Below the pieces are notes generated by a model. It made no database searches. It saw only the letters and a list, made by a program, of their open reading frames with translations, and was not told the DNA's origin. A stretch of 64,000 nucleotides of DNA from Vogesella sp. XCS3. Lineage in GTDB: Bacteria > Pseudomonadota > Gammaproteobacteria > Burkholderiales > Chromobacteriaceae. The position numbers and the translations under genes were made by a program. Positions 1-64,000 of the stretch are shown piece by piece. Location of the stretch: positions 2,664,501 to 2,728,500 of the forward strand of contig NZ_CP085530.1 in assembly GCF_020616155.1 (NCBI RefSeq), written 5' to 3'. Numbering within the stretch: the first letter of the stretch is position 1; each line of letters opens with the position of its first letter.

Positions 1-548
1 CCTACGAGCCCTATTCGCTGGTGATTCTGGACATCGGCCTGCCGCGTATGGACGGTTTCGAGGTACTGAAGCGCCTGCGCCGCCGTGGCAACCGTGTGCC
101 GGTGCTGGTGCTCACCGCACAGTCCGGCATCGATGCGCGGGTACACGGCCTGGACCTGGGTGCGGACGATTACCTGGGGAAGCCCTTCGAGCTGGCCGAG
201 CTGGAGGCTCGCGTGCGCGCCCTGCTGCGCCGCGCCCAGGGCAGCGAGGGCGGCGTGCTGCAGTGTGGCGAGCTGGTGTTCGAGCCGGCGCACAAGCGCT
301 TTGCCGTGTGCGGCCAACCTTTGGCGCTGACACCGCGCGAAATGGCGGTGCTGGAAGTGTTGCTGTACCGCCAGGGCAAGCCGGTGAGCAAAGAGGTGCT
401 GGCCGACCAGATCGTGCGGCTGGACCAGGACCTGAGCCCGGATGCCATGGAAATCTACGTGCACCGCCTGCGAAAGAAGCTGGCTGGTAGCGGTGTGGCC
501 ATCCTTACCCTGCGCGGGCTGGGTTATATGCTGGACGTGGCCAAATGA
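1..548 (+). CDS. OmpR-family response regulator, TctD-like (5' end missing)
   Basis: The gene enters from outside the window; the frame is open from base 3. What remains is the second half of the receiver domain, with the phospho-acceptor Asp in the ILDIGLPRMDGF motif and the conserved Lys in ADDYLGKPFE, then a winged-helix DNA-binding domain (LTPREMAVLEVLLYRQG, IYVHRLRKKL). It is the transcription factor partner of the sensor kinase that follows; the stop and the kinase ATG share ATGA, so the two are translationally coupled. The kinase resembles TctE, which suggests control of tricarboxylate or other organic-acid uptake, but no transporter gene is visible here. Confidence 0.93.
   Translation, partial: YEPYSLVILDIGLPRMDGFEVLKRLRRRGNRVPVLVLTAQSGIDARVHGLDLGADDYLGKPFELAELEARVRALLRRAQGSEGGVLQCGELVFEPAHKRFAVCGQPLALTPREMAVLEVLLYRQGKPVSKEVLADQIVRLDQDLSPDAMEIYVHRLRKKLAGSGVAILTLRGLGYMLDVAK
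310..321 (+). repeat. uptake-word copy GCGGCCAACCTT
   Basis: Exact copy of the recurring 12-mer, inside the response-regulator gene, read as Cys-Gly-Gln-Pro-Leu. Confidence 0.6.
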
Positions 549-1954
549 CACTCTCGCTGCGGCGCCAGCTGGTGCAATGGGTGGTGATCCCGCTGATCCC
601 GCTGGCGGCAGCCACAGCCTGGCTGGCGCAGGACAACGCGCGCGAGGCGGCCAACGCGGCCTTCGACCGCACCTTGCAGGCCTCGGCGCGCAGCATTGCC
701 GAGCGCATCGTGGTGCAGGATGGCGAGCTGGTGGTGGATATCCCGGTGGCGGCGCTGGAAATGTTCGACCCGCACTTCCAGGACCGCGTGTTCTACCGCA
801 TCGGCTTTGCCGGCGGTTCTACCATTACCGGCGACGCCGACCTGCCGCTGCCGGCCACCCTGCCCGGTGCCGGCGAGCTGCGTTTTTACGATGCCAGCTT
901 TCGCGACGAAGCCATCCGCAGCGTGGCGCTGGCGGTGCCGCTGTACTACGCCGGCAGCCAGCGCCTGCTGCTGGTGCAGGTAGGCGAGACCACGCTGTCG
1001 CGCGCCTCGCTGGCGCGGCGGCTGTTTACCGAATCACTGGCGCAGCAATGGCTGATCGGTGCGGTAGCGGCGCTGTTGGTGGCCATTGGCATCAACCGTG
1101 CGTTGCGCCCGCTGGGCCGCCTGCGCAGCACGCTCAAGGCGCGCGCCGGTGACCCGTCGCTGCAGCTGGACGTCGGCAGCGTGCAAAAAGAGCTGCAGCC
1201 GCTGGTGATGGCGCTGAACACCGCGCTGTCCGAGCTGGAAAACCAGCTGTCCATCCGCCAGCGCTTTATTGCCGACGCCGCCCACCAGCTACGCACACCG
1301 CTTACCCTGCTGAAAACCCAGGCCGAATACACCCAGCGCCAGCCCGACCCCGCCGAGCAGCAAGCCGGGCTGGCGGCGCTGGTGCACTCTACCGACCAGG
1401 TGATTCGCCTGGCCAACCAGCTGCTGGCGCTGTCGCGGGCAGAGCCCGGCCCGGCGCAGCACGACACCCGCGAGCTGGACGTGGCCGAGCTGGCGCGCGA
1501 AGTCACCATGGACTTTGTCATGGTGGCGCTGGATAAGGCGCTGGACTTGGGCTACGAAGGCGACGATAGCGCCCTGCTGTGCGGCCAACCTTTGTTGCTG
1601 CGCGAAATGCTGTCCAACCTGATCGACAACGCCGTGCGCTACACGCCGCCCGGGGGCGAGATAACGATATCCGCCTGGCAGCGCGGTGGCGAAGTCGAGC
1701 TGGTGATCAGCGATAGCGGCCCCGGCATTCCGCCAGAAGAGCAATCGCTGGTGTTCGAGCGCTTTTACCGCGGCCAGCAGGCGGGTGGCGATGGTTGCGG
1801 CCTGGGGCTGGCCATCGTGCGCGAGATCGTGCGTGGCCATGCCGGACAAATAAGGCTGGAGTCTGGCAGCGTGGGCGGTTTGCGCATTGTCATTACCTTG
1901 CCACGCCAGCCGCCGCTACCACCCGGTGACACGTTACACTCCGGCCTGCACTGA
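545..1954 (+). CDS. TctE-like two-component sensor histidine kinase
   Basis: 469 residues. A first membrane segment lies near residues 10-28 and a second near 165-185, bracketing a periplasmic sensor region of the 2CSK_N type. HAMP follows, then the dimerisation/phospho-acceptor motif ADAAHQLRTPLTLLK with the His, an N box (LSNLIDNAVRYTPPGG), a G1 box (ISDSGPGIP) and a G2 box (GCGLGLAIV). All catalytic motifs are present, so it should autophosphorylate and pass phosphate to the upstream regulator. ATGA overlap with that gene supports the start. The ligand cannot be told from sequence; citrate-like acids are the guess from the TctE resemblance. Confidence 0.93.
   Translation: MTLSLRRQLVQWVVIPLIPLAAATAWLAQDNAREAANAAFDRTLQASARSIAERIVVQDGELVVDIPVAALEMFDPHFQDRVFYRIGFAGGSTITGDADLPLPATLPGAGELRFYDASFRDEAIRSVALAVPLYYAGSQRLLLVQVGETTLSRASLARRLFTESLAQQWLIGAVAALLVAIGINRALRPLGRLRSTLKARAGDPSLQLDVGSVQKELQPLVMALNTALSELENQLSIRQRFIADAAHQLRTPLTLLKTQAEYTQRQPDPAEQQAGLAALVHSTDQVIRLANQLLALSRAEPGPAQHDTRELDVAELAREVTMDFVMVALDKALDLGYEGDDSALLCGQPLLLREMLSNLIDNAVRYTPPGGEITISAWQRGGEVELVISDSGPGIPPEEQSLVFERFYRGQQAGGDGCGLGLAIVREIVRGHAGQIRLESGSVGGLRIVITLPRQPPLPPGDTLHSGLH
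1581..1592 (+). repeat. uptake-word copy GCGGCCAACCTT
   Basis: Exact copy inside the sensor-kinase gene, again read as Cys-Gly-Gln-Pro-Leu, although this protein is unrelated to the response regulator that carries the same peptide. Confidence 0.6.
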
Positions 1955-1975
1955 CCCACGGAACCCCTCAATACC

Positions 1976-4900
1976 ATGCCCCTGCGCCCACGATACCTGC
2001 TTGCCACCCTGCCCTTGCTGGCGCGCCCCGGCCTGGCGGCAGAGCGGGGTGTGCACCTGCCCGGGCCGTGGCTGCTCAGTGCCGCGCTGGCGGTACTGGC
2101 GGGCGGGTTGTTGTGGCTGGCCTGGCGCCGCCACCGCCATGCCCAGGCACTGCAAGCACAGCACCGGCGCATGCAGAACCAGCAGGCCACCTTGTTGCAA
2201 AGCCTGGGGGAAGGCGTGTGGGGCTCGGATATGGACGGGCGCTGCATCTTTGTGAACGACGCGGCACTCTCCATGCTGGGCTATACCCGCCAGGAGCTGG
2301 CACAGCGCAGCGCCCACGAGCTGGTACACCACCATTACCCGGATGGCCGCCCCTATCCGGTGGCCGACTGCCCGGTGACGCAAACCATGCTGGACGGCCA
2401 GCCGCGCTCTTGTGACGAATACCTGATCTGCAAGGACGGCAGCTTTCTGCCGGTGTGGCTGACGGTAACGGCCCTGTGCGAGGAAGGCTGCCAGACCGGC
2501 GTGGTGACCACCTTCAAGAATATCCGTGCCCAGAAAGCGGCCACCCAGCAGATTCACCGCCTCAACCAGGCCTACGCGGCCTTGTCGTTTACCAACCAGA
2601 CCATTGTGCGCGAGCAAGACCCGCAGCGCCTGTTCGAGCGTATCTGCGAGATTGCCGTACAGCACGGCGGCCAGCGCATGGCGTGGATAGGCCGGCACGA
2701 TGCCGACGGGCAATACCTGCAGCCTCTGGCTGTGTACGGTAGTGGCGCGGCGTACCTGGACGAGATTACCGTGTGGACTCGCCCGGACAAAACCGAAAGC
2801 CGCGGCGCGGCCTCGCGCGCGGTACTCGAGCAGCAGCCGGTGGTGATCCCCAGTTTTCGCGAGCTGGCGCGCCAGCTACTGGCCGGGCAGCCAGACCTGG
2901 CCGAGCAATGGGCACAGCGTATCGAGCGTTTTGGCTGGGGCGCGACGGCTGCGTTTCCTATCCGCTACGGGGGGGACGCAGAGCTGGTGCTGGCGGTGTA
3001 CTACGGTGCCGATTTCGAATTTGACCAACAGCTGGTCGACCTGTTTAGCGAAATGGCCAGCGATATTGGCTACGCGCTGGACCGCATCGCCATGCAGCAA
3101 GAGCAGGTACGCAGCCGGCGGCTGGAAGAAACCCGCGCCTTTTTGCTGGAGTGCATGAGCAGCGACCCGCCGCTACTGCAGGGCCTGCAACGGGTGGCCA
3201 GCTATCTGCAAACCCTGCTACAGCGCCGTTGTACTTTCCGCCTGCCGGATGATACGGCTCCGCCACCGGCAGGCTGTCTATGCCTGCCAGTTCCTGCGCT
3301 GGATGGCCATATGCTGGTCGAGCTGTATATCGAAGGCCAGGCCGACGAAGCACTGGACCCGCACGACGAGCATTTGCTGCACAGCGTATGCCATCTGGTG
3401 GCGCTGGCCATAGAGCGCAAGCAGGCGGTGACCCGGCTGCAGTTGGCCGCCAGCGTATTCAGCCACTCCAGCGAAGGCATCATGCTCACCACTCCGCAGG
3501 GGCAGATCGTGGAGGTAAACCCGGCGTTCTCGCGCATTACCGGCTACCCGCGGGAAGAGGTGCTGGGGCATAACCCGAATATGCTGTCATCCGGGCGGCA
3601 CGACGATGACTTTTACCAGCAAATGTGGAAAACCCTGCGCGAGCAAGGCTTGTGGCAAGGCGAGATCTGGAACCGCCGCCGCGACGGCAATAGCTACCCC
3701 GAGCTGCTGACTGTGTCGGCCGTGTACGATAGTAGCGGCCAACTTAGCCATTACCTGGGCGTGTTCTCCGATATCTCCTTGCTGAAACAACAAGAAGCCC
3801 GCTTGCAAAGAATGGCGTACTACGACGCGCTCACCGAGCTGCCCAACCGCGTGCTGCTGGCCGACCGTATGCAGCAGGCGCTGGCATATACGCGGCGTAG
3901 CCAGCATCTCTTGGGCGTCTGCTATCTGGACCTGGATGGCTTCAAGCCGGTAAACGACCGCTACGGCCACCAGATGGGCGACCGCGTGCTGGTGGCGCTG
4001 GCCGAGCGCCTGCGCCAGCTGGTACACGGCGGCGATACCGTGGCGCGGCTAGGCGGGGACGAGTTCGTGATTCTGCTTACCGAGCTGGCCAGCCCGGCGC
4101 AATGCGAGCACGCACTACAAAGCCTGCTGCACGAAATCGCCCGCCCCTTGCAGCTGGGCGAGCTGCAGTTGCAACTGACCGCCAGCATCGGCGCTACGCT
4201 ATTCCCCTACGACGACTGCGACGCCGATACCCTGCTGCGCCACGCCGACCAGGCCATGTACCAGGCCAAGCAGCAGGGGCGCCACCGTTACCAGCTGTTT
4301 GACAGCCAGCAGGCGCGCCAGCAGCGCAACCACAGCGAACAGCAAGCCCGGGTTGGCGATGCGCTGGCGGGGGGCGAGCTGTGCCTGTATTACCAGCCCA
4401 AGGTCAATATGCAGGATGGCCGCATCGTGGGCGCCGAGGCGCTGCTGCGCTGGCAGCACCCGGCGCTGGGTCTGTTGCTGCCGGGGGCATTTTTGCCGCT
4501 GATCGAGGACAGCCCCCTGATTGTCAGCGTGGGGCAATGGGTGATCGATACCGCGCTGGCCCAGCTGGCCATGTGGCAGCGCGAAGGCCTGCCGCTGACC
4601 GTGAGTGTGAATGTGGCCGCCAGCCAGCTGCAACAGCCCGACTTTGCCGCGCAGCTGGCCCACAGTCTGGCGCGCTACCCGGCGCTGTTACCGCAGTATC
4701 TGGAGCTGGAAATCCTGGAAAGCGCGGCCTTGCACGATATGGATCAGGTATCCGAGGTGATGCAGGCTTGCCAGGCGCTGGGCGTGAGCTTTGCGCTGGA
4801 TGACTTTGGCACCGGCTATTCGTCCCTGACTTACTGCAAACGCTTGCCGGCATCGTTGCTGAAGATAGACCAGTCTTTTGTGCGCGACATGCTGGTAAAC

Positions 4901-5131
4901 AGCGAAGACCGCGCGCTGGTAGAAGGCGTGATCAGCCTGGCGCGTGCCTTTGGCCGTGATGTGATTGCCGAAGGCGTGGAAACCATCGCCCATGCCCACG
5001 CGCTGCGCAGCCTGGGCTGCCACCTGGGCCAGGGCTACGGTATTGCCCGGCCCATGCCCGCAGCTGACTTGCCCGGCTGGGCGGCGGCGTGGCCGGCATC
5101 GGCAGAATGCCACGCCATGCTGCAAGGCTGA
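1976..5131 (+). CDS. PAS-GAF-PAS-GGDEF-EAL cyclic-di-GMP protein
   Basis: 1051 residues. An N-terminal signal-like stretch and a membrane helix (about 30-50) anchor it. Then come a PAS domain (about 70-175), a GAF domain (about 200-350), a second PAS (about 465-585), a GGDEF domain with intact ARLGGDEF (about 600-760) and an EAL domain with GAEALLRW, DDFGTGYSSL, KIDQSFVRD and AEGVET (about 780-1035). Both catalytic signatures look intact, so it could make and degrade c-di-GMP; many such fusions act mainly as phosphodiesterases. The RxxD inhibitory site five residues before GGDEF is absent (HGGD instead). It starts 21 bases after the kinase gene and may be cotranscribed with it. Confidence 0.92.
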   Translation: MPLRPRYLLATLPLLARPGLAAERGVHLPGPWLLSAALAVLAGGLLWLAWRRHRHAQALQAQHRRMQNQQATLLQSLGEGVWGSDMDGRCIFVNDAALSMLGYTRQELAQRSAHELVHHHYPDGRPYPVADCPVTQTMLDGQPRSCDEYLICKDGSFLPVWLTVTALCEEGCQTGVVTTFKNIRAQKAATQQIHRLNQAYAALSFTNQTIVREQDPQRLFERICEIAVQHGGQRMAWIGRHDADGQYLQPLAVYGSGAAYLDEITVWTRPDKTESRGAASRAVLEQQPVVIPSFRELARQLLAGQPDLAEQWAQRIERFGWGATAAFPIRYGGDAELVLAVYYGADFEFDQQLVDLFSEMASDIGYALDRIAMQQEQVRSRRLEETRAFLLECMSSDPPLLQGLQRVASYLQTLLQRRCTFRLPDDTAPPPAGCLCLPVPALDGHMLVELYIEGQADEALDPHDEHLLHSVCHLVALAIERKQAVTRLQLAASVFSHSSEGIMLTTPQGQIVEVNPAFSRITGYPREEVLGHNPNMLSSGRHDDDFYQQMWKTLREQGLWQGEIWNRRRDGNSYPELLTVSAVYDSSGQLSHYLGVFSDISLLKQQEARLQRMAYYDALTELPNRVLLADRMQQALAYTRRSQHLLGVCYLDLDGFKPVNDRYGHQMGDRVLVALAERLRQLVHGGDTVARLGGDEFVILLTELASPAQCEHALQSLLHEIARPLQLGELQLQLTASIGATLFPYDDCDADTLLRHADQAMYQAKQQGRHRYQLFDSQQARQQRNHSEQQARVGDALAGGELCLYYQPKVNMQDGRIVGAEALLRWQHPALGLLLPGAFLPLIEDSPLIVSVGQWVIDTALAQLAMWQREGLPLTVSVNVAASQLQQPDFAAQLAHSLARYPALLPQYLELEILESAALHDMDQVSEVMQACQALGVSFALDDFGTGYSSLTYCKRLPASLLKIDQSFVRDMLVNSEDRALVEGVISLARAFGRDVIAEGVETIAHAHALRSLGCHLGQGYGIARPMPAADLPGWAAAWPASAECHAMLQG

Positions 5132-5163
5132 ACGCTGCCGGGCCAGGGTTGGCCGCAAAACAA

Positions 5164-5191
5164 AACGCCACTGCCGGCAGGCAGTGGCGTT
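5164..5191 (+). terminator. hairpin after the GGDEF-EAL gene
   Basis: A 12-bp perfect stem (AACGCCACTGCC / GGCAGTGGCGTT) with a 4-base loop lies between two convergent genes. The T tract is weak. A single copy of the uptake-like word (AGGGTTGGCCGC) lies just before it. Confidence 0.5.
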
Positions 5192-5254
5192 CGTCATGTT
5201 GTCACCGCTACCGCATCGTGGCGGTAGCTGGTTATCTATTTCCCTCTGTACGAC

Positions 5255-5722
5255 TTAGCGCACGGCGACAACAATATCCTTGCTGAACACCTTTTCGCAA
5301 TACTTGCACTTCATTTTGGTGTCGTGTTCGGTTACGCGCACGCTGAAATGGCTCTGTACCGGCTCCACATGCGACACGCAGTTGGAGTTGGGGCAGGCAA
5401 ACAGGTCGGTGACTTCGGCCGGTATCGCCAGCTTCTGTTTGCGCACCACCTCGAAGTTTTCGATCACGCTCACCGTGCACTTGGGGGCCAGCAATGCCAG
5501 CTCGTTGGCCTGGCCTTCGGTCAGCACCAGGTTTTCCACCTTGATCAGGTCTTTGTTACCCATGTGGCCGCTGGACAGGTTCAGGCCCACGGTGACGCGC
5601 TCGCCGTAGCTGGTCAGCTCGAACAGGTCCAGAATGCGCAGGCCCAGGCCGGCGGGGATATGGTCGATCACGGTGCCGTTTTTCAGCGCCTCGACATTAC
5701 GGGCGTAGACTTTTTCGCTCAT
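5255..5722 (-). CDS. pyrI: aspartate carbamoyltransferase regulatory chain
   Basis: PyrI, the regulatory subunit that binds nucleotide effectors and assembles with PyrB into the dodecameric ATCase of pyrimidine synthesis. The nucleotide-binding half comes first (GTVIDHIPAGLGLRIL, GNKDLIKVEN). The C-terminal zinc domain keeps the four cysteines as CPNSNC and CKYCEK. I start at MSEKVYAR because AAAGGA lies six bases upstream; an earlier in-frame GTG would place that ribosome site inside the gene. About 155 residues, the usual length. It follows pyrB by a few bases in the same operon. Confidence 0.96.
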   Translation of the reverse strand: MSEKVYARNVEALKNGTVIDHIPAGLGLRILDLFELTSYGERVTVGLNLSSGHMGNKDLIKVENLVLTEGQANELALLAPKCTVSVIENFEVVRKQKLAIPAEVTDLFACPNSNCVSHVEPVQSHFSVRVTEHDTKMKCKYCEKVFSKDIVVAVR

Positions 5723-5733
5723 GGTTTTTCCTT

Positions 5734-6654
5734 TCACACCGTTTCGTTCAGTACCAGCGACAGCAGCGCCTGGCGGGCGTACACGCCGTTTTTCGCCTGT
5801 TCGAAGTAGTAGGCGTGCGGGGTAGCGTCCACATCGGTGGCGATCTCGTCCACGCGTGGCAGCGGGTGCAGGATCTTCATATTGGGGCGGGCGTGGCGCA
5901 GCATGTCGGCGCGCAGCACGAACTGGCCCTGTATCTTCTGGTACTCGGCCTCGTCAAAGCGCTCGCGCTGTACGCGGGTCATGTACAGGATATCGATGTG
6001 CGGGATCACTTCTTCGATGGTGCTGGCAATGGTGTAGCTGATGCCGCGCTCGTCCAGCTCTTCGCACAGGTAGTCCGGCATGGCCAGTGCTTCGGGGCCG
6101 ACAAAGTAGAACTTGGCGCCGAACAGCGACAGCGCTTGCGCCAGCGAGTGCACGGTGCGGCCGTATTTCAGGTCGCCGACAAAGGCCACGGTCAGGTTGT
6201 CCAGGCGGCCCTGGGTTTCGCGCAGGGTAAACAGGTCCAGCAGGGTTTGCGACGGGTGCTGGTTGGCACCGTCGCCGCCATTGATGATGGGCACGGCAGA
6301 GAATTCGCTGGCCACGCGGGCGGCGCCCTCTTTCGGGTGACGCATCACGATGGCGTCGGTATAGCTGCTGATGATGCGCACGGTGTCGGCTAGGGTTTCA
6401 CCCTTCTTGGTAGACGTGCTGGCGGCGTCGGAGAAGCCGATCACGGTGCCGCCCAGGCGCTGCACGGCGGTTTCGAACGACAGGCGGGTGCGGGTGGATG
6501 GTTCGAAAAAGCAGGTGGCGATCAGGCGGCCCTGCAGCAGGTCGGCGCGCGGGTTGGCTTTCAGGCGCGCGGCGGTTTCCACCACCAGCTCCATTTCAGC
6601 CCGGCTGAAGTCCGGGATGGAGATAATGTGCTTGCGATAAAGCGGGTTGGGCAT
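5734..6654 (-). CDS. pyrB: aspartate carbamoyltransferase catalytic chain
   Basis: 306 residues. Condenses carbamoyl phosphate with aspartate, the committed step of pyrimidine synthesis. Signature motifs are present: [13 protein letters not shown] (carbamoyl-phosphate loop), [14 protein letters not shown] and [14 protein letters not shown]. It is first in a pyrBI operon and lies behind an attenuator and leader ORF. A GGAG lies nine bases before the ATG. Confidence 0.97.
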
Positions 6655-6690
6655 GGCGGGTCGCTCCGGCAGATGACAAAAACAAGGCTG

Positions 6691-6722
6691 AAAAAAAAGC
6701 CCCTGAGCAATCAGGAGCTTTT
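6691..6722 (-). terminator. pyrBI attenuator
   Basis: On the minus strand, AAGCTCCTGA, a TTGC loop and TCAGGGGCTT are followed by a run of eight T. It is a complete Rho-independent terminator about 36 bases before the pyrB ATG. Its position between promoter and first gene, with T-rich leader sequence just before it (GTTTTTGT), matches the UTP-sensed attenuation known for enterobacterial pyrBI. Confidence 0.8.
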
Positions 6723-6827
6723 TTTACAAAAACGGTCGGGCCCGGCGGCATGTCGATCACGGCCGGCAACGGCAACGCCTCGCGCCAGGGCGACAAAAGC
6801 GGCAGTACGTGGGCGGGAAGGAATCAT
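6711..6827 (-). CDS. candidate pyrBI leader peptide (38 residues)
   Basis: ATG at 6827 opens a 38-codon frame that begins [12 protein letters not shown] and ends FCKKSS. Its TGA falls inside the 5' arm of the attenuator hairpin, so a ribosome following RNA polymerase closely would block the hairpin. This is the logic of E. coli PyrL (44 residues). No good Shine-Dalgarno is visible, which lowers confidence. A second overlapping frame, with an internal ATG at 6751, runs through the hairpin into pyrB (stop at 6596) and is an alternative leader. Confidence 0.5.
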
Positions 6828-6854
6828 GGCGCGGCTCGCGAACGAAACTGCGGG

Positions 6855-6860
6855 ATTATA
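6855..6860 (-). promoter_or_regulatory. pyrBI -10 box
   Basis: A perfect TATAAT on the minus strand about 195 bases before pyrB, placing the transcript start near 6848. The -35 region, 17 bases upstream, is poor (TACCCA). Confidence 0.5.
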
Positions 6861-6887
6861 CGAAATCCTGTGCGGCGTGGGTAGGGG

Positions 6888-6990
6888 TTAGCCTGTCAGC
6901 AGCCGTGCGGCCAACAGCACGAAGCCTGCGGCCAACCATGGCCGCCAGCGCGGCTCCAGCAGTGTGGCCGGCGCGCCGAGCAGCAGTCAG
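6888..6990 (-). pseudogene. possible remnant of a membrane-protein 3' end
   Basis: A short minus-strand frame reads LLLGAPATLLEPRWRPWLAA, then GFVLLAARLLTG and a stop. It is preceded at once by in-frame stops and has no start. The hydrophobic, gene-like composition suggests the decayed tail of a membrane protein. The rest of 6870-7050 shows no gene. It contains two partial copies of the uptake-like word. Confidence 0.2.
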
Positions 6991-7058
6991 GTGGGCGGGT
7001 CAGTCCATGGCAGCTTTCTCCCGGTGGGCGCCGTATGATCATGCATGCCGAGGTCATG

Positions 7059-7089
7059 AAAAAAGCCACCCGTTGCCGGGTGGCTTTTG
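7059..7089 (-). terminator. terminator of the dCache chemoreceptor gene
   Basis: AAAAAAGCCACCCG, short loop, CGGGTGGCTTTT. Symmetric, so it works on both strands; it lies 28 bases after the chemoreceptor stop. Confidence 0.85.
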
Positions 7090-7116
7090 ATCGGGGTGAA
7101 ACCCTGCTGCTTGCCC

Positions 7117-9195
7117 TTACAGCCGGAAGTTGCTCACCAGCCGCTCCAGGTTGCCAGACAGCTCGCGCAGCTGTTCTACCTCGCTGCGTACCTCGCGTGC
7201 GATGTCGCTGTTGGTATGCGCCATATTGCTGATGCGCTCTACGTTCTGCGCGATTTCGGTGGTCGCGCTGGATTGCTCGCGTGTGGACGAGGCAATGTCG
7301 CCAATCGACATCACCAGGGTGTGGCTCTTTTCCTGCACGGTTTGCATGGCCTGGTTGGCCGCATGGGCAATGTCCACGCTGACGGCGACCAGGTCGCGGC
7401 TATGTTTTACGTCGGCCACCGCATCACTGGTTTCGCTGCCGATGGCGTTGACGATACGGCTGATTTGTACGGTGGCTTCGGCGGTGCGCCCGGCCAGGTT
7501 GCGTACTTCGTCGGCTACCACGGCAAAGCCCCTGCCCTGCTCGCCGGCACGGGCGGCTTCGATGGCGGCGTTCAGCGCCAGCAGGTTGGTCTGGTCGGCA
7601 ATGTCCTTGATCACGTTGACGATGGTATTGACCTCTTGCGAGCGCTCGCCCAGCGCGCCCATGCGGTCGGCCAGCGCCTGCATGCTGCTGGTCATGCGCT
7701 GGATCTCGTCGGTCACCTGGCCCACGGTAGCGACACTCTTCTCGGTAAGCTGGCCGGTTTCGCGCACGATACCTTCGGCGTCGCTGGCCGAGTTGGCGAT
7801 GTGCTGTACGCTGACGGTGACCTCCTCTACCCCGGCGGCGGTGGCGCTGGCCGCGTCGGATTGCTGCGCCGAGGCCTGTTCCACCTTGATGGCGCTGTCG
7901 GCCAGCTGGCCGGCGCTGCGGCTCACGGCCAGGCTCTGCTCGCGAACGTCGATGAACATCTCGCGCAGGCTATCGATAAAGCGGTTGAAGGCGTCGGCGG
8001 TGTGGCCGATTTCATCGCGGTTGCTCACATTGATGCGTACGGTCAGGTCGCCCTTGCCGCTGGCCAGCTGCTCCATGGTGTTGGCCAGGGTATTCAGCGG
8101 GCGGGTCAGCGCGCGTACGACGGCAGCCAGTACCAAGAGGATGATGACCAGGGCCACCACGCCGATGATGATGGCCACATTGCGCTGGCTGGCCGCCGAC
8201 TCGGTAATGGCCGCGGTGGGGATAGCAACGCCTGCCGACCAGAACTGGCCGGTTTCACCCACCTTGATCGGGTAGAAAAAGTGGGTGAAGCCGCCGTCTT
8301 CATAAACAAAGCTTTCGCCCTTTTTCACTTGTTCGATATGGCTGCTCAGCACGTCTTCCTTGGCTAGCGGTTTACCCACCAGGCCTGCATCTGGGTTCAC
8401 CACGTACAGCCCGCCTTCGGACACCATGCGCACAAAGCCGGTTTCATACAGTTTCACACTGCCGTATTTCTTCTGCAGGGTGTCCAGTGCCAGGTCGGCC
8501 GCTGCCACGCCCAGGAATTTGCCGGATTTATCCTTGATGGCAACGGCCAGCGAGCTTTCCAGTACCTGTTTGCCCTGTACTTCGTAGAAGAAAGGCTCGG
8601 TAATGGTGTCGCGGCCACGGGTTTTCGGTACGTAGTAGAAGTCACCCCAGCCTGGCTTGTCGTAGTCGGGCACGTATTCGGTCAGTTTGTCTTTCCACTC
8701 GGGGAATTTTTCCACCCGGTCTTTGGACATCATCACGTCTTGTGCCGCTTTGCCATCGCTGCCGCGTGTCATGTACGGGCTGTAACGGCCGGAGGGGTCG
8801 TGACGCGGCCAGTCCAGGCGGAAGGCATCGTCTTTGCCGTCCAGGGCATTGGGTTCGTACAGCATCCACATGCCGATGATCTGGGGCTCGGCATCCAGCA
8901 GGTTGAGAATGGTGTTGTCGATGACCTTGCGGTCTACCACGCCGGCGCGCTGCATGCCCGCCACCGCATCAGCCAGGTGCTTGGGCGTGGCAAAGCCACG
9001 GCTGAGGTCACCCGTTACCGCATCGGCAAAACGCCCGGCCTGCTCTGATGCCAGCTGGTAGCCCTGTTCCTTGGCCGAGTCATAGCTTTGCTTGGCGATC
9101 AGGCCGATCATGCTGCTGAATCCCACCGCAATGGCTACGCCAGCCACCACAATAATGCGGTTACCCAGGTGTCCCCACTTGGCTGTTTTTCCCAT
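7117..9195 (-). CDS. methyl-accepting chemotaxis protein with dCache sensor
   Basis: 692 residues from ATG 9195, chosen because AAGGA lies just before it; the open frame extends further but without a ribosome site. A first membrane helix (about 13-37) is followed by a large periplasmic dCache_1 region (about 40-330, with [18 protein letters not shown]). A second helix (about 345-367), HAMP, and a cytoplasmic signalling domain with the hairpin tip [20 protein letters not shown] follow. No C-terminal receptor-methylation pentapeptide. It should signal through CheA/CheW to the flagellar motor; small-molecule ligands such as amino acids are typical for dCache but the ligand is unknown. Confidence 0.94.
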
Positions 9196-9546
9196 TTTGC
9201 ATTCCTTGTGCTGAGTCAGGGCGGTGCTTCGCTTGAAGGATAGAAGCCCGCCATCCGTATTTCTACGTATCGTTTTATTAAAGACATTACGCCCGGCAGG
9301 GGCTAATGAATAGAAAATGATCAAACCTGCGGCGCCTTGGGCGGGAGCTGCACGTGAAATACAACAGACCACTTGGCTGGGTACACGAGTGGGTTTACGT
9401 TTGGTAATAAATGGGGCTTGGCATTGTGCTGGTATGGCTTCGATAATGAATTGCCAAGATACCTGTGTCCGTTTCGGTTTATTGCCTGTAGCCTTGCTCG
9501 TCCGGTTTGTGCGGCGCCACCCCTTTATATAGCTTTCAGTAATTAA
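9196..9546. other. 351-bp intergenic region between divergent signalling genes
   Basis: A comparatively AT-rich stretch that must hold the promoters of the chemoreceptor (minus) and the HD-GYP gene (plus). I see no convincing sigma-28 consensus, repeat or small gene. Confidence 0.4.
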
Positions 9547-10761
9547 ATGATTAAGTGTATAGATGTCTCTGATCTAAAAGTCGGCATGTTCGTGCATGAC
9601 CTGAATTGCGACTGGGCTTCTCACCCGTTCTTTCGCAAGAGCTTCTTGCTGAAGCAAGACAGTGAGATTGCCAAGATTGTCGAGGCCGGCATTCATGAGG
9701 TGTACATCGACACCCAGAAGGGGCTGGACGTTCGGCACGCCCGTACCGAACAGGAGGTGAAGGAAACACTGCAGCAAGAGATGCTGGAGATTGCCAGCAA
9801 AGAACCCTCGCCCATTATCCAGGTATCGTTTGCCGACGAGATGGGGCGTGCCGCCCGCATCAAGAACCAGGCGCAGACGCTGGTAAAAACCGTGATGCAG
9901 GATGTACGGCTGGGCAAGGCGGTAGAGCTGGAGCAGGTGGACCCGATGATCGAGTCCATTACCGAATCGGTGCTGCGCAACGGCGGCGCACTGACCACGC
10001 TGCTGCGCATCAAGAACAAGGACGACTATACCTTTTTGCACTCGGTCAGCGTCGGTACGCTGATGATTGCTTTCTGCCGCTCGGTAGGCATGGACCGCGA
10101 GGCGATCCGCCAGGCGGGCTTGGGCGGTTTGCTGCACGATACCGGCAAGGCGCTGGTGCCGGACGAGATCCTGAACAAGCCGGGGCGGCTCACTGACGAA
10201 GAATTCGACATCATCCGCCGCCACCCTGGCGACGGCCACGAGATTTTGCTGAAAACCCCGGGCATTGGCGAGATCCCGCTGGACATCACCCTGCACCATC
10301 ACGAGCGCGTGGATGGTAGCGGTTACCCGCACAAGCTGCCGGGCGAGCAGATCACCACCATGGCCAAAATGGCGGCCATTGTGGATGTGTATGACGCCAT
10401 TACCGCCGACCGTTGCTATCACAAGGGCTTGTCGGCTACCGACGGCCTGCGCAAGCTGTACGAGTGGAGCAAATACCACTTCGACCCCAAGCTGGTACAA
10501 GCTTTCATGCGCTGCGTGGGGATTTACCCGGTGGGCACGCTGGTATTGCTGGAGTCGGGCAAGCTGGGCGTGGTGATAGAGCAGAACGAGGGCAACTTGC
10601 TACAGCCTACCGTGAAGACGTTTTTCAGTACCAAGAGCGGCGTTTACCTGAGCCCCGAAATCGTCAACCTGGCCAAGCCGCTGGGTTTTGGTGGCGGCGA
10701 CAAGATTGTCAGCCATGAAGACCCGGCAAAGTGGAAGGTCAACCCGCTGCGTTTCTTGTAA
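9547..10761 (+). CDS. HD-GYP cyclic-di-GMP phosphodiesterase with DUF3391
   Basis: 404 residues. The N-terminal DUF3391 region ([13 protein letters not shown]) is followed by an HD-GYP domain at about 160-340, with the metal-binding [23 protein letters not shown] and [10 protein letters not shown] motifs all intact. It should hydrolyse c-di-GMP. No membrane segment, so cytoplasmic. It is flanked by a chemoreceptor and a diguanylate cyclase, so this block is devoted to motility and biofilm signalling. No clear Shine-Dalgarno precedes the ATG. Confidence 0.94.
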
Positions 10762-10783
10762 GCGCGAGAATGTTTGCCAAATG

Positions 10784-10819
10784 AATGCGGCCAACCCTGG
10801 TGCCAGGGTTGGCCGCATT
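10784..10819 (+). terminator. hairpin built from two inverted uptake-like words
   Basis: A perfect 17-bp inverted repeat (AATGCGGCCAACCCTGG and its complement, two bases apart) between two convergent genes. It is made of GCGGCCAACCCT facing its own complement. No strong T tract. Confidence 0.6.
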
Positions 10820-10834
10820 GTCTTGGTGCGGTGC

Positions 10835-11770
10835 TTAGAGTTTAACCAGCTCGCGGTCGTTACCGCCGCGGCGTTTGGCGCGGTACATGGCGCTGTCGGC
10901 CTGGGTAAGGATATCGCGAGGCATTACGCTGCCGCTGGTAAACAGGGTAATGCCCACCGAGGCGCTGACGCTGTTGGGCAGGCTCAGCCCGTCTACCGGG
11001 CTGGACAGCGTGGCGATGATCTTGTTGGCAACGGCACGGGCACCGCTTTCATTGGTGCTTTCCAGCAGCACGGCAAACTCGTCACCGCCCACGCGGATCA
11101 ACAGGTCGCTGGTGCGTACCACGCCGCGCAGGCGCGCCGCCATGGTAGACAGTACGCGGTCGCCAATCACATGGCCGTGTACGTCGTTAATGGCCTTGAA
11201 ACGGTCCAGATCCAGAAACAGCAAGGCACACAGCCGTGCGGTGTTGTCCTTGGCCAGGTTGTCCAGCTTCAGCTCCAGATAGCGGCGGTTGGCCAGGCCG
11301 GTCAGCGAGTCGCGGTGCGCCAGCTCGGTAAGGTGGCCTTGCAGCAGCTGCAGGCGCTGCGCTTCCTGGCGGCGGGTGGTGACATCGTGGTGGGTTTCCA
11401 GCAGGCCATCCAGCTCGCCCTGGGCGTTGAATAGCGGTGCCAGGGTAATTTCGTAAAAGCGCTGCTGGCCAAAGCTGTCGGTGCAGGTTTGCTCGCTGGT
11501 GACGGGCTTGCGCCACTCGATAACCTGCTGCCGCGGGCAGGGTTTGTCGTCTTCGCAAGGCTGGCTGCTGCCGTGGATGTAGTGGTGGCACGGCCCGTGC
11601 TTTGGCTCGCCGTACTGGCGGCGCGCTTCGGCATTGGCGTATTCCACGGTATGGTCTGGCCGGAACAACATGACGGGGTGGGGCAGCAAATCCAGGATTT
11701 GCTGCAATCGTGCGGCATCCGGGTGTGCGTGGCCGGTTTGCGGGGTAAGCGAGTGGTCAGATAGCGTCAT
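10835..11770 (-). CDS. PAS-GGDEF diguanylate cyclase
   Basis: 311 residues. A PAS domain (about 20-135) with a cysteine-rich loop (GPCHHYIHGSSQPCEDDKPC) is followed by a GGDEF domain (about 155-305). The catalytic IRVGGDEF is intact and the RTSD five residues before it is a product-inhibition I-site. It should make c-di-GMP from two GTP under feedback control. The Cys/His loop is seen in many PAS_4-like sensors; metal or redox sensing is only a guess. Cytoplasmic, monocistronic. Confidence 0.93.
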   Translation of the reverse strand: MTLSDHSLTPQTGHAHPDAARLQQILDLLPHPVMLFRPDHTVEYANAEARRQYGEPKHGPCHHYIHGSSQPCEDDKPCPRQQVIEWRKPVTSEQTCTDSFGQQRFYEITLAPLFNAQGELDGLLETHHDVTTRRQEAQRLQLLQGHLTELAHRDSLTGLANRRYLELKLDNLAKDNTARLCALLFLDLDRFKAINDVHGHVIGDRVLSTMAARLRGVVRTSDLLIRVGGDEFAVLLESTNESGARAVANKIIATLSSPVDGLSLPNSVSASVGITLFTSGSVMPRDILTQADSAMYRAKRRGGNDRELVKL

Positions 11771-11894
11771 GTCCGCTCAAGTGGCTGTCTACAAAAAGAA
11801 ATAGGTTAACAGTTGCTTGAAATCGTCATGACTTGTGTTTTAAATTTAATGACAATTAGCAATACAATGCTAATAAGTTAAGGTATGTTTCTAT

Positions 11895-11925
11895 AAAAAA
11901 GGCTGGTCAATTGACCAGCCTTTTG
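11895..11925 (-). terminator. terminator after cpdB
   Basis: AAAAAAGGCTGGTCAA meets its perfect complement ending in TTTT; it lies just past the cpdB stop. The sequence between it and 11771 is AT-rich and probably holds the promoter of the diguanylate cyclase; no gene is seen there. Confidence 0.85.
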
Positions 11926-11942
11926 TCATTTATGCAACACTG

Positions 11943-13847
11943 CTATTTGATCAGCTCGATACTGAGCGAGCCGTCGCCGTTATCGCGTACCACGCTAAAT
12001 TCCGGGTGGCGCGCCAGTACAGAGCGGGCTCCGCTACCGGTGCTGAAGCGCAGGCCGACACCGGCTACCGGCAGGATGCGCCAGTTGTTGTCGCGGCTTG
12101 GGTTTACCGAGCCTTTGCTGGCCAGGTAGCGCGCCAGCGCCTCGCGGTTTTCGTCCGGCGCATCGATGACAATCTGCTTGCCATTGAGGCCGGCAAAGTT
12201 GCCGCCGCCGCTGGCGCGGTAGTTGTTGGTGGCCACCAGGAAGGTCTGGCTGTCATCCAGCGGTTTGCCGTCGTAACGCAGGTTCACGATGCGGTGCGCG
12301 GCCGCGTTGGCCAGCTTGCCGTCCATGTCGTAGCGCGAGGGCTGCGTCACGTCGATGTCGTAGCTGACGCCATCGATGGTGTCGAAGTTGTAGGAGCGGA
12401 AGTCGGGGTTGATCAGCTCTTGCGCCGCCGGGCCTTGCGGGTCGATGCGGTTGAACTGGCCGGCCGAGCGTTCCAGCCATTCACGCACGTCGCTGCCTTT
12501 TACCTTCACCACTTTCAGGGTGTTGGGGTAGATGTACAGGTCGGCCAGGTTCTTGATGGCCAGCGGGCCGGCCGGAATATCGGTGTAGTAGCCCCAGCCC
12601 TGGCGGCCACCAGCCTTGAACGGCGCGGCGGCAGACAGCAGCGGCAGCTTCTCGTATTCGGTGCCGCGCACGGCGTTTTGCACGTACCACAGCTGTGCTT
12701 GCGACACGATCTGTACTGACGGGTCATCGGCTACCTGGGCAAAGTAGCTGTAGATCGGCGCGGTGCTTTGCGCTACCTGGCCGCGCACGTAGCTCAGCGT
12801 ATCGTCGTGTACGTGGCCGATCAGCTCGCGCACCAGCGGGTCGGCGTCCACGGTAGGCTTTTTGGCTTTCTTGTCGAAGATGGGGCGCAGGCTGGCTTGC
12901 TGGTCGATTACTTTCCAGCTGCGGCCAACCTTGTCCACCGTCAGGTCGATCACACCCAGGTGGTCGCCCCAGCGGCCGGGCATGGTGGCGGCCACACCGT
13001 TGATGGTGCCCTTGTCGATATTCACTTTCGGGTAGTCGGCAAACGCCTTGGACGGAAACTCGGCGTGGGCGTGGCCGAACAGGATGGCGTCAATGCCCGC
13101 CACCTCGGCCAGGCCGGCTACCGAGTTTTCGGCAAAGCGCGGCTGTTCGCCCTTCTCGAAGCCGGAGTGCGCCACCGCTACCACGATGTCGGCGCCTTTT
13201 TTCTTCATTTCCGGCACGTAGCGGCGGGCGCTTTCCAGGATGTCCTGCGCCTGCACGCGGCCTTCCAGGTTGGCTTTGTCCCACATCAGGATTTGCGGCG
13301 GCACGAAGCCGATCACGCCGATGGTGAGCGTGTGCGTCTTGCCGTCTTCGTCCTGCACCTTGCGCTTGAGCAGGGTGTAGGGCTGTACCAGCGGCTTGCC
13401 GGTTTTGGCGTCGGTGACGTTGGCCGACACATAAGGGAAGGCGGCACCCTGCAGCGCTTGCTTCAGGAACGGCAGGCCGAAGTTGAATTCGTGGTTGCCG
13501 ATATTGCCGGCGTCGTAGCGCAGCGCGTTCATCACGGTATAGGCCGGGTGGGTTTCACCCTTTTTCAGCGGTTTTACTTTTGCCACCAGGTCGCCCATCG
13601 GGCTGCCTTGCAGCAGGTCGCCGTTATCGATCAGCACGCTGTTTTTGGCTTCGGCGCGGGCGGTCTTGATCAGGCTGACGGTTTTGGCCAGGCCAAAATC
13701 ATCGGTGGCTTTGTCCTGGTAGTAGTCGTAGTTCACCAGGTTCATGTGGATGTCGCTGGTTTCCAGCAGGCGCAGCTTGACCGGGGCGGCCCAGGCGCTG
13801 CTAACGGCAACGGCCAGCAAGCTGGCGGCAAACAGTTGGCGTGTCAT
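11943..13847 (-). CDS. cpdB: periplasmic 2',3'-cyclic-nucleotide phosphodiesterase / 3'-nucleotidase
   Basis: 634 residues from ATG 13847, which begins a clear signal peptide (MTRQLFAASLLAVAVSSAWA). The frame runs open upstream but that part is not protein-like. Calcineurin-type phosphoesterase motifs are LLETSDIHMN, IDNGDLLQGSPMGD, NIGNHEFNFG and LFGHAHAEFPS. The C-terminal 5'-nucleotidase domain follows. Exported, it releases nucleosides from cyclic and 3'-nucleotides for scavenging. E. coli CpdB is 647 residues, so the length fits. Confidence 0.95.
   Translation of the reverse strand: MTRQLFAASLLAVAVSSAWAAPVKLRLLETSDIHMNLVNYDYYQDKATDDFGLAKTVSLIKTARAEAKNSVLIDNGDLLQGSPMGDLVAKVKPLKKGETHPAYTVMNALRYDAGNIGNHEFNFGLPFLKQALQGAAFPYVSANVTDAKTGKPLVQPYTLLKRKVQDEDGKTHTLTIGVIGFVPPQILMWDKANLEGRVQAQDILESARRYVPEMKKKGADIVVAVAHSGFEKGEQPRFAENSVAGLAEVAGIDAILFGHAHAEFPSKAFADYPKVNIDKGTINGVAATMPGRWGDHLGVIDLTVDKVGRSWKVIDQQASLRPIFDKKAKKPTVDADPLVRELIGHVHDDTLSYVRGQVAQSTAPIYSYFAQVADDPSVQIVSQAQLWYVQNAVRGTEYEKLPLLSAAAPFKAGGRQGWGYYTDIPAGPLAIKNLADLYIYPNTLKVVKVKGSDVREWLERSAGQFNRIDPQGPAAQELINPDFRSYNFDTIDGVSYDIDVTQPSRYDMDGKLANAAAHRIVNLRYDGKPLDDSQTFLVATNNYRASGGGNFAGLNGKQIVIDAPDENREALARYLASKGSVNPSRDNNWRILPVAGVGLRFSTGSGARSVLARHPEFSVVRDNGDGSLSIELIK
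12921..12932 (+). repeat. uptake-word copy GCGGCCAACCTT
   Basis: Exact copy inside cpdB; on the coding strand it reads Lys-Val-Gly-Arg. Confidence 0.6.
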
Positions 13848-13933
13848 GGTGTGCTTACTCGTGTTGGTAGCCGGTCGGGTGCCGGCTGATGGCGCGAGTG
13901 TGCAATAAATGCCGCCCGCCTGACAACGCAGGC

Positions 13934-14278
13934 TTAGCCCAGTGCGCGGCTGCCGTCTGCCGGGTACTTGCGGGCGTTCTTCTGCAGCTTGTCGGCCACG
14001 GCGGCGTTCAGGTCCACGCCTGTCACATCGGCCAGTCGCACCAGGTACATCAGCACGTCGGCCAGCTCTTCCTGCAAGTGGGTGTACTCGGCCGGGTTGG
14101 CCGCAAGGTTGGCGGCCTCGGCGTCGGTCTTCCACTGGAAGATCTCGGCCAGCTCGCCCACTTCGCCGGTTAGCGCCAGCATCAGGTTGCGCGGGGTGTG
14201 AAACGGTTGCCACTGGCGGGCGGCGGCAAATTCGCGCTGGGCGGCGATCAGGCCGTCTACGTTCACAAGGTGGGTCAT
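13934..14278 (-). CDS. MazG-like nucleotide pyrophosphohydrolase (dCTPase type)
   Basis: 114 residues from ATG 14278, with AAAGGA seven bases before it. The all-alpha NTP-PPase signature is present: LTGEVGELAEIFQW and EELADVLMYLVRLAD, the Glu/Asp set that binds magnesium. It resembles RS21-C6/DCTPP1 proteins, which hydrolyse dCTP and modified pyrimidine dNTPs to keep the nucleotide pool clean. It lies 86 bases upstream of cpdB on the same strand and could be cotranscribed. Confidence 0.9.
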   Translation of the reverse strand: MTHLVNVDGLIAAQREFAAARQWQPFHTPRNLMLALTGEVGELAEIFQWKTDAEAANLAANPAEYTHLQEELADVLMYLVRLADVTGVDLNAAVADKLQKNARKYPADGSRALG

Positions 14279-14308
14279 GCGGTGTCCTTTATCGGGCGGG
14301 TACAAGGC

Positions 14309-14334
14309 AAAACGCCCTGCACAGGCAGGGCGTG
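14309..14334 (-). terminator. terminator of the GST gene
   Basis: CGCCCTGC, ACAG loop, GCAGGGCG, then GTTTTGCC on the minus strand; located just after the GST stop. Confidence 0.65.
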
Positions 14335-14357
14335 GTGGTAGCGGGCAAGTTGGCCGC

Positions 14358-14966
14358 TTACAGCAGGCCTTCTTCCTTCATGGCCTGTTGCACCGCCGGG
14401 CGGGCAAAGATGCGGGTGCTAAAGGCCTGCAGTGCCGGCCAGGCGTCCAGGCTGCGGCCAACGTATTTGCTCCACGACAGGCACACGAACAGGTAGCCGT
14501 CGGCCACGGTGTAGCTATCGCCCAGCAGGTAGTCCTGCTGGCCCAGCGTGCTGTTGAGCGCATCAAAGCGCGTGGTCAGGCGCTGCCAGGCGGCGTCTTT
14601 TACCGCCTCGTCCTGGCTGTGGAACAGCGGCGAGAAGCCCTTGTGCACTTCGGTGGAGATGAAGTTCAGCGCTTCTTGCAGGCGGTAGCGAGCCAGCGTA
14701 CCGTTGGCCGGGGCCAGGTTTTTCTCGGGTGCCTGGTCGGCAATGTACTGCACCAGCGCCGGGCCTTCGGTAAGGATCTCGCCGTTATCCAGCTGCAGCG
14801 CCGGTACGTAGCCCTTGCTGTTGATGGCGCGGAAGTCGGCGCCGCTTTCGGTGAGGCGCGGCTCGGCGCGCAGGTTCACTTTTTCGAACTGGTACGGCAG
14901 GCCGCTTTCTGCCAGGGCAATGTGCGGGGACAGCGAGCAGGCACCGGGGGAGTAGAACAGTTTCAT
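14358..14966 (-). CDS. glutathione S-transferase, beta-class type
   Basis: 202 residues. The thioredoxin-like N-terminal domain begins MKLFYSPGACSLSPHIAL, with the beta-class cysteine in GACS; GYVPALQLDNGEILTEG holds the cis-Pro and the glutathione-binding residues. The alpha-helical C-terminal domain follows (GDSYTVADGYLFVCLSW). Cytoplasmic detoxification by conjugating glutathione is the expected role; the substrate is unknown. AGGAT precedes the start. Confidence 0.93.
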   Translation of the reverse strand: MKLFYSPGACSLSPHIALAESGLPYQFEKVNLRAEPRLTESGADFRAINSKGYVPALQLDNGEILTEGPALVQYIADQAPEKNLAPANGTLARYRLQEALNFISTEVHKGFSPLFHSQDEAVKDAAWQRLTTRFDALNSTLGQQDYLLGDSYTVADGYLFVCLSWSKYVGRSLDAWPALQAFSTRIFARPAVQQAMKEEGLL

Positions 14967-15024
14967 CTTGTATCCTCAACGAAGGGGGCCGTATTGCCAG
15001 CCAGGTCGGGCTGGCGATGGACTA

Positions 15025-15272
15025 GGGCCTGTTAACACTATTTATTGCTGCGGCGCAGGCTCGAGAAGTTTTCCAATGCCAGGCGGAGGGCGATGCGCTG
15101 GGTGGTTCCCAGCGCAAGCCTGACAACGCCGCAGTGGGAAGCTTATCGGGCCTGCCCTTCGGGGCGCGCGCCATGCGGGGCACTGCTTTGTCAAACCCTG
15201 CTGCGCCCGGTTTTTCGTGCATTGCCGCCGCCTGACAAGCGCCGCCGCATCAAAAATAGCGTTAACAGGCCC
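15025..15272. mobile_element. 248-bp MITE-like element
   Basis: Perfect terminal inverted repeats GGGCCTGTTAAC / GTTAACAGGCCC, extending imperfectly to CTATTT / AAATAG, enclose 248 bp. A TA dinucleotide is duplicated at both borders (15023-15024 and 15273-15274). There is no transposase gene inside; the short open frames reading to both ends (ending SVNRP) look accidental. The ends resemble those of IS5-superfamily elements, which could mobilise it in trans. It sits in the gap between the GST gene and the siderophore operon. Confidence 0.75.
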
Positions 15273-15303
15273 TAAGCCATCATGGTGATGGCTGCGGCGG
15301 ATT

Positions 15304-16044
15304 TCAAGCCTCGTCCATTTCTACGTGGCGCAGGTCGTGGTACTCGTGCTCGGCCAGGCCCTGTTTCCAGTAGCCCACCAGCCGGGTGCGCGCGCGGCTG
15401 CTGCGGCCGGCGGCGATGAAGCGCGCGCGGATGGCTTTTACCACGCCGGACTCGGCGGCGGCCCACAGGTAGGCGTCTTGCCATTGGCTGGCCGGCAGCG
15501 CGTCCAGCGCCGGCAGCAAGGCATCCACCGCATCGGCCACTATCCATTGCACGTTGACGCCGGCCGGGTGTTGCAGCGGGATGATTTCGTCGGCCGCCGG
15601 CACCGCCAGCAGCGCGTGGCCGCAGGTATCGGCGGGCAGGCTTTCCAGCAGCGCGCTGGCGGCGGGCAGTGCGCACAGGTCGGCCAGCAGCAGTAGCTGC
15701 CGTTCGCCGGCCACATCCAGCGGTGCACGCGGGCCCATTACCGCCAGCGGGTCGCCGGGCTGGGCGTGGCGCGCCCACAGCGAGGCGGCGCCGTCCGGCT
15801 CGTGCAGCAGGAAGTCGATGTCCAGCTCCAGCGCGTCGCGGCGGAAGTGGCGCACGGTGTAGGCGCGCGAGGCGCGGCCGCCATCGGGCAGCGGAAAGTA
15901 CAGCTTGATATTGGGGCCGTTTTCCACGTGGAACACGGCAAGCTCGGGGCAGCTCACCGTGATGCGGCGCATGCGCGGGGTGAGCTGGGTGGCGCGAACC
16001 ACGCGGGTGTCGAAGTGGTACAGGCGGTCGGTGGGGCGGCTCAT
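15304..16044 (-). CDS. siderophore-interacting protein (ferric-siderophore reductase, ViuB/SIP family)
   Basis: 246 residues. N-terminal FAD-binding domain (RMRRITVSC, RASRAYTVRHF) and C-terminal NAD(P)H-binding SIP domain (LLLADLCALPAASALLES, YLWAAAESGVVKAIR). It should reduce iron in ferric siderophores brought in by the adjacent ABC transporter, releasing Fe2+ in the cytoplasm. AGGAG precedes the ATG. It is the last gene of the minus-strand iron operon, 33 bases after the ATPase gene. Confidence 0.92.
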   Translation of the reverse strand: MSRPTDRLYHFDTRVVRATQLTPRMRRITVSCPELAVFHVENGPNIKLYFPLPDGGRASRAYTVRHFRRDALELDIDFLLHEPDGAASLWARHAQPGDPLAVMGPRAPLDVAGERQLLLLADLCALPAASALLESLPADTCGHALLAVPAADEIIPLQHPAGVNVQWIVADAVDALLPALDALPASQWQDAYLWAAAESGVVKAIRARFIAAGRSSRARTRLVGYWKQGLAEHEYHDLRHVEMDEA

Positions 16045-16077
16045 GGCGGGCTCCTGATGCGTTCTGGGCAGGGTGGT

Positions 16078-16857
16078 TCAGGCGATGACGCCGTCGATCA
16101 GTACATTGAGGCGGCCGCGCGAGCAGGCTTCGACGCGGCTTTGCACGCCGTAGACGCTGGCCAGCGTGGCCGGGGTAATCACGTTGGCAGGTTGGCCGCA
16201 GGCCAGCACGGCGCCTTGTTTCAGTAATAGCGCACGGTGGCAGTGGTGCAGGGCAATGTTGAGGTCGTGCAGCACCACCAGCGTCACCATGCGGCGGCGG
16301 CGGGTTTCCTCGGCCACCAGCTGCATCACGTGGCACTGGTGGTTGAGGTCCAGCGCCGACAGCGGTTCGTCCAGCAGCAGCACGTCGGGCTGGCGGATCA
16401 GCGCCTGCGCCAGGCCTACCAGCTGCTTCTGGCCGCCGGACAGCTCGTCCAGGTAGCGCATGCCCAGCTCGGCAATGCCCAGCCGCGCCAGCAGGGTGTC
16501 GATGTCGGCGGCGGCGTGGCGGCTGGCCAGCCCCAGGCCGGTGGCGTTGGCCGCCACCATCACCGATTCCACCACCCGCAGGTGCAGCGCCGGTGGCAGG
16601 CTTTGCGGCAGGTACACCACGTGGCGCGCCCGCGCTTCCAGCGGCAGCGCTCCCAGCGCCTGGCCGTCCAGCGTTACGCTGCCGTGCAGCGGCAAGAGGC
16701 CGGCCAGCGTTTTCAGCAGCGTGGACTTGCCACAGCCGTTGGGGCCGAGCACCGCGGCCACTTCGCCGCGCAGCAGCGGCGGGCAGCTGATGTCGGCCAG
16801 GATCTGGCGGCGGCCGTAGCTGGCGGCCACGCCTTGCAGTAACAGGCCGTCGTTCAT
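16078..16857 (-). CDS. iron-siderophore ABC transporter ATP-binding protein (FecE-like)
   Basis: 259 residues from ATG 16857, which overlaps the permease stop as ATGA. Walker A GPNGCGKST, the signature LSGGQKQ and Walker B VLLLDEPLSALD are intact, as is the H-loop (VVLHDLN). It powers import of the ferric siderophore from periplasm to cytoplasm with the FecCD permease upstream. Confidence 0.95.
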   Translation of the reverse strand: MNDGLLLQGVAASYGRRQILADISCPPLLRGEVAAVLGPNGCGKSTLLKTLAGLLPLHGSVTLDGQALGALPLEARARHVVYLPQSLPPALHLRVVESVMVAANATGLGLASRHAAADIDTLLARLGIAELGMRYLDELSGGQKQLVGLAQALIRQPDVLLLDEPLSALDLNHQCHVMQLVAEETRRRRMVTLVVLHDLNIALHHCHRALLLKQGAVLACGQPANVITPATLASVYGVQSRVEACSRGRLNVLIDGVIA

Positions 16858-17906
16858 GCGCGTTCTCCGTGGCGGAACACCACTGATACGAAAAAGGGAA
16901 TACCCACCAGCGCGGTGACCACGCCTACCGGGATGATGATGCCGGGCAGCAGGTTTTTCGACGCCAGCGACGCCCACGACAGCACCGCGCCGCCGATCAG
17001 CATCGAAGCCGGCAGGTAAAAGCGGTGATCTTCGCCGAACAGGCGGCGGGCGATGTGCGGGGCGATCAGGCCGATAAAGCCGATGGTGCCGGCAAAGGCC
17101 ACCGCCAGGCCGGTGAGCAGGCTGACGCGCAGCAGGCTGGCCAGGCGCAGGCGGCGCACGTCGATGCCGAAACTCTGCGCCCGGTCTTCGCCCAGCCGCA
17201 GCGCGGTCAGGCGCCAGGCGCTACGCAGCGACAGCGGCAGCACCAGCAGCAGCGCGGCGGCCACCAGGCCCAGTACCGGCCAGTTGGCGCGCGACAGGCT
17301 GCCCATGGTCCAGAACACCATGCTTTGCAGCGCCTCCGGGCTGGCCACGAACTGCAGCAGCGACACCAGCGCGTTGAAGCTGAACAGCATGGCAATGCCC
17401 AGCAGCACCACGCCGTTGCCGGACAGCCGCGCGCGGCGCGCCACCGCGTCCAGCAGCAGTGCGCTGCCCATGGCAAACACGAAGGCGTTGGCCGACACCA
17501 TCCACGGCCCGCTGACGCCGGGCAGGCTGGCCTGCAGCACGATGGCCAGCGACGCGCCCAGCGCAGCGGCCTGGTCCAGCCCCAGCGTGAACGGGCTGGC
17601 CAGCGGGTTGTGCAGCACGGTTTGCGTTTCGGCGCCGGCCAGGCCCAGTGCCATGCCCACCAGTACCGCCATCAGCGCGTACGGCAGGCGGATGTCCCAC
17701 ACGATGATCTGGTTGGTGGCGTCGCCCTGCTGCCACAGCGCCTGCCACAGCTCGCCCAGGCTCAGCGCCGCCGGCCCCAGCGTAAAGTCGGCCAGCAGCG
17801 ACAGCACGATGACGCCGGCCCAGAGCGCCAGCCACAGCAGGCGCTGCCACTGCAGCGCCTGGTAGGCCGGTGCGTAGCCGGCCAGGCTTGCCTGCCCTGC
17901 CCTCAT
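16854..17906 (-). CDS. iron-siderophore ABC transporter permease (FecCD family)
   Basis: 350 residues, about ten hydrophobic segments. FecCD hallmarks are LPYALMAVLVGMALGLAGAE, NPLASPFTLG and GFIGLIAPHIARRLFGEDHR (coupling to the ATPase). A single permease gene serves, so it probably acts as a homodimer. Overlaps both neighbours by ATGA, so the three transport genes are translationally coupled. Confidence 0.95.
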   Translation of the reverse strand: MRAGQASLAGYAPAYQALQWQRLLWLALWAGVIVLSLLADFTLGPAALSLGELWQALWQQGDATNQIIVWDIRLPYALMAVLVGMALGLAGAETQTVLHNPLASPFTLGLDQAAALGASLAIVLQASLPGVSGPWMVSANAFVFAMGSALLLDAVARRARLSGNGVVLLGIAMLFSFNALVSLLQFVASPEALQSMVFWTMGSLSRANWPVLGLVAAALLLVLPLSLRSAWRLTALRLGEDRAQSFGIDVRRLRLASLLRVSLLTGLAVAFAGTIGFIGLIAPHIARRLFGEDHRFYLPASMLIGGAVLSWASLASKNLLPGIIIPVGVVTALVGIPFFVSVVFRHGERA

Positions 17907-19018
17907 CGGCTGCCCACCCAGTAGGTGCCGGCCGGGGTGAAGGCGGCAAAGCGCTGATGCATGTCCTGCCAGCTACGCGCCGGGTCTACGTCTTTGAACT
18001 GCGCCGGGTGCAGCCATTTGGCCATGGCCTCGGCCAGGATGATGTGCTGCGGCATGATGTAGAACATGTGCCAGCCGGCAAAGGTGTTGCTGCCACGCGC
18101 GGCAGGCAGGCCCTTGAGCTGTTCGCGCTGGCCCATGGCCGCCAGCGAGGCCAGCGCGTCGGCACGGCTGACGGCCGCGCCGAACTTCACGCCGGTCTTG
18201 TCACCGGGGCCGGCCGCGCCGGAGGCAAAGTAATGAGTGGGTTTCTGTACCAGCACGTGCTCGGGGTTTACCTGGCCCAGCGGCGCGTCCAGCAGTGCGC
18301 TGCCCAGGTTGCGGCCGCCGGCCAGCTCTACCAGCTCGCCAAAGCTGCCTTTGCCGGCGGTGGTCAGCTCCTCGATGGTACCGGCGCGCACGTCGGCAAA
18401 TACCAGCGGGCGCTGCGCGGCCGGTACCGCTGCCAGGCGGCGCTGGATGGTGTTGCGTTTGTCTTCATAGAAGCGGATGAAGCTTTCCGCCTGCTGGCTG
18501 CGCCCCAGCGCCTTGCCCATCAGGCGCAGACTGGGCACGGTGTGCTCCAGCGGTTTGTCGCGGAAATCGACAAAGATCACCGCCACCCCGGCCTGAGTCA
18601 GCTGCTGCACGATGGGGTTGTCCAGGCTTGGGCCGTGGCCGGAGGTACTGAAAATGGCCAGGTCCGGGCGCAGGGTCAGTACTTTTTCCGGGCTGATGCT
18701 GGCTTCGCTGGTTTTGCCGATCAGCGGGATCTTGTCGATCTCGGGAAAGTGCTGGCGGTACTCGGCGTAGCCTTGCGGGTCCAGCATGCGGAAGTCGCCC
18801 TGCCAGCCGGCTATGCGCGCCAGCGGTTTTTTGCCTTCCAGCAGCGACAGCGCGTAGAACAGCCGCCCTTCGCCCAGCAGCACGCGCTCTACCTTGTCCG
18901 GCACGTTGACGCTGCGGCCGGCGATGTCTTTCACCACCACGGCGGCGGCGTGCTGGCTGGCCAGCAAGGCCAGCAGGGAAAGCCCGAGGCGGGCGGTGCG
19001 GGGTACGGAGGCGATCAT
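17903..19018 (-). CDS. periplasmic iron-siderophore binding protein
   Basis: 371 residues from ATG 19018 (AGGAA upstream), beginning with a signal peptide (LGLSLLALLASQHAAA). Class III binding-protein fold: DIAGRSVNVPDKVERVLLG, LRPDLAIFSTSGH, GVAVIFVDFRDKP. It carries the substrate from the TonB receptor to the FecCD permease. The frame extends upstream through non-coding sequence, which I exclude. Confidence 0.93.
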   Translation of the reverse strand: MIASVPRTARLGLSLLALLASQHAAAVVVKDIAGRSVNVPDKVERVLLGEGRLFYALSLLEGKKPLARIAGWQGDFRMLDPQGYAEYRQHFPEIDKIPLIGKTSEASISPEKVLTLRPDLAIFSTSGHGPSLDNPIVQQLTQAGVAVIFVDFRDKPLEHTVPSLRLMGKALGRSQQAESFIRFYEDKRNTIQRRLAAVPAAQRPLVFADVRAGTIEELTTAGKGSFGELVELAGGRNLGSALLDAPLGQVNPEHVLVQKPTHYFASGAAGPGDKTGVKFGAAVSRADALASLAAMGQREQLKGLPAARGSNTFAGWHMFYIMPQHIILAEAMAKWLHPAQFKDVDPARSWQDMHQRFAAFTPAGTYWVGSR

Positions 19019-19028
19019 GGCTCGTTCC

Positions 19029-19047
19029 TGAGAATGATTTGCAACAA
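19029..19047 (-). promoter_or_regulatory. possible Fur site before the binding-protein gene
   Basis: GCAAATCATTCTCAGG on the minus strand is Fur-box-like and overlaps the leader of the binding-protein gene. The AAATCATTCTCA core recurs upstream of the heme receptor. Confidence 0.35.
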
Positions 19048-19122
19048 AGCGGCAGTATTTCACTGCCGCGGGCAGGGGGCGTTTGCGAAACGCGCAATCT
19101 GCTTTGTGGTGGGGGCAAGCTG

Positions 19123-19160
19123 TGCGGCCAACCTTGCCGTGCTGGCGAAGGTTGGCCGCA
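19123..19160 (-). terminator. hairpin of two inverted uptake words after the TonB receptor
   Basis: TGCGGCCAACCTT and AAGGTTGGCCGCA, 12 bases apart, directly follow the receptor stop. Both are exact 12-mer copies. No T tract, so termination strength is uncertain. Confidence 0.55.
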
Positions 19161-19164
19161 GCGC

Positions 19165-21480
19165 TTACCAGCGGTAGGCCAGCGACGCTTTCATGGCGCG
19201 GCCAAAGCCCGGCGCGCAGAAGGTGCCGTCGCACAGCGTCAGGTAGTGCTGGTCGAACACGTTGCTCACGTTCAGCGCGGCGCGCCAGCTGCGGTTTTCC
19301 CACGCCAGCATGGCGTCTACCAGGGTGTAGGCGTCGTTGAGGCTGCTGCCGCCGCCTTGCGACGCGGCGGCGTGGCGCACGCCGACGGCGCTGCTGGTAC
19401 CTTGCAGCGCGCCGGCAAAGCGGTACTTGGCCCACAGTGCGGCTTGCCAGTCGGGCACCATTTCCACCCGGCGGCCTACTTCATTGGCCTTGTTGCTGCG
19501 GGTAATGGCGGTATCGGTATGGCTTAGCGCGGCCAGCATGTCCCACTGCCGCGCCAGGCGCAGGCTGGCTTCCAGCTCCACGCCACGGGCGCGCACCTGG
19601 CCGGTCTGCACGTTGCCGCTGAACGGTGCCGGCGCGGTGGTGGTGACGTTGTCGCGCAGCAGCTGGTACACGCTGGCTGCCAGCGTGGTGTCGCTGTCTT
19701 CCGGCTGGTAGCGCACGCCGGCTTCCCACTGCTCGCCCTGCTCCGGTTTCATGCGCTGGCCGTAGGCGTCGTTGCCGCTGATGGCCTGGAACGAGGTGCT
19801 GTAGCTGAGGTACGGCGCCAGGCCGTTAGCGGCCAGGTACACCACGCCCAGGCGACCGGTGGTGGCGCTGCTGCGGTCGGTGGTGGTGAGCTTGGCAGCC
19901 AGCTGTTCGTTGGTGTCACGCACCTTGTCGTGGCGCAGGCCGGCGGTGAACGCCCAGCGCTCGCCCAGCTTGACCTGGTCTTGCAGGTAGAGACCCAGTT
20001 GGCGCGAGGTGTCCTTGTCGTCCCACAGCAGCGGCAGGTTCTGCCAGGCGGGCACGGTGAACGCCGGGTTGAAAATGTTCACCGCGTTGGCCGCACCGCG
20101 ATAGGTGGGCTGGCGGAAGGTGCTGTGGCGCCAGTCCACGCCGGCCAGCAGCGTGTGCTGCACGTCGCCGTGCTGCAGCCGGCTTTCCAGCTGGGTGTCG
20201 GCCGCCAGCGAGGTTTCCTGGTTCAGGCGGTACCAGGCGCGGCGGCTGAGGGTGCGGCCGTCGGCGGCCAGCGCTAGCGGGCGTACCTCGCGCCGGGTGT
20301 TGTCGCCGTCCAGGTAGCGCACGTTCTGGCGCAGCGTCAGCGCCGGGCTGAAGGCGTGGCTGAACTGGTAGCCCAGCATGCTGCCTTTCTTGTCGTGCAG
20401 CGTGTCCGGGCCTTGCAGGTTGGTGCTGGCATCCGGTTGGCCGGCGCTGCCGGGTTTCACCAGCTGGTTGGGCACGGCCCAGCCGTTTTCGTCGTGCTGG
20501 TACTGCGCCTGCAGCAGCAGGCTGGTGGCGTCGCTGGGTTGCCAGCTCAGTGCGGCCGCCAGGTAGCGGCGGTTGTCGGGCAGGTATTGCCACTGGGTGT
20601 CGCTGTCGCGGCCCAGCGCGGTAAGGCGGTAGCGCAGCGTGCCGGCGTCGTCCAGTTGGCCGCCGATGTCAGCGGCCAGCTGGCGGTGGCCGTCGCTGCC
20701 GCTTTCTACCACCACTTCGTTCTGCATGCCGGCGCGCGGCTGCTTGCTCACCATGTTCACCATGCCACCGGGGGTGGCGCGGCCGTACAGCACCGACGCC
20801 GGGCCGCGCACCACCTCCACCCGCTCCAGGCCGTAGGGCTCGCTGCGGCTGATGAAGGCGTTGTGGTACAGGCGCAGGCCGTCGCGGTACAGGCCGTCTT
20901 TGGATACGCCAAAACCGCGCAGGATCACGTCGTCGTCGGTGAGCGCGGTGGGGTACACCGCCACGCCGGGGGTATAGCTCACCGCCTCGGCCACGGTGGC
21001 GGCGCGCTGGTCTTGCAGCTGCAGCGCGTTTACCACGCTGACCGCCTGCGGCACTTCTACCAGCGGGGTGCGCGTCTTGCTGCCGCTGCGGGCGGCGCGG
21101 TTCTGGTAGCTGGCCGGCAGGCCGGGGTTGGCCGCCGTGTCGGCGGTCACCTGCACCGTGGGCAGCGTGGTGGCGGTTTGTGCGGCGCGGGCGGCGGGCA
21201 GAACGGTGACGGTATTGCCGTCTACGCGCAGCTGCAAGCCGCTGCCGGCCAGCAGTTGTTGCAGGGCGGCCTGCCAGCTCATCTGGCCTTTTACGGCCGG
21301 GGCTTGCTTGCCGGCCAGCAGGCTGCTGGCCACGATCAGGGTAATGCCGGCCTGGCGCGCCAGTTGCTGCAGGCTGCTGGCCAGCGGCTGGCGGGCTTGG
21401 TCCAGCTGCAGCTCGGCGGCCTGCACGCTGGCGAAGGCGGCGGCCAGCGCGGCCGCCAGCAGGGTGTGGCGAGGTGTCAT
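19165..21480 (-). CDS. TonB-dependent ferric-siderophore receptor with STN signalling domain
   Basis: 771 residues. Signal peptide (1-21), an STN domain (about 25-95) that passes the ligand signal to FecR, a plug (about 135-250, VILRGFGVSKDGLYRDG) and a 22-strand barrel ending in the aromatic AYRW. It looks like FpvA/FoxA/FhuE-type hydroxamate or mixed siderophore receptors. With FecI and FecR upstream it forms a surface-signalling unit: ligand binding activates transcription of the receptor and of the transport genes that follow. GGAG precedes the ATG. Confidence 0.95.
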   Translation of the reverse strand: MTPRHTLLAAALAAAFASVQAAELQLDQARQPLASSLQQLARQAGITLIVASSLLAGKQAPAVKGQMSWQAALQQLLAGSGLQLRVDGNTVTVLPAARAAQTATTLPTVQVTADTAANPGLPASYQNRAARSGSKTRTPLVEVPQAVSVVNALQLQDQRAATVAEAVSYTPGVAVYPTALTDDDVILRGFGVSKDGLYRDGLRLYHNAFISRSEPYGLERVEVVRGPASVLYGRATPGGMVNMVSKQPRAGMQNEVVVESGSDGHRQLAADIGGQLDDAGTLRYRLTALGRDSDTQWQYLPDNRRYLAAALSWQPSDATSLLLQAQYQHDENGWAVPNQLVKPGSAGQPDASTNLQGPDTLHDKKGSMLGYQFSHAFSPALTLRQNVRYLDGDNTRREVRPLALAADGRTLSRRAWYRLNQETSLAADTQLESRLQHGDVQHTLLAGVDWRHSTFRQPTYRGAANAVNIFNPAFTVPAWQNLPLLWDDKDTSRQLGLYLQDQVKLGERWAFTAGLRHDKVRDTNEQLAAKLTTTDRSSATTGRLGVVYLAANGLAPYLSYSTSFQAISGNDAYGQRMKPEQGEQWEAGVRYQPEDSDTTLAASVYQLLRDNVTTTAPAPFSGNVQTGQVRARGVELEASLRLARQWDMLAALSHTDTAITRSNKANEVGRRVEMVPDWQAALWAKYRFAGALQGTSSAVGVRHAAASQGGGSSLNDAYTLVDAMLAWENRSWRAALNVSNVFDQHYLTLCDGTFCAPGFGRAMKASLAYRW

Positions 21481-21589
21481 GCGTGTGCTCCATTCAGGGT
21501 GGGGGCATCTGATGGCGGCGGCTACAGGTGCTTGTCCTGTGTCTGACGCTTGGGCTGCGCTTTTCCCTGATGTGCAGGCGGCAAAATTT

Positions 21590-22516
21590 TTAACGGCGCG
21601 GGCGCAGCACGGTGGCGCTGTCGGTTTCGGCTACCACTACGGGCAAGGCCTGTGGCAGGCGCTGCAGGAAGGCGGACAGGTCGCGCAGCTGTACCACGGC
21701 GGTGAGGCGCAGCGAGGCGTTGCCTTCTACCCGCAGCGGTTTGCGGCGGTACGGCGCTAGCGTGGCGGCTACTTGCTGCAGCGTGGCGTTGTGGAAAGCC
21801 AGCGTGCCCTGCGCCCACAGGAAGGGGTCTACCGCCGGCGCCGGCGTGCGCGCGGCACCATCCGGCCCCAGCGTCAGGTAATCGCCGGCTTGCAGTACGG
21901 CCAGGCTATCGCCGGCGTGGCGGCCAACCTTTACCCGGCCGCTGGCCACCGCCACGTGCAGCTGCTGGCCGTCCAGCTGCACGGCAAAGCGGGTGCCCAG
22001 CACGGTGATCTGGCCTAGCGGGGTGCTGACCACAAACGGCCGCTCGCTGTCGCGCTGCACGTCAAACAGCGCCCGGCCAGCGTCCAGCTGCACGTGGCGC
22101 ATGGCGGCCAGGTAGCGCACGCTGGCGCGGCTGGCGGCGTTCAGGGTGAGTACGCTGCCGTCGGGCAGGGTTTGCCGCAGCGGCGCCTGCTGGCTGGCGA
22201 GCCGGGTTTGCCACTGCGGCTGCGCCTCGCGCCAGGCCCACAGGCGCCAACCGGCCACGCCCAGCAGCAGGCTGGCGGCGCTGCCTTTGAGCAGCTGGCG
22301 GCGTTGCTGGCGGCGGGTTTCGGCGGCGCGCGCCAGCTGTTGCAGCGTGTCGGGCCTGTCCAGCCCGTGCCACAGGCTGTCGAACTGGCGGTATTCGTGG
22401 CCGTGGCGCGGGTCGGCCAGCAGCCAGGCCTCGAAGCGGGTGCGCAGGCTGTCGTCGTCGGGGCGGTCTTGCAGGCGCAGGAACCAGCGCGCCGCTTCTT
22501 CGCGCAGCCGGCTCAT
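21590..22516 (-). CDS. FecR-family anti-sigma / sigma regulator
   Basis: 308 residues from ATG 22516, overlapping the sigma gene by ATGA. N-terminal DUF4880 region (EEAARWFLRLQD), one membrane helix (LLKGSAASLLLGVAGW, about 80-95), and the periplasmic FecR domain (QTLPDGSVLTLNAAS, TPLGQITVLGTRFAV) with a C-terminal STN-contact part. It senses the receptor's STN domain across the inner membrane and controls the paired sigma factor. Confidence 0.93.
   Translation of the reverse strand: MSRLREEAARWFLRLQDRPDDDSLRTRFEAWLLADPRHGHEYRQFDSLWHGLDRPDTLQQLARAAETRRQQRRQLLKGSAASLLLGVAGWRLWAWREAQPQWQTRLASQQAPLRQTLPDGSVLTLNAASRASVRYLAAMRHVQLDAGRALFDVQRDSERPFVVSTPLGQITVLGTRFAVQLDGQQLHVAVASGRVKVGRHAGDSLAVLQAGDYLTLGPDGAARTPAPAVDPFLWAQGTLAFHNATLQQVAATLAPYRRKPLRVEGNASLRLTAVVQLRDLSAFLQRLPQALPVVVAETDSATVLRPRR
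21920..21931 (+). repeat. uptake-word copy GCGGCCAACCTT
   Basis: Exact copy inside fecR; reads Lys-Val-Gly-Arg on the coding strand, as it does in cpdB. Confidence 0.6.
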
Positions 22517-23037
22517 GCGCCCTGCTCTTGCAGCGCGCGCAAGTCCAGCATGGCGCGGATCAGGTGGCGCTCCACCATATTGAGGCTGATGCCCAGCGCT
22601 GCGGCGACTTCCGGCTGGCTGCCGCCTTCCACCCGCACGCGCCAGAACACTTCGCGGCAGCGCGGTGGCAGGGTGTCGATGATTTGCTGTAGCAGCGCCA
22701 GGCGCTGGCGCAGCGCGGCCAGGTCGGCGGTATCGGGGGCGGCGGGGAGCCGTTGTTCGTCCGGCTCGGCTTCGAACACGTAGTGCTGGTCGCGCCGCAG
22801 CTGGTCGCAGAGTACGCTTTGCGCCACGCGGCGCAGGTAGGCTTGCGGCTCGGCCACCTTGCTGCGCTGCTGCAGCAGTGCGTAGCGCAGCAAGGCGTCG
22901 TGCAGCACGTCTTTGGCGCGCTGCGGGCAGCCGCACTGGCGGCGCAGCGTCGCCAGCAGCTCGGCGTAGGCCCAGCGCAGGTCGATGCCGAACCAGTGTT
23001 GTGGCGTGGTGGCAGGCGGTAGCAAGGCGGCAGTCAT
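22513..23037 (-). CDS. ECF sigma factor, FecI-like
   Basis: 174 residues with sigma region 2 (AKDVLHDALLRYALLQQ, AYLRRVAQSVLCDQLRRD) and region 4 (LPPRCREVFWRVRVEGGSQPEVAAALGISLNMVERHL). It directs RNA polymerase to the siderophore receptor operon when FecR signals ligand binding. First gene of the operon, just downstream of a Fur box. Confidence 0.94.
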   Translation of the reverse strand: MTAALLPPATTPQHWFGIDLRWAYAELLATLRRQCGCPQRAKDVLHDALLRYALLQQRSKVAEPQAYLRRVAQSVLCDQLRRDQHYVFEAEPDEQRLPAAPDTADLAALRQRLALLQQIIDTLPPRCREVFWRVRVEGGSQPEVAAALGISLNMVERHLIRAMLDLRALQEQGA

Positions 23038-23054
23038 CGCAATACGCTTATCTA

Positions 23055-23079
23055 TTGATAATGGTTATCAATAGTAATG
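23055..23079 (-). promoter_or_regulatory. Fur box upstream of fecI
   Basis: GATAATGGTTATCAATAG (plus strand) closely matches the Fur consensus built from GATAAT repeats. It lies about 20-40 bases before the sigma gene start, so iron should repress the entire siderophore regulon. Confidence 0.75.
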
Positions 23080-23165
23080 TATCGGCTGTGTAGCTGTCAT
23101 GCTAGCGGCGGGCAATATGCCCGCCGTTTGCGCGTGAGTCTGTGGCCAGATACCTGCCGATGCGG

Positions 23166-23471
23166 CTAGCTGGCGTCCGGCTTGCGTGCAAACAGCACGC
23201 GGGGGGCGTTGCCCTGGCTGGTGTGCGAACGCGGCGGGCGTGCCTGCTTGGGGGTTTTCAGCTGGATGTACAGCGCCTCGACCTCGGCGCGCGCCCACGG
23301 CGTGCGGCGCAGGAAGGTGAGGCTGGATTTGATGCTGGGGTCGCTGTTGAAGCAGCGGATTTTCACCAGTTGGCCCAGCTGCGGCCAACCATAGTGGGCT
23401 ACCAGTTCGTTCAGCAGCGCTTCCAGGGTAACGCCTTGCAGTGGGTCTTTGGGGGCGGGTTTGTCGCTCAT
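23166..23471 (-). CDS. VF530-family DNA-binding-like protein
   Basis: 101 residues from ATG 23471, overlapping the upstream gene's stop as ATGA. The VF530 (DUF2132) core is [21 protein letters not shown] followed by [24 protein letters not shown]. Family members are small helical proteins with structural resemblance to DNA-binding folds, function unknown. The tail is basic and disordered. Confidence 0.85.
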
Positions 23472-23866
23472 CAGGTGCTCCGGCGGCCGTGATTGGGGTT
23501 CTTGGTGTAAGCGCAGTAGCCCGGGCGCGGCCCCACTTTGGGGTGATTGCGGCAGGTGTTCGGGCGCTGTTCGTAGATGGTGCATAGCCGCGTTTTCTGG
23601 TCCAGGTACATGCAGTCGCCGTTGGCGCGGCGGCTGAGGGTGAATACCTCGTACTTGAAGTTGAAGTGCTGGATGATGCGCTGTTTTTCCAGACGTTTGG
23701 CGATGTTCTTTACCGGTTCCTGCAATTCGAACTCGTCCACAATGCCCATGCGTACCAGGTCGGGCAGCATTACCTCTACCGGCATGCTGCAACAGGACGC
23801 CATGCAGTCGCTGCACAGCCCGTTCTTGTATTTCACCCAGGTATCCAGGCGCTCGATATCAGACAC
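23471..23866 (-). CDS. YkgJ-family cysteine cluster protein
   Basis: 131 residues from a GTG start with AAGGG six bases upstream. The cysteine cluster is [10 protein letters not shown] near the N-terminus, with further Cys in [23 protein letters not shown] and YCAYT; this is the UPF0153/YkgJ zinc- or iron-chelating pattern. Cytoplasmic, biochemical role unknown. Coupled to the VF530-like gene. Confidence 0.88.
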
Positions 23867-24136
23867 ACATCACCCTTAAAGCATTGAATTCAAAAAACAA
23901 TCCGCCAGGCGGCGAAAGCTGCGCATTCTACGGGCTGGGCCTAGGGGTGGCAAGCGGCCGGGTAAGCCCGGTTTGACACCGGAAATGAACACTTTGCGTT
24001 GTGATATATTCTTTTGTTCTCGATCGCAAAGAATTGATATGTCTTTGTGCTGATTTGTAGTGAGTGGCAGCACGCCAGCCAAGAGCGTGACAACACGGCT
24101 TCATCCTCTCCTGTCGATATCTCCAAAGGTTGTTCC

Positions 24137-25741
24137 ATGAAGATTGTTTCAAAACTGATCGTGGCTTTTGTCTGTAGTGCAGTGGTAGTGGTGCTGGTGG
24201 GCTTGGCAGGTGTGATCAAGCTGAATCAGGCTGACCAGCGTTTCGATGCGTTTACCGGCAACATTCTGCCCAGCGTAGAACTGCTGGCCAAAACACAGAA
24301 CCAGACCTGGGCTGCCCGTAACGAAGTATGGAAGCACCTGGCACAGCCAGACGCCGCGGGCAAGCAGGCCGCCGAGCAAGCTATCAGCAAGCGGCTGGAT
24401 GAAGTGGAAAAATCGCTGCAGGCTTACGAGCCCATGGTGGTGGATGCCGAAGAAAAGCGCCTGCTGGAGCAATCCAGACAACGCCTGGCCGAGTATCGTG
24501 CCGGGCTGGTTGATACGCTGGCGATGTCGCGTAATGGCGACCAGGCTGGTGCGGTGCAACGCGCGCTGCAAGGCCGTGGCAATGCGCTGGTAGCGGCCAT
24601 GGACGAGCACGTGCTGTATAACCGCAAACTGGCCCAGAACCTGCAGCAGGCCAATAGCGAGGCGGCACATAGCGCGCTGACCCAGCTGCTGGTGGTGCTG
24701 GCAGTGGTTCTGCTGGCAATGGCAGCTGGTGGCACGCAGCTGTGCCGCGCCATTTCGCAAGGCTTGCGCCGCATGCAGCAAGCGATGACCGAGATCAGTC
24801 GCGACCTGGACTTTACCCGCCGTGTTGCGGTGCCGCAGCAGGACGAAATCGGCGTGACGGCTACCGCCTTCAATGCCCTGCTGGACAAGCTGCAGCACAG
24901 CTTGCAAGACATGAAGCGCGGCATTGTCGAGGTGTCGTCCACCGCACAGCAGCTGCAGCAGGCGTCTGGCAGTGTGGCAGACAGCTCGGCACAGCAAAGC
25001 AATGCCTCTGCCCATATGGCGGCGGCGGTCGAGCAGATGACCGTAAGCCTGAGCCACGTGGCAGACCGTGCGCGCGAGGCGCATAGCCTGTCAGCCGAGG
25101 GTGCAGATCAGGCAAGCCTGGGGCAACAGGCGATCGGGCAGGTGGTGGCGGACATCGAGGTGATTGCCAGCACGGTGTCGGATACCGCGCACGAGATCGG
25201 CCAGCTGGCTGAGCGTAGCCAGAGCATCGAGTCGGTGGTGAATGTGATTCGTGATGTGGCCGAGCAGACCAATCTGCTGGCGCTGAACGCTGCCATCGAA
25301 GCGGCGCGCGCCGGCGAAAGCGGCCGCGGCTTTGCCGTGGTGGCCGACGAGGTGCGCAAGCTGGCCGAACGTACCGCCGCCTCCACACAGGAAATCGGCA
25401 AGATCATCACCGCCATCCAGCAGGTGACGGGCAATGTGGTCAGCCGCATGGAACAAGCGGTAGGCCAGGTAGAGCGCGGCCAGCAGGGGGTCGGCTCGGC
25501 GCAGCAGAATATCGCCCAGCTACTGGCCGGGGCACATGCCAGCGCCCGCGTGGTGCAAGAGATTTCCGAGGCGATCCGCGAACAAAGCATGGCCACCAAC
25601 AGCATTGCGCAGCAGGTAGAAACCGTGGCGCAAAGTGCCGAGGCCAACAGCAGTGCGGCAGGTCAGGCGGCCAACATTGCCACCGGCCTGCAGCGTGTGG
25701 CGGCCGGCATGCAGCAGGAAGTGAGTGCTTACCGCGTGTAA
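24137..25741 (+). CDS. methyl-accepting chemotaxis protein with four-helix-bundle sensor
   Basis: 534 residues from ATG 24137 with AAAGG upstream. First membrane helix (about 7-30), a periplasmic four-helix-bundle region of about 160 residues ([18 protein letters not shown]), a second helix (about 190-210), HAMP, and the signalling domain with [20 protein letters not shown]. No C-terminal pentapeptide. The ligand is unknown. The AT-rich 270 bp upstream contains an inverted repeat (CTTTGCG at 23992, CGCAAAG at 24025) around TATATT at 24005, a possible promoter and operator. Confidence 0.93.
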
Positions 25742-25757
25742 GCGCGCGCAAACGAAA

Positions 25758-25787
25758 CAGCCGGCATGGGATGCCGGCTTTTTTTTG
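25758..25787 (+). terminator. terminator after the chemoreceptor gene
   Basis: AGCCGGCAT, GGG loop, ATGCCGGCT and a run of eight T. Confidence 0.92.
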
Positions 25788-25795
25788 CGTGTCGT

Positions 25796-26224
25796 CTAGG
25801 GCTGGGGGCCGTCGGCAATCAGCCGTTTGCCCAGGCTCACCGCCTCGTCCTGCGCGTAGCCCAGCTGGCGGTAAAAGGCCAATACCGCCGTGTTGCTGCT
25901 ACGAACCTGCAGGTTGAGTTTGGGGCAGCCACGCGCCAGCAGCGCCGCTTCGATATGCGCCATCATGGCGCGGCCGTAGCCCAGGCCCTGCGCGCCGGGC
26001 TGTACTGCCAGGTAGTTCACCCAGCCACGGTGGCCGTCGTAGCCGGCCATGGCGCTGGCTACCAGCTGGCCGTCTGCCTCGCCCACCAGAAACAGCTCGC
26101 GCTGCACGGTGAGCTTGCGCTGGATGTCGCGCAGCGGGTCGTTCCACGGCCGTGTCAGGCCACAGGCCTGCCACAGCGCAATCACGGCGCCGGTATCGGC
26201 TTCGGTAAACGGGCGTATCTGCAT
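25796..26224 (-). CDS. GNAT acetyltransferase, YpeA-like
   Basis: 142 residues from ATG 26224 with AGGAAG upstream. GNAT acetyl-CoA site QPGAQGLGYGRAMMAH, preceded by WVNYLAVQP and followed by LNLQVRSSNTAVLAFYRQLGY. Strong resemblance to YpeA. Acetylates a small molecule or protein amine; the substrate is unknown. Confidence 0.9.
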   Translation of the reverse strand: MQIRPFTEADTGAVIALWQACGLTRPWNDPLRDIQRKLTVQRELFLVGEADGQLVASAMAGYDGHRGWVNYLAVQPGAQGLGYGRAMMAHIEAALLARGCPKLNLQVRSSNTAVLAFYRQLGYAQDEAVSLGKRLIADGPQP

Positions 26225-26274
26225 GAGCGTCTTCCTGCACGATTGATACGGCATCATGGCATGCACGGTGGCGT

Positions 26275-26286
26275 GCGGCCAACCTT
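26275..26286 (+). repeat. uptake-word copy GCGGCCAACCTT (intergenic)
   Basis: Exact copy spanning the stop region of the DUF3291 gene. Confidence 0.6.
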
Positions 26287-26734
26287 AGCCGGCGGGGGCG
26301 TCAAAACGGCGGGCAAAGGTAAACGCGCCAGGGCCGGGGCCGTGTTGCGCCAGCTGCGCCAGACGGTCGGCAGCCTCTGCCAGCGTGGGGCGGTGGCCGT
26401 GCGGCACCCACCATAGCACCTGGGCGGGGGTATCCATGCGGGCAAACCATTCGCGGCGGCGGCGGAAGAAGTCCACGTGCTCGCTGCGGTAGGCAAAGTC
26501 GGCCAGCGTATCGATGTTTTCCCACACCGACATATTCACGATGACGTCGTCGCCAAAGGGGCGAAAGGCGGTGGCGTCGCCCGCCTCGTCTTGCAGCCGC
26601 CACACAAAGCCGGGCGAGGCTTCGCCCAGCGCGTTGATGCGCTCAAGGTTGGCCGCAAAGTCGTGCAGCTGCGGCGAATCGAGTGGCGCCAGCAAGGTGG
26701 CGATATTGAGCTGGGCGAGCTGGTAAGCGGACAT
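26285..26734 (-). CDS. DUF3291 protein
   Basis: 149 residues. DUF3291 motifs: LAQLNIATLLAPLDSP, FVWRLQDEAGDATAF, IVNMSVWENIDTLADFAYRS and RREWFARMDTPAQVLWWVP. The fold is related to dimeric alpha-beta barrel monooxygenase-like proteins. Function not known. AAAGG precedes the ATG. Monocistronic. Confidence 0.85.
   Translation of the reverse strand: MSAYQLAQLNIATLLAPLDSPQLHDFAANLERINALGEASPGFVWRLQDEAGDATAFRPFGDDVIVNMSVWENIDTLADFAYRSEHVDFFRRRREWFARMDTPAQVLWWVPHGHRPTLAEAADRLAQLAQHGPGPGAFTFARRFDAPAG
26645..26656 (-). repeat. uptake-word copy (minus strand)
   Basis: AAGGTTGGCCGC on the plus strand, inside the DUF3291 gene; the coding strand reads Ala-Ala-Asn-Leu. Confidence 0.6.
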
Positions 26735-26810
26735 GGCGGCCTTTCGGTAGGGGATGCCAGGCAGATGATGCCGGGCTGGCGGGTTTCAAGTACGCCTGGC
26801 CCCTAAAATC

Positions 26811-26846
26811 AACGCCCTGCGTGGCGTGTTGCCTCTGCAGGGCGTT
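26811..26846 (-). terminator. hairpin after the FKBP gene
   Basis: AACGCCCTGC and GCAGGGCGTT, 16 bases apart, in the gap between the FKBP stop and the DUF3291 start. The T tract is short. Confidence 0.5.
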
Positions 26847-26857
26847 TGGCTGCGGCT

Positions 26858-27199
26858 TTAGTCGTCGCGCGTCAGCACGCTCAGCAGTTGGATCTCGAAC
26901 AGCAGGTTGCTGTTGGGCGGGATCATGTCGCCCACCTGGCGCTCGCCGTAAGCCAGCGCTGCCGGCACCCACAGTTTGCGCTTGCCACCCACGCGCATGC
27001 CGGCCAGGCCCTGGATCCAGCCCTGGATCACGCGCTTGTTGCTGAGGATGCATTCGAAGGGCTGGCCCTTGCGCTGCGAGCTGTCGAACTCGGTGCCGTC
27101 TTCCAGCCAGCCGGTGTAGTGCGCGGTGATCAGCGCGCCGCGCTCGGCGGCCTTGCCCTCGCCCACGATGATGTCTTCGATTATTACGCTGTCGCTCAT
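26858..27199 (-). CDS. FKBP-type peptidyl-prolyl isomerase
   Basis: 113 residues, a single FKBP domain without signal peptide or linker. Active-site residues sit in VTAHYTGWL-type motif (ALITAHYTGWLEDGTEFDSS), RVIQGWIQGLAGMRVGGKRKL, and YGERQVGDMIPPNSNLLFEIQLL. Catalyses Xaa-Pro isomerisation in the cytoplasm. GGGAGG precedes the ATG. Confidence 0.95.
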   Translation of the reverse strand: MSDSVIIEDIIVGEGKAAERGALITAHYTGWLEDGTEFDSSQRKGQPFECILSNKRVIQGWIQGLAGMRVGGKRKLWVPAALAYGERQVGDMIPPNSNLLFEIQLLSVLTRDD

Positions 27200-27251
27200 G
27201 GCGGCCTCCCGCTAAGTGAAGGCGGCATTTTAGGCGTAGTTGGCCGCACTT

Positions 27252-27659
27252 TCACCTGCGGGTTGCCGTTTCGCCGCGCGCTTCGCGCTCGAACGGGTTG
27301 TCCAGATAGGGGCGCCCGCCGCGTAGCCACAGCCACAGGCTGGCCGCCGGGTAGGCCAGCAGTAGCAAGGCGCCCCAGCGCTCGTACTGCCGTACATGAA
27401 TATGCTCGTGCTGCCGCCAGTGCGCCAGCACGGCCGGGCTGATGCCCAGCACCACGTGCCCCAGTGTGATGGCGCAAAACGGTAGCAGTGACAGGGACGG
27501 CCACGGTGGTGCGGCCACCTCCAGCACGCCGTCGCAGCGTTGCGCGCGGCCACCGGCCAGCCATAAGGGCAGCGCCAGCAGCAGGCCGACGGCGCTGGCG
27601 GGGGCGGCCCACAGGTAGCGTAATGGCCGCAGTGCGGCCTGAGCGTCACGTTTTTTCAT
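27252..27659 (-). CDS. membrane protein with HEHIHVRQYERWG motif
   Basis: 135 residues with two or three hydrophobic segments (about 18-35, 55-75, 95-110). The conserved HWRQHEHIHVRQYERWG stretch resembles a metal-binding HExxH-like motif and recurs in small uncharacterised proteobacterial membrane proteins, from memory. Metalloprotease activity is not established. AGGAA precedes the ATG. It is divergent from the cytochrome c peroxidase gene. Confidence 0.75.
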   Translation of the reverse strand: MKKRDAQAALRPLRYLWAAPASAVGLLLALPLWLAGGRAQRCDGVLEVAAPPWPSLSLLPFCAITLGHVVLGISPAVLAHWRQHEHIHVRQYERWGALLLLAYPAASLWLWLRGGRPYLDNPFEREARGETATRR

Positions 27660-27694
27660 GCAATTCCTGCTTTATAAGGCTACCGCTTCGATAC

Positions 27695-27708
27695 TTGACC
27701 CTGATCAA
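27695..27708 (+). promoter_or_regulatory. FNR/Anr box upstream of the peroxidase gene
   Basis: TTGACCCTGATCAA matches TTGAT-N4-ATCAA at all but one base. Its centre lies about 116 bases before the ATG; if used in class II fashion (centre at -41.5), transcription would start near 27743. Oxygen-limited activation of diheme peroxidases by FNR-type regulators is known in other proteobacteria. Confidence 0.7.
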
Positions 27709-27745
27709 GCCCGCCTTTTACTGCCGCCTTAGACTGGGTTCAGTT

Positions 27746-27762
27746 TTTAGACACAGTCTAAA
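27746..27762 (+). promoter_or_regulatory. palindromic operator, probably for the PerR-like repressor
   Basis: TTTAGAC-ACA-GTCTAAA is a perfect 7-3-7 palindrome. A further half site, TTAGACTG, lies at 27729-27736. Position just past the predicted transcript start suits repression by the Fur-family protein encoded downstream of the peroxidase. Confidence 0.55.
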
Positions 27763-27817
27763 CCGGAAGCCCCACCCTTCCGCCCTTTCTCTCTCGTCTG
27801 CATGAAGGAGCGTCATC

Positions 27818-28822
27818 ATGAAAAAGATCGTACTGGCCATCAGTGCCTGTTTCGCCCTGGGTGGGGGTATTGCCCTGGTTCAGGCTGCTGCACCGGCCAA
27901 TGAGCCTATCCAGCCCATCAAGGCGGCAAAGGTGAAAAACCCGGCCATGGCCGAGCTGGGCAAGAAACTGTACTTTGATGTGCGGCTGTCGCGCTCGGGT
28001 TTCATTTCCTGTAACTCCTGCCACAACCTGTCCATGGGTGGCACCGACAACCTGAAAACGTCCATCGGCCATAACTGGCAAAAAGGCCCGATCAACTCGC
28101 CCACGGTGCTGAACTCCAGCCTTAACTTGGCGCAGTTCTGGGATGGCCGCGCCAAAGACCTGAAAGAACAGGCGGGTGGCCCCATTGCCAACCCTGGCGA
28201 GATGGCGTTTACCCACGAGCTGGCGGTAGACGTACTGGCGTCGATTCCGCAATACGTTACCGAGTTCAAGCAGGTATTTGGCGATGGCAAGGTCAATATC
28301 GACCGCGTAACGCAGTCCATTGCCGCCTTTGAAGACACGCTGGTTACGCCCGACTCGCGCTTTGACCAATGGCTGAAGGGCAACAAGAAGGCGCTGAGCG
28401 CGCAAGAGCTGCGCGGCTACCAGACCTTCAAGACTGCTGGCTGTGTGGCCTGCCACAACGGCCCGGCGGTGGGCGGCAACTCGTTCCAGAAAATGGGCCT
28501 GGTCAAACCCTACATCACCACCAATACCGCCGAGGGCCGGGTAGCGGTAACCGGTAAAGACGCCGACCGCATGAATTTCAAGGTGCCCACGCTGCGTAAC
28601 GTGGCGCTGACCTATCCGTACTTCCACGATGGCGAGGCCGCCACGCTGCACCAGGCGGTGGATACCATGGGCAAGCTGCAGCTGGGCCGCGAGTTCAGCA
28701 AACAGGAGCTGGACGATGTGGTGTCCTTCCTGCATACGCTGACCGGCAAGCAGCCCGACTTCAAGCTGCCTATCCTGCCGCCATCCAGCGACAAAACCCC
28801 GGCACCTAAGCCGTTCAACTAA
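27818..28822 (+). CDS. diheme cytochrome c peroxidase
   Basis: 334 residues. Signal peptide (about 1-23), then two heme c sites: CNSCH near residue 67 (low-potential heme) and CVACH near residue 208 (high-potential heme). FWDGRAKDLKEQA and PTLRNVALTYPYFHDG are typical of bacterial CcpA/MacA enzymes, as is a late Met ligand region (AVDTMGKLQLGRE). Reduces hydrogen peroxide to water in the periplasm with electrons from small cytochromes. AAGGAG precedes the ATG. Confidence 0.95.
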   Translation: MKKIVLAISACFALGGGIALVQAAAPANEPIQPIKAAKVKNPAMAELGKKLYFDVRLSRSGFISCNSCHNLSMGGTDNLKTSIGHNWQKGPINSPTVLNSSLNLAQFWDGRAKDLKEQAGGPIANPGEMAFTHELAVDVLASIPQYVTEFKQVFGDGKVNIDRVTQSIAAFEDTLVTPDSRFDQWLKGNKKALSAQELRGYQTFKTAGCVACHNGPAVGGNSFQKMGLVKPYITTNTAEGRVAVTGKDADRMNFKVPTLRNVALTYPYFHDGEAATLHQAVDTMGKLQLGREFSKQELDDVVSFLHTLTGKQPDFKLPILPPSSDKTPAPKPFN

Positions 28823-28838
28823 CCCTTTCCCCAGCGGC

Positions 28839-28860
28839 AGGCCGGGTGCAAGCCCGGCCT
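28839..28860 (+). terminator. small hairpin between peroxidase and PerR-like gene
   Basis: AGGCCGGG and CCCGGCCT with a six-base loop, without T tract, directly before the next start; it may reduce read-through or protect the upstream mRNA rather than end it. Confidence 0.35.
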
Positions 28861-28868
28861 GATACACC

Positions 28869-29276
28869 ATGACCCTGCACCACGATATTGCCCGCAAGCT
28901 GGCCGACGCCGGCATTCCGCTCACCAGCCAGCGCTTGCTGATTGCCTGCGAGCTGTTTGCCGAGCACTGCCACCTGAGCGCCGACGAGCTGCTGCTGCGT
29001 GTGGGCAGCCTCACGCCGGACATCTCGCGCGCCACGGTGTACAACACGCTGAAACTGTTCAGCCAGAAAGGACTGGTGCAGGAGCTGGTGGTGGAAAACG
29101 GCAAGCGCGTGTACGACTCCAACACCGCGCCGCACCCGCACTGCTACAACGCCGATACCGGCGAGCTGACCGACGTGCACCAGCAGCTGCAACTGGCCGG
29201 CCCCTTGCCCGAGCTGCCGCCTGGTACGGCGCTGGAGCGGGTGGACATTATCGTGCGGGTGCGCAACGTGGCTTGA
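28869..29276 (+). CDS. Fur-family repressor, PerR/Irr-like
   Basis: 135 residues. The winged helix (GIPLTSQRLLIACELF, ISRATVYNTLKLFSQKGLVQEL) is clear. Regulatory metal ligands resemble PerR (VYDSNTAPHPHCYN, GELTDVHQQ: Asp, His, His, Asp). The usual CxxC pairs of the structural zinc site are missing; only one Cys remains in that area. Placed directly after the peroxide-detoxifying peroxidase, it most likely senses peroxide or heme/iron status and represses that gene through the TTTAGAC palindrome. Regulation is inferred. Confidence 0.87.
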   Translation: MTLHHDIARKLADAGIPLTSQRLLIACELFAEHCHLSADELLLRVGSLTPDISRATVYNTLKLFSQKGLVQELVVENGKRVYDSNTAPHPHCYNADTGELTDVHQQLQLAGPLPELPPGTALERVDIIVRVRNVA

Positions 29277-29298
29277 GTGCGCGCCGTGTATGCAACAC

Positions 29299-29703
29299 AA
29301 AACCGCCCTTTCTGGGTAATGCCAGTCAGTTAACGCTGACTGGCGTTTTTTTTTGACTAAGGGGTTGCTGCGTTCAGGGGTGCTTTTGTGTCCGCGATGC
29401 GGACGATAATTAGATGCCGGTTCCGCCCGGCAGACGGGTAAGGGGGCGGATTGCCGCCCCCTTTTCATTCCCCCGCAACCCGGGGCTGCTCGAAACCCCG
29501 TTCAAAATGGCACGCCCCAGGCGCCGCCGAACTCGCCCCTCGCTAACGGCTCGGGGCTCAAACAAATCGGCGTCTTAAAACCTGGGGCGTACCATTTTGA
29601 CCGGCTCGCGCCAACGGGATGGGGCGCTTCACTCACGTCCTGCTACTTGAAAACCAAGCATATTCGCCTAACTGACTGGCATTACCCTTTCGGGCGGTTT
29701 TTG
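29299..29703. repeat. 405-bp element of nested inverted repeats
   Basis: The outer arms share AAAACCGCCC at the tip and GGGTAATGCCAGTCAGTTA inside (29314-29332 and 29669-29687). A second nested pair (TCAAAATGGCACGCCCCAGG at 29502 with its near-complement at 29581-29600) encloses a third palindrome-rich core, and a GGGGGCGG hairpin with CCTTTT lies near 29440-29465. No plausible gene is present. It looks like a non-autonomous mobile or folded element of unknown type; it fills the whole gap between the repressor gene and the next operon. Confidence 0.65.
29321..29354 (+). terminator. terminator of the peroxidase-repressor unit
   Basis: GCCAGTCAG, six-base loop, CTGACTGGC and a run of nine T. 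It shares its stem with the left arm of the repeat element. Confidence 0.88.
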
Positions 29704-29714
29704 CATGTGGCGCT

Positions 29715-30083
29715 TTAGTAGCGCTCTACCGCCACCAGCCGTGGCGGCGGGCTGTAGTCTTCCGGCCACCAGTCGTTGATACGCCAGATCAGGCCGTCTT
29801 TCAGCGTGAAGAAGGCGATGCCGGTCAGCGTGTGTTGTTCCACGTGGAACGCGGTGCTGGTGACGGCGCTGTCGCCGTCGGCGATCAGCCGGGTGATGGT
29901 GACCGTCCAGTCGCCCGGGTAGGTGGCGTAAAAGGCCACAAAGGCGTCGATGCCGCGAATCAGCTCGCGCGTTTGCGGCACGCGGTATTCGATGCCGGGG
30001 TGCAGCGTGCTGGCAAACGCCGGCCAGTCGCGGGCATTGGCCAGCGCCCAGTGGCGGGTGATCAGGTCGTGGGTGCGACTCAT
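29715..30083 (-). CDS. SnoaL-like / NTF2-fold protein
   Basis: 122 residues from ATG 30083; the frame is open upstream but overlaps the cupin gene. NTF2-fold features: LITRHWALANARDWPAFASTL near the N-terminus and LTGIAFFTLKDGLIWRINDW. Such proteins bind small hydrophobic ligands or act as isomerases; no specific role can be given. It follows two cupin genes and a VOC gene on the same strand, possibly one operon. Confidence 0.8.
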   Translation of the reverse strand: MSRTHDLITRHWALANARDWPAFASTLHPGIEYRVPQTRELIRGIDAFVAFYATYPGDWTVTITRLIADGDSAVTSTAFHVEQHTLTGIAFFTLKDGLIWRINDWWPEDYSPPPRLVAVERY

Positions 30084-30130
30084 CTGTTCATCAGTGCTCC
30101 GTGAAGATTGGCCGCAGCGGGCGGCGTGGT

Positions 30131-30640
30131 TCAGCTGGCGGTGTCGTCGCTGCCGGCCTGGCCGTCCCAGTAGGCCAGGGTGGCCTTGCTGTCGAAGCCC
30201 TGCCCCAGGCTGCGCACGCCAACGCGGCCGCTTTCCGGGTACACCACCACCTCGTGCGGGTTGCGCTCGCCAATGATCAGGTAACGGCAAGGCGCGTCGC
30301 TGTGGTTGTACAGCGCGTGGCCTACCTGCTGGCCGGCGGGAAAGCACACGTAGTCGCCGCTTTGCATGCGGTAGCGCTGTTCGCCCAGCTGCAGGGTGAG
30401 CTCGCCGTCCAGGATCAGCAGGTGTTCTTCTTCCTGCATGTGGTAGTGCAGCGGGCAGGCTTGCTTGCCCGGCGCCAGCTCTTCGCGGCAGACGCCCACG
30501 TGCTGCGCGCCGCCAAAGTTGCCCAGCTGTTGATAACGCACGCCGAAGCGGCTGCCCTGTTGATAACTTTCCCAGGGTACGCTGTCGGCGGCAAACGGTT
30601 CACAGGCGCCGTCGGTGTTGCTTGTAGTACGGGGATCCAT
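30131..30640 (-). CDS. cupin-domain protein
   Basis: 169 residues. The cupin metal-binding motifs are present as PLHYHMQEEEHLLILDGEL and GDYVCFPAGQQVGHAL. Probably a metal-dependent enzyme or sugar/oxalate-type binding protein; substrate unknown. AGGAA precedes the ATG. A short gap separates it from the preceding cupin gene. Confidence 0.87.
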   Translation of the reverse strand: MDPRTTSNTDGACEPFAADSVPWESYQQGSRFGVRYQQLGNFGGAQHVGVCREELAPGKQACPLHYHMQEEEHLLILDGELTLQLGEQRYRMQSGDYVCFPAGQQVGHALYNHSDAPCRYLIIGERNPHEVVVYPESGRVGVRSLGQGFDSKATLAYWDGQAGSDDTAS

Positions 30641-30649
30641 GTGCTGTTC

Positions 30650-30979
30650 CTAATCGACAATAAACAGCGTGGCGCCCACCGGGGTGGACGAGCGGTGTGG
30701 CTCGGCGTGGTCGGCCACCTGGTAGCTGGTGCCTGGCGTCAGCACGAAGCGGCGGCCGTCGGCCAGCTCGGTATGCAGCTCGCCGCTGAGGCACAGCAGG
30801 ATGTGGCCCTTTTGGCACCAGTGGTCGGCAAGGTAGCCGGGGCTGTATTCCACCATGCGTACGCGGATGGTGCCGAACTGGCAGGTGCGCCACCACGCGG
30901 TGCCGCTGTCGCCGGGGTGTTCGGTACGCGGGATGGCGGCCCAGTCTGTTGTGCCAAAAGGGATATCGTTTAGTTGTAT
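30650..30979 (-). CDS. DHCW-motif cupin protein, probable ATA start
   Basis: The single-domain cupin has the family motif DHWCQKGHILLCLSGEL. Homologues of this type are about 107 residues, from memory. An ideal AGGAG lies five bases before an ATA codon at 30979, which gives 109 residues; no ATG, GTG, TTG or CTG exists near there in frame. The only ATG option (31057) adds 26 unlikely residues overlapping the VOC gene. I annotate from the ATA. The stop of the VOC gene overlaps the first codons, so translation may be coupled. Confidence 0.7.
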   Translation of the reverse strand: MQLNDIPFGTTDWAAIPRTEHPGDSGTAWWRTCQFGTIRVRMVEYSPGYLADHWCQKGHILLCLSGELHTELADGRRFVLTPGTSYQVADHAEPHRSSTPVGATLFIVD

Positions 30980-31386
30980 ATCGGCTCCTGGCTGGCTTGC
31001 GCGGCGTGGTTTTCGCGCAGGTGGAAGATATTGCCTTCCGGGTCGTGGCCGTTGCACACGGTAAAGCCCGGCCCCTGGTAGCGTTCGCGGTACAGCGCCC
31101 CGCCCTGCGCCGCTATCAACTGGGCGGCGTCGGCCAGGCTGGGTACGGTAAAGAACAGCTTGATGGCTTGTTCGCTACGCGGTTGCGGCGGGGTGTCGAT
31201 GTGCACGTTGGCCGCAATATGTGGCGGCATGGCGTGCACGATCAGCTGGAAGTCGGCGTTGCTCAGCACCTGGTGTTCGGCATCGCCGTGCAGTAGCTGC
31301 ATGCCCAGCAGCTGCTGGTAGAAGGCGGCCAACTGTGGCAGATGGCGGGCGTAGATCAGCGCGCCGGCGCGGGCGGGTTGTGGCAT
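30970..31386 (-). CDS. VOC-family (glyoxalase/bleomycin-resistance fold) protein
   Basis: 138 residues, one VOC domain: GALIYARHLPQLAAFYQQLL at the start and FTVCNGHDPEGNIFHLRE at the end, with metal-ligand-like His/Glu positions. Substrate unknown. AGGAG precedes the ATG. It heads a run of four minus-strand genes (VOC, two cupins, SnoaL-like). Confidence 0.87.
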   Translation of the reverse strand: MPQPARAGALIYARHLPQLAAFYQQLLGMQLLHGDAEHQVLSNADFQLIVHAMPPHIAANVHIDTPPQPRSEQAIKLFFTVPSLADAAQLIAAQGGALYRERYQGPGFTVCNGHDPEGNIFHLRENHAAQASQEPIYN

Positions 31387-31467
31387 GGCAAGCTCCTGTC
31401 ATGGGCAGGCTTGTACCCTACCGCAGTTGCACCGGCTTTGTCGCGTGGCTTGCCCGGGTGGGCAGGC

Positions 31468-31632
31468 TCAGGCTGCCACACTGCCTTTGACCGGCAGCGG
31501 TAGCTGGTAGCCCACTGGTGTGTCCAGGTCGAACAGCCACACCGCCAGCATCAACAGCAGCAGTACGATCAGCACCTGCAAGGGCCAGCGCGTGGCCGGG
31601 TCACGCCACAGTCGTTGCCAGCGCTTGCGCAT
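31468..31632 (-). CDS. 54-residue membrane protein
   Basis: Starts at ATG 31632, which shares bases with the stop of the larger membrane gene (TAATG). One hydrophobic helix (PLQVLIVLLLLMLAVWLF) after a basic N-terminus. Probably a partner of the DUF2157-like protein. Not recognised otherwise. Some homologues of this layout carry a GDYxLR motif; I do not see it here. Confidence 0.65.
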   Translation of the reverse strand: MRKRWQRLWRDPATRWPLQVLIVLLLLMLAVWLFDLDTPVGYQLPLPVKGSVAA

Positions 31633-32645
31633 TACGGCACCTGTTTCAATGGTGGCAGGCCCGCCTGCCAGCGCGCCGGCAAACGCGGCAGCAAGGCGCG
31701 GCGGCAGTGTTGCCAAAAAGCAGACAAGGTCAGCAGGCCGCCACCGATCAGCAGGCCGGCCACGGCAAAGCCATCGGCCGCCAGGCCGGCGGTTTGCAGC
31801 AGGTGGCTAAAGGCGTACAGCACGTAGGCCAGCGCCGACACCATCAGTGCGCGGCGGTCTATGGCCAGCGATACCACGGCAAACAGCCCGTACAGCCCCA
31901 GCACGGCCACCAGCGCCGGCGGGCCGGCAGTGCCTTGCAAAATGCCCAGCATGTCAAAAAACGAGTGCACCATCAGCGGCGCGGCCAGCAGGTGCAGCCA
32001 GAAGGCCACGTCCGACTGGCGCTGCAGGCGCGCCGGGTCTTGTTTGTCCCAGTACATGGCTAGCGCAAACGTGGCCACGCCACCGGCCAGAATCATCGGT
32101 GCGGCGTACAGCCGCAGGCCGGGTATGGCGCTGATCAGCAAACCCAGCACCATCGCCAGCAGTGCGCCGGTACCGGCGGCTACGGTCAGCGGCACACGGA
32201 AGCGCCGCCAGTGCAGCCAGGCGGCCAGCGCGGCACTGCCGCCGCCGGCCAGCACCATCAGCTCGTCCGGCCGGTTGTCTTGCCCCAGTAGTGCGAGCAG
32301 GGCTACCGGGCAGGCCACCACAAACGCCCCCAGCAGCGCAATGGCCGGCAGCGCCATGCGGCGGCGGCGGACAAAGTACTCGGCCAGCCCCCAGGCCACG
32401 GCGGCTACTGCCGCGGCGCCGACTGCCGGTGCCAGCAGGCTGCCCAGCCACGCTACCGAGCCCAGCAGCAGGGTGCAGGCTATCACCACAAAAATATCGT
32501 TAAAGCCGGACAGCAGGCGGAAGTGTTCCTCATCTGCCAGCGCAGTGTGCTGGCGCCGTGCTACCAGGGCGCGAAAATCGCGCACGGCATCCTGGCTGAA
32601 GATGCCGGCGTTTACCGCGGCGTTCAGGTCGTCATCGCTATACAT
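31632..32645 (-). CDS. DUF2157-like multi-pass membrane protein
   Basis: 337 residues with about ten hydrophobic helices from residue 50 on and a soluble N-terminal part (MYSDDDLNAAVNAGIFSQDA) typical of DUF2157-type proteins. Function unknown. Followed by an overlapping small membrane-protein gene. Confidence 0.8.
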   Translation of the reverse strand: MYSDDDLNAAVNAGIFSQDAVRDFRALVARRQHTALADEEHFRLLSGFNDIFVVIACTLLLGSVAWLGSLLAPAVGAAAVAAVAWGLAEYFVRRRRMALPAIALLGAFVVACPVALLALLGQDNRPDELMVLAGGGSAALAAWLHWRRFRVPLTVAAGTGALLAMVLGLLISAIPGLRLYAAPMILAGGVATFALAMYWDKQDPARLQRQSDVAFWLHLLAAPLMVHSFFDMLGILQGTAGPPALVAVLGLYGLFAVVSLAIDRRALMVSALAYVLYAFSHLLQTAGLAADGFAVAGLLIGGGLLTLSAFWQHCRRALLPRLPARWQAGLPPLKQVP

Positions 32646-32770
32646 GGTGGGGCCCGGGTGGCGTGATGGTGGGCAACCATTATTTGCCTTGCATGGCCGG
32701 ACGGCAAGCCGCTGCCACGGTTCGATAGCTGCCGCTTGTTATTGCAACGGTTGGCCGCAAGGGTGCTGGT

Positions 32771-33412
32771 TTACGCCAGCCCCGGCAGGCCACCTGCCAG
32801 CTCCAGCAGGATGGCTGCACTCACCAGGCCAAACAGCAGCGCCGTTACCATGTTCACGGCGCGCTGGCTGCGTGCCAGCACAGCCTGCGCCCGGCCGGTG
32901 GACAAGCACAGCGCCAGCGCGCCAAACCACAGCAGCGACAGCAGGCATAGCTCGGCTGCCAGCAGCGCGCGGCTGGCCAGGCCTACCTGGGGTGCCACCA
33001 TGGCGGCCAGCAAACCCATGAAATACACCAGGGCTTTCGGGTTTAGCAGATTGGTGGCCAGCCCCATGCGCACCCCCTGCGCCAGGCTGCCCTGGCTACG
33101 TTGGCCGCCATGCCGGGCGCTACCTGCCCCGGCGCGTACGGCCTGCAGTGCCCCCCAGGCTAGCCAGCCCAGGTATAGCGCGCCCGCCAGCTTGATGGCG
33201 TTGAACAGCCAGGGCGCACTGGCCACCAGCAGGCTAATGCCGGTAAGGCTGAGCAAGCTATGCAGCAAGATCGCCAGCGCAATGCCCAGCGCGGCACCCA
33301 GCGCCAGGGTGCGGTCGTGGCAGGTGCGCAGCATCAGCGCAAAGTCGGGGCCGGGGCTGGCCAGCATCACCAGGTGCAGCGCACCCAGGGTAAAAAACAG
33401 TTCGGCAGGCAT
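32771..33412 (-). CDS. LysE/RhtB-family amino-acid exporter
   Basis: 213 residues from ATG 33412; a GTG four codons earlier is less likely because GTGGAA would serve as the ribosome site. Six hydrophobic helices. Family signature ASPGPDFALMLR near residue 20 and LNPKALVYFMGLLAAMVAP in the middle. Exports amino acids or similar metabolites from the cytoplasm; substrate not predictable. Confidence 0.92.
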   Translation of the reverse strand: MPAELFFTLGALHLVMLASPGPDFALMLRTCHDRTLALGAALGIALAILLHSLLSLTGISLLVASAPWLFNAIKLAGALYLGWLAWGALQAVRAGAGSARHGGQRSQGSLAQGVRMGLATNLLNPKALVYFMGLLAAMVAPQVGLASRALLAAELCLLSLLWFGALALCLSTGRAQAVLARSQRAVNMVTALLFGLVSAAILLELAGGLPGLA

Positions 33413-33598
33413 GGTGTGTTCCACGGTTCAGTCAGGCCGGCCAGTGTGCAAGCGGTACCGGGTGGCTGGCTTGTAAACCATTGCACACCTGCAGCAGGAT
33501 TTTGTTGCCGAGTGTTTCCGGGTGTATGCCAGGCAGACAAACCGCCGATATACGGGCGCAGCACACTACCTGGCTGGTTATGCCGCAGGAGACACACC

Positions 33599-34147
33599 AT
33601 GAACGCCGTTTTACCTATGCTCTGGCCGGTAGCGCTGCTGGCTGCCTGCGCTGTCACGGTACCGCCACCGGCACGGGTACCTACGGTAAGCGTGATGCCG
33701 GGCAAGCGCCAAAGCTTTGAGACATTCTTGCTGGATGAGCAACGCTGCCGGCGCCACGCAGCCAGCCAAGGTGGCCATGTGGCGGGTGGGTCTGTGCTGG
33801 CCAATAGCGTGGTCGCTGGCGTACTGACCGGGGCGGCCGCGGGCGCCTTGTTAGGCGGCCACCGGCAAGCTGCGGCCAACGGTGCGGCGGCCGGCTTGCT
33901 GGCTGGGGTGGTATCCGGCCAGCAGGCTAGCCAGGACGACGAGGCGCGACAGCAGTACCAGTACAACCTGGCATACCAGCAGTGCATGGTGGCCAAAGGC
34001 CATATCGCAGAAACCGCCTCGTCGGCGGCCTGGCGCAGTGGCCATGCCCCGCCGTGGTATGTCGTGCCCGCCCCAGCCCCGCCGCCCGCGCAGGGCTGGG
34101 TGGTGGTGCCGGTGATTCCGGGCCGCCCGCTACCCGGGCCGCATTAG
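33599..34147 (+). CDS. glycine-zipper outer-membrane-type lipoprotein
   Basis: 182 residues with AGGAG upstream. Signal peptide ending in a lipobox (LLAACAVT). A glycine-zipper stretch (SVVAGVLTGAAAGALLGG, GAAAGLLAGVVSG) resembles those in lipoproteins that insert in the outer membrane; proline-rich tail. Two Cys (QRCRR, YQQCMV) could form a disulfide. No specific function. Overlaps the convergent AraC gene by four bases. Confidence 0.82.
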   Translation: MNAVLPMLWPVALLAACAVTVPPPARVPTVSVMPGKRQSFETFLLDEQRCRRHAASQGGHVAGGSVLANSVVAGVLTGAAAGALLGGHRQAAANGAAAGLLAGVVSGQQASQDDEARQQYQYNLAYQQCMVAKGHIAETASSAAWRSGHAPPWYVVPAPAPPPAQGWVVVPVIPGRPLPGPH

Positions 34148-34944
34148 GGGCCCGCCATCTGCAGGCGGAACTGCGCCGGGGTCAGGCCGTAAGCCTGGCG
34201 AAAACCGTGGTGAAAATGGCTCTGGTCGAAAAAGCCCACCGCCAGTGCCACCTCGCTGACCGGCAGGCCGCTGGCCAGCAGCTTCTTGCCCTGCTCCAGC
34301 CGCAGGCGCTTGAGCCAGGCGTAGGGGGTGATGCCGGTGCGCTGCTTGAACTGGCGCAGGAAGGCAAAGCGCGTCAGCCCCAGCTGGGCGGCGAGGTCTT
34401 CCAGCGTGTGGCGGGCGTCCAGCTGCGCCATCAGGTAGTCGCGCAGGTGTTGCAGCTGCGGCGTGGACAGGCTGTGCGGCTGGCCCGGCAGGCTGAACAG
34501 CGTGGCCAGCAGGCGCAGCGTTTCTTCTTCTATCAGTAGCGGGTCGATGGCCGGCTGTTCCAGCCACGCGTGCAGGCGGGCAAAGCCGGCGTACAGGTCG
34601 GGCCGCGCCAGCAAGGGCGTGGCAAAGAAACGGCCATCGGCCTGCGGCAACAATGCGGCCAACTGTGCCGGTGGCAGCGAGAACACGCGCACCTCGTAGC
34701 CTTCCGGCAGCAGGCTCAGGCCGTCGTGTACCTCGTCCGGGTTTACCGTGGACAGCGTGCCGGCCACCAGCGCGTGGCTGCTACCCTTGTGGATAAAGCG
34801 CTGGCCGCCGTGCTGCACCAGGCCGATGTGGTAGTCCAGGTGCACGTGGCGGCCGTAGCTGAAATCCAGATGGCGCGCACGGCACAGCTCCACGCCGGGT
34901 AACAGCGGGGTTTGCCAGTAGCGGATGGTGGAGGCGGCGCTCAT
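34144..34944 (-). CDS. AraC-family transcription regulator
   Basis: 266 residues. N-terminal cupin-like ligand domain (HVHLDYHIGLVQHGGQRF, STVNPDEVHDGLSL) followed by two helix-turn-helix motifs (TLEDLAAQLGLTRFAFLRQF and VSEVALAVGFFDQSHFHHGF). Resembles regulators next to LysE-type exporters, so the LysE gene about 1 kb away could be a target; this is inference. Confidence 0.9.
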   Translation of the reverse strand: MSAASTIRYWQTPLLPGVELCRARHLDFSYGRHVHLDYHIGLVQHGGQRFIHKGSSHALVAGTLSTVNPDEVHDGLSLLPEGYEVRVFSLPPAQLAALLPQADGRFFATPLLARPDLYAGFARLHAWLEQPAIDPLLIEEETLRLLATLFSLPGQPHSLSTPQLQHLRDYLMAQLDARHTLEDLAAQLGLTRFAFLRQFKQRTGITPYAWLKRLRLEQGKKLLASGLPVSEVALAVGFFDQSHFHHGFRQAYGLTPAQFRLQMAGP

Positions 34945-34988
34945 GCCTTACTGATAGCGCAAATCGCCGCCGCGTGCTTGTAGATTAT

Positions 34989-35020
34989 TGCGGCCAACCC
35001 GGCTGCCAGGGTTGGCCGCA
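34989..35020 (-). terminator. hairpin of two inverted uptake-like words after kynU
   Basis: TGCGGCCAACCC and GGGTTGGCCGCA, eight bases apart, ten bases past the kynU stop. No T tract on the minus strand beyond a weak AATAAT-like stretch. Confidence 0.5.
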
Positions 35021-35029
35021 CGTGCAGGC

Positions 35030-36280
35030 TCAGGTCACGGCGGTACGTTGCTGGTATTGCGGCTGGCGCCAGCTTTCGCTGTCCAGGATGTCTTGCAGAA
35101 TGGCGACCGCGTCCCAGATATCGGTGTGGCTCAGGTACAGCGGCGTCAGGCCGAAGCGCAGTACCGCCGGCTCGCGGTAGTCGCCGATGACGCCGCGGGC
35201 AATCAGCGCCTGCATGATCTCGTAGCCGTGCGGGTGGCAGAAGCTGACGTGGCTGCCGCGCGCCGCGTGCTCGCGCGGGGTAATCAGCGTGAGCGGGTGC
35301 TGGCCACACTGCTGCGCCACCAGGGTGATGAACAGGTCGCCCAGCGCCAGCGATTTGGCGCGGATATCGCGCATATCGGCCTGTAGCGCGATGTCCAGCC
35401 CGCACTCCACCATGGCCATGGCGCTGATCGGCTGGGTGCCGCACAGGAAGCGGCGAATGCCGCTGGCCGCTTGGTACGCCGGCTGCATGGCAAACGGCTG
35501 CTGGTGGCCCCACCAGCCCGACAGCGGCTGCCAGAAACGGTCCTGATGCGCTGGCGCTACCCAGATAAAAGCCGGCGAGCCGGGGCCGCCGTTCAGGTAT
35601 TTGTAGGTGCAGCCTACGGCGAAGTCGGCACCGTTGGCGTTCAGGTCTACCGGCACCGCCCCGGCGGCGTGCGCCAGGTCCCACAGCGTCAGCGTGCCGT
35701 TGGCGCGGGCGCGGGTGCTTACAGCGGCCATATCGTACATGGCGCCGGTGCGGTAGTTCACGTGCGATAGCAGCAGCACGGCCACGTCAGCATCCAGCGC
35801 GACATCCAGCGGCAGCTGCTCGTCTACCAGGCGCAGGCTGTAGCCCTGCTGCAGCAAGTCCATCAGCCCTTCGATCATGTACAGGTCGGTGGGGAAATTG
35901 TCGCGTTCGGACACGATCACACGCCGCGTGGGGCGGTCTTGCTGCTGGATGCGCAGCGCGGCGGCCAGTGCCTTGAACAGGTTCAGCGAGGTGGTGTCGG
36001 TGACCACGGTTTCGCCCGGCGCCGCGCCGATCAGCTGGCCCAGCTTGTCGCCCAGGCGGGCTGGCAGGTCAAACCAGCCGGCGTCGTTCCAGCTGCGTAT
36101 CAGGCCGTCGCCCCATTCTTGTGCCACCACCTGCTGGCTGCGCTGCAGGGCACTGTGCGGGCGGGCGCCCAGAGAGTTGCCATCCAGGTAGATCACGCCC
36201 GGTGGCAGGGCGAAATGCTGGCGAAAACCGGCCAGCGTATCCAGGGCGTCGGCTGCCTGGCAGTGTGCTCGGGTAATCAT
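35030..36280 (-). CDS. kynU: kynureninase
   Basis: 416 residues. PLP-dependent enzyme that splits kynurenine to anthranilate and alanine in tryptophan breakdown. Motifs: [44 protein letters not shown], and the PLP lysine in [15 protein letters not shown]. Usual length. kynA and kynB are not in the window. Divergent from a KynR-like Lrp regulator. Confidence 0.96.
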
Positions 36281-36434
36281 GCGGGTACTCGCTTGCCGGC
36301 AAGGCCGGCGTGGGTGGAAGACCTTTTTATGCTAGGCCCCGCGCTGGTACATAAAATGGCAAACACGGGTACTTGCCGGCCGGGTTTTCGCAGGATAGTG
36401 TGTAAATAGCACCATTTCTCGCAGGAAATTCACC

Positions 36435-36899
36435 ATGCAACTGGATACTCTGGATTGGCGCATTCTGACTGCGCTGCAGGACAACGGCCGCCTCAGCAAC
36501 CAGGACCTGGCCGAGCGCGTGGCGCTGTCGCCATCGGCCTGCCTGCGCCGTGTGCGCGCGCTGGAAGACGCCGGCCTGATTGCCGGCTACCACGCCCGGC
36601 TGGACGCGGTGCGCCTGGGCTTCGAGCTCAATGCCATCGTGCACGTTACGCTGGACCACAGCCAGCAGGGTTGGCATGAAACCTTCCAGGCCGAGGTGAT
36701 GGCGTTTGACGAAGTGAGCGCCGCCCACGTGGTCACCGGCAGCTGCAACTACATACTGCAGATACGTGCGGCCAACCTGGCGGCGTTTTCCGACTTTATG
36801 GTGAACCGCCTCAACAAGCTGCCCGGCATGCGCGACATGTGTTCCTACATCATCATGAAAACGCTGAAAGACCACGGCGGCAGGCTGCCGCTGCGCTAG
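36435..36899 (+). CDS. Lrp/AsnC-family regulator, KynR-like
   Basis: 154 residues with AGGAA upstream. Helix-turn-helix (LSNQDLAERVALSPSACLRRVRALEDAGLI) and RAM ligand domain (VVTGSCNYILQIRA). Divergent from kynU across 154 bp, the arrangement of kynR in pseudomonads, where it activates kyn genes in response to kynurenine. Function by context; symbol therefore withheld. Confidence 0.9.
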   Translation: MQLDTLDWRILTALQDNGRLSNQDLAERVALSPSACLRRVRALEDAGLIAGYHARLDAVRLGFELNAIVHVTLDHSQQGWHETFQAEVMAFDEVSAAHVVTGSCNYILQIRAANLAAFSDFMVNRLNKLPGMRDMCSYIIMKTLKDHGGRLPLR

Positions 36900-36903
36900 C
36901 GGT

Positions 36904-37671
36904 TTAGGCCAGCCACAGCGTTAGCCCCGCCGTGAGCCACAACATCAGCGCAAACAGCCGGCGCAGCAGCGCCGCTGGCAGGCGGTAGGCCAGCGCCACG
37001 CCGGGCGATACGGTCATCACGCCGCCCAGCGCCAGTGCCAGGCCCAGCGGCCAGTCCACCTGCCCGGCCTGGCCATAGCTGCCCAGCGCCACCAGCGCCG
37101 CCGGTATCACCAGCGCCAGTGCCAGGCCCTGGGCCTCGGCTTGGCTTTTGCCAAAGCCGCGTACCAGAATGGGCGCCGCCACAATGCCCGAACCCACGCC
37201 AAAAAAGCCGCCGCACGCGCCGCCGACCAGCCCTACCCCCGGCAGATAGCGCGCCGGCCACGGCGTGCTGTTGGCCGCCGCCGTCTGCGCCGCCGCCCGC
37301 CAGAAGTACGCCCCCAGCAGCAGCATGAAGGCGGCAAATACCTGCCGCAGCAGCGCTTTGTCCAGCCCCAGCGCCAGCTGGGCGGCCAACCAGGTCGCCA
37401 CAATGGACAGCGCGCCAATACGCACCGCTAGCAGCAGCGGAAACGGGCTGCGCTGGCGGTAGCGCCAGAAACCCAGCATCACATTGGGCACCATCATCAC
37501 CAGTGCCGTCCCCTGCGCCAGCGTCTGGTTCATGCCGAACAGCCCGCCCAGCAGCGGTATGGCCAGAATGCCGCCACCGATACCCAGCAGGCCACCCAGC
37601 CCACCCAGCACGGCGCCCAACAGCACCCCTTCTGCCAGTGCCCCCAGCAGGGTAAAGACATCCATATGCAT
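36904..37671 (-). CDS. TauE/SafE-family sulfite/anion exporter
   Basis: 255 residues, about eight hydrophobic helices. The glycine-rich signature GGLGGLLGIGGGILAIPLL occurs near the N-terminus and its relative GGACGGFFGVGSGIVAAPIL in the second half, as in the internally duplicated TauE/SafE fold. Transports sulfite, sulfoacetate or other organic anions; substrate unknown. An ATG two codons later (37665) is equally possible. Confidence 0.9.
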   Translation of the reverse strand: MHMDVFTLLGALAEGVLLGAVLGGLGGLLGIGGGILAIPLLGGLFGMNQTLAQGTALVMMVPNVMLGFWRYRQRSPFPLLLAVRIGALSIVATWLAAQLALGLDKALLRQVFAAFMLLLGAYFWRAAAQTAAANSTPWPARYLPGVGLVGGACGGFFGVGSGIVAAPILVRGFGKSQAEAQGLALALVIPAALVALGSYGQAGQVDWPLGLALALGGVMTVSPGVALAYRLPAALLRRLFALMLWLTAGLTLWLA

Positions 37672-37769
37672 GACAACGCCGCCCGATAGCCCGAAAGCAG
37701 GCAGTGTATACCCGCCATGGCTGGCTATAATTTCGCCACCAACAAGCCATTATTAAACCGAGCGCACGA

Positions 37770-38669
37770 ATGGACCCCATCGCCGACCTGGCGTTTTTTT
37801 GCCGCCTGATGCAGTGCGGCAGCCTTACCGCCACCGCGCAGCAGCTGGGCATTACCCCGCCAGCGGCCAGCCGCCGCCTGGCCGCCCTGGAGCGCCGCCT
37901 GGGCGTGCGCCTGCTTAACCGCACCACGCGCAGCCTGGCGCTCACGCCGGAGGGCGAGCGCTACCTGGCGCGCGGCCAACCTTTGCTGGCGGAGCTGGCC
38001 GAGCTGGAAGGCGAGCTGATGGCCAGCAGCGGCGCGCCGCAGGGCCTGCTGCGCGTGAACGCCACACTGGGTTTTGGCCGCCGCCACATTGCGCCGCTGG
38101 TGTCGGCTTTTGTGCGCCGTTATCCGCAGGTAGACGTGCAGCTGCACCTGAGCGACCGCATGCCGGCGCTGAGCGAGGGCAGCTTTGACGTAAGCATCCG
38201 TTTTGGCCCACCGCCTGATGCCCGCATCCACGCCCGGCGCATTGCGGCCAACCGCCGCATCCTGTGCGCCTCGCCGCTGTACCTGGCGCAGCACCCCGCC
38301 CCGCAGCACCCTGCCGATTTGCGCCAGCACCAGTGCATCGTGGTGCGCGAAAACGACGACATCTGGGGCAACTGGGTGCTGCATAGCGGCAGCCAGGCGC
38401 AGACCGTGAAAGTGGCTGGCGCGCTATCCAGTAACGATGGCGAAACGGCGGTGAACTGGGCGCTGGATGGCCACGGCGTGCTGCTGCGCTCGCTGTGGGA
38501 CGTTACGCCCTACCTGCACAGCGGCCGCCTGCAGCGCCTGCTGCCTGCCTGGCACGGCGCGCCGGCCGATATCTGGGCGCTGTACCCGCAGCGGCTGGGG
38601 CTGTCGGCCAAGGTGCGCTGCTTTGTGGATTTTCTGGGCGAGCACTTTGCCGACGGAGCCGGCTGGTAG
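37770..38669 (+). CDS. LysR-family transcription regulator
   Basis: 299 residues. The winged helix (GSLTATAQQLGITPPAASRRLAALE) and the LysR effector domain (GLLRVNATLGFGRRHIAPLV, GDISIRFGPP-type motif here SFDVSIRFGPPPDARI) are of the DsdC/CrgA-like group. Divergent from the TauE/SafE exporter across about 100 bp, so that exporter is its likely target; inferred from position. Confidence 0.92.
   Translation: MDPIADLAFFCRLMQCGSLTATAQQLGITPPAASRRLAALERRLGVRLLNRTTRSLALTPEGERYLARGQPLLAELAELEGELMASSGAPQGLLRVNATLGFGRRHIAPLVSAFVRRYPQVDVQLHLSDRMPALSEGSFDVSIRFGPPPDARIHARRIAANRRILCASPLYLAQHPAPQHPADLRQHQCIVVRENDDIWGNWVLHSGSQAQTVKVAGALSSNDGETAVNWALDGHGVLLRSLWDVTPYLHSGRLQRLLPAWHGAPADIWALYPQRLGLSAKVRCFVDFLGEHFADGAGW
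37972..37983 (+). repeat. uptake-word copy GCGGCCAACCTT
   Basis: Exact copy inside the LysR gene, read as Arg-Gly-Gln-Pro-Leu. Confidence 0.6.
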
Positions 38670-38762
38670 CACGCGTGCTGGCATGGCTTGATGCGGCCTG
38701 CGGCGTGGCGCATTGGCCTTGCCCCCGTCTGGCTGGCGGTAGTAAAGCGCGGTAACGCGGTG

Positions 38763-39545
38763 TCAGCAGACGCCGTACTGCTGCAGAAAGCCGCACACGC
38801 CGGCCAGTACCGCCGGCGGCAGCTCGCGGTGCGGCACGTGGCCGCAGTTATCCAGCAACAGCAGCTGCGACGGCCCGGTCACCTCGGCGGCGATGCGGCG
38901 CGGGAAAGCATGCGAGCCGAACTCGTCCAGATCGCCGTGTATTGCCAGCACCGGGCAGCGCACCCGCGCCAGCCACGGCGATAGCGACCAGTGGTCAAAT
39001 ACCGGCAGCCGCCAGGTTTCCGTCCACGCGTCCAGCACCCAGCGCGCCCGCTCGCCGTGCCAGCGCGTCAGCCGTGCAAACTGCACCGGCTCGGCAAAGC
39101 CCGCCTTGGCCGCCACAATGCCCTCGCGCGTGCGCGGCTCCACAAAGGCCTGTGCCGATTCCGACACCACGGCCACACAGCCCGCCGCCTGCGCCGCGTG
39201 CGTCAGCGCCATGCCGCCGCCCACGCTGTGGCCAAACAGCACGTAGCGCGTCAGCCCCAGCGCGGCCAACAGCGCCGGCAGCAGCGTGTTTGCCTCTTGC
39301 TCGATGAAGTCCGGCTGCGCTGGCGTATGGCGCGGGCTGGACTGGCCGTAGCCCAGGCGGTCGTAAGCGATGACGTCGCGCCCGCTGGCCGCCGCCAGCT
39401 GCGCGGGGAAATCGCGCCACAGTGCCACGCAGCCCAGCGAATCGTGCAACAGCACAATCGGCGCCAGCGTGTTGCCGGCTACCGGCCAGTGGCGGACAAA
39501 AACCTGGCCGTCGGCCAGCGCAATCAGGCGATCGATAGGTGTCAT
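38763..39545 (-). CDS. alpha/beta hydrolase
   Basis: 260 residues. Nucleophile elbow GHSVGGG with Ser near residue 105, oxyanion region LLHDSLG, acid in AIHGDLDEFG and catalytic His in NCGHVPHRE. Cytoplasmic, single domain. Substrate unknown. Confidence 0.92.
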   Translation of the reverse strand: MTPIDRLIALADGQVFVRHWPVAGNTLAPIVLLHDSLGCVALWRDFPAQLAAASGRDVIAYDRLGYGQSSPRHTPAQPDFIEQEANTLLPALLAALGLTRYVLFGHSVGGGMALTHAAQAAGCVAVVSESAQAFVEPRTREGIVAAKAGFAEPVQFARLTRWHGERARWVLDAWTETWRLPVFDHWSLSPWLARVRCPVLAIHGDLDEFGSHAFPRRIAAEVTGPSQLLLLDNCGHVPHRELPPAVLAGVCGFLQQYGVC

Positions 39546-39602
39546 GCGGCGTTAGCGTATGAAGGAAAGCGACGCGGCATGGTAGCAGCTTGCCGTGCGG
39601 CC

Positions 39603-39614
39603 AAGGTTGGCCGC
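39603..39614 (-). repeat. uptake-word copy, partly palindromic (intergenic)
   Basis: AAGGTTGGCCGC within GCGGCCAAGGTTGGCCGC (39597-39614), between the hydrolase and AAA ATPase genes. Confidence 0.6.
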
Positions 39615-39630
39615 TGGGGCAGGCTGTGGG

Positions 39631-40356
39631 TTACCACCCCAGGTGGTGGCGCAGGTAGGCGTCGGTATCACTGTAAAAGCGCTTCATCACGATGTAGTGC
39701 TCGGTGTCCTGATAGGCAACCGGCTGGATGCTGTCGCGTTGCAGTTGCAGCAGGCTGGCGTCGGGGATGGCCATCAGAACGGGGGAGTGGGTCACGATGA
39801 TGAACTGTGCCCCTTGGCAGGCTAACTCGTAAATCAGCCTGGCGGCAGCTAGCTGCAGCATGGGTGACAAGGCGGCTTCGGGTTCATCCAGCAGGTACAG
39901 GCCGTCTGCGTTGAATTTGTGCTGCAACAGGGTCATGAAGGCCTGGCCATGCGATAGCCGGTGCAAGGGTACGCCGCCATAGCCGCCCAGATAGCCGGTG
40001 TCGTCAATGTAGCTGGCCAGCTGGTGGAAGGTTTCCGCCCGGAAAAAATAGCTTGATTTGGGGCGATGGAAATGGCGGATAACGCGCAATTCGTCTTCGA
40101 AGAAGATATCCTGCGGCAGCGTACGCTGCGGGTTCACCGATAGCGGCCCACCGGCGGCGTCAAAGCCCAGGCATCGGGCCAGCCCTTCCAGCAGCACGGA
40201 TTTGCCGACACCGTTATCGCCAATCAGGCAGGTAACCGGCCGGGTGAACGGCAGGGTCCAGTCGGTAAGATAAAGCGGCAGATCATAGGCGGTGGCCTGC
40301 TGTTGCAGCCGCGGGCTGCTGCGGATAGTGGCTTGGCGGAGGAAGCGTGGTTGCAT
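39631..40356 (-). CDS. AAA-family ATPase of the RecF/ABC type
   Basis: 241 residues. Walker A IGDNGVGKSVLLE, signature-like HRLSHGQAFMTL, Walker B GLYLLDEPEAALS and switch His in IIVTHSPVLMAIP. This is the compact predicted-ATPase family with an N-terminal FLR..I motif; it has no membrane partner or nuclease partner nearby. Biological role unknown. Confidence 0.88.
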   Translation of the reverse strand: MQPRFLRQATIRSSPRLQQQATAYDLPLYLTDWTLPFTRPVTCLIGDNGVGKSVLLEGLARCLGFDAAGGPLSVNPQRTLPQDIFFEDELRVIRHFHRPKSSYFFRAETFHQLASYIDDTGYLGGYGGVPLHRLSHGQAFMTLLQHKFNADGLYLLDEPEAALSPMLQLAAARLIYELACQGAQFIIVTHSPVLMAIPDASLLQLQRDSIQPVAYQDTEHYIVMKRFYSDTDAYLRHHLGW

Positions 40357-40490
40357 GATGGCGAGGCTCTGTGGTTAGCCAGCTGCGCAGAGGACGACAG
40401 CGCAGCTGGCCGGATAACGGTAAAGCGCCATCATTGCGGGAACCGTGCTGGCGATAAAAATGGGTGTGGGATCCACACCGTGCGCGGCAC

Positions 40491-40619
40491 CTAGTCGCCG
40501 CCACAACTGCTACAGCTGCTGCCGCTATCGCCACTGTTCTCTGCGCGGCCATACAGGCTATCGCTGGCGAGCACCAGCGGTGGCTGCAGTGCGAACAGGC
40601 AGGCGAGCGGGTGCTTCAT
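40491..40619 (-). CDS. 42-residue peptide with Ser/Gly/Cys-rich tail
   Basis: Starts at ATG 40619 with CGGAG seven bases upstream. The N-terminal half is hydrophobic (MKHPLACLFALQPPLVLASD), the tail is GDSGSSCSSCGGD. A cleavable signal followed by a CxxC-containing tail, or a modified-peptide precursor, are both possible. I do not recognise it. Small size makes the call uncertain. Confidence 0.45.
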   Translation of the reverse strand: MKHPLACLFALQPPLVLASDSLYGRAENSGDSGSSCSSCGGD

Positions 40620-40687
40620 GACAGGGCTCCGGGTTGGCCGAGCCGGCAGCATGGCGCAATGAAAATGGAATTGTGCCAGCCGTGAGC

Positions 40688-40763
40688 AGGGTGGGCAAAG
40701 CGCAGCGTGCCCACTGCACCTCGCTCGGTTTGGTGGGCACGGCCTGCGGCCTTTGCCCACCCT
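40688..40763. repeat. 76-bp interrupted palindrome
   Basis: Outer arms AGGGTGGGCAAAG / CTTTGCCCACCCT and inner arms GTGCCCAC / GTGGGCAC can form a cruciform or hairpin. No gene inside. Similar GTGGGCA...TGCCCAC units are common dispersed repeats in proteobacteria; copy number here unknown. Confidence 0.6.
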
Positions 40764-40795
40764 ACCCCAGCCGCTTCAGCGGATAGTCACATGCA

Positions 40796-40826
40796 ACAAG
40801 GGCAAGCCATTCGGCTTGCCCTTGTA
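40796..40826 (-). terminator. hairpin downstream of rlhA
   Basis: ACAAGGGCAAGCC, short loop, GGCTTGCCCTTGT. Strong stem, no T tract. Confidence 0.5.
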
Positions 40827-40854
40827 CGTTGGTGATGTGCTAGCGCCCTGCCCT

Positions 40855-40872
40855 GCGGCCAACGTTGGCCGC
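40855..40872. repeat. palindromic uptake-like word
   Basis: GCGGCCAACGTTGGCCGC, a perfect 18-bp palindrome made of the first nine bases of the 12-mer facing itself, immediately after the rlhA stop. Confidence 0.55.
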
Positions 40873-40880
40873 GGGCCTGC

Positions 40881-42869
40881 TTACGATGCCGGTCGCTGCT
40901 TGAAGAAGGTGATCGGCGTGGTGGCGGGGATGTCGCTTGGCGGCGGGGTTTTCAGGATGTGCTTTTTCATCTTGCCCATCACGTGCATTTCGCACGGGCG
41001 GCACTCGAATTTCAGCGTGTAGGTGTCGTCGCCGGATTTCAGCACCATCGGGTCGGCGCGTACCTGGCCCATCACGCCTTTCACGCCCTTGGCCTGCTTG
41101 GGGCACAGGTTGTACGAGAAGCGCAGGCAGTGCTTGGTAATCATCAGGCTGACTTCGCCTTCTTCCTGATGCGCTTCGTAAGCCGGCTCGATCACTTCCA
41201 CGCCGTGCTTTTTGTAGAAGTCCCACGCCAGCGCGTTGTACACGTTGGCCAGGTAGCTCAGGTTTTGCTCGGGGAAGCGCGGGGCCGGTTGCAGCTCGGC
41301 TTTGCGCTGCGGGCGGGTCCATGCGGCCAACCTGGCAGCTTCCAGTTGCGCTACCGCGTCGCGGCGCAGGCCGTTGATGACCGAGGCGGGGACGAACCAC
41401 GGCTGTGCCAGCTGCAGCGCCACGTCGTGGGCGTAGAACAGGGTGTTGCCCAGCTTGGCCACGGCGTCGCGCAGGCTGCTTTCGGCGCGGGCGGCGTCTT
41501 TGGCTGGCTCCAGCGCTACGTTGGCCGCAGCCGTGGCGCTACAGCCGTCGGCGTCGGTGAGTGTCAGCGTCAGGCCGCTGGCGGTGTCGGCCAGTGTGGC
41601 CCATACGCCGATGCGGCGCTCGGCGGATTTTTTCAGCAGCGCCAGCTCCCAGGCGTGGTCGCGGTTGCGGCTGATGTCGGTGCCGGGTTTCAGGCCGGTA
41701 AGCGTAGCCGGGTCGTTGGGCACGCAGCGCCACAGCAGCTGGCCGCCGGGTACGTGGCCCACTTGCTTGACGGTGTTGAGCTGCATGCCCACCACCTCGC
41801 GCTTCTTCATGAAGTTGATGCCGTCGCCGTTGGCCATCTGCTCGGGGGTGGCGATGTCCACCCAGCCGTCGCCCACTTTGTGCACGGTACCCAGCTGCAC
41901 GCCCACGAATTTGGGCGAGTCAAACGCGCCGATGTCGATTTTGCGGCCGGTGGCAAAGTAGTCGGTGGCGCCACGGTGGAAGGTTTTGTCCGGGTCGGGC
42001 GTAAAGAAGATTTCGCTGCTGCCGCTGGCGGCCGGGGCCAGCTCGGGGCGGCGCTCGAAGATTTCGTCCAGCAGCAGGCGGTAGTGGGCGGTGATGTTCT
42101 TCACGTAGCTCACGTCCTTGTAGCGGCCTTCGATCTTGAGCGAGCGTACGCCGGCGTCCAGCAGTGCTTCCAGGTTGGCGCTCTGGTTGTTGTCTTTCAT
42201 CGACAGCAGGTGCTTGTCGAAGGCCACCACGCCGCCTTTTTCGTCGGTTAGCGTGTACGGCAGGCGACAGGCTTGCGAGCAGTCGCCACGGTTGGCGCTG
42301 CGGCCGGTATCGGCGTGGCTGATGTAGCACTGGCCGGAAAACGCCACGCACAGCGCGCCGTGGATGAAGTATTCGATGGCGGCCGGGTCGGCGCCTTCGT
42401 TTACTACCTGCGAGATCTTGGCGATCTGGGGAATGGTCAGCTCGCGCGCCAGCACGATCTGGCTGAAGCCGGCGTCGGACAGGAAGCGGGCCTTGTCGGC
42501 GTCGCGGATGTCGCACTGGGTGGACGCGTGCAGCTGGATCGGCGGCAGGTCCATCTGCAGGATGCCCATATCCTGCACGATCAGCGCGTCCACGCCGGCG
42601 TCGTACAGCTGCCAGATCAGCGTGCGGGCGGCGTCCAGCTCGGCGTCGTGCAAAATGGTGTTCAGCGTGGTGAAGATGCGCGCGTGGTAGCGGTGGGCAA
42701 ACTGCACCAGCTGGGCAATGTCGGCCACGCTGTTACAGGCGTTGTGCCGCGCGCCAAAGCTGGGGCCGCCGATGTACACGGCGTCGGCGCCGTGCAGGAT
42801 GGCTTCGCGGCCGATGTCGATGTTTTTGGCGGGCGAGAGCAGCTCGACCTGGTGCGGCAACAGACTCAT
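40881..42869 (-). CDS. rlhA: 23S rRNA 5-hydroxycytidine C2501 synthase (U32 peptidase family)
   Basis: 662 residues; E. coli RlhA (YdcP) is 653. Peptidase U32 domain at the N-terminus (VELLSPAKNIDIGREAILHGADAVYIG) with the conserved cysteine set in CVAFSGQCYISHADTGRSAN and RGDCSQACR, then DUF3656-type and C-terminal parts with more Cys (NLCPKQAKG, CRPCEMHVMGKMKKH). Hydroxylates C2501 in the ribosome's peptidyl-transferase centre. AGGAA precedes the ATG. RlhA is more likely than the related TrhP, judging by length. Confidence 0.92.
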   Translation of the reverse strand: MSLLPHQVELLSPAKNIDIGREAILHGADAVYIGGPSFGARHNACNSVADIAQLVQFAHRYHARIFTTLNTILHDAELDAARTLIWQLYDAGVDALIVQDMGILQMDLPPIQLHASTQCDIRDADKARFLSDAGFSQIVLARELTIPQIAKISQVVNEGADPAAIEYFIHGALCVAFSGQCYISHADTGRSANRGDCSQACRLPYTLTDEKGGVVAFDKHLLSMKDNNQSANLEALLDAGVRSLKIEGRYKDVSYVKNITAHYRLLLDEIFERRPELAPAASGSSEIFFTPDPDKTFHRGATDYFATGRKIDIGAFDSPKFVGVQLGTVHKVGDGWVDIATPEQMANGDGINFMKKREVVGMQLNTVKQVGHVPGGQLLWRCVPNDPATLTGLKPGTDISRNRDHAWELALLKKSAERRIGVWATLADTASGLTLTLTDADGCSATAAANVALEPAKDAARAESSLRDAVAKLGNTLFYAHDVALQLAQPWFVPASVINGLRRDAVAQLEAARLAAWTRPQRKAELQPAPRFPEQNLSYLANVYNALAWDFYKKHGVEVIEPAYEAHQEEGEVSLMITKHCLRFSYNLCPKQAKGVKGVMGQVRADPMVLKSGDDTYTLKFECRPCEMHVMGKMKKHILKTPPPSDIPATTPITFFKQRPAS

Positions 42870-42942
42870 CTGGTACTTCCTGCGGTGGGTGGTGTGGCAA
42901 GGGGCGGAAGTATAGCGGAATCAGTCACTTGCGCAAATGCAC

Positions 42943-43176
42943 TCAGGCCTGCTGCAGGCGGGTGGCCAGCGTGTCCACCAGCTCGGCCCAGTCGGCGTCG
43001 TCGTCCAGCGCCTGCTTGAGGAAAGCGGCCTGGGCGGCGTTCCAGAACGGCGCGTCCTCGATGGCGGTATCGGCCGGCAAGGGGTGGCTGGCAATGAAGG
43101 CGCGGATGTCGGCCGGGCTGTCCGGCAGGCCCAGCTGGGCAAACAGGGCGCACAGGGTGTGAAGGCTGGTGTCCAT
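42943..43176 (-). CDS. DUF2789 protein
   Basis: 77 residues from ATG 43176 with GGAG upstream. Helical: LCALFAQLGLPDSPADIRAFI, PLPADTAIEDAPFWNAAQAAF, EALDDDADW-like acidic stretch. DUF2789 is a small uncharacterised family. Divergent from the lipoprotein gene. Confidence 0.82.
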   Translation of the reverse strand: MDTSLHTLCALFAQLGLPDSPADIRAFIASHPLPADTAIEDAPFWNAAQAAFLKQALDDDADWAELVDTLATRLQQA

Positions 43177-43292
43177 GGGTAATACTCCGGCGGGTGGAAT
43201 TTCAGCATACACGCTGCCGGCCGGAACTGTGGCGGGCAGGCGCTACTCTATGCAGCGCTGCACGTGCAGCTTTTGATAAACGGGAGACAGCA

Positions 43293-43634
43293 ATGCGCAA
43301 GGTTTGGATTGTGCTGGCAGCCAGTGCCGGCTTGGTGGCGTGTAGTGCCGAGCAGGCCAGCAAGCTGCAGGAGCAGGCGTCGGCGGCTATCGGCACCGCG
43401 CATCAGGTGGTACAGGACAGCAGCGCGCCGCTGGGCGAGCTGAAGCAGCAGGCTAGCGCGGCGGTAGGCAGTGCCGGCAAGCTGAAAGAACAAGCCAGTG
43501 CCGCGCTGGGTGTGGCGCAGCGCGTGGGCGCCGCCGCGGCCATTCTGAACCCGGAGCTGGGGCAGCAGATAGACGAGGCCAAACAGCAGGTGGACGCGGT
43601 AAAACAGGCGGCGGATGCGCTGCAGGGCAAGTAA
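43293..43634 (+). CDS. small helical lipoprotein
   Basis: 113 residues with GGGAG upstream. Signal peptide with lipobox LVACS. The mature part is a continuous Ala/Gln/Lys-rich helix with repeats (LQEQASAAIGTA, LKQQASAAVGSA, LKEQASAALGVA, 22-residue spacing), so probably a coiled coil. No known function. Confidence 0.75.
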   Translation: MRKVWIVLAASAGLVACSAEQASKLQEQASAAIGTAHQVVQDSSAPLGELKQQASAAVGSAGKLKEQASAALGVAQRVGAAAAILNPELGQQIDEAKQQVDAVKQAADALQGK

Positions 43635-43759
43635 GCGCGGCTCGCCAACACGCTGATCCGGCGCCGCCTTGCCCTACGGCTGGCGCGCGGTTCGCCGATA
43701 CGCCTTGGCCCGGATGCGCGGCAAACTTTAGTGAATGGTGCCCGGTTTCTGGCCAGCCC

Positions 43760-43791
43760 ACGCCCCTGCCATCGCCTGGCCGGGGCGTTTT
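43760..43791 (+). terminator. hairpin after the lipoprotein gene
   Basis: ACGCCCC ... GGGGCGTTTT with an inner GCC/GGC pair; lies between the two convergent genes. Confidence 0.55.
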
Positions 43792-43801
43792 GCTGCGGGT
43801 G

Positions 43802-44566
43802 TTACGGTGTTTTGCCCGCGTGGGGTAGCAGCTGTAGCTCCAGCTGGGCGTAGCGGCCAGTTTGCCGCAGCTGCTGCAGGCCGCGGTTGAATGCGGCCAA
43901 CTGTGCGGTCGCTTGCGGGCGCGCGCGCGACAGCATCAGGCGGAAGGGGACGGTTTCGATGGGGGTGGGCAGCGTGGCCAGCTGGCTGCGTTCCTGTGCT
44001 GTCAGCTTGTCCTGGCGCAGGCTCTGGTACACGCTGTGGGCCATGGTCATGGCGGTCATGCGCCCGGCCAGGATCATGCGCAGGCCATTTTCGGGGTTTT
44101 CTACGCGGTGGTATGCCACCTTGCCTTCGCGCTCTAGCCGTACCAGCTCGTGAAAGGTACGCGACCCCAGCGGCAGGGCCAGGTGTACGCCCTGCCACTG
44201 CTGGCGTAGCGGCCAGTCTGGCAGGGGTTTGCCAGCGTGATGGATGATGATTTCGCGGTCCTGGATGATGGGTTCGCTGAACAAGGCAAAGCTGTCGCGT
44301 AGCGGGGTCTGGCTCCAGACCAGCGAGCCGTCGATATGGCCACCGCGTACCATTTCTTCGGCGCGTTTCCACGGGTAGAAGCCGTAGCGTACTTGCAGGC
44401 CGCCCAGCGCTGCTGCTTCGCTGACGACGGCGGAGGCGAAACCGTAACGTGGCAGGCTGGCGGATTGGTAGGGCGGCCATTCGCCATTGGCGAGCTGCAG
44501 GGTTTGTGCGTGGCTGACGCAGAGGGTGTTGATGAGTATCGCGAGTGCGAAAACAATCGATTTCAT
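43802..44566 (-). CDS. periplasmic solute-binding family 3 protein
   Basis: 254 residues from ATG 44566. Signal peptide (SIVFALAILINTLCVSHA), then a type-II binding fold (LANGEWPPYQSASLPRYGFAS, GFYPWKRAEEMVRGGHIDGS). Stand-alone: no ABC permease or ATPase nearby, as usual for the subgroup with the YPWKRAE motif. It could sense or chelate a small acid or amino acid. A perfect palindrome ATTGTCTGACAAT (44567-44579) lies right at the start codon and no ribosome site is evident. Confidence 0.85.
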   Translation of the reverse strand: MKSIVFALAILINTLCVSHAQTLQLANGEWPPYQSASLPRYGFASAVVSEAAALGGLQVRYGFYPWKRAEEMVRGGHIDGSLVWSQTPLRDSFALFSEPIIQDREIIIHHAGKPLPDWPLRQQWQGVHLALPLGSRTFHELVRLEREGKVAYHRVENPENGLRMILAGRMTAMTMAHSVYQSLRQDKLTAQERSQLATLPTPIETVPFRLMLSRARPQATAQLAAFNRGLQQLRQTGRYAQLELQLLPHAGKTP

Positions 44567-44647
44567 ATTGTCTGACAATTTTAAGATCGCGCCAGTATAA
44601 GCATGTTTTTGTTTGTTTTCAGCTAGTTACATGTGAAATATACCAGT

Positions 44648-44680
44648 AAAAAGCGCTAGCTTGGCAGCTAGCGCTTTTTT
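44648..44680 (-). terminator. bidirectional terminator between binding-protein and ftsK-like genes
   Basis: AAAAAGCGCTAGC, TTGGCA loop, GCTAGCGCTTTTTT. It can end only transcripts running into it from the binding-protein side on plus or the translocase gene on minus; the latter stop is 24 bases before. Confidence 0.8.
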
Positions 44681-44703
44681 TACAGGGCGGTGCTATCGAA
44701 AGG

Positions 44704-47502
44704 TTAGTAATCCCGATCTGGTACCAGTACGGTGCGGTTGCCGTTACTTTCCATGGCCGACACGATGCCGGCGGTTTCCATGTCTTCGATCAGCCGTGCC
44801 GCGCGGTTGTAGCCGATGCGCAGCTGGCGCTGCACCGACGAAATGGACGCCTTGCGCGTTTTCAGCACAATGGCCACCGCCTCGTCGTACAGCGGGTCGG
44901 CTTCGCTGCCGGCAGCGGCGCGGCCTTTGGCGTCGGCTTGCTCGTCGTCGGCTACCGATTCGCCGGTGAGCAGGCCTTCCACGTAGTCCGGCTCGCCCCA
45001 CTGTTTCAGGTCTTCCACGATGGCGTGCACTTCCTCGTCGGTGACAAACGCGCCGTGCACGCGCTGCGGGTAGCCGGTGCCCGGCGGCAGGAACAGCATG
45101 TCGCCCTGCCCCAGCAGGCTTTCGGCGCCCATCTGGTCGAGGATGGTGCGGCTATCGATCTTGCTGGATACCTGGAACGCGATACGGGTGGGGATGTTGG
45201 CCTTGATCAGGCCGGTAATCACGTCCACCGACGGCCGCTGCGTGGCCAGGATCAAATGGATGCCGGCGGCGCGGGCCTTCTGCGCCAGGCGGGCGATCAG
45301 CTCTTCGATCTTCTTGCCGGCCACCATCATCAGGTCGGCAAACTCGTCTACCACCACCACGATGAACGGCAGCGTGGACAGCGGTTCCGGCGTTTCCGGC
45401 GTCAGGCTGAACGGGTTGCCCAAACGTTGGCCGCGTGCTTCGGCGGCGCGCACCTTGTCGTTGTAACCGGCCAGGTTGCGCACGCCCAGGTGGCTCATCA
45501 GGCGGTAGCGTTTTTCCATTTCGCCCACGCACCAGTTCAGCGCGTTGGCGGCCAGCTTCATGTCGGTAACCACCGGTGCCAAGAGGTGCGGGATGTCGTT
45601 GTACACCGACAGCTCCAGCATCTTGGGGTCGATCATGATGAAGCGCACTTCGTCCGGCGTGGCCTTGTACAGCATGGACAGGATCATGGCGTTGACGCCC
45701 ACCGACTTGCCCGAGCCGGTGGTACCGGCCACCAGCAGGTGCGGTGCCTTGGCCAGGTCCATCACCACGGGCGCACCGCTGATGTCCTGCCCCAGTGCCA
45801 GCGTGAGCTTGGAGGCGTTTTGCTGGAACACGTCGGCGCTGAAGATTTCCGACAGGCGGATCATCTGGCGCTGCGGGTTGGGTAGCTCCAGCCCCATGCA
45901 GGTCTTGCCGGGGATGGTTTCCACCACGCGGATGGACGCCAGGCCCAGCGCGCGTGACAGGTCTTTGGCCAGGTTCACTACCTGGCTGCCGCGTACGCCG
46001 ACGGCGGGTTCCACTTCGTAGCGCGTAATCACCGGGCCGGCGTAGGCGTCTACCACCGCCACTTTTACCTTGAACTCGGCGCATTTTTCTTCGATCAGAA
46101 TGCCGCGTTCGATCAGGTAGTCTTCGCTCTGCACCGCCTTGTGTGTTTCGGGCGGGCGCAGCAGGTCCAGCGAGGGCAGGCAGGCGTCGCCGTATACCAC
46201 GGGGATGGCGTGTGGCTTGGGCTGCGCGGCGGCGGCCAGGGTGTGCAGCGCCTGGCTGATCTGCGCGGCGGGCACGGGGCTAGCTGCCGCAGGCTGGGCT
46301 GGCGCGGCCTGCGGGGCATCGTCCAGCAGCTGCCATACCAGGCCAGGGTTGGCCGCAGCGGGCGCCACGGCGGGTTCGTTGTCGGCCTCGTCGTCCAGCA
46401 GGTGCCACACGATATCGCCGTGCTGGGTGCTGTGGTAGCCGGCCTGAGCAGCCGGGCTGCTGGCCGTGGTGAGCGGCGCACTGGCAGCCTGCTGCGGCAT
46501 GGCGGCGGGCTCGGCGCTGGCGGGGGTGCCGACGGCCTGGCGCAGGCGAACGCCCTGCCAGACTGGCGGGGCTGCCGGTACTGCTACGGGTTGGCGCAGC
46601 TGTTGCCAGCGCGTGCCCGGCGGTGTGCTGGCGCTGCCGGGCTCGGCCACGGGTGCTGCTGCCGGTGTGGGCGCGTCTGTGGGCTCATCGCTGGCTGCCG
46701 CGGCGTCGCAGACCTCGTCGGGCAGGGCAAACTCGTCGTCCAGCACGAAGTCGTCTTGCTGCGGGTACGCGGTGGCACTGTCGGGCGGGGTATAGGCATC
46801 GGTGTCGCTGCTGGCCGGCTCGAACACGGGCTCGACAGGCGCCTGCGGCGGCAGGGGGATGCCGGCGGCGCGGGCTTCTGCCGCGTGGCTGGCGCCGCGC
46901 CAGTCGGCCTGGATCTCGGCAGGCGCAGTGCTGGCTGGCCGTGGTGCCTGGGCCTCGGCTTTGCTAAAGCTGGATTGCGGGCCAAACAGCGCGGCAGCGG
47001 CGCGTTCGCGTTCTTGCTGGGCCAGCGGTGATGGCGGCAGCGGTGTGGACGCGCTGGCTTTTTTCATCACCGGGGTGGGCTGCAGGATCACGGGCGGCAG
47101 CGGTGCGGGCTTGGCCGGCTGGCGGCCGCTATGCAGCTGTTGCACGTTGGCGCGCACTTCGCGCGGGTCGATCAGCGGCAGGTCGCGTGGCTGGGGGATG
47201 GGCTTGCCGTCGTAGGCGGCGATCTTTTCGCGGCGGGTCAGGTCGCGGCGCAGGTTGCGCTGCACGTCGTCCAGACCGATGACCGGCAGCTTGGCCGTGG
47301 CGGCTTTGTTACCGGCGGGCGCGGCCTTGGGCTTGCGCTGGTAGCGTGGCAGCTCGCGCGGCAGCTTGTCGATAATTTCGGCGGGTGCGCTGGCGGGCGG
47401 GCGCGGTGGCGGTGCGGCCTCGGGGGTGATGCCAGGGTTGGCCGCAAGCGGTGGTGGCGCTAGCGGCGCACCCAGCGTGCGTCGCGGCGGCCGGGGCGTC
47501 AT
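44704..47502 (-). CDS. FtsK/SpoIIIE DNA translocase without membrane domain
   Basis: 932 residues. The first 420 or so are Pro/Ala-rich and low-complexity; I see no transmembrane helices there, unlike FtsK. The alpha-beta motor follows ([19 protein letters not shown]; Walker [12 protein letters not shown]; Walker [29 protein letters not shown]). The C-terminal gamma winged helix ([23 protein letters not shown]) should recognise KOPS-like sites. It can still pump DNA towards XerCD at dif. A second, membrane-bound FtsK probably exists elsewhere. Overlaps a 40-codon ORF by ATGA. Confidence 0.92.
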
Positions 47503-47621
47503 GGCTTCGGGGGGGCGTCGTGTGGCAAGGGGGCGTGGTGCCCGTGCGCGGCGCTATCGGCCGCGTCGTCTTCTTGCAGCACATGCTTGAGCTTGGTCAG
47601 CAGTTTGGAAAACTTCTCCAT
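47499..47621 (-). CDS. 40-residue ORF coupled to the ftsK-like gene
   Basis: ATG 47621 with GGAAGAG eight bases upstream; stop shares ATGA with the translocase gene. An amphipathic helix ([16 protein letters not shown]) precedes a His/Pro-rich tail. It could be a leader for translational coupling or a small membrane-binding partner for a translocase that lacks its own membrane domain. Speculative. Confidence 0.5.
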
Positions 47622-47638
47622 GGCATCACTCTTCCGCT

Positions 47639-47824
47639 TTAGCGGGTCTTGTTCCAGCCGGCGATGGCGTCTTTCTTGTTGTCGGCTTGCGGGCCGATGG
47701 CGCTGCAGGTGCCTTGCCCTGCGTAGCGGGTGCACTGTACCCAGAAGCGGCGCGAGCCTGCCTTGACCACTTCGGCCGGGGCGCCGCACTTGTTGCAGGG
47801 TTTCAGGCTGGTGGTATCGCTCAT
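47639..47824 (-). CDS. small zinc-ribbon protein, Lar-like
   Basis: About 61 residues (a second ATG directly precedes). CNKCGAPAEVVK and VQC...GTC form a Cys4 zinc ribbon; the ending AIAGWNKTR matches the GWN pattern of Lar-type restriction-alleviation proteins and related ribbons. Function unproven; phage or R-M context is absent. Confidence 0.7.
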   Translation of the reverse strand: MSDTTSLKPCNKCGAPAEVVKAGSRRFWVQCTRYAGQGTCSAIGPQADNKKDAIAGWNKTR

Positions 47825-47853
47825 CATGGTATTCCGGCAGGGTTAATCACCGG

Positions 47854-48011
47854 ATGATACCGCAATTGCGGTGGCCAGCCGCTGGCCCTAGTCCAGAAAG
47901 AATTCTACCGGCAGGGTGAGGCTCAGCTCGTCATGATACCGCAATTGCGGTGGCCAGCCGCTGGCCCTAGTCCAGAAAGAATTCTACCGGCAGGGTGAGG
48001 CTCAGCTCGTC
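47854..48011. repeat. 79-bp perfect tandem duplication
   Basis: Bases 47854-47932 and 47933-48011 are identical. The unit contains the last 14 codons and stop of the DUF454-TonB gene, the bases after it, and a 14-bp palindrome ACCGCAATTGCGGT. The copy nearer the gene keeps the coding end; the outer copy is a dead duplicate. Confidence 0.9.
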
Positions 48012-49070
48012 CGGGCGCTCAGGCGGGATGCGCGGTAGCGGCGAGGCACGCTGGACAGTGGCCAGGGCGGCGGCGTCCAGGCTGGCGTGGCCGCTGCTCT
48101 GGCTGAGCTGTACCGCCAGTACCCGGCCATCGCGGCCAACCTTCAGCAGCAGGTAGGCCACGCCTTCCGTGCCCTGCGCGCGCGCGCCTGCCGGGTACTG
48201 GCGGTAGCGTTCCAGCCGCGCCATGACCTGGGCTTCCCAGCTACGGCTGTTACCGCCACTGGCCTGACCTGCCGGAAGCGAGGGGCTGGGCGGCGCGGCG
48301 GCCACGCTGTTGGTGGCGGCCGCAGCCGGTTTGGCCGCAGGGGCTTCGGGTGCCGGCGGGCTCGTGTCGCTGGTGGTGGCGGCATGGCGCGGGGCAAGCG
48401 CGATCGGGGTGGCGGCCGGGTTGTGTGTGTGCAGCAGCGGTGTGGCCGCAGTGCTGGCACGGCGCCGTGGCGTGCTGGCCTGGCTGGCGGTCGTGACCCG
48501 GCTGGCGCTGCGCGTGGCCACCGGTGTGGGCAAGCTGGTGAGTGTCATCAGGCCGGGCTGCGCCAGGGCCAGCTGCTGTGGTGGAGGCGCAGCGTGGTGT
48601 AACAGCAGGCCAATGAGCATGGCGTGCAGGGCTAGCGTACACAGTGCTGCCCCCTGCCCTGCGCGTAGCGGCCAAGCCCCTGGTGTGTGCCCCGGGTAGC
48701 CGGGCTGGCGTAGCAGCCAGCCTGCCACCATCAGCTGTAGCAGGGCTGCCAGCCATAGTAGCCAGCCGGGTGGCTGGCTGGCGGTGAGCGCCACAAAGCC
48801 CAGTGCCATGCCGGCACAGGCGAGTGCCTTGGCGTAGGGGGGAACCACGCGGTGCTGCTGCCACTGGCGTAGTGGCGGGCCCAGGCGCGGGTGTGCCAGC
48901 AGGCGAGCCGCCCACCGCGGCGAGCTGCGGCCAAAGCAGGTTAGCGCCAGCAGCAGGAACACCGTGGTGGGCATCAGCGGCAGCATGGCACCAATGCCGG
49001 CCAGTAGCAGCATCAGGCAGCCGGCGGCGTGCCAGGCCCAGCGTGCCGGCAGCGTCTGGCTTACGCGCAT
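47967..49070 (-). CDS. DUF454 (YbaN-like) - TonB fusion protein
   Basis: 367 residues. Residues 1-125 are a DUF454/YbaN inner-membrane domain (LMLLLAGIGAMLPLMPTTVFLLLALTCFGRSSPR). A further helix (about 140-160) is followed by a Pro/Ala/Thr-rich periplasmic spacer and a TonB C-terminal domain (SRSWEAQVMARLERYRQYP, GVAYLLLKVGRDGRVLAVQL). It should energise the heme receptor of the same operon. DUF454 genes occur near heme-uptake genes in other bacteria, from memory. Overlaps the heme-oxygenase gene by ten bases. Confidence 0.87.
   Translation of the reverse strand: MRVSQTLPARWAWHAAGCLMLLLAGIGAMLPLMPTTVFLLLALTCFGRSSPRWAARLLAHPRLGPPLRQWQQHRVVPPYAKALACAGMALGFVALTASQPPGWLLWLAALLQLMVAGWLLRQPGYPGHTPGAWPLRAGQGAALCTLALHAMLIGLLLHHAAPPPQQLALAQPGLMTLTSLPTPVATRSASRVTTASQASTPRRRASTAATPLLHTHNPAATPIALAPRHAATTSDTSPPAPEAPAAKPAAAATNSVAAAPPSPSLPAGQASGGNSRSWEAQVMARLERYRQYPAGARAQGTEGVAYLLLKVGRDGRVLAVQLSQSSGHASLDAAALATVQRASPLPRIPPERPDELSLTLPVEFFLD
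48132..48143 (+). repeat. uptake-word copy GCGGCCAACCTT
   Basis: Exact copy in the TonB part of the fusion gene; reads Lys-Val-Gly-Arg on the coding strand. Confidence 0.6.
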
Positions 49071-49654
49071 CCGTACACCTGGTCCAGGTGCTGGTTCATC
49101 AGGGTGAAGGCGGCTTTGGCGCCGGCGGTCACGCGCGCTTCGGCACTGGCATCCAGCGCCAGGGCATCCAGTGTTTGCGTGAAATCACGCCAGTGGCGGG
49201 CGCGGCCGTCTGGGTGGCCGCCCAGGTGGCGGGCGCCTTTTTCGTCGGACAGGCCGAGTGCCTGCGCCATTTTCAGCAGGATGGCGGCGCCCAGCTTGCT
49301 GCCTTCTACCACGTATAGCCAGCCCATGGCGGTGGCTACGTCCAGCTGCTTGTCGATGGGGGCGGTTGCGCTGCGGCCGGGTAGCGGGCAGCCCAGGTCG
49401 TCCAGGTCGGTGGCGATCAGCGCGTGGCGGCGGCGGCTGGCCAGGTCGGCAAACAGTGCCGCCAGGCCGGGGTTGTCGTACAGCGCGTCGGCGTCGCGCA
49501 GGAACAGGTATTGCGCCTGCAGGAACTGGCGGTAGTGGCTGTGGCTGGCAAAAGGGCGATACGTCATGATGCGCTGGTCCAGCGCGTCGTGGGTGGCGTG
49601 GGTGGCGGCTTTCAGGCGCTGGGTACGGCTGAGGGTTTGTTCGGTGATGGTCAT
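49061..49654 (-). CDS. heme oxygenase (bacterial HemO/BphO type)
   Basis: 197 residues. The proximal His lies in the N-terminal RLKAATHATHDALDQRI stretch; the distal helix is GWLYVVEGSKLGAAILLK. It opens heme to biliverdin, CO and iron in the cytoplasm. No phytochrome gene is nearby; its place between the heme receptor and the TonB fusion shows that it serves iron recovery from heme. Confidence 0.93.
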   Translation of the reverse strand: MTITEQTLSRTQRLKAATHATHDALDQRIMTYRPFASHSHYRQFLQAQYLFLRDADALYDNPGLAALFADLASRRRHALIATDLDDLGCPLPGRSATAPIDKQLDVATAMGWLYVVEGSKLGAAILLKMAQALGLSDEKGARHLGGHPDGRARHWRDFTQTLDALALDASAEARVTAGAKAAFTLMNQHLDQVYGCA

Positions 49655-49721
49655 GCTGCTTGCTTTCTGGTTTGGTGAGGGTTGGCCGCACGCGGCGGCC
49701 GGCAGTGTGGGTGGGCTATCG

Positions 49722-52694
49722 CTAGAAACGGGCGCTGATGGCGGCGCGGTAGGTGCGGCCAGGCCCCGGCATCAGGCTGAGGGTGAGCGGGTCGAGATAG
49801 AAGCGGTTGGTCACGTTGTCTACCGCCAGCTCCAGCTTGGTGTTGCGCGCCAGCTGGTAGCTGGCAAACAGGTCTACCAGCGTGAACGGCCGGGTCAGCA
49901 CCTGGTTGGCGGTGCCGTTGTAGCTTTCCCAGTCGCGGCCGCTTGAAGCCTGCTCGGCGGTGGGGCCGCTGGTGTACAGCACGCGGGTGCCGGCGCTGAG
50001 GGTGTCGTTCAGCCAGCGCCCGCCCAGCGTCAGGTTGGCGCTGAGGCGTGGCGGCACGTGGTTGCGCACGTAGGCGGTGGAAAAACCGGTGGGCGAGCAG
50101 TTGCCCAGCGTTGCGTACGGGTAGACGGTGTGGAAGGTGCCGCTGTCTTCGTCGTACACGTCGTAATGCTTGGCGCGGAAGTAGTCGGCGGTCTGGCGGT
50201 CGCAGATTTCCACCTGGCGGTGGTAGGTGGCCGACAGTTCGCCGAAGAAGCCGCCGTTGTCGTAACCGGTTTGCAGCTCCAGGCCCTTGATCTGGTAGCG
50301 GTCCATATTGGCGATGGTGAAGTTCTGCATGCCCGGCAGGCCCTTGAACGGGCGGCGTGTCAGGTAGCCGTCGCTGCGGTTGTCGAAATAGGCCAGGCGC
50401 GCGCGCAGCTTGTCGCCGGGTTTGAGCCAGTCGTCGCGCAGCAGGCTGATGCCCACTTCGCGGTTCTTGCTGCGTTCCGGTGCCAGCGGGTTGAGGTAGG
50501 GCGCGGACGAGCCGAGGGTGGATTCCATCAGGCTGGGCATGCGCAGCCCTTCGCTGTAGCGGGCGTAGGCGCTGACGCCGCCGCCCAGCTGCAAGGTAAC
50601 GCCGGCCATGGGCGCAAAGCCGCTGTCCTGGCGGCGGAACGGCGGGGCGTACTCGTAGCGGGTGGACAGGATGTCGCTGTATTCGTTGTCTTCGTCTACC
50701 TCCAGCCGGCTGGCCTGGGCCGGGTCGAAGCTGGCTGGCGTGTCGGTCCATTGGTGTAACTGGGTGCCGGCCTGCAGGCGCGGGTCGGTGGCGGCGCTGT
50801 ACTCGCCGTTGGCGTCCGGCAGCCATTTCAGGTAGCCGATACGTTCTTCCGCATCGCCCTCGCCCTGGTAGACGTCGATGGTGCGGTAGCGCTGTTCGGT
50901 GTGGTGCGCGGTGGCCTGCACGTTGTGATCCTGGCTGGCAAAGCGGCTGTAGCGCCCGCCCAGCTCCAGGCTCAGCCAGTCGTTGGCCGCCCAGTCCAGC
51001 TTGAAGAAGGCGCTGTGTTCGTCGCGCTGGCCGCTGCGGATAGTGCGGTTGTGGTTGATGTCGTCCAGGTCCACCAGCATGCCCTTGCCGGGGCCGGTGC
51101 GCTCGCGTTGCAGCGACACGCCGTAGTCCAGCTTGAAGGCGCCGGCGGCGGTGCGCAGCAGGCTGCTGTTGCTGATGTCGGCGCCGCTACGGGTGGCGGC
51201 GGTCTTGACGCGGTAGCGGGCATCCAGCCAGGCGGGGTCGTTTTCGTTCCAGCTTGGCTGGGGCTTGCCTTGCTGCGGGTTGCGGAACACGTCGCCGTTC
51301 ATGGCGTCGCTTTGCATGTCGGTGTGCCACACATTGGCTTTCAGCCGGATCAGCGGCTGCGCCGCCGGTGCCCACTGGTAGCGCGCGCTGTAGCTGTCCA
51401 GCAGTACGTGGCTGCCCGGCCACTGCATGATGTAGCCGCTGTCGTTGCGCAGGATCTGCGACGGCATGATCTCGCCGTAGTGGCTGTCGTAACGGCGCCA
51501 GGCCAGCTCCAGCGCGCTGTCGTCGTCGGGTCGCAGCGTGCCTTTGAGCAGCAGCGAATCGCTGCGGTTGGCGGTATTGGTGACCTCTTCGCCTGGCCGG
51601 TACACGGTGGTGACGCCGGCTTCTACTTCCGGGTTGGTGCCGCCGAAGTTCATCCAGTTGTTGTACACGCGCAGCTTGTTGTAGCCGTGCTTGCCGGCAA
51701 AGTAGTTGCCCTGCTCGCGGTGGGCGTAGGCGGCCACCAGCTCGTAGCTATCCTGGCGCGTGGCCAGCGCCACGCTGCCGGCGCCGGCGCGGCCATCCAG
51801 CCCCGGCGCGTGCTGGCGCGGCGGGGTTTTGATGCTGGCCTGCGGCGTGGCGGTGTTGCTTTGCAGGCTGCCGCGCAGCCGCACGCCGACGCGCTCGCCC
51901 GGCAGCAGCACGTCGGCGGCTTTCAGGGTATCCATCTGCACCAGGCCGCCAACAGCACCGGCACCCTGGGCCGACAGGCTGGGGCCTTTTTCGATGGTGA
52001 CGCTACTGATCAGGTCCGGGTCCAGGTAGCTGCGGTCGGCGGCACCGGCGTAGCCGCGGTACACGCTGATGGCCTGCTGGCTGCCATCGATCACCACCGG
52101 CACCCTGCCCTGCCCCTGCATGCCGCGCACGTTGACATCGACCGCGCCGCTATTGCGGCCATCGCCCACCTGTACGCCGGGGGTGCCCTTGAACATGTCG
52201 GCGACCGAGGTGCCGCGAAAGCGCTCGATCTGCTGCTGGTCGATCACCGCGCGCGAGCCGGCCTTGACGTAGGGGCGGTCTGCCAGCGCGATATCGTCGT
52301 CGTGCAGCAGGCTGGCCGCCTGACGTTGGCCGCGTACCTGCAGCGCAGACAGGGCGACGTCGCCCTGGGCGGTGGCCACTGGCTTTAGCGTGATGGTGTT
52401 ATCGCGGATCTCGGCCCGCAGGCCGCTGCCGGCGAGCAGGCGATGCAAGGCGTCCCGCACGGTGAGCTGGCCTTGCAGTGCCGGGCTATGGCGGGTGCGG
52501 GTCAGCGCCGCGTCGACCAGTAGCACCATGCCGGCTTGGCGAGCCAGCTCGTTCAAGGCGCTGCCCAGGGGCTGAGCGGCAATATCGAAGGCCTGGGGCA
52601 GTGCCGGTGGCGGGGCACTGTAGGCGGGGCTGACAAACGCCAGGCTGAGTGCCAACAAGAGTGGGCGCAGGGATGGAGCTGGTGTGCGTGGCAT
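49722..52694 (-). CDS. TonB-dependent heme receptor with STN domain (HasR-like)
   Basis: 990 residues. Signal peptide (about 1-26), STN domain (about 35-105), plug (about 140-270: VADMFKGTPGVQVGDGRNSGAVDVNVRGMQGQGRVPVVIDG) given here only in part, and a long barrel with the HasR/HemR-type pattern and a C-terminal SARF. With the sigma factor and FecR it makes a surface-signalling unit like hasISR of Serratia. No hemophore gene is present, so it probably takes heme or hemoprotein heme directly. Confidence 0.92.
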   Translation of the reverse strand: MPRTPAPSLRPLLLALSLAFVSPAYSAPPPALPQAFDIAAQPLGSALNELARQAGMVLLVDAALTRTRHSPALQGQLTVRDALHRLLAGSGLRAEIRDNTITLKPVATAQGDVALSALQVRGQRQAASLLHDDDIALADRPYVKAGSRAVIDQQQIERFRGTSVADMFKGTPGVQVGDGRNSGAVDVNVRGMQGQGRVPVVIDGSQQAISVYRGYAGAADRSYLDPDLISSVTIEKGPSLSAQGAGAVGGLVQMDTLKAADVLLPGERVGVRLRGSLQSNTATPQASIKTPPRQHAPGLDGRAGAGSVALATRQDSYELVAAYAHREQGNYFAGKHGYNKLRVYNNWMNFGGTNPEVEAGVTTVYRPGEEVTNTANRSDSLLLKGTLRPDDDSALELAWRRYDSHYGEIMPSQILRNDSGYIMQWPGSHVLLDSYSARYQWAPAAQPLIRLKANVWHTDMQSDAMNGDVFRNPQQGKPQPSWNENDPAWLDARYRVKTAATRSGADISNSSLLRTAAGAFKLDYGVSLQRERTGPGKGMLVDLDDINHNRTIRSGQRDEHSAFFKLDWAANDWLSLELGGRYSRFASQDHNVQATAHHTEQRYRTIDVYQGEGDAEERIGYLKWLPDANGEYSAATDPRLQAGTQLHQWTDTPASFDPAQASRLEVDEDNEYSDILSTRYEYAPPFRRQDSGFAPMAGVTLQLGGGVSAYARYSEGLRMPSLMESTLGSSAPYLNPLAPERSKNREVGISLLRDDWLKPGDKLRARLAYFDNRSDGYLTRRPFKGLPGMQNFTIANMDRYQIKGLELQTGYDNGGFFGELSATYHRQVEICDRQTADYFRAKHYDVYDEDSGTFHTVYPYATLGNCSPTGFSTAYVRNHVPPRLSANLTLGGRWLNDTLSAGTRVLYTSGPTAEQASSGRDWESYNGTANQVLTRPFTLVDLFASYQLARNTKLELAVDNVTNRFYLDPLTLSLMPGPGRTYRAAISARF

Positions 52695-52709
52695 GGTGGG
52701 GGCTTTTTG

Positions 52710-52750
52710 TTTGTATCAAAAATCATTCTCAATTGTGAAAACGATACAAA
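52710..52750 (-). promoter_or_regulatory. dyad and Fur-like site upstream of the heme receptor
   Basis: TTTGTATC and GATACAAA form an 8-bp inverted repeat around AAATCATTCTCAATTG, a Fur-box-like sequence. The same AAATCATTCTCA core precedes the siderophore binding-protein gene. Both features lie 16-56 bases before the receptor ATG. Confidence 0.5.
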
Positions 52751-52794
52751 CGTACAAACCCTGATGTTGCGGGCAAAAAAATCATGCAGACACG

Positions 52795-53838
52795 TCAGCG
52801 CTGCGGCGGCTCCGCAGCGCTTTGGGCATGAATCAGCCATTGCCCATGTTGCCGGGTGACAGCCAGTGGCAACACGCGTGGCAGCGCGTGGGCAAACTGT
52901 GCCGGCTGGTAGGCGTTGAAGGTACCGGTAAGGCGCAGCTGCCCGCTGGCAGGGTTTTGCAGCTGTAGCTGGCTGGGCCCGTAGCGGTTGAACTCGGCGA
53001 TGACCTCGGCCAGTGGCGTGTTATCGAATAACAGGCGCCCGCTGCGCCAGGCGGCCACGGCGGCCGGCGGAACCGGCGTGATGTGGCTTAGCCGTGTGCT
53101 GTTGCTGGCCAGCTGCTGCCCCGCCTGCAAGGTGGCTTGCTGCAACGGCTGGCGGTCGGCGTCGGCGTCGTGGCGGTTGCTGTACTGGCGCACCCTTACC
53201 TTGCCTTCGGCCACGGCCACCTGATAGTTGCGGCCAACCTGGCGCACGCTGAAACGGGTACCCAGTACGGTGACGCGGCGGCTGTCGGCCAGCACGTGAA
53301 AGGGGCGCTGTTTGTCTGGTGCTACCTGGAAAAACGCTTGTCCGGCCAGCAGGCGGGTATCGCGTTGCTGGCGGTACAGGGTAACGTCCACCCGGGTGGC
53401 GCTATCCAGGCTAAGCCGGCTGCCATCGGGCAGGGTCACGTCGCGCTGCTCGCCCTGTGCGGTGACCAGGCTGGCCTGGTACAACGGTTGCTGCTGTTGC
53501 CATTGCTGCCAGCCCAGGCCGCCAGCGATGGCACAGCACAGGCAGGCGGCTGCGGCCAGGGGCAAGCGGTTGCGCCGTGGTGGCAGGGCTTGCAGCATAG
53601 GGGGCAGCTGTTGGCGCAGGGCATCGCGCTGTGCCGCGCTGGCGCTGCCCAGCAGGCTGTCCAGCGCGTGCAGCTGTTGCCAGGCTTGCGCGTGGGCCGG
53701 GTGGGCTGCCAGCCATTGCTGTAGCGCAGCGTGCTGCTGTGGCGATAGGCCCTGCTGCTGGCGCAGTAACCATTGTGCCGCCTGGTAGTCGATGCTGTCT
53801 GGCGCGGGCGTTGCGGGGGTGAGCGGCGTTGTGTTCAT
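52795..53838 (-). CDS. FecR-family regulator of the heme system
   Basis: 347 residues from ATG 53838, overlapping the sigma gene by ATGA. N-terminal DUF4880 part (DYQAAQWLLRQQQG), one membrane helix (LPLAAAACLCCAIAGGLGW), FecR domain (VTLPDGSRLSLDSATRV, RRVTVLGTRFSVRQ) and C-terminal secretin-like tail. Relays the heme-receptor signal to the sigma factor. Confidence 0.93.
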   Translation of the reverse strand: MNTTPLTPATPAPDSIDYQAAQWLLRQQQGLSPQQHAALQQWLAAHPAHAQAWQQLHALDSLLGSASAAQRDALRQQLPPMLQALPPRRNRLPLAAAACLCCAIAGGLGWQQWQQQQPLYQASLVTAQGEQRDVTLPDGSRLSLDSATRVDVTLYRQQRDTRLLAGQAFFQVAPDKQRPFHVLADSRRVTVLGTRFSVRQVGRNYQVAVAEGKVRVRQYSNRHDADADRQPLQQATLQAGQQLASNSTRLSHITPVPPAAVAAWRSGRLLFDNTPLAEVIAEFNRYGPSQLQLQNPASGQLRLTGTFNAYQPAQFAHALPRVLPLAVTRQHGQWLIHAQSAAEPPQR

Positions 53839-54314
53839 GGCGTATCCTGCCCGGCCATGCCCTTCTTGCACGCCAGCATGCCGTTGATGATGTGTTTTTC
53901 TACCATATTGACCGAAATGCCCATCTGTCTGGCAATGTCGGCGGTGCTCAGGCCATCAAACTTGTACAGCACGAAGGCTTGGCGGCAGCGTGGCGGTAGC
54001 CCGGCGACGATGTCCAGCAGCCTGGCCAGCGATTGCTGGGCCGCTACGGTACGTTCCGGCTCGCAGGCTGGCGCGGCGGGCAGCTCGGTGTCGTTCAGGG
54101 CGTGTTCCGGGTGGCGTTGCTGCTGGCGGTGCTGGTCGATGAGCAGATTGCGTGCGGTGGTGTACAGCAGTGCACGCGGCTGGGCGGGGGGGGTATTGCC
54201 ATGGCTGGCCAGTACGCGGGCATAGCTTTCCTGCACCACGTCTTGCGCCTTTTCCCGGCAGCCGGTACTGCGTGCAATGAAGTTCAGAAGTTCGTGGTAA
54301 TAGCGCTCGAGCAC
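53835..54314 (-). CDS. ECF sigma factor of the heme system (FecI/HasI-like)
   Basis: 159 residues from a GTG with AGGACAGG upstream. Region 2 (CREKAQDVVQESYARVL, LLYTTARNLLIDQHRQQQ) and region 4 (LPPRCRQAFVLYKFDGLSTADIARQMGISVNMVEKHI) are clear. Directs transcription of the heme receptor, heme oxygenase and TonB fusion genes. Confidence 0.93.
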   Translation of the reverse strand: MLERYYHELLNFIARSTGCREKAQDVVQESYARVLASHGNTPPAQPRALLYTTARNLLIDQHRQQQRHPEHALNDTELPAAPACEPERTVAAQQSLARLLDIVAGLPPRCRQAFVLYKFDGLSTADIARQMGISVNMVEKHIINGMLACKKGMAGQDTP

Positions 54315-54355
54315 TGCAACAGCCTGTCCTGTAAAGCGCGGAGTCTAGCATGGTT

Positions 54356-54378
54356 GCAAATGGGAATCACTATTAATT
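54356..54378 (-). promoter_or_regulatory. probable Fur box upstream of the heme-system sigma gene
   Basis: AATGGGAATCACTATTAATT resembles a degenerate Fur box (7-1-7 arms) about 45 bases before the sigma start, paralleling the better box before the other fecI. Confidence 0.5.
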
Positions 54379-55930
54379 ATGGCAGGGCGAGCCAGCTACG
54401 GTTACGCCCGGCGGCCTTGGCCTGGTACATGGCGGCGTCGGCACGGGCGATAAGGTTGTCGGTGGTTTCCCCCGAGGCGTTGAGTGTAGCGACGCCGATA
54501 CTGGCGGTAATGCGTAGTGTCTCGCCTTGCCACTGCAGCGGCAGGCTGGCCAGGGTATGGCACAGCCGCTGGGCCAGCTGCATGGCCTCTTGCTCCTGCT
54601 CTTGCGGCAGCATGATGCAGAATTCTTCCCCGCCCCAGCGCGCCAGGCTGTCGATTTCGCGTAGTGTGCGCCGTAGCTGGCGGCTGACTTCCTTGAGTAC
54701 GTAGTCGCCAGCCGGGTGGCCCAGGCGGTCGTTCAGCGCCTTGAAGTGGTCCAGGTCCAGCATCAGCAGGCTGAAGCGCTGCTGGTAGCGGGTAAAGCGT
54801 TGCTGGTTTTGCAGGCAGCGTTCCAGAAAAGCCCGCCGGTTGAGCAAGCCGGTCAGCGGGTCCAGCGTGGCCTGGCGGGCCAGCTCGGCTTCGGCGGCCT
54901 GGCGCGCCATCTCCAGCCCGCGTACGTGCAGCAGGGTGCCGATACCGTCGGACAGCGTGGTGAGGTGCTCGACGATTTCCTGGTCAAAGCCCCCTGCCCG
55001 GTTCGCCAGCACCAGCACGCCCATCACCGACAGGTGAAAGAAGCACGGGATGACCAGCAGCGACTGGATGCCCTCTAGTGCGCCACTGTCGTCGTACAGC
55101 GCGGGCTGGTTGATGACCAGAGGCTCCCCCTCGGCAATGGCCTGCCCGTAGACATGGTCGAAGCCGTACAGGCGGTAGCCACGGCTATCGTGGCTAAGCT
55201 GTGGCATCAGCCATTGCAGTGCTCTTGCTTCCAGGTGGGCAATGCTGGGGATATCAAGGTAGCAGCTGTCGCGGTCGTCTACCTGGCAGCTGGCAATAAA
55301 CGCCAGCGTAGTCTGGCTCATGGCCAGCAGCGAGTGCAGGATGGTGCTGCAGGCAGCGCCCAGGTCGCGGTCCAGCAGAAAGCTGCTTTGCGCCTGGTTG
55401 ATGGTGAGCAGCAGCTTGCTCTGCCGTTCGGCCAGCTGTAGCAGCATGCGCTGGCGTATCAGCTCGCACAGGGTATCGGCCAGCTGTTGCAGGCGGGCCC
55501 GCTGGCGTGGGCCAAAGCGCCGCGGGCGGTGGTCCAGCAGGCAGAGGGTGCCGATGACGTTATGCGCGTCCAGCCGTAGGGGCGCCCCGGCATAAAAACG
55601 GATGGCCAGCTCGCCAGTGACCAGCGGGTTGTCGGCAAAGCGTTCATCCAACAGGGCATTACTGACGACCAGCATGTCGCCCTGCGACACGACGTGGTTA
55701 CAAAACGAGATGGCACGCGGGGTTTCGCAGACATCCACACCGACCTTGGCCTTGAACCATTGCCGTTCGCTGTCGATCAGCGAGATCAGGGCCACGGGCA
55801 CGCCAAACAGCCCGGAGGCCAGCTGTACCACGCGGTCGAAAGCTTCCTCGGCGGGGGTATCCAGCAAGGCGGTACGCGCCAGCAATGCCTGCCGGGCCTG
55901 CTCGTGCGGTGGTGGGTCGGGTGTGTGCAT
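54377..55930 (-). CDS. GAF-GAF-GGDEF diguanylate cyclase
   Basis: 517 residues. First GAF (about 25-165: VPVALISLIDSERQWFKAKVG), a second GAF-like sensor (about 175-330), then a GGDEF domain with active-site ARWGGEEF and an I-site REID five residues before. Makes c-di-GMP; cytoplasmic. Sensory ligand unknown. Its stop lies close to the Fur-like box of the heme regulon. Confidence 0.93.
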   Translation of the reverse strand: MHTPDPPPHEQARQALLARTALLDTPAEEAFDRVVQLASGLFGVPVALISLIDSERQWFKAKVGVDVCETPRAISFCNHVVSQGDMLVVSNALLDERFADNPLVTGELAIRFYAGAPLRLDAHNVIGTLCLLDHRPRRFGPRQRARLQQLADTLCELIRQRMLLQLAERQSKLLLTINQAQSSFLLDRDLGAACSTILHSLLAMSQTTLAFIASCQVDDRDSCYLDIPSIAHLEARALQWLMPQLSHDSRGYRLYGFDHVYGQAIAEGEPLVINQPALYDDSGALEGIQSLLVIPCFFHLSVMGVLVLANRAGGFDQEIVEHLTTLSDGIGTLLHVRGLEMARQAAEAELARQATLDPLTGLLNRRAFLERCLQNQQRFTRYQQRFSLLMLDLDHFKALNDRLGHPAGDYVLKEVSRQLRRTLREIDSLARWGGEEFCIMLPQEQEQEAMQLAQRLCHTLASLPLQWQGETLRITASIGVATLNASGETTDNLIARADAAMYQAKAAGRNRSWLALP

Positions 55931-56070
55931 GCGCCTCTCCTGGGCCGGGCGGTCGGGCTGATGCTGGCGCGGCCAGCTTGCAGTATGCGGGCTGAACGCG
56001 CGGTATGGCAGTGCGGCTTAGGCGCCTGCCAGGCTGGATTGTTATATCGATACTGCATGCAACATAGCAA

Positions 56071-56118
56071 AAAAGCCCGGCTGCGGCCAACCTTGCGGGT
56101 GGCGGCAGCCGGGCTTTT
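56071..56118 (-). terminator. terminator after the rRNA methyltransferase gene, with uptake word in the loop
   Basis: AAAAGCCCGGCTGC pairs with GCAGCCGGGCTTTT; an exact GCGGCCAACCTT (56083-56094) starts in the stem and runs into the 20-base loop. Confidence 0.75.
56083..56094 (+). repeat. uptake-word copy GCGGCCAACCTT (intergenic)
   Basis: Exact copy within the terminator described for 56071-56118. Confidence 0.6.
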
Positions 56119-56133
56119 GCACGGCGATGTGGC

Positions 56134-57141
56134 TTATACGTGCAGCAGCACCATTTTCAGCGGCGGGTTGCCGTCAAAGGTGGGGAAGTCGTCTTCCGGC
56201 GTGATCCACTCGGCGTCACGTACGGTGCGGCCGGCTTTCTCGGCGCTGCGCTTGAGCTGGGCCAGCCAGGCGTCGCGGTCTACCTGCGCCACGTTGTTGC
56301 AGCAGATCAGCATGCCGCCTTCGGCAGTGGCCAGCAGTGCCGGCTTGAACAGCGCCGGGTAGTCGTTGATCAGGTCTACCACGCCGAACGGGCTCTTGGC
56401 GTAGCGTGGCGGGTCCAGGAACACCAGGTCGAACTGGCGGGCTTCCAGCACCGGGAACGGGGGCATTTTCTTGCCGCGTACCATTTTGGGCTGGCCAATG
56501 CCGGACAGCTGGCGCAGCGCGGCAAAGCAGTCGCTTTCCACGCAGCGCGGGCGGGTGGCCAGGCTGTTGATCTTGGCGTTGGCGCGCGCTACCTGCAGGC
56601 TGGATTCGGCAAAGTCCACGTTCATCACAAAGCTGGCACCGGCTTTGGCGGCGGCCACACCCACACCACCGGTGTAGGCGAACAGGTTCAGCACGCTCTT
56701 GCCTTCGGCCAGCTGCATCACACGGCGGCGGCCGGCGCGCAGGTCGAGGAACAGCCACGGGTCCTGGCCCTGGTGGCGGGCCTGGAAGTGGTACTTCACG
56801 CCCAGCTCGCGGATGGTGCGCGGCGCCTGGGCGGCTTCCAGCTGGTCTTCCGGCAGGCGGTTGCCGATGCGCGAGTTGGCACCGCTGCGGTCGTTGTACA
56901 CCGCAGTCAGGCCCAGCGGGGCGTAGTGCGCCAGGATGGCCTGGTGCTCTTCTTCGCTCAGCGGGGTGTGGAAGGTTTGCAGCAGCAGCACGTCGCCGTA
57001 GCGGTCGATGGTCAGGCCCGGGCGGCCTTCGGCGCTGCCGTGAAACAGGCGGTAAGTATCGGTTTCTTCGCTGGCCAGGCGGGTTAGCAGCGCGGCGCGG
57101 TGCGCGTCGGCGGCTACAAGCAGTTCGGTCAGGGTGGACAT
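56134..57141 (-). CDS. class I SAM-dependent rRNA methyltransferase, RlmI-like
   Basis: 335 residues. SAM-binding motif NLFAYTGGVGVAAAKAGAS, acidic loop NVDFAESSLQVARANAK, and catalytic LVFLDPPRYAKSPFG plus CCNNV (catalytic Cys region). It lacks the N-terminal PUA domain of E. coli RlmI (396 residues), so the target may be m5C1962 of 23S rRNA or another base. Monocistronic. Confidence 0.88.
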   Translation of the reverse strand: MSTLTELLVAADAHRAALLTRLASEETDTYRLFHGSAEGRPGLTIDRYGDVLLLQTFHTPLSEEEHQAILAHYAPLGLTAVYNDRSGANSRIGNRLPEDQLEAAQAPRTIRELGVKYHFQARHQGQDPWLFLDLRAGRRRVMQLAEGKSVLNLFAYTGGVGVAAAKAGASFVMNVDFAESSLQVARANAKINSLATRPRCVESDCFAALRQLSGIGQPKMVRGKKMPPFPVLEARQFDLVFLDPPRYAKSPFGVVDLINDYPALFKPALLATAEGGMLICCNNVAQVDRDAWLAQLKRSAEKAGRTVRDAEWITPEDDFPTFDGNPPLKMVLLHV

Positions 57142-57299
57142 GGTGTTCTCGCAGACAAAAGAAGGCGGCCGGCAGCACAGGGCTCCGGCCGAATGGGCTA
57201 ATTGTACGCGCTTGCCCGCAGCGGGCTGGTTTTTTTACGCCAGCTTGTAAGAAAACGCCGCCGTTTACGGCTAATTTCTATAGAAGCAAAGGGGGAAAC

Positions 57300-58178
57300 A
57301 TGGAGCAGGCGCAGGCATTACTCAAGTCTTTATACGTGATGGCCATGATGGTGGAGGCGCGTGATGCCTATACCGGCGGCCATTTGTGGCGGGTGTCGCA
57401 ATTTGCCCGCCTGGTGGCCGAGCGCATGTCGCTGCCGCCGGACGAAGTAGCGCGCGTGGCGCTGGGCGGCTTTTTGCACGACCTGGGCAAGGTGGGCATT
57501 CCGGACGCGGTATTGAACAAGCGCGACCGGCTGACCGACGAAGAGTACGCCGTGATCAAGACCCACCCGCAGGTGGGTGCCGACCTGCTGGCCGGTCACC
57601 CGCTGGCGGCGCTGGCCATGGACGCGGTGTGGCTGCACCACGAAACGCCGGATGGCCGTGGCTACCCGCGCGGCCTGGCCGGGGCGGCTATCCCGCTGGT
57701 GGCGCGCATTGTCGGGGTGGTGGACGCGCTGGACGCCATGACCAGCTCGCGCCCCTACCGCGCCGGCATGCCGCTGGCCAAGGCGCTGCAGATCATCGAA
57801 GACAACCTGGGCGGGCAGTTTGACGCCGAGGTTGGCCGCATCGTGCTGGCACTGGGGCAGGAAGGCGCGCTGGATGCCGTCATCGGTCACAGCGCGCCGG
57901 GGCGGCCGTTGCAGCAGTGCGTGGCTTGCGGGCCTACGCTGGTGATGCATAGCGAGGTACAGGACGGCGACACCGTACATTGCCCGTCGTGTGCGATGGG
58001 CTACCACGTGCGCCACCAGGCGGGGCGCTGGCAGGTGGCGGCCACCGGTGCGGCCAACCCGGTGGCGGCGCGCCAGCCGCGGGCGGATACGCAGCTGATC
58101 GATAGCCTGGTGCAGCCGGCTTACCGCCTGCTGCCCAGGCCCAAACGCTGGCTGGGCTGGTTCGGCCCGTCGGCCTGA
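57300..58178 (+). CDS. HD-GYP phosphodiesterase with C-terminal zinc ribbon
   Basis: 292 residues with a strong AAAGGGGG ribosome site. The HD-GYP domain begins at once (RDAYTGGHLWRVSQFARL, FLHDLGKVGIPD, HHETPDGRGYPRGL, DALDAMTSSRPYR), all metal ligands intact. At about residue 205 a CVACG ... CPSC pair suggests a zinc ribbon, followed by a basic tail. It should hydrolyse c-di-GMP; the ribbon could bind nucleic acid or a protein partner. Confidence 0.92.
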   Translation: MEQAQALLKSLYVMAMMVEARDAYTGGHLWRVSQFARLVAERMSLPPDEVARVALGGFLHDLGKVGIPDAVLNKRDRLTDEEYAVIKTHPQVGADLLAGHPLAALAMDAVWLHHETPDGRGYPRGLAGAAIPLVARIVGVVDALDAMTSSRPYRAGMPLAKALQIIEDNLGGQFDAEVGRIVLALGQEGALDAVIGHSAPGRPLQQCVACGPTLVMHSEVQDGDTVHCPSCAMGYHVRHQAGRWQVAATGAANPVAARQPRADTQLIDSLVQPAYRLLPRPKRWLGWFGPSA

Positions 58179-58188
58179 GCCGGCAGGC

Positions 58189-58929
58189 TTACAGCGGCAG
58201 CTGGCGGCGTAGCTCGTCAGCCCAGTTGCGGCTGGCAAAGTCGGCGCCCATCACCAGCGAGCGGTAGAAGTCGCCGCCAAAGCGGGAATCCACCTCGATC
58301 AGTACGTGGGTTTCGTTGCCCCACGGCAGGAAGGTGAGCTCGATTTCCTGGATGCGGAAGTTGCCGCCACGCGGTTTGAGCTCCATTTCCTGATAGCAGC
58401 CCAGGGTGCTGGCCACATTGCCGATACGCGCGGTGCCCACTTCCACGTCGGTGCTGTACAGGCCCCAGCCCAGCTGCTCGAATGCGGCCAACAGCGCGGC
58501 TACCTGCGCGGTGGGGTGCACTTCCAGCAGGTCGCGGTCGCTGGCGTCCACGGCCGAGGCAATGGCCAGGTCGGTGTGGATCCACACCGCCAGCGGGCGG
58601 CCGTAGTGTGCCAGCGCGTTGATGGGGGTTTCGGCCGGCAGCTGCAGCTGGAAAGGGAACTGGCGGGTTTCACCGGCTTTTACCGTAAAGCGCTGGCTCA
58701 CCAGAATGCTGCCCAGCGGCAGCGCGCCGCGTACTTCGTGGTCGCCTGACTCCTGCTCTGCTTCCACCATCAAGACCAGCTCGATCTTTTCGATGTCCTG
58801 GTCGGCATTGCCGCCCTGTACCACCACGCGGCCGGTAAGCATGTCACCAGGGCGCAGGCGCGGGTTGTCCAGCTGGGTATCGACTTTGGCGCCACCGACG
58901 CCGATAGAGGCAAGCAGTTTCTTGAACAT
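58189..58929 (-). CDS. Spo0M-family (arrestin-fold) protein
   Basis: 246 residues from ATG 58929. Start FKKLLASIGVGGAKVDTQL, then the arrestin-like features PGDMLTGRVVVQGG and FPFQLQLPAETPIN. In Bacillus Spo0M influences sporulation and division; in non-spore-formers the role is unknown. Convergent with the HD-GYP gene. Confidence 0.9.
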   Translation of the reverse strand: MFKKLLASIGVGGAKVDTQLDNPRLRPGDMLTGRVVVQGGNADQDIEKIELVLMVEAEQESGDHEVRGALPLGSILVSQRFTVKAGETRQFPFQLQLPAETPINALAHYGRPLAVWIHTDLAIASAVDASDRDLLEVHPTAQVAALLAAFEQLGWGLYSTDVEVGTARIGNVASTLGCYQEMELKPRGGNFRIQEIELTFLPWGNETHVLIEVDSRFGGDFYRSLVMGADFASRNWADELRRQLPL

Positions 58930-59044
58930 GATGTTTCCGTAGGTAAGTGCGGTAAGTGCGGGTGCCGTCTGCGGGCCCCAGCTGGCACAGACTCCGGGTA
59001 ATGATGCGGGTTCCTGTACCTGCTGCGGTGTGGGCCGGCAAAGC

Positions 59045-59073
59045 AAAAAAAAACCGCAGCGCCAGGCTGCGGT
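59045..59073 (-). terminator. terminator of the Sel1-repeat gene
   Basis: ACCGCAGC, GCCAG loop, GCTGCGGT; followed on the minus strand by nine T. Confidence 0.88.
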
Positions 59074-59092
59074 GTGGGTGAGCGGTGCCGGT

Positions 59093-61156
59093 TTACTTTT
59101 TAACCGGTGCTGCTTCCGGTGCCACGGCAGCGTTCAGCTGTGCCGACAGTTCGGTGAATACCTGGCTGGCGGCGGCCTTCATCTTGCTGGCCTTGGCCGA
59201 TGGTTTGGCGGTTTTCGCTGGGGTCGCGGCAGCTGGTGCTTCGGGGGCGGCGGCTTTGTCAGCCACTTTGGCCGATGGTTTGGCGGCTTTTACCGTGCGG
59301 CCAGCCAGTGCCGGGCGAACATAGACGACGTAGCGTTCGATCTCGGCCAGCAGCTTGCCCGGTACGTTCATGCGGCGGGACAGGTCCTGTGCACGCGCCA
59401 GCTGGGCGCGGCCCATGTCCTGTTCCAGCTGCGACAGGTTGTTGGCTGCCAGCGTGTCGCCCTGGGCGCGTGCCAGGTTATGCAACGCGTAGGACACGGT
59501 AGCGTCTTTCGGTACGCCCTGGCCGTAGTAGTACATCACGCCCAGGTTGTTCAGGCCGCCTACGTTGTACTGTGCGGCTGCCTTGCGGTACCAGGCCACA
59601 GCTTCGTCGTTGCTCTGTTTCACGCCCTGGCCGTTTTCGTACAGGCCACCCAGGCTGAACTGCGCATCGGCGTTACCGCTCTTGGCCGCTTTGCGGTACC
59701 AGTTGGCCGCTTGCTCGTAGTTCTGCTCGGTACCCTGGCCGTTGTAATACTGGGCGGCCAGCGCTACCTGTGCGGCGACGTTGTCCTGCGCGGCGGCTTG
59801 CTGGTTCAGGGCAAAGGCGCGTTTCGGGTCGAACGGTACGCCGTTGCCTTTCATGTGCAGTGCAGCCAGGCTGGCTTGCGCCTGCGCGTCGCCCTGTGCG
59901 GCTGCCTTGGCGTACCAGCTGGCGGCCTGCGCGTAATCCTGTGGCAGCTCGTTGCCCTTCTCGTACAGCTGCGCCAGGCTGGTTTGCGCGCCGGCGTGGC
60001 CCTGGTTGGCGGCCTTGTTGTACCACATGGCCGCATCGGCCAGGTCTTGTGCGGTGCCCTGGCCTTTTTCCAGCATCTGGCCCAGGCTGTACTGCGCGTT
60101 GGCATCGCCCTGCTCGGCGGCTTTCACGAACCAGCTGGCGGCCAGCTGTTCGGTAGCGCGACGGTGCCATACCGCGGCTTGTGCCGGGTCTTTCGGTACG
60201 CCCAGCCCGCTCTGGTACAGGTTACCCAGCACGGCCTGTGCATTCGGGTGGCCCTGAACGGCGGCTTTGCGGAACCAGTTGGCCGCATTCACGTAATCCT
60301 GCTCTACGCCACGGCCCTGCTGGTACATCTGCGCCAGGCTGAACTGGGCATCGGCGTCGCCTTGCTCGGCGGCCTTGGCAAACCATTCGGCGGCGGCGGT
60401 GTAGTCTTGCGGTACGCCTACGCCGTTATGGAACATGGTGGCCAGGCTGGATTGCGCTTCGACATAACCCTGCTCGGCGGCTTTGCGGAACCACTTGGCG
60501 GCTTCTACCGGGCTTTTTTCTACGCCACGGCCTTGTTGGTACTGCACACCCAGGTTGTACTGCGCCTGGGCGATGCCTTGTTCGGCGGCTTTACGGTACA
60601 GGGTGGCGGCCTGGGCGGCGTTGGACGGGATGCCGGTGCCGTTTTGTACCATGTCTGCCAGGTTGGTTTGTGCCTGGGCGTTACCGCTCTTGGCGGCTTT
60701 GCGGTACCAGTAGGCGGCACCGGTAACATCCAGCTGCTGCACGCGGCCGCTCTGGTACAGGGCGGCCAGGTTGGTTTGCGCAACGGTATTGCCCTGCTCG
60801 GCGGCCTTGCGGTACCAGCTGGCGGCGGTGGCCAGGTCTTGTGTTACGCCATTGCCTTTTTCGTACAGCTGGCCCAGGTTCAGCTGTGCATCGGCGTAGC
60901 CTTGCTCGGCGGCTTTGCGGTACCAGTTGGCCGCCTGTTCCAGGTTTACCGGTGTACCCAGGCCTTTGCGATACAGCTCGCCCAGCTGGTATTGCAGGCT
61001 GGCGTTGCCCTGCTCGGCTGCCGGCGTCCACTCGCGCAGTGCCGCGGCAAAGTCACCCTTGTTGAAGGCGGTACGGCCTTCCTTGATACCGGCAAAGGCC
61101 GGTGCGGCAAGCATCAGGCTGGTAACAATGACAGTCGTTGCGAGGCGTTTTTTCAT
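59093..61156 (-). CDS. exported Sel1-repeat protein
   Basis: 687 residues. Signal peptide (1-22, ending PAFA), then about 14 Sel1 repeats of about 36 residues, each like AANWYRKAAEQGYADAQLNL, from residue 35 to about 560. One repeat near the middle is cut short (HRRATEQLAASWFVKAA). A helical part and an Ala/Lys/Pro-rich tail with two SAK-type repeats follow. Probably a periplasmic scaffold for protein contacts. No partner can be named. DNA repeats here are coding, not mobile. Confidence 0.9.
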   Translation of the reverse strand: MKKRLATTVIVTSLMLAAPAFAGIKEGRTAFNKGDFAAALREWTPAAEQGNASLQYQLGELYRKGLGTPVNLEQAANWYRKAAEQGYADAQLNLGQLYEKGNGVTQDLATAASWYRKAAEQGNTVAQTNLAALYQSGRVQQLDVTGAAYWYRKAAKSGNAQAQTNLADMVQNGTGIPSNAAQAATLYRKAAEQGIAQAQYNLGVQYQQGRGVEKSPVEAAKWFRKAAEQGYVEAQSSLATMFHNGVGVPQDYTAAAEWFAKAAEQGDADAQFSLAQMYQQGRGVEQDYVNAANWFRKAAVQGHPNAQAVLGNLYQSGLGVPKDPAQAAVWHRRATEQLAASWFVKAAEQGDANAQYSLGQMLEKGQGTAQDLADAAMWYNKAANQGHAGAQTSLAQLYEKGNELPQDYAQAASWYAKAAAQGDAQAQASLAALHMKGNGVPFDPKRAFALNQQAAAQDNVAAQVALAAQYYNGQGTEQNYEQAANWYRKAAKSGNADAQFSLGGLYENGQGVKQSNDEAVAWYRKAAAQYNVGGLNNLGVMYYYGQGVPKDATVSYALHNLARAQGDTLAANNLSQLEQDMGRAQLARAQDLSRRMNVPGKLLAEIERYVVYVRPALAGRTVKAAKPSAKVADKAAAPEAPAAATPAKTAKPSAKASKMKAAASQVFTELSAQLNAAVAPEAAPVKK

Positions 61157-61347
61157 ATGCGTTTCTTTGTGAGTTGGGCGCCATGCCGGGCTGGCGTATC
61201 AAGTCTGGCCTGTCGCAGTGAGTGGTGCGGCGGCCTGCACGTTGCGGAATTCTTTAAACGTTAATCATATCGTGTTGAAGCCGCAAAGACATGACCGTTT
61301 GACGAAAAATGTCTTCCGGCTGGCTGCTTGCGCGTTTTTTGCAACCC

Positions 61348-62319
61348 TTATTTGCGTTGCGTGGGCGGCTTGTCGGCTTGTTGCAGCAGCTGGCGGGCGT
61401 TTTCCAGCAGCGCGCGGCCCTGGCTTTCGCGCTGGCTGCTGATGTACAGCCAGCCCAGCGCCTGCTGGGTGATGGCGTAGGCGTGGTGCTGGTTGCCCAG
61501 GTTCAGCGCCAGCAGAGTGAGGGCTTGCTGGTATAGCGCCTCGGCGCTGGGGTAGTCCTGCAGGTAGTGGTAGCAGTAAGCCAGCTCGCGCGTAATGATG
61601 GCCGCGTGCAGGCCGTCGGCGTTGCCGCGCCGCGTTTCGCCGTCCAGCGCGCTTTGCAGCAAGCCTATGGCGCGCTCGTATTGCTTTTGCTGCTGCAGTG
61701 CCGCGCCCAGGCGGGCCTGGGTGTAAAGCGTGTCGGGGTGGTCGGCGGGTAGTAGTGCCTGGCGTATGGCCAGTGCCTGCGTCAGGTAGTTGGCCGCTTT
61801 CTCCGGCTGTTGCTGCTGCTGGTAAAACAGGCCCAGCGTATGGCGCGAGTCTGCTGCCGGCAGGCTGGTTTTGCCTGCCAGGCTTTCCCGTACCTGCAAA
61901 GCCGTCTGTAGCTGCGTTTCGGCCGCTGCCGGCTGGCCTGCCTGCGCCAGCAGTCGGGCGTAGGCTTGCTGCGATTCGGCTACCAGCAGGTGGTTCGGCC
62001 CAAAAGCCTGCTGGCGCAGCGCCAGCGCCTGGCTGGCAGCTACGAGGGCGGCGGCGGTTTGCTGGCGGCTGCGCAGCACAAATTGCAGCCGGTGCAATAT
62101 ATCCGCCTGCAGCGCCGGCTGGCTGGCCGGTGCGCGTGCCAGCAAGGCGCGCAGCTGCTGCTCGGACTCCTCCAGCTTGCCCTGCATGGCCGGGCGGGCG
62201 CTGTTTTCCAGCAGGGCCGGTCAGTCGTCCCCGCTGCTGTCAGGCATGGCAGCTACCTGGCCCAGGGCCAGGACGGGTAGCAGTAACAGCAGGGGTAAGG
62301 TGACGCGGGGCTGGGTCAT
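61348..62319 (-). pseudogene. exported TPR protein interrupted by an in-frame TGA
   Basis: ATG 62319 starts a signal peptide (TLPLLLLLPVLALGQVAA) that runs to a TGA at 62221-62223 (codon 33). The same frame continues as PALLENSARPAMQGKLEESE and a long tetratricopeptide array (AESQQAYARLLAQAGQPAAA, LGLFYQQQQQPEKAANYL, LAYCYHYLQDYPSAEALYQQ) to the stop at 61348. So a single stop codon separates export signal from body. Either a recent nonsense mutation, a sequence error, or re-initiation at ATG 62187 giving a cytoplasmic 279-residue protein. Confidence 0.7.
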
Positions 62320-62442
62320 GGCGGGTGTCTGGGTGCAATGCGCCCATTTGACCCTGCCCCCCGCCGCGATGCAAGCGCCGGCGCAGGCGGCTGCGCACGG
62401 TTGATGCTGATAGAATACGGCATTGCCCGCCGGAAACCCGCC

Positions 62443-63678
62443 ATGCCCAGCCCAGCCCGCCTCGTTCGCCCCGCCCTGCTCGCCGCCGCGCTGTGTGCGG
62501 CCAACCTTGCTGTTGCCGCCCAGCCCGCCAGCGCACCGTTTACCCCGGCGCAGCAGCAGGCCATCCGCCAGATCAGCGCCAGTGCCGCCCAGGCGCAAGT
62601 GCCGCTGGTGGCCAGTGCGGCTGCTGCCAGCGTGGCCAAAACTATCGAAGGCGAAAAGCAGGCCATCGATGTGGCCAAGGACGCGCTGGAAGTTGGCCGC
62701 AAGTCGGTGGATTGGTGGCTAACGGCTCTAGGCTTGGTTATGGCTTTGGCAGGTATCGGTCTGTCCGTCTGGTTGAGCCGTAAGCATGATGAAGTAGAGG
62801 TCAAACTGAAGGAGGCTGATGCTGCTAAGCAGAAAGCTGAGATTGCTTTGCGCCACGCAGAGCAGTTGATTGAAAATTTCAGCAAGCAAGCCAGTCTCAT
62901 TCCGAATGCTGATGCAATCTCTGACAAGCTATCGGCCGATGTTCTTGAAAAACTCAAAATGGTAAAGCCACCACAGGTAGTCAAACTGATTGAGCAGGCA
63001 TGGGCCGCGCACCATCAAAAAAACTGGGTTATAGCTAAACCACTATGGGAGCTACTCAGCTTGATCGAGAGTCAGGATGCCAACGTCTGGTTCAACCTGG
63101 CGTATGCCGAACAGCATGCAGGTAAAGACTTCCAGCTCATTTGTGATGGATACCAGCGTTCACATCTTTTGGAGCCGTCCGCGGAAGCCAGCAACAACTG
63201 GGGCAATGCCTTGTCGGATTGGGCTAATACCCTGACGGGCGAGGCACAGCAGCAGCGTTTTGCCGAGGCCGATCAGCGCTATGCCGAGGCAAACCGCCTG
63301 AAACCGTACTTTGCTGAGGCCTACTCTAACTGGGGCAATGCCTTGTTGGATTGGGCGCTTACCTTGCAAGGTGACGAGCGGCAAACCAAGCTTGCCAGAG
63401 CTGAAGAAGTACTACTACTAGCGAAGAATAAGGGTGCGAAGAGCAGCCACTACAACCTCGCCTGCCTGCGCGCCGTACAACAGCGCCCCGACGAAGCCTG
63501 CACATTGTTGAAAGAAACGTATGCCTTGTTGGATGAAATCCGCACCGCCGGTTTGGTGCCCGACTTTGCCCACCTGAGCACCGACCCCCATCTGGAGAAT
63601 CTGCGCGGGCTGGACTGGTTCCAGGCGCTGCTGGAGCAGGTAAAGCAGCAAGAGGCGGGTAAGCAAGGTTCTACGTAA
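62443..63678 (+). CDS. membrane-anchored TPR-like protein
   Basis: 411 residues from ATG 62443. A signal-like N-terminus (LLAAALCAANLAVAA), a membrane helix (WWLTALGLVMALAGIGLSVWL, about 88-108, given in part), a coiled coil (EVKLKEADAAKQKAEIALRH) and then TPR-like repeats (SNWGNALLDWALTLQGDE) with a TPR end-of-group tail (HYNLACLRAVQQRPDEAC, HLENLRGLDWFQALL). From about 62700 to 63480 the GC content falls clearly below the neighbours, so the gene may be a chimera. An alternative start at 62404 exists. Divergent from the broken TPR gene. Confidence 0.75.
   Translation: MPSPARLVRPALLAAALCAANLAVAAQPASAPFTPAQQQAIRQISASAAQAQVPLVASAAAASVAKTIEGEKQAIDVAKDALEVGRKSVDWWLTALGLVMALAGIGLSVWLSRKHDEVEVKLKEADAAKQKAEIALRHAEQLIENFSKQASLIPNADAISDKLSADVLEKLKMVKPPQVVKLIEQAWAAHHQKNWVIAKPLWELLSLIESQDANVWFNLAYAEQHAGKDFQLICDGYQRSHLLEPSAEASNNWGNALSDWANTLTGEAQQQRFAEADQRYAEANRLKPYFAEAYSNWGNALLDWALTLQGDERQTKLARAEEVLLLAKNKGAKSSHYNLACLRAVQQRPDEACTLLKETYALLDEIRTAGLVPDFAHLSTDPHLENLRGLDWFQALLEQVKQQEAGKQGST
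62497..62508 (+). repeat. uptake-word copy GCGGCCAACCTT
   Basis: Exact copy in the signal-peptide part of the TPR-like gene, read as Ala-Ala-Asn-Leu. Confidence 0.6.
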
Positions 63679-63700
63679 ACATTGGTACTGTTTTCATCGC

Positions 63701-63736
63701 AAAAAGGTTGGCCGCATCGCTGCGGCCAACCTTTTT
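63701..63736 (+). terminator. Rho-independent terminator made of two inverted uptake words
   Basis: AAAAAGGTTGGCCGCA, TCGC loop, TGCGGCCAACCTTTTT. Two exact 12-mers (63704-63715 minus, 63722-63733 plus) form the stem, and the run of T completes a bidirectional terminator between the convergent TPR-like and thiC genes. Confidence 0.9.
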
Positions 63737-63751
63737 GTTTCACGTGAAGCA
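63736..63751. promoter_or_regulatory. parS: parS-like site (ParB binding)
   Basis: TGTTTCACGTGAAGCA differs at one base from the conserved bacterial parS TGTTTCACGTGAAACA. It lies in the intergenic space between the terminator and thiC. ParB loading at such sites drives chromosome origin segregation. Confidence 0.75.
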
Positions 63752-63759
63752 ATCGCCGT

Positions 63760-64000
<241 letters not shown>

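Follow-up and report, generated by a model that had tools for sequence, protein, structure and literature searches.

A candidate DNA uptake sequence of Vogesella with dialects in related genera

Tagging of DNA for uptake is best known from Neisseria. A 64,000-nucleotide stretch of the Vogesella sp. XCS3 genome (hereafter, the window) raised the question of whether a short word repeated along it, GCGGCCAACCTT, plays such a role, as an initial annotation made from the letters alone had proposed. Our analysis supports this proposal at the level of a candidate: the word is very probably the Vogesella DNA uptake sequence (DUS), one of three or more dialects within its family, and a ComP-like pilin is its proposed receptor.

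Form, enrichment and conservation of the word

All 15 exact 12-mers listed in the initial annotation were found at their places and on their strands (Table 1). Chance had been estimated to yield well below one copy, and dinucleotide shuffles of the window gave a mean of 0.01 (largest value, 1). The dozens of additional core matches also held up, with 68 copies of GCGGCCAAC in the window versus 2.9 ± 1.5 expected. The 12-mer that had been taken as a fixed unit is real and enriched, but the conserved unit is T-GCGGCCAAC followed by a degenerate CTT tail; beyond the 12-mer, conservation stops and the flanks carry almost no information. Genome-wide, Vogesella sp. XCS3 has 548 exact 12-mers (reversed-word control, 0) and 2,279 copies of TGCGGCCAAC (reversed-word control, 11), the latter divided 1106/1173 between the two strands (control, 3/8). 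Outside the window, too, counts greatly exceed Markov expectation: in a 444-kb sample, 305 TGCGGCCAAC were counted versus 2.35 expected, approximately 130-fold. A second contig of 164.5 kb contained only 4 copies.

With genes called within this analysis, 7 of the 15 12-mers in the window were intergenic, and the differing reading frames described initially (CGQP(L), KVGR, and AANL) were all confirmed under 12-mers. At three loci compared within the genus, sites were retained at 21/22, 16/18, and 14/18 alignable places, versus 0.59, 0.38, and 0.30 for control words at the same loci. Third codon positions inside sites were better kept than those of matching codons elsewhere (z 2.2, 4.0, and 2.9). 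As conservation extends to synonymous positions, these results back the earlier claim that selection acts on the DNA and not on the protein.

Table 1. Sites in the window: exact 12-mers (GCGGCCAACCTT) and 9-mer cores (GCGGCCAAC).
Feature	Position	Strand	Context
12-mer	310..321	+	CGQPL frame
12-mer	1581..1592	+	CGQPL frame
12-mer	12921..12932	+	KVGR, antisense to gene
12-mer	19124..19135	+	intergenic, left arm of inverted pair
12-mer	19148..19159	-	intergenic, right arm of inverted pair
12-mer	21920..21931	+	KVGR
12-mer	26275..26286	+	intergenic
12-mer	26645..26656	-	AANL
12-mer	37972..37983	+	RGQPL
12-mer	39603..39614	-	intergenic
12-mer	48132..48143	+	KVGR
12-mer	56083..56094	+	intergenic
12-mer	62497..62508	+	AANL
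12-mer	63704..63715	-	intergenic, left arm of inverted pair
12-mer	63722..63733	+	intergenic, right arm of inverted pair
9-mer	647..655	+	
9-mer	3442..3450	-	
9-mer	3735..3743	+	
9-mer	5148..5156	-	
9-mer	6907..6915	+	
9-mer	6928..6936	+	direct pair with 6907
9-mer	7354..7362	-	
9-mer	10787..10795	+	left arm of inverted pair between convergent genes
9-mer	10808..10816	-	right arm of inverted pair (partner 10787)
9-mer	14096..14104	-	
9-mer	14349..14357	-	
9-mer	14454..14462	+	
9-mer	16191..16199	-	
9-mer	16546..16554	-	
9-mer	20086..20094	-	
9-mer	20655..20663	-	
9-mer	21127..21135	-	
9-mer	23381..23389	+	
9-mer	25667..25675	+	
9-mer	27239..27247	-	
9-mer	31207..31215	-	
9-mer	31325..31333	+	
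9-mer	32750..32758	-	
9-mer	33100..33108	-	
9-mer	33872..33880	+	
9-mer	34655..34663	+	
9-mer	34990..34998	+	left arm of inverted pair
9-mer	35011..35019	-	right arm of inverted pair (partner 34990)
9-mer	36768..36776	+	
9-mer	37270..37278	-	
9-mer	37382..37390	+	
9-mer	38244..38252	+	
9-mer	39262..39270	+	
9-mer	40855..40863	+	left arm of abutting inverted pair
9-mer	40864..40872	-	right arm of abutting inverted pair (partner 40855)
9-mer	41323..41331	+	
9-mer	41520..41528	-	
9-mer	43893..43901	+	
9-mer	45426..45434	-	in ftsK
9-mer	46348..46356	-	in ftsK
9-mer	47437..47445	-	in ftsK
9-mer	49681..49689	-	
9-mer	50982..50990	-	
9-mer	52325..52333	-	
9-mer	53230..53238	+	
9-mer	57831..57839	-	
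9-mer	58050..58058	+	
9-mer	58484..58492	+	
9-mer	59702..59710	-	
9-mer	60278..60286	-	
9-mer	60926..60934	-	
9-mer	61789..61797	-	
9-mer	62692..62700	-	

Dialects in the family and their relation to known uptake sequences

TGCGGCCAAC was present in 1,871–2,895 copies in each of the 13 Vogesella genomes examined, and in at most 58 copies in each of the other 48 family genomes. Related genera carry variants of the Vogesella word with one or two letters changed. The sister word TTCGGCCAAC (TT word) reached 183–2,168 copies in 8 genomes of 5 genera, including 893 copies in one Pseudogulbenkiania species; read on the opposite strand, as AGGTTGGCCGAA, it is the word of Pseudogulbenkiania subflava, Crenobacter oryzisoli, an Aquitalea-labelled MAG, and five more genomes. 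It occurred in only 1 of 10 genomes of genus g6. A second sister word, CTCGGCCAAC (CT word; opposite strand, AGGTTGGCCGAG), had 1,590–1,940 copies in Crenobacter cavernae and one relative, the two g4 genomes. None of the three words reached such numbers in 38 of the 61 family genomes. Dialects therefore follow genera, with the Vogesella word in 13/13 genomes of its genus and the TT and CT words in others. As a positive control, the identical search returned 1,863–4,285 copies of GCCGTCTGAA in 8 of 399 genomes of the order. That the word is one of at least three family dialects is invisible from the window alone.

The three dialects have CGGCCAAC(CTT) in common, or AGGTTGGCCG(AA/CA/AG) on the opposite strand. 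The initial annotation correctly remarked that the CTG core of Neisseriaceae DUS is missing, CCG standing in its place, but it had read the opposite strand: the word found in the window as TGCGGCCAACCT becomes 5'-AGGTTGGCCGCA-3' when written in the style of Neisseria DUS, and in this orientation the words of the Vogesella group are in register with AGGCTGCCTGAA and other Neisseriaceae DUS. In the same register, AG-simDUS and AG-mucDUS each agree with AGGTTGGCCGAA at 9 of 12 positions, and the A-to-C change of Vogesella falls at position +9, where king3DUS departs from kingDUS according to PMC3630211. Both systems consist of approximately 12 bp in thousands of copies, on both strands, inside and between genes, with inverted pairs 3' of genes (here hairpin-forming), dialects one or two bases apart between genera, and a ComP-related minor pilin, PilQ, and ComEC. 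In contrast to Neisseriaceae DUS, the words occur in other genera and all three carry CCG for CTG, the Watson-strand core common to every described dialect, which PMC12061091 calls conserved and essential. Among seven DUS dialects compared, only mucDUS shares their T at position 4, and none their G at position 7. The likeness is only moderately significant and varies with the word taken: equally good shuffles per 20,000 numbered 180 for AGGTTGGCCGAA, 440 for its 14-mer, 1,216 for the C. cavernae word, 1,518 for the Vogesella word, and 2,668 for the 10-mer GTTGGCCGAA.

Pasteurellaceae, another family of another order, likewise have a short abundant tag with dialects, the USS (AAGTGCGGT and dialects), although as a word it is unrelated to that of Vogesella. 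Two papers describe USS dialects and USS in predicted terminators (PMC13020248; PMC12616744), and one predicts PpdA/ComN as the receptor (PMC12616744). Published abstracts place uptake sequences in these two families, Neisseriaceae and Pasteurellaceae, and Frye et al (2013) reported Pseudogulbenkiania, Lutiella, Laribacter, and Chromobacterium to be without obvious DUS. The words described here are best read as a new candidate group of DUS dialects.

A ComP-like pilin as candidate receptor

Type IV pilus and competence genes of the kind that an uptake system would call for are present in Vogesella sp. XCS3. We found PilQ (TIGR02515, 1.1e-139), ComEC (C1:3479369-3480139, E 6.1e-53), three PF16732 pilins, and one FimT-like pilin with a GspH domain; an operon at G000:C1:109933-112631 holds the FimT-like and PilE-like minor pilins. 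ComEC was found in 59 of 61 family genomes, and also matched in 10 of 14 control genomes, including E. coli, and is thus necessary but not sufficient. One PF16732 pilin, above the family cut-off and with relatives in all 13 Vogesella genomes, is ComP-like: its best solved relatives by sequence are the three entries of ComP, the DUS receptor of Neisseria (2NBA, 2M3K, and 5HZ7), and when the modelled structure of a homologue with 94% identity was compared by fold, 5HZ7 was the sole significant match (E 4.6e-05). For the other two, the matches are to the globular domain of PilE and, mostly by way of the N-terminal helix, to major pilins.

Unlike Neisseria ComP, this pilin has a single pair of C-terminal cysteines. 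The DD region of ComP comprises four cysteines forming two disulfides, as stated in PMC4906244; with two cysteines in place of four, the Vogesella protein is therefore without a two-disulfide DD region. Across the 23 word-bearing genomes, the final 90 residues of the pilin contain two cysteines in 22 cases and three in one, and no row of the aligned pilins had a cysteine opposite that of the GFCIR segment of ComP (presumed to be C76). Word-less genera also retain a ComP-like pilin, and that of genus g7 likewise has ComP as best solved relatives (E 3.4e-07), so pilin presence does not predict the word. A lysine contrast between pilins of word users and non-users was inseparable from ancestry, with too few independent pairs.

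We infer a mechanism in which the ComP-like minor pilin, as part of a type IV pilus, would bind the word in external DNA, retraction of the pilus would draw this DNA through PilQ, and ComEC would pass one strand inward. Recombination would insert tagged kin DNA into the chromosome, and biased uptake together with recombination would maintain sites and spread new ones. Inverted pairs behind genes would be put to further use as RNA hairpins, possibly terminators. Our literature search found no uptake, binding, or competence experiment and no transformation paper on Vogesella.

The DNA-tagging system seems older and more varied than thought, because related genera carry variants of the Vogesella word. 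We lean, if only slightly, towards an evolutionary reading taken as one whole. DUS would predate the Neisseriaceae, the ancestor shared with the Vogesella/Pseudogulbenkiania/Crenobacter group having had the 12-mer AGGnnGnCnGAA and a ComP-type pilin as reader. The 'essential, invariant' CTG core would have become CCG in this group, with a receptor that dispenses with the DD region and its second disulfide. A switch at the 3' end would have followed, from AA to CA in Vogesella and from AA to AG in C. cavernae, and the tag would have been lost, with the changed pilin kept, in genus g7 (presumably Chromobacterium), most Aquitalea, and genera g8 and g9. If so, uptake specificity would have been gained, switched, and lost within this one family. 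The bacteria of the Vogesella group are largely environmental and would be safe organisms in which to study the origin, switching, and loss of specificity. With a receptor family that spans three dialects as well as lineages lacking the word, base-to-residue rules could be read from natural variation, and the CTG-to-CCG change tests the claimed indispensability of the DUS core. On the practical side, Vogesella and related bacteria may become easy to transform once the word is added to a fragment.

Alternative explanations and the inverted pairs

The word could be an uptake sequence read by another pilin, such as the FimT-like GspH-domain or the PilE-like one, with the ComP-like protein otherwise employed. 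The choice of four pilins in the genome, the missing DD region, and the ComP-like pilins of word-less relatives fit this reading, but we consider it unlikely, since ComP structures are the best solved relatives of a single PF16732 pilin out of three, the ComP-like one, and its Vogesella members form a single clade (100/100). A chromosome-maintenance signal (Chi/RecBCD, KOPS/FtsK, or a nucleoid-protein site) would also be a short word in thousands of copies chromosome-wide, as Chi and KOPS octamers are short over-represented chromosomal words; the second contig is nearly free of the word, and ftsK lies within the window. However, Chi and KOPS are oriented with replication, whereas the 9-mers showed no clear orientation in the 444-kb sample (192 on the G-rich strand, 233 on the other, p 0.05) and form inverted pairs after genes. 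Moreover, there are three dialects and none in 38/61 genomes, yet FtsK was found in 20/20 genomes checked, which makes such a signal very improbable.

The inverted pairs at gene ends, reported in the initial annotation and confirmed here, could point instead to a REP-like or transposon-borne repeat, or to a terminator stem that made its way into genes. Five inverted pairs lie in the window (9-mer starts 10787/10808, 19124/19151, 34990/35011, 40855/40864, and 63707/63722). Among close pairs, 32 were inverted versus 1 direct; 27 of 30 close inverted pairs were intergenic, with 0 between divergent genes, and those after gene ends fold as hairpins (-13.2 to -30.5 kcal/mol). A role as terminators is weakly supported because a consensus terminator scan of window positions 10500-20000 flagged neither of the 2 pairs there; judged by eye, an obvious T-run stood behind few of the 30. 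REP/BIME elements have a longer conserved unit and are mainly extragenic, whereas the word lacks a conserved flank, 205 of 305 TGCGGCCAAC copies lie within called genes, in all frames and evenly split between the orientations (101/104), and the majority of copies stand alone (425 9-mers yield 33 close pairs). We therefore find a repeat or spread stem hardly credible. Finally, the peptides most often encoded under the word are AAN, LAA, and VGR, as a codon or codon-pair preference (Ala-Ala-Asn, Leu-Ala-Ala, Val-Gly-Arg) would have it; this cause, or a restriction-methylation site, is next to negligible in view of the better-kept third positions within sites, the lack of this excess in related genera with similar base composition, and a word density 3.5-fold higher in intergenic DNA (1.85 per kb) than within genes (0.53 per kb).

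Abundance, placement and conservation of the Vogesella word

All 15 exact copies of the 12-mer GCGGCCAACCTT that the initial annotation had listed were found at their places in the window. In a k-mer scan, TGCGGCCAAC ranked first among all 10-mers of the window (44 copies versus 0.76 expected), and the 9-mer core GCGGCCAAC occurred 68 times, compared with 2.9 times in dinucleotide shuffles. The Vogesella sp. XCS3 genome comprises 3.89 Mb in two contigs, with the window at C1:2664501-2728500 of the chromosome. Genome-wide, we counted 548 copies of the exact 12-mer (262/286 by strand) and 2,279 of the 10-mer (1106/1173), as opposed to 0/0 and 3/8 for the respective reversed words. A 444-kb chromosome sample, consisting of the window and 19 further stretches, contained 305 copies of the 10-mer, where a third-order Markov model that masks the sites predicted 2.35. 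On the 164.5-kb second contig, whose GC content is about 52%, we counted 4 copies versus 0.84 expected, or 0.024 per kb compared with 0.61 per kb on the chromosome. In the profile, GCGGCCAAC is strict, with a favoured T in front and fading C, T and T behind; the flanks outside this CTT tail carry nearly zero information. Except at the word ends, one-mismatch copies formed a small halo where a larger one was expected, and the halo of a Neisseria-type control was likewise small. The lowest site density among the 19 chromosome samples was found at G000:C1:3400001-3420000 (L128; 8 copies of GCGGCCAAC in 20 kb), possibly a horizontally acquired island.

To place the sites relative to genes, we ran our own gene caller on the 444-kb sample, which yielded 402 genes and a coding fraction of 87.8%. 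Of the 305 copies of TGCGGCCAAC, 205 lie inside genes and 100 between them, corresponding to 0.53 per kb in genes versus 1.85 per kb in intergenic DNA. Genic copies are balanced in orientation (101/104) and represent all six frame-orientation classes. Between genes, the density of the 9-mer was 4.42 per kb for convergent, 2.37 for tandem and 0.47 for divergent neighbours. Regarding replication, the same sample gave no clear orientation bias (192/233, p 0.05). Neighbouring copies at most 60 bp apart are nearly always inverted (32 inverted and 1 direct among 33 pairs, p 8e-9). Out of 30 inverted pairs whose starts are at most 35 bp apart, 27 are intergenic; each of these 27 adjoins at least one gene 3' end, and none lies between divergent genes. 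The folding energies of the 30 pairs range from -13.2 to -30.5 kcal/mol, and a T-run behind the pair was obvious by eye in few. A consensus terminator scan of window positions 10500-20000 flagged neither of the two inverted pairs there.

In three loci of the same genus with extended synteny, sites were intact at 21/22, 16/18 and 14/18 alignable places, compared with fractions of 0.59, 0.38 and 0.30 for nearby control words. Third codon positions within sites were conserved in 48/48, 42/42 and 37/39 cases, where identical codons off-site predicted 43.8, 32.0 and 29.9. Since both the sites and their third codon positions are kept above the controls, the DNA word itself is under maintenance. Two further Vogesella loci, alignable over 2 kb only, retained 1/2 and 0/1 sites, and five loci from other genera retained 0/1 each. 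A Chi/KOPS-like signal, a REP element, codon bias and a restriction site were all considered as explanations of the word and rejected. The Vogesella word most probably serves for DNA uptake, with a ComP-type pilin as the receptor of this uptake sequence.

Taxonomic spread and sister words

The Vogesella word is present in 1,871-2,895 copies in all 13 genomes of the genus, as opposed to 2-58 copies in 28 outside genomes counted alongside and 8-58 in the 48 non-Vogesella genomes of the family. The taxonomy used for these counts unites Vogesella, P. subflava and Crenobacter in one family of 61 genomes, unlike NCBI, which places the first two in Chromobacteriaceae and Crenobacter in Neisseriaceae. 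In a class-wide sample of 369 genomes from 272 genera, with XCS3 as sole member of its family, CGGCCAACCTT occurred 558 times in XCS3 and at most 5 times in each of the 368 others. Loci of V. alkaliphila and V. oryzae, found with the FtsK of the window, match genomes of the window's genus identically over 5.4 and 5.8 kb, which identifies that genus as Vogesella, and contain 13 and 17 copies, each in about 22 kb; Aquitalea, Chromobacterium, Pseudogulbenkiania, Crenobacter, Paludibacterium and Burkholderia-type loci from the same scan contain 0-1. A record named Beta proteobacterium L13 (L031) has 15 copies of the word in 22.8 kb, as dense as in Vogesella, and an FtsK 94% identical to that of the window, and is therefore probably a Vogesella.

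A sister word, TTCGGCCAAC (TT word), was first detected by k-mer counts at named loci, one from a Pseudogulbenkiania and one from a MAG labelled Aquitalea, and reaches 183-2,168 copies in eight of the 61 family genomes; the next four genomes in rank have 78, 77, 62 and 45.

Copies of the TT word in the eight family genomes with the highest counts
Genome	Label	Copies of TTCGGCCAAC
G014		2,168
G021		1,851
G017	Aquitalea MAG	1,368
G016		1,245
G013		1,104
G022	P. subflava	893
G023	C. oryzisoli	579
G446		183

The third word, CTCGGCCAAC (CT word), stood out in a 200-kb sample of G024 (136 copies versus 1.4 expected). Genome-wide, it was counted 1,940 times in G024, 1,590 times in G015, 165 times in G023, 92 and 85 times in two genomes of genus g8, and at most 67 times in every remaining family genome. 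We take G024 to be Crenobacter cavernae, as their pilins are identical over the full length. In the genome data, contig C1 is exactly 100 bases shorter than the contig that the protein database lists with the same pilin, both for G024 (3271667 versus 3271767) and for genome G001 (4147242 versus 4147342). Common to all three words is CGGCCAAC with a soft CTT tail. Altogether, 23 of the 61 family genomes reach at least 183 copies of a dialect; the 38 that fall short comprise 9/10 genomes of g6 (Aquitalea), 19/19 of g7 (taken to be Chromobacterium), 6/6 of g8 and 4/4 of g9. As a positive control, the classical 10-mer of the Neisseriaceae DNA uptake sequence (DUS) was counted across the 399 genomes of the order: eight had 1,863-4,285 copies and one more had 247, all nine in a single genus that we take to be Neisseria, and the next highest count was 68. 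No comparable word was present in 200-kb samples of one genome each from g7 (G431), g6 (G272) and g8 (G441). The top word of G431, CAGCGCCAGC, was rejected as a DUS, its excess (85 versus 12.7) being 7-fold versus the 60- to 100-fold of the dialects.

Several genomes depart from this pattern. The two words of G023 perhaps reflect a dialect switch under way, resembling Simonsiella muelleri, whose genome is described as two-dialect by Frye et al. 2013 (PMC3630211). The g8 genomes G442 and G444 show a weak TT/CT excess (62/92 and 45/85 versus 11-21 for reversed words), perhaps the last traces of an uptake sequence that decayed after its loss. G017, labelled uncultured Aquitalea, may belong to a separate genus; it has 1,368 copies of the TT word, compared with 11-36 in the nine other g6 genomes. 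Crenobacter looks polyphyletic, since C. caeni (G438), which lacks a word, C. cavernae, with the CT word, and C. oryzisoli, with the TT word, fall in three separate genera of the taxonomy used.

Candidate receptor pilins

The XCS3 genome encodes ComEC, PilQ within an aroB-aroK-pilQ-P-O-N cluster (whose pilP, pilO and pilN we presume from position), and GspH-, PilW- and PilX-type proteins from a single pilin operon. ComEC was found in 59 of the 61 family genomes; the exceptions are two draft assemblies of Vogesella, G002 and G008, of which one is split into 330 contigs and the other is 88% complete. Matches to PF16732 occurred in 39 of 41 genomes, and because this family is too general, paralogues were told apart by their solved relatives. 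Among the three pilins of this family in XCS3, the protein encoded next to aroB (C1:3106142-3106558, 138 aa) has as best solved relatives 2NBA, 2M3K and 5HZ7, all of them ComP, the minor-pilin receptor of DUS, matched via the globular domain; the other two matched PilE and major pilins. Our first candidate, the PilE-like pilin at C1:112281 with the best PF16732 score, was wrong. For P0003, a homologue with 94% identity to the aroB-side pilin, the AlphaFold2 model (11-row alignment, mean pLDDT 85) had 5HZ7, N. meningitidis ComP, as sole significant PDB match (E 4.6e-05). The P. subflava-type pilin of G013 matched ComP more strongly (2M3K, E 4.5e-13). Next to the third PF16732 pilin lie four consecutive minus-strand ORFs (L140:3385-7384, G000:C1:2520385-2524384) with no NCBIfam match at 1e-10, possibly a second pilin cluster.

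The presence or absence of a ComP-like pilin was rejected as a predictor of the word: relatives of the aroB-side pilin occur in 61/61 family genomes, and ComP is also the top solved relative of the pilin of a word-less g7 genome (5HZ7, E 3.4e-07). By match score, the 13 Vogesella genomes ranked best, followed by the eight TT and two CT genomes, with G015 (CT) and the best word-less genome nearly equal. Pilins were extracted from 50 genomes, leaving out 11 with weak matches, and 49 entered the tree and residue counts after exclusion of G442, whose extracted frame was no pilin. The tree unites the Vogesella pilins in a single long-branched clade (100/100); those of the TT genomes are dispersed over the remainder. 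A lysine in the loop [FY]K..(S/T)..WP.LP was present in 21/23 word-bearing versus 0/26 word-less genomes, and N. meningitidis ComP has the same lysine as the word users. This link with word use is suggestive; the phylogenetic test comprised 1 to 3 independent pairs only, and with so few lineages the residue proves nothing alone. A defining feature of ComP, its four cysteines forming two disulfides (PMC4906244), is missing from the Vogesella-group pilins: in 22/23 word-bearing genomes, the C-terminal 90 residues contain two cysteines.

Relation to Neisseriaceae DUS and earlier reports

The opposite strand gives AGGTTGGCCGCA for the Vogesella word, AGGTTGGCCGAA for the TT word and AGGTTGGCCGAG for the CT word. 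Dialects given in passages of PMC7371117 and PMC12061091 include AGGCTGCCTGAA (sim), AGGTCGTCTGAA (muc), AGGCAGCCTGAA (king), AGGCTACCTGAA (eik) and AGGCCGTCTGAA (AG). The words were compared with seven of eight published dialects (all but wadDUS), on both strands and at all shifts, with 20,000 shuffles. At zero shift, AGGTTGGCCGAA matched sim and muc at 9/12 positions, equalled by 180 shuffles; its 14-mer with flanks was equalled by 440. The Vogesella and C. cavernae words reached 8/12 (equalled by 1,518 and 1,216 shuffles, respectively), and the 10-mer GTTGGCCGAA reached 7 matches (2,668). CTG is described as conserved and essential in DUS in PMC12061091, whereas the Vogesella-group words have CCG. 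Homology with DUS is therefore likely, the words alone falling short of proof. Because the CTG core and the receptor DD region, the part of ComP with the two disulfides, were absent on test, we do not class the Vogesella word as a canonical DUS. We regard the Vogesella-group words as a new dialect group of the DUS kind, probably sharing common descent with DUS.

In the open-licence literature, preprints and supplements excluded, we found no earlier report of an uptake sequence in Vogesella, and a search for natural transformation in this genus gave only papers off-topic by title and start of abstract. Among the open-licence matches listed, none reported an uptake sequence or competence in Chromobacteriaceae, and Aquitalea was unnamed in those on uptake sequences or natural transformation. 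Papers containing the string GCGGCCAAC included none on uptake by title, among the matches listed. GGCCAAC appeared in at least four neisserial papers on DNA uptake among the matches listed, with one or two occurrences each. For Pseudogulbenkiania and uptake sequences, the open-licence literature gave only Frye et al. 2013, who reported no obvious DUS for Pseudogulbenkiania or further members of the group. Its Table S1D, as described there, holds over-represented 10-mers for Pseudogulbenkiania and Lutiella, and may contain the TT word, unrecognised.
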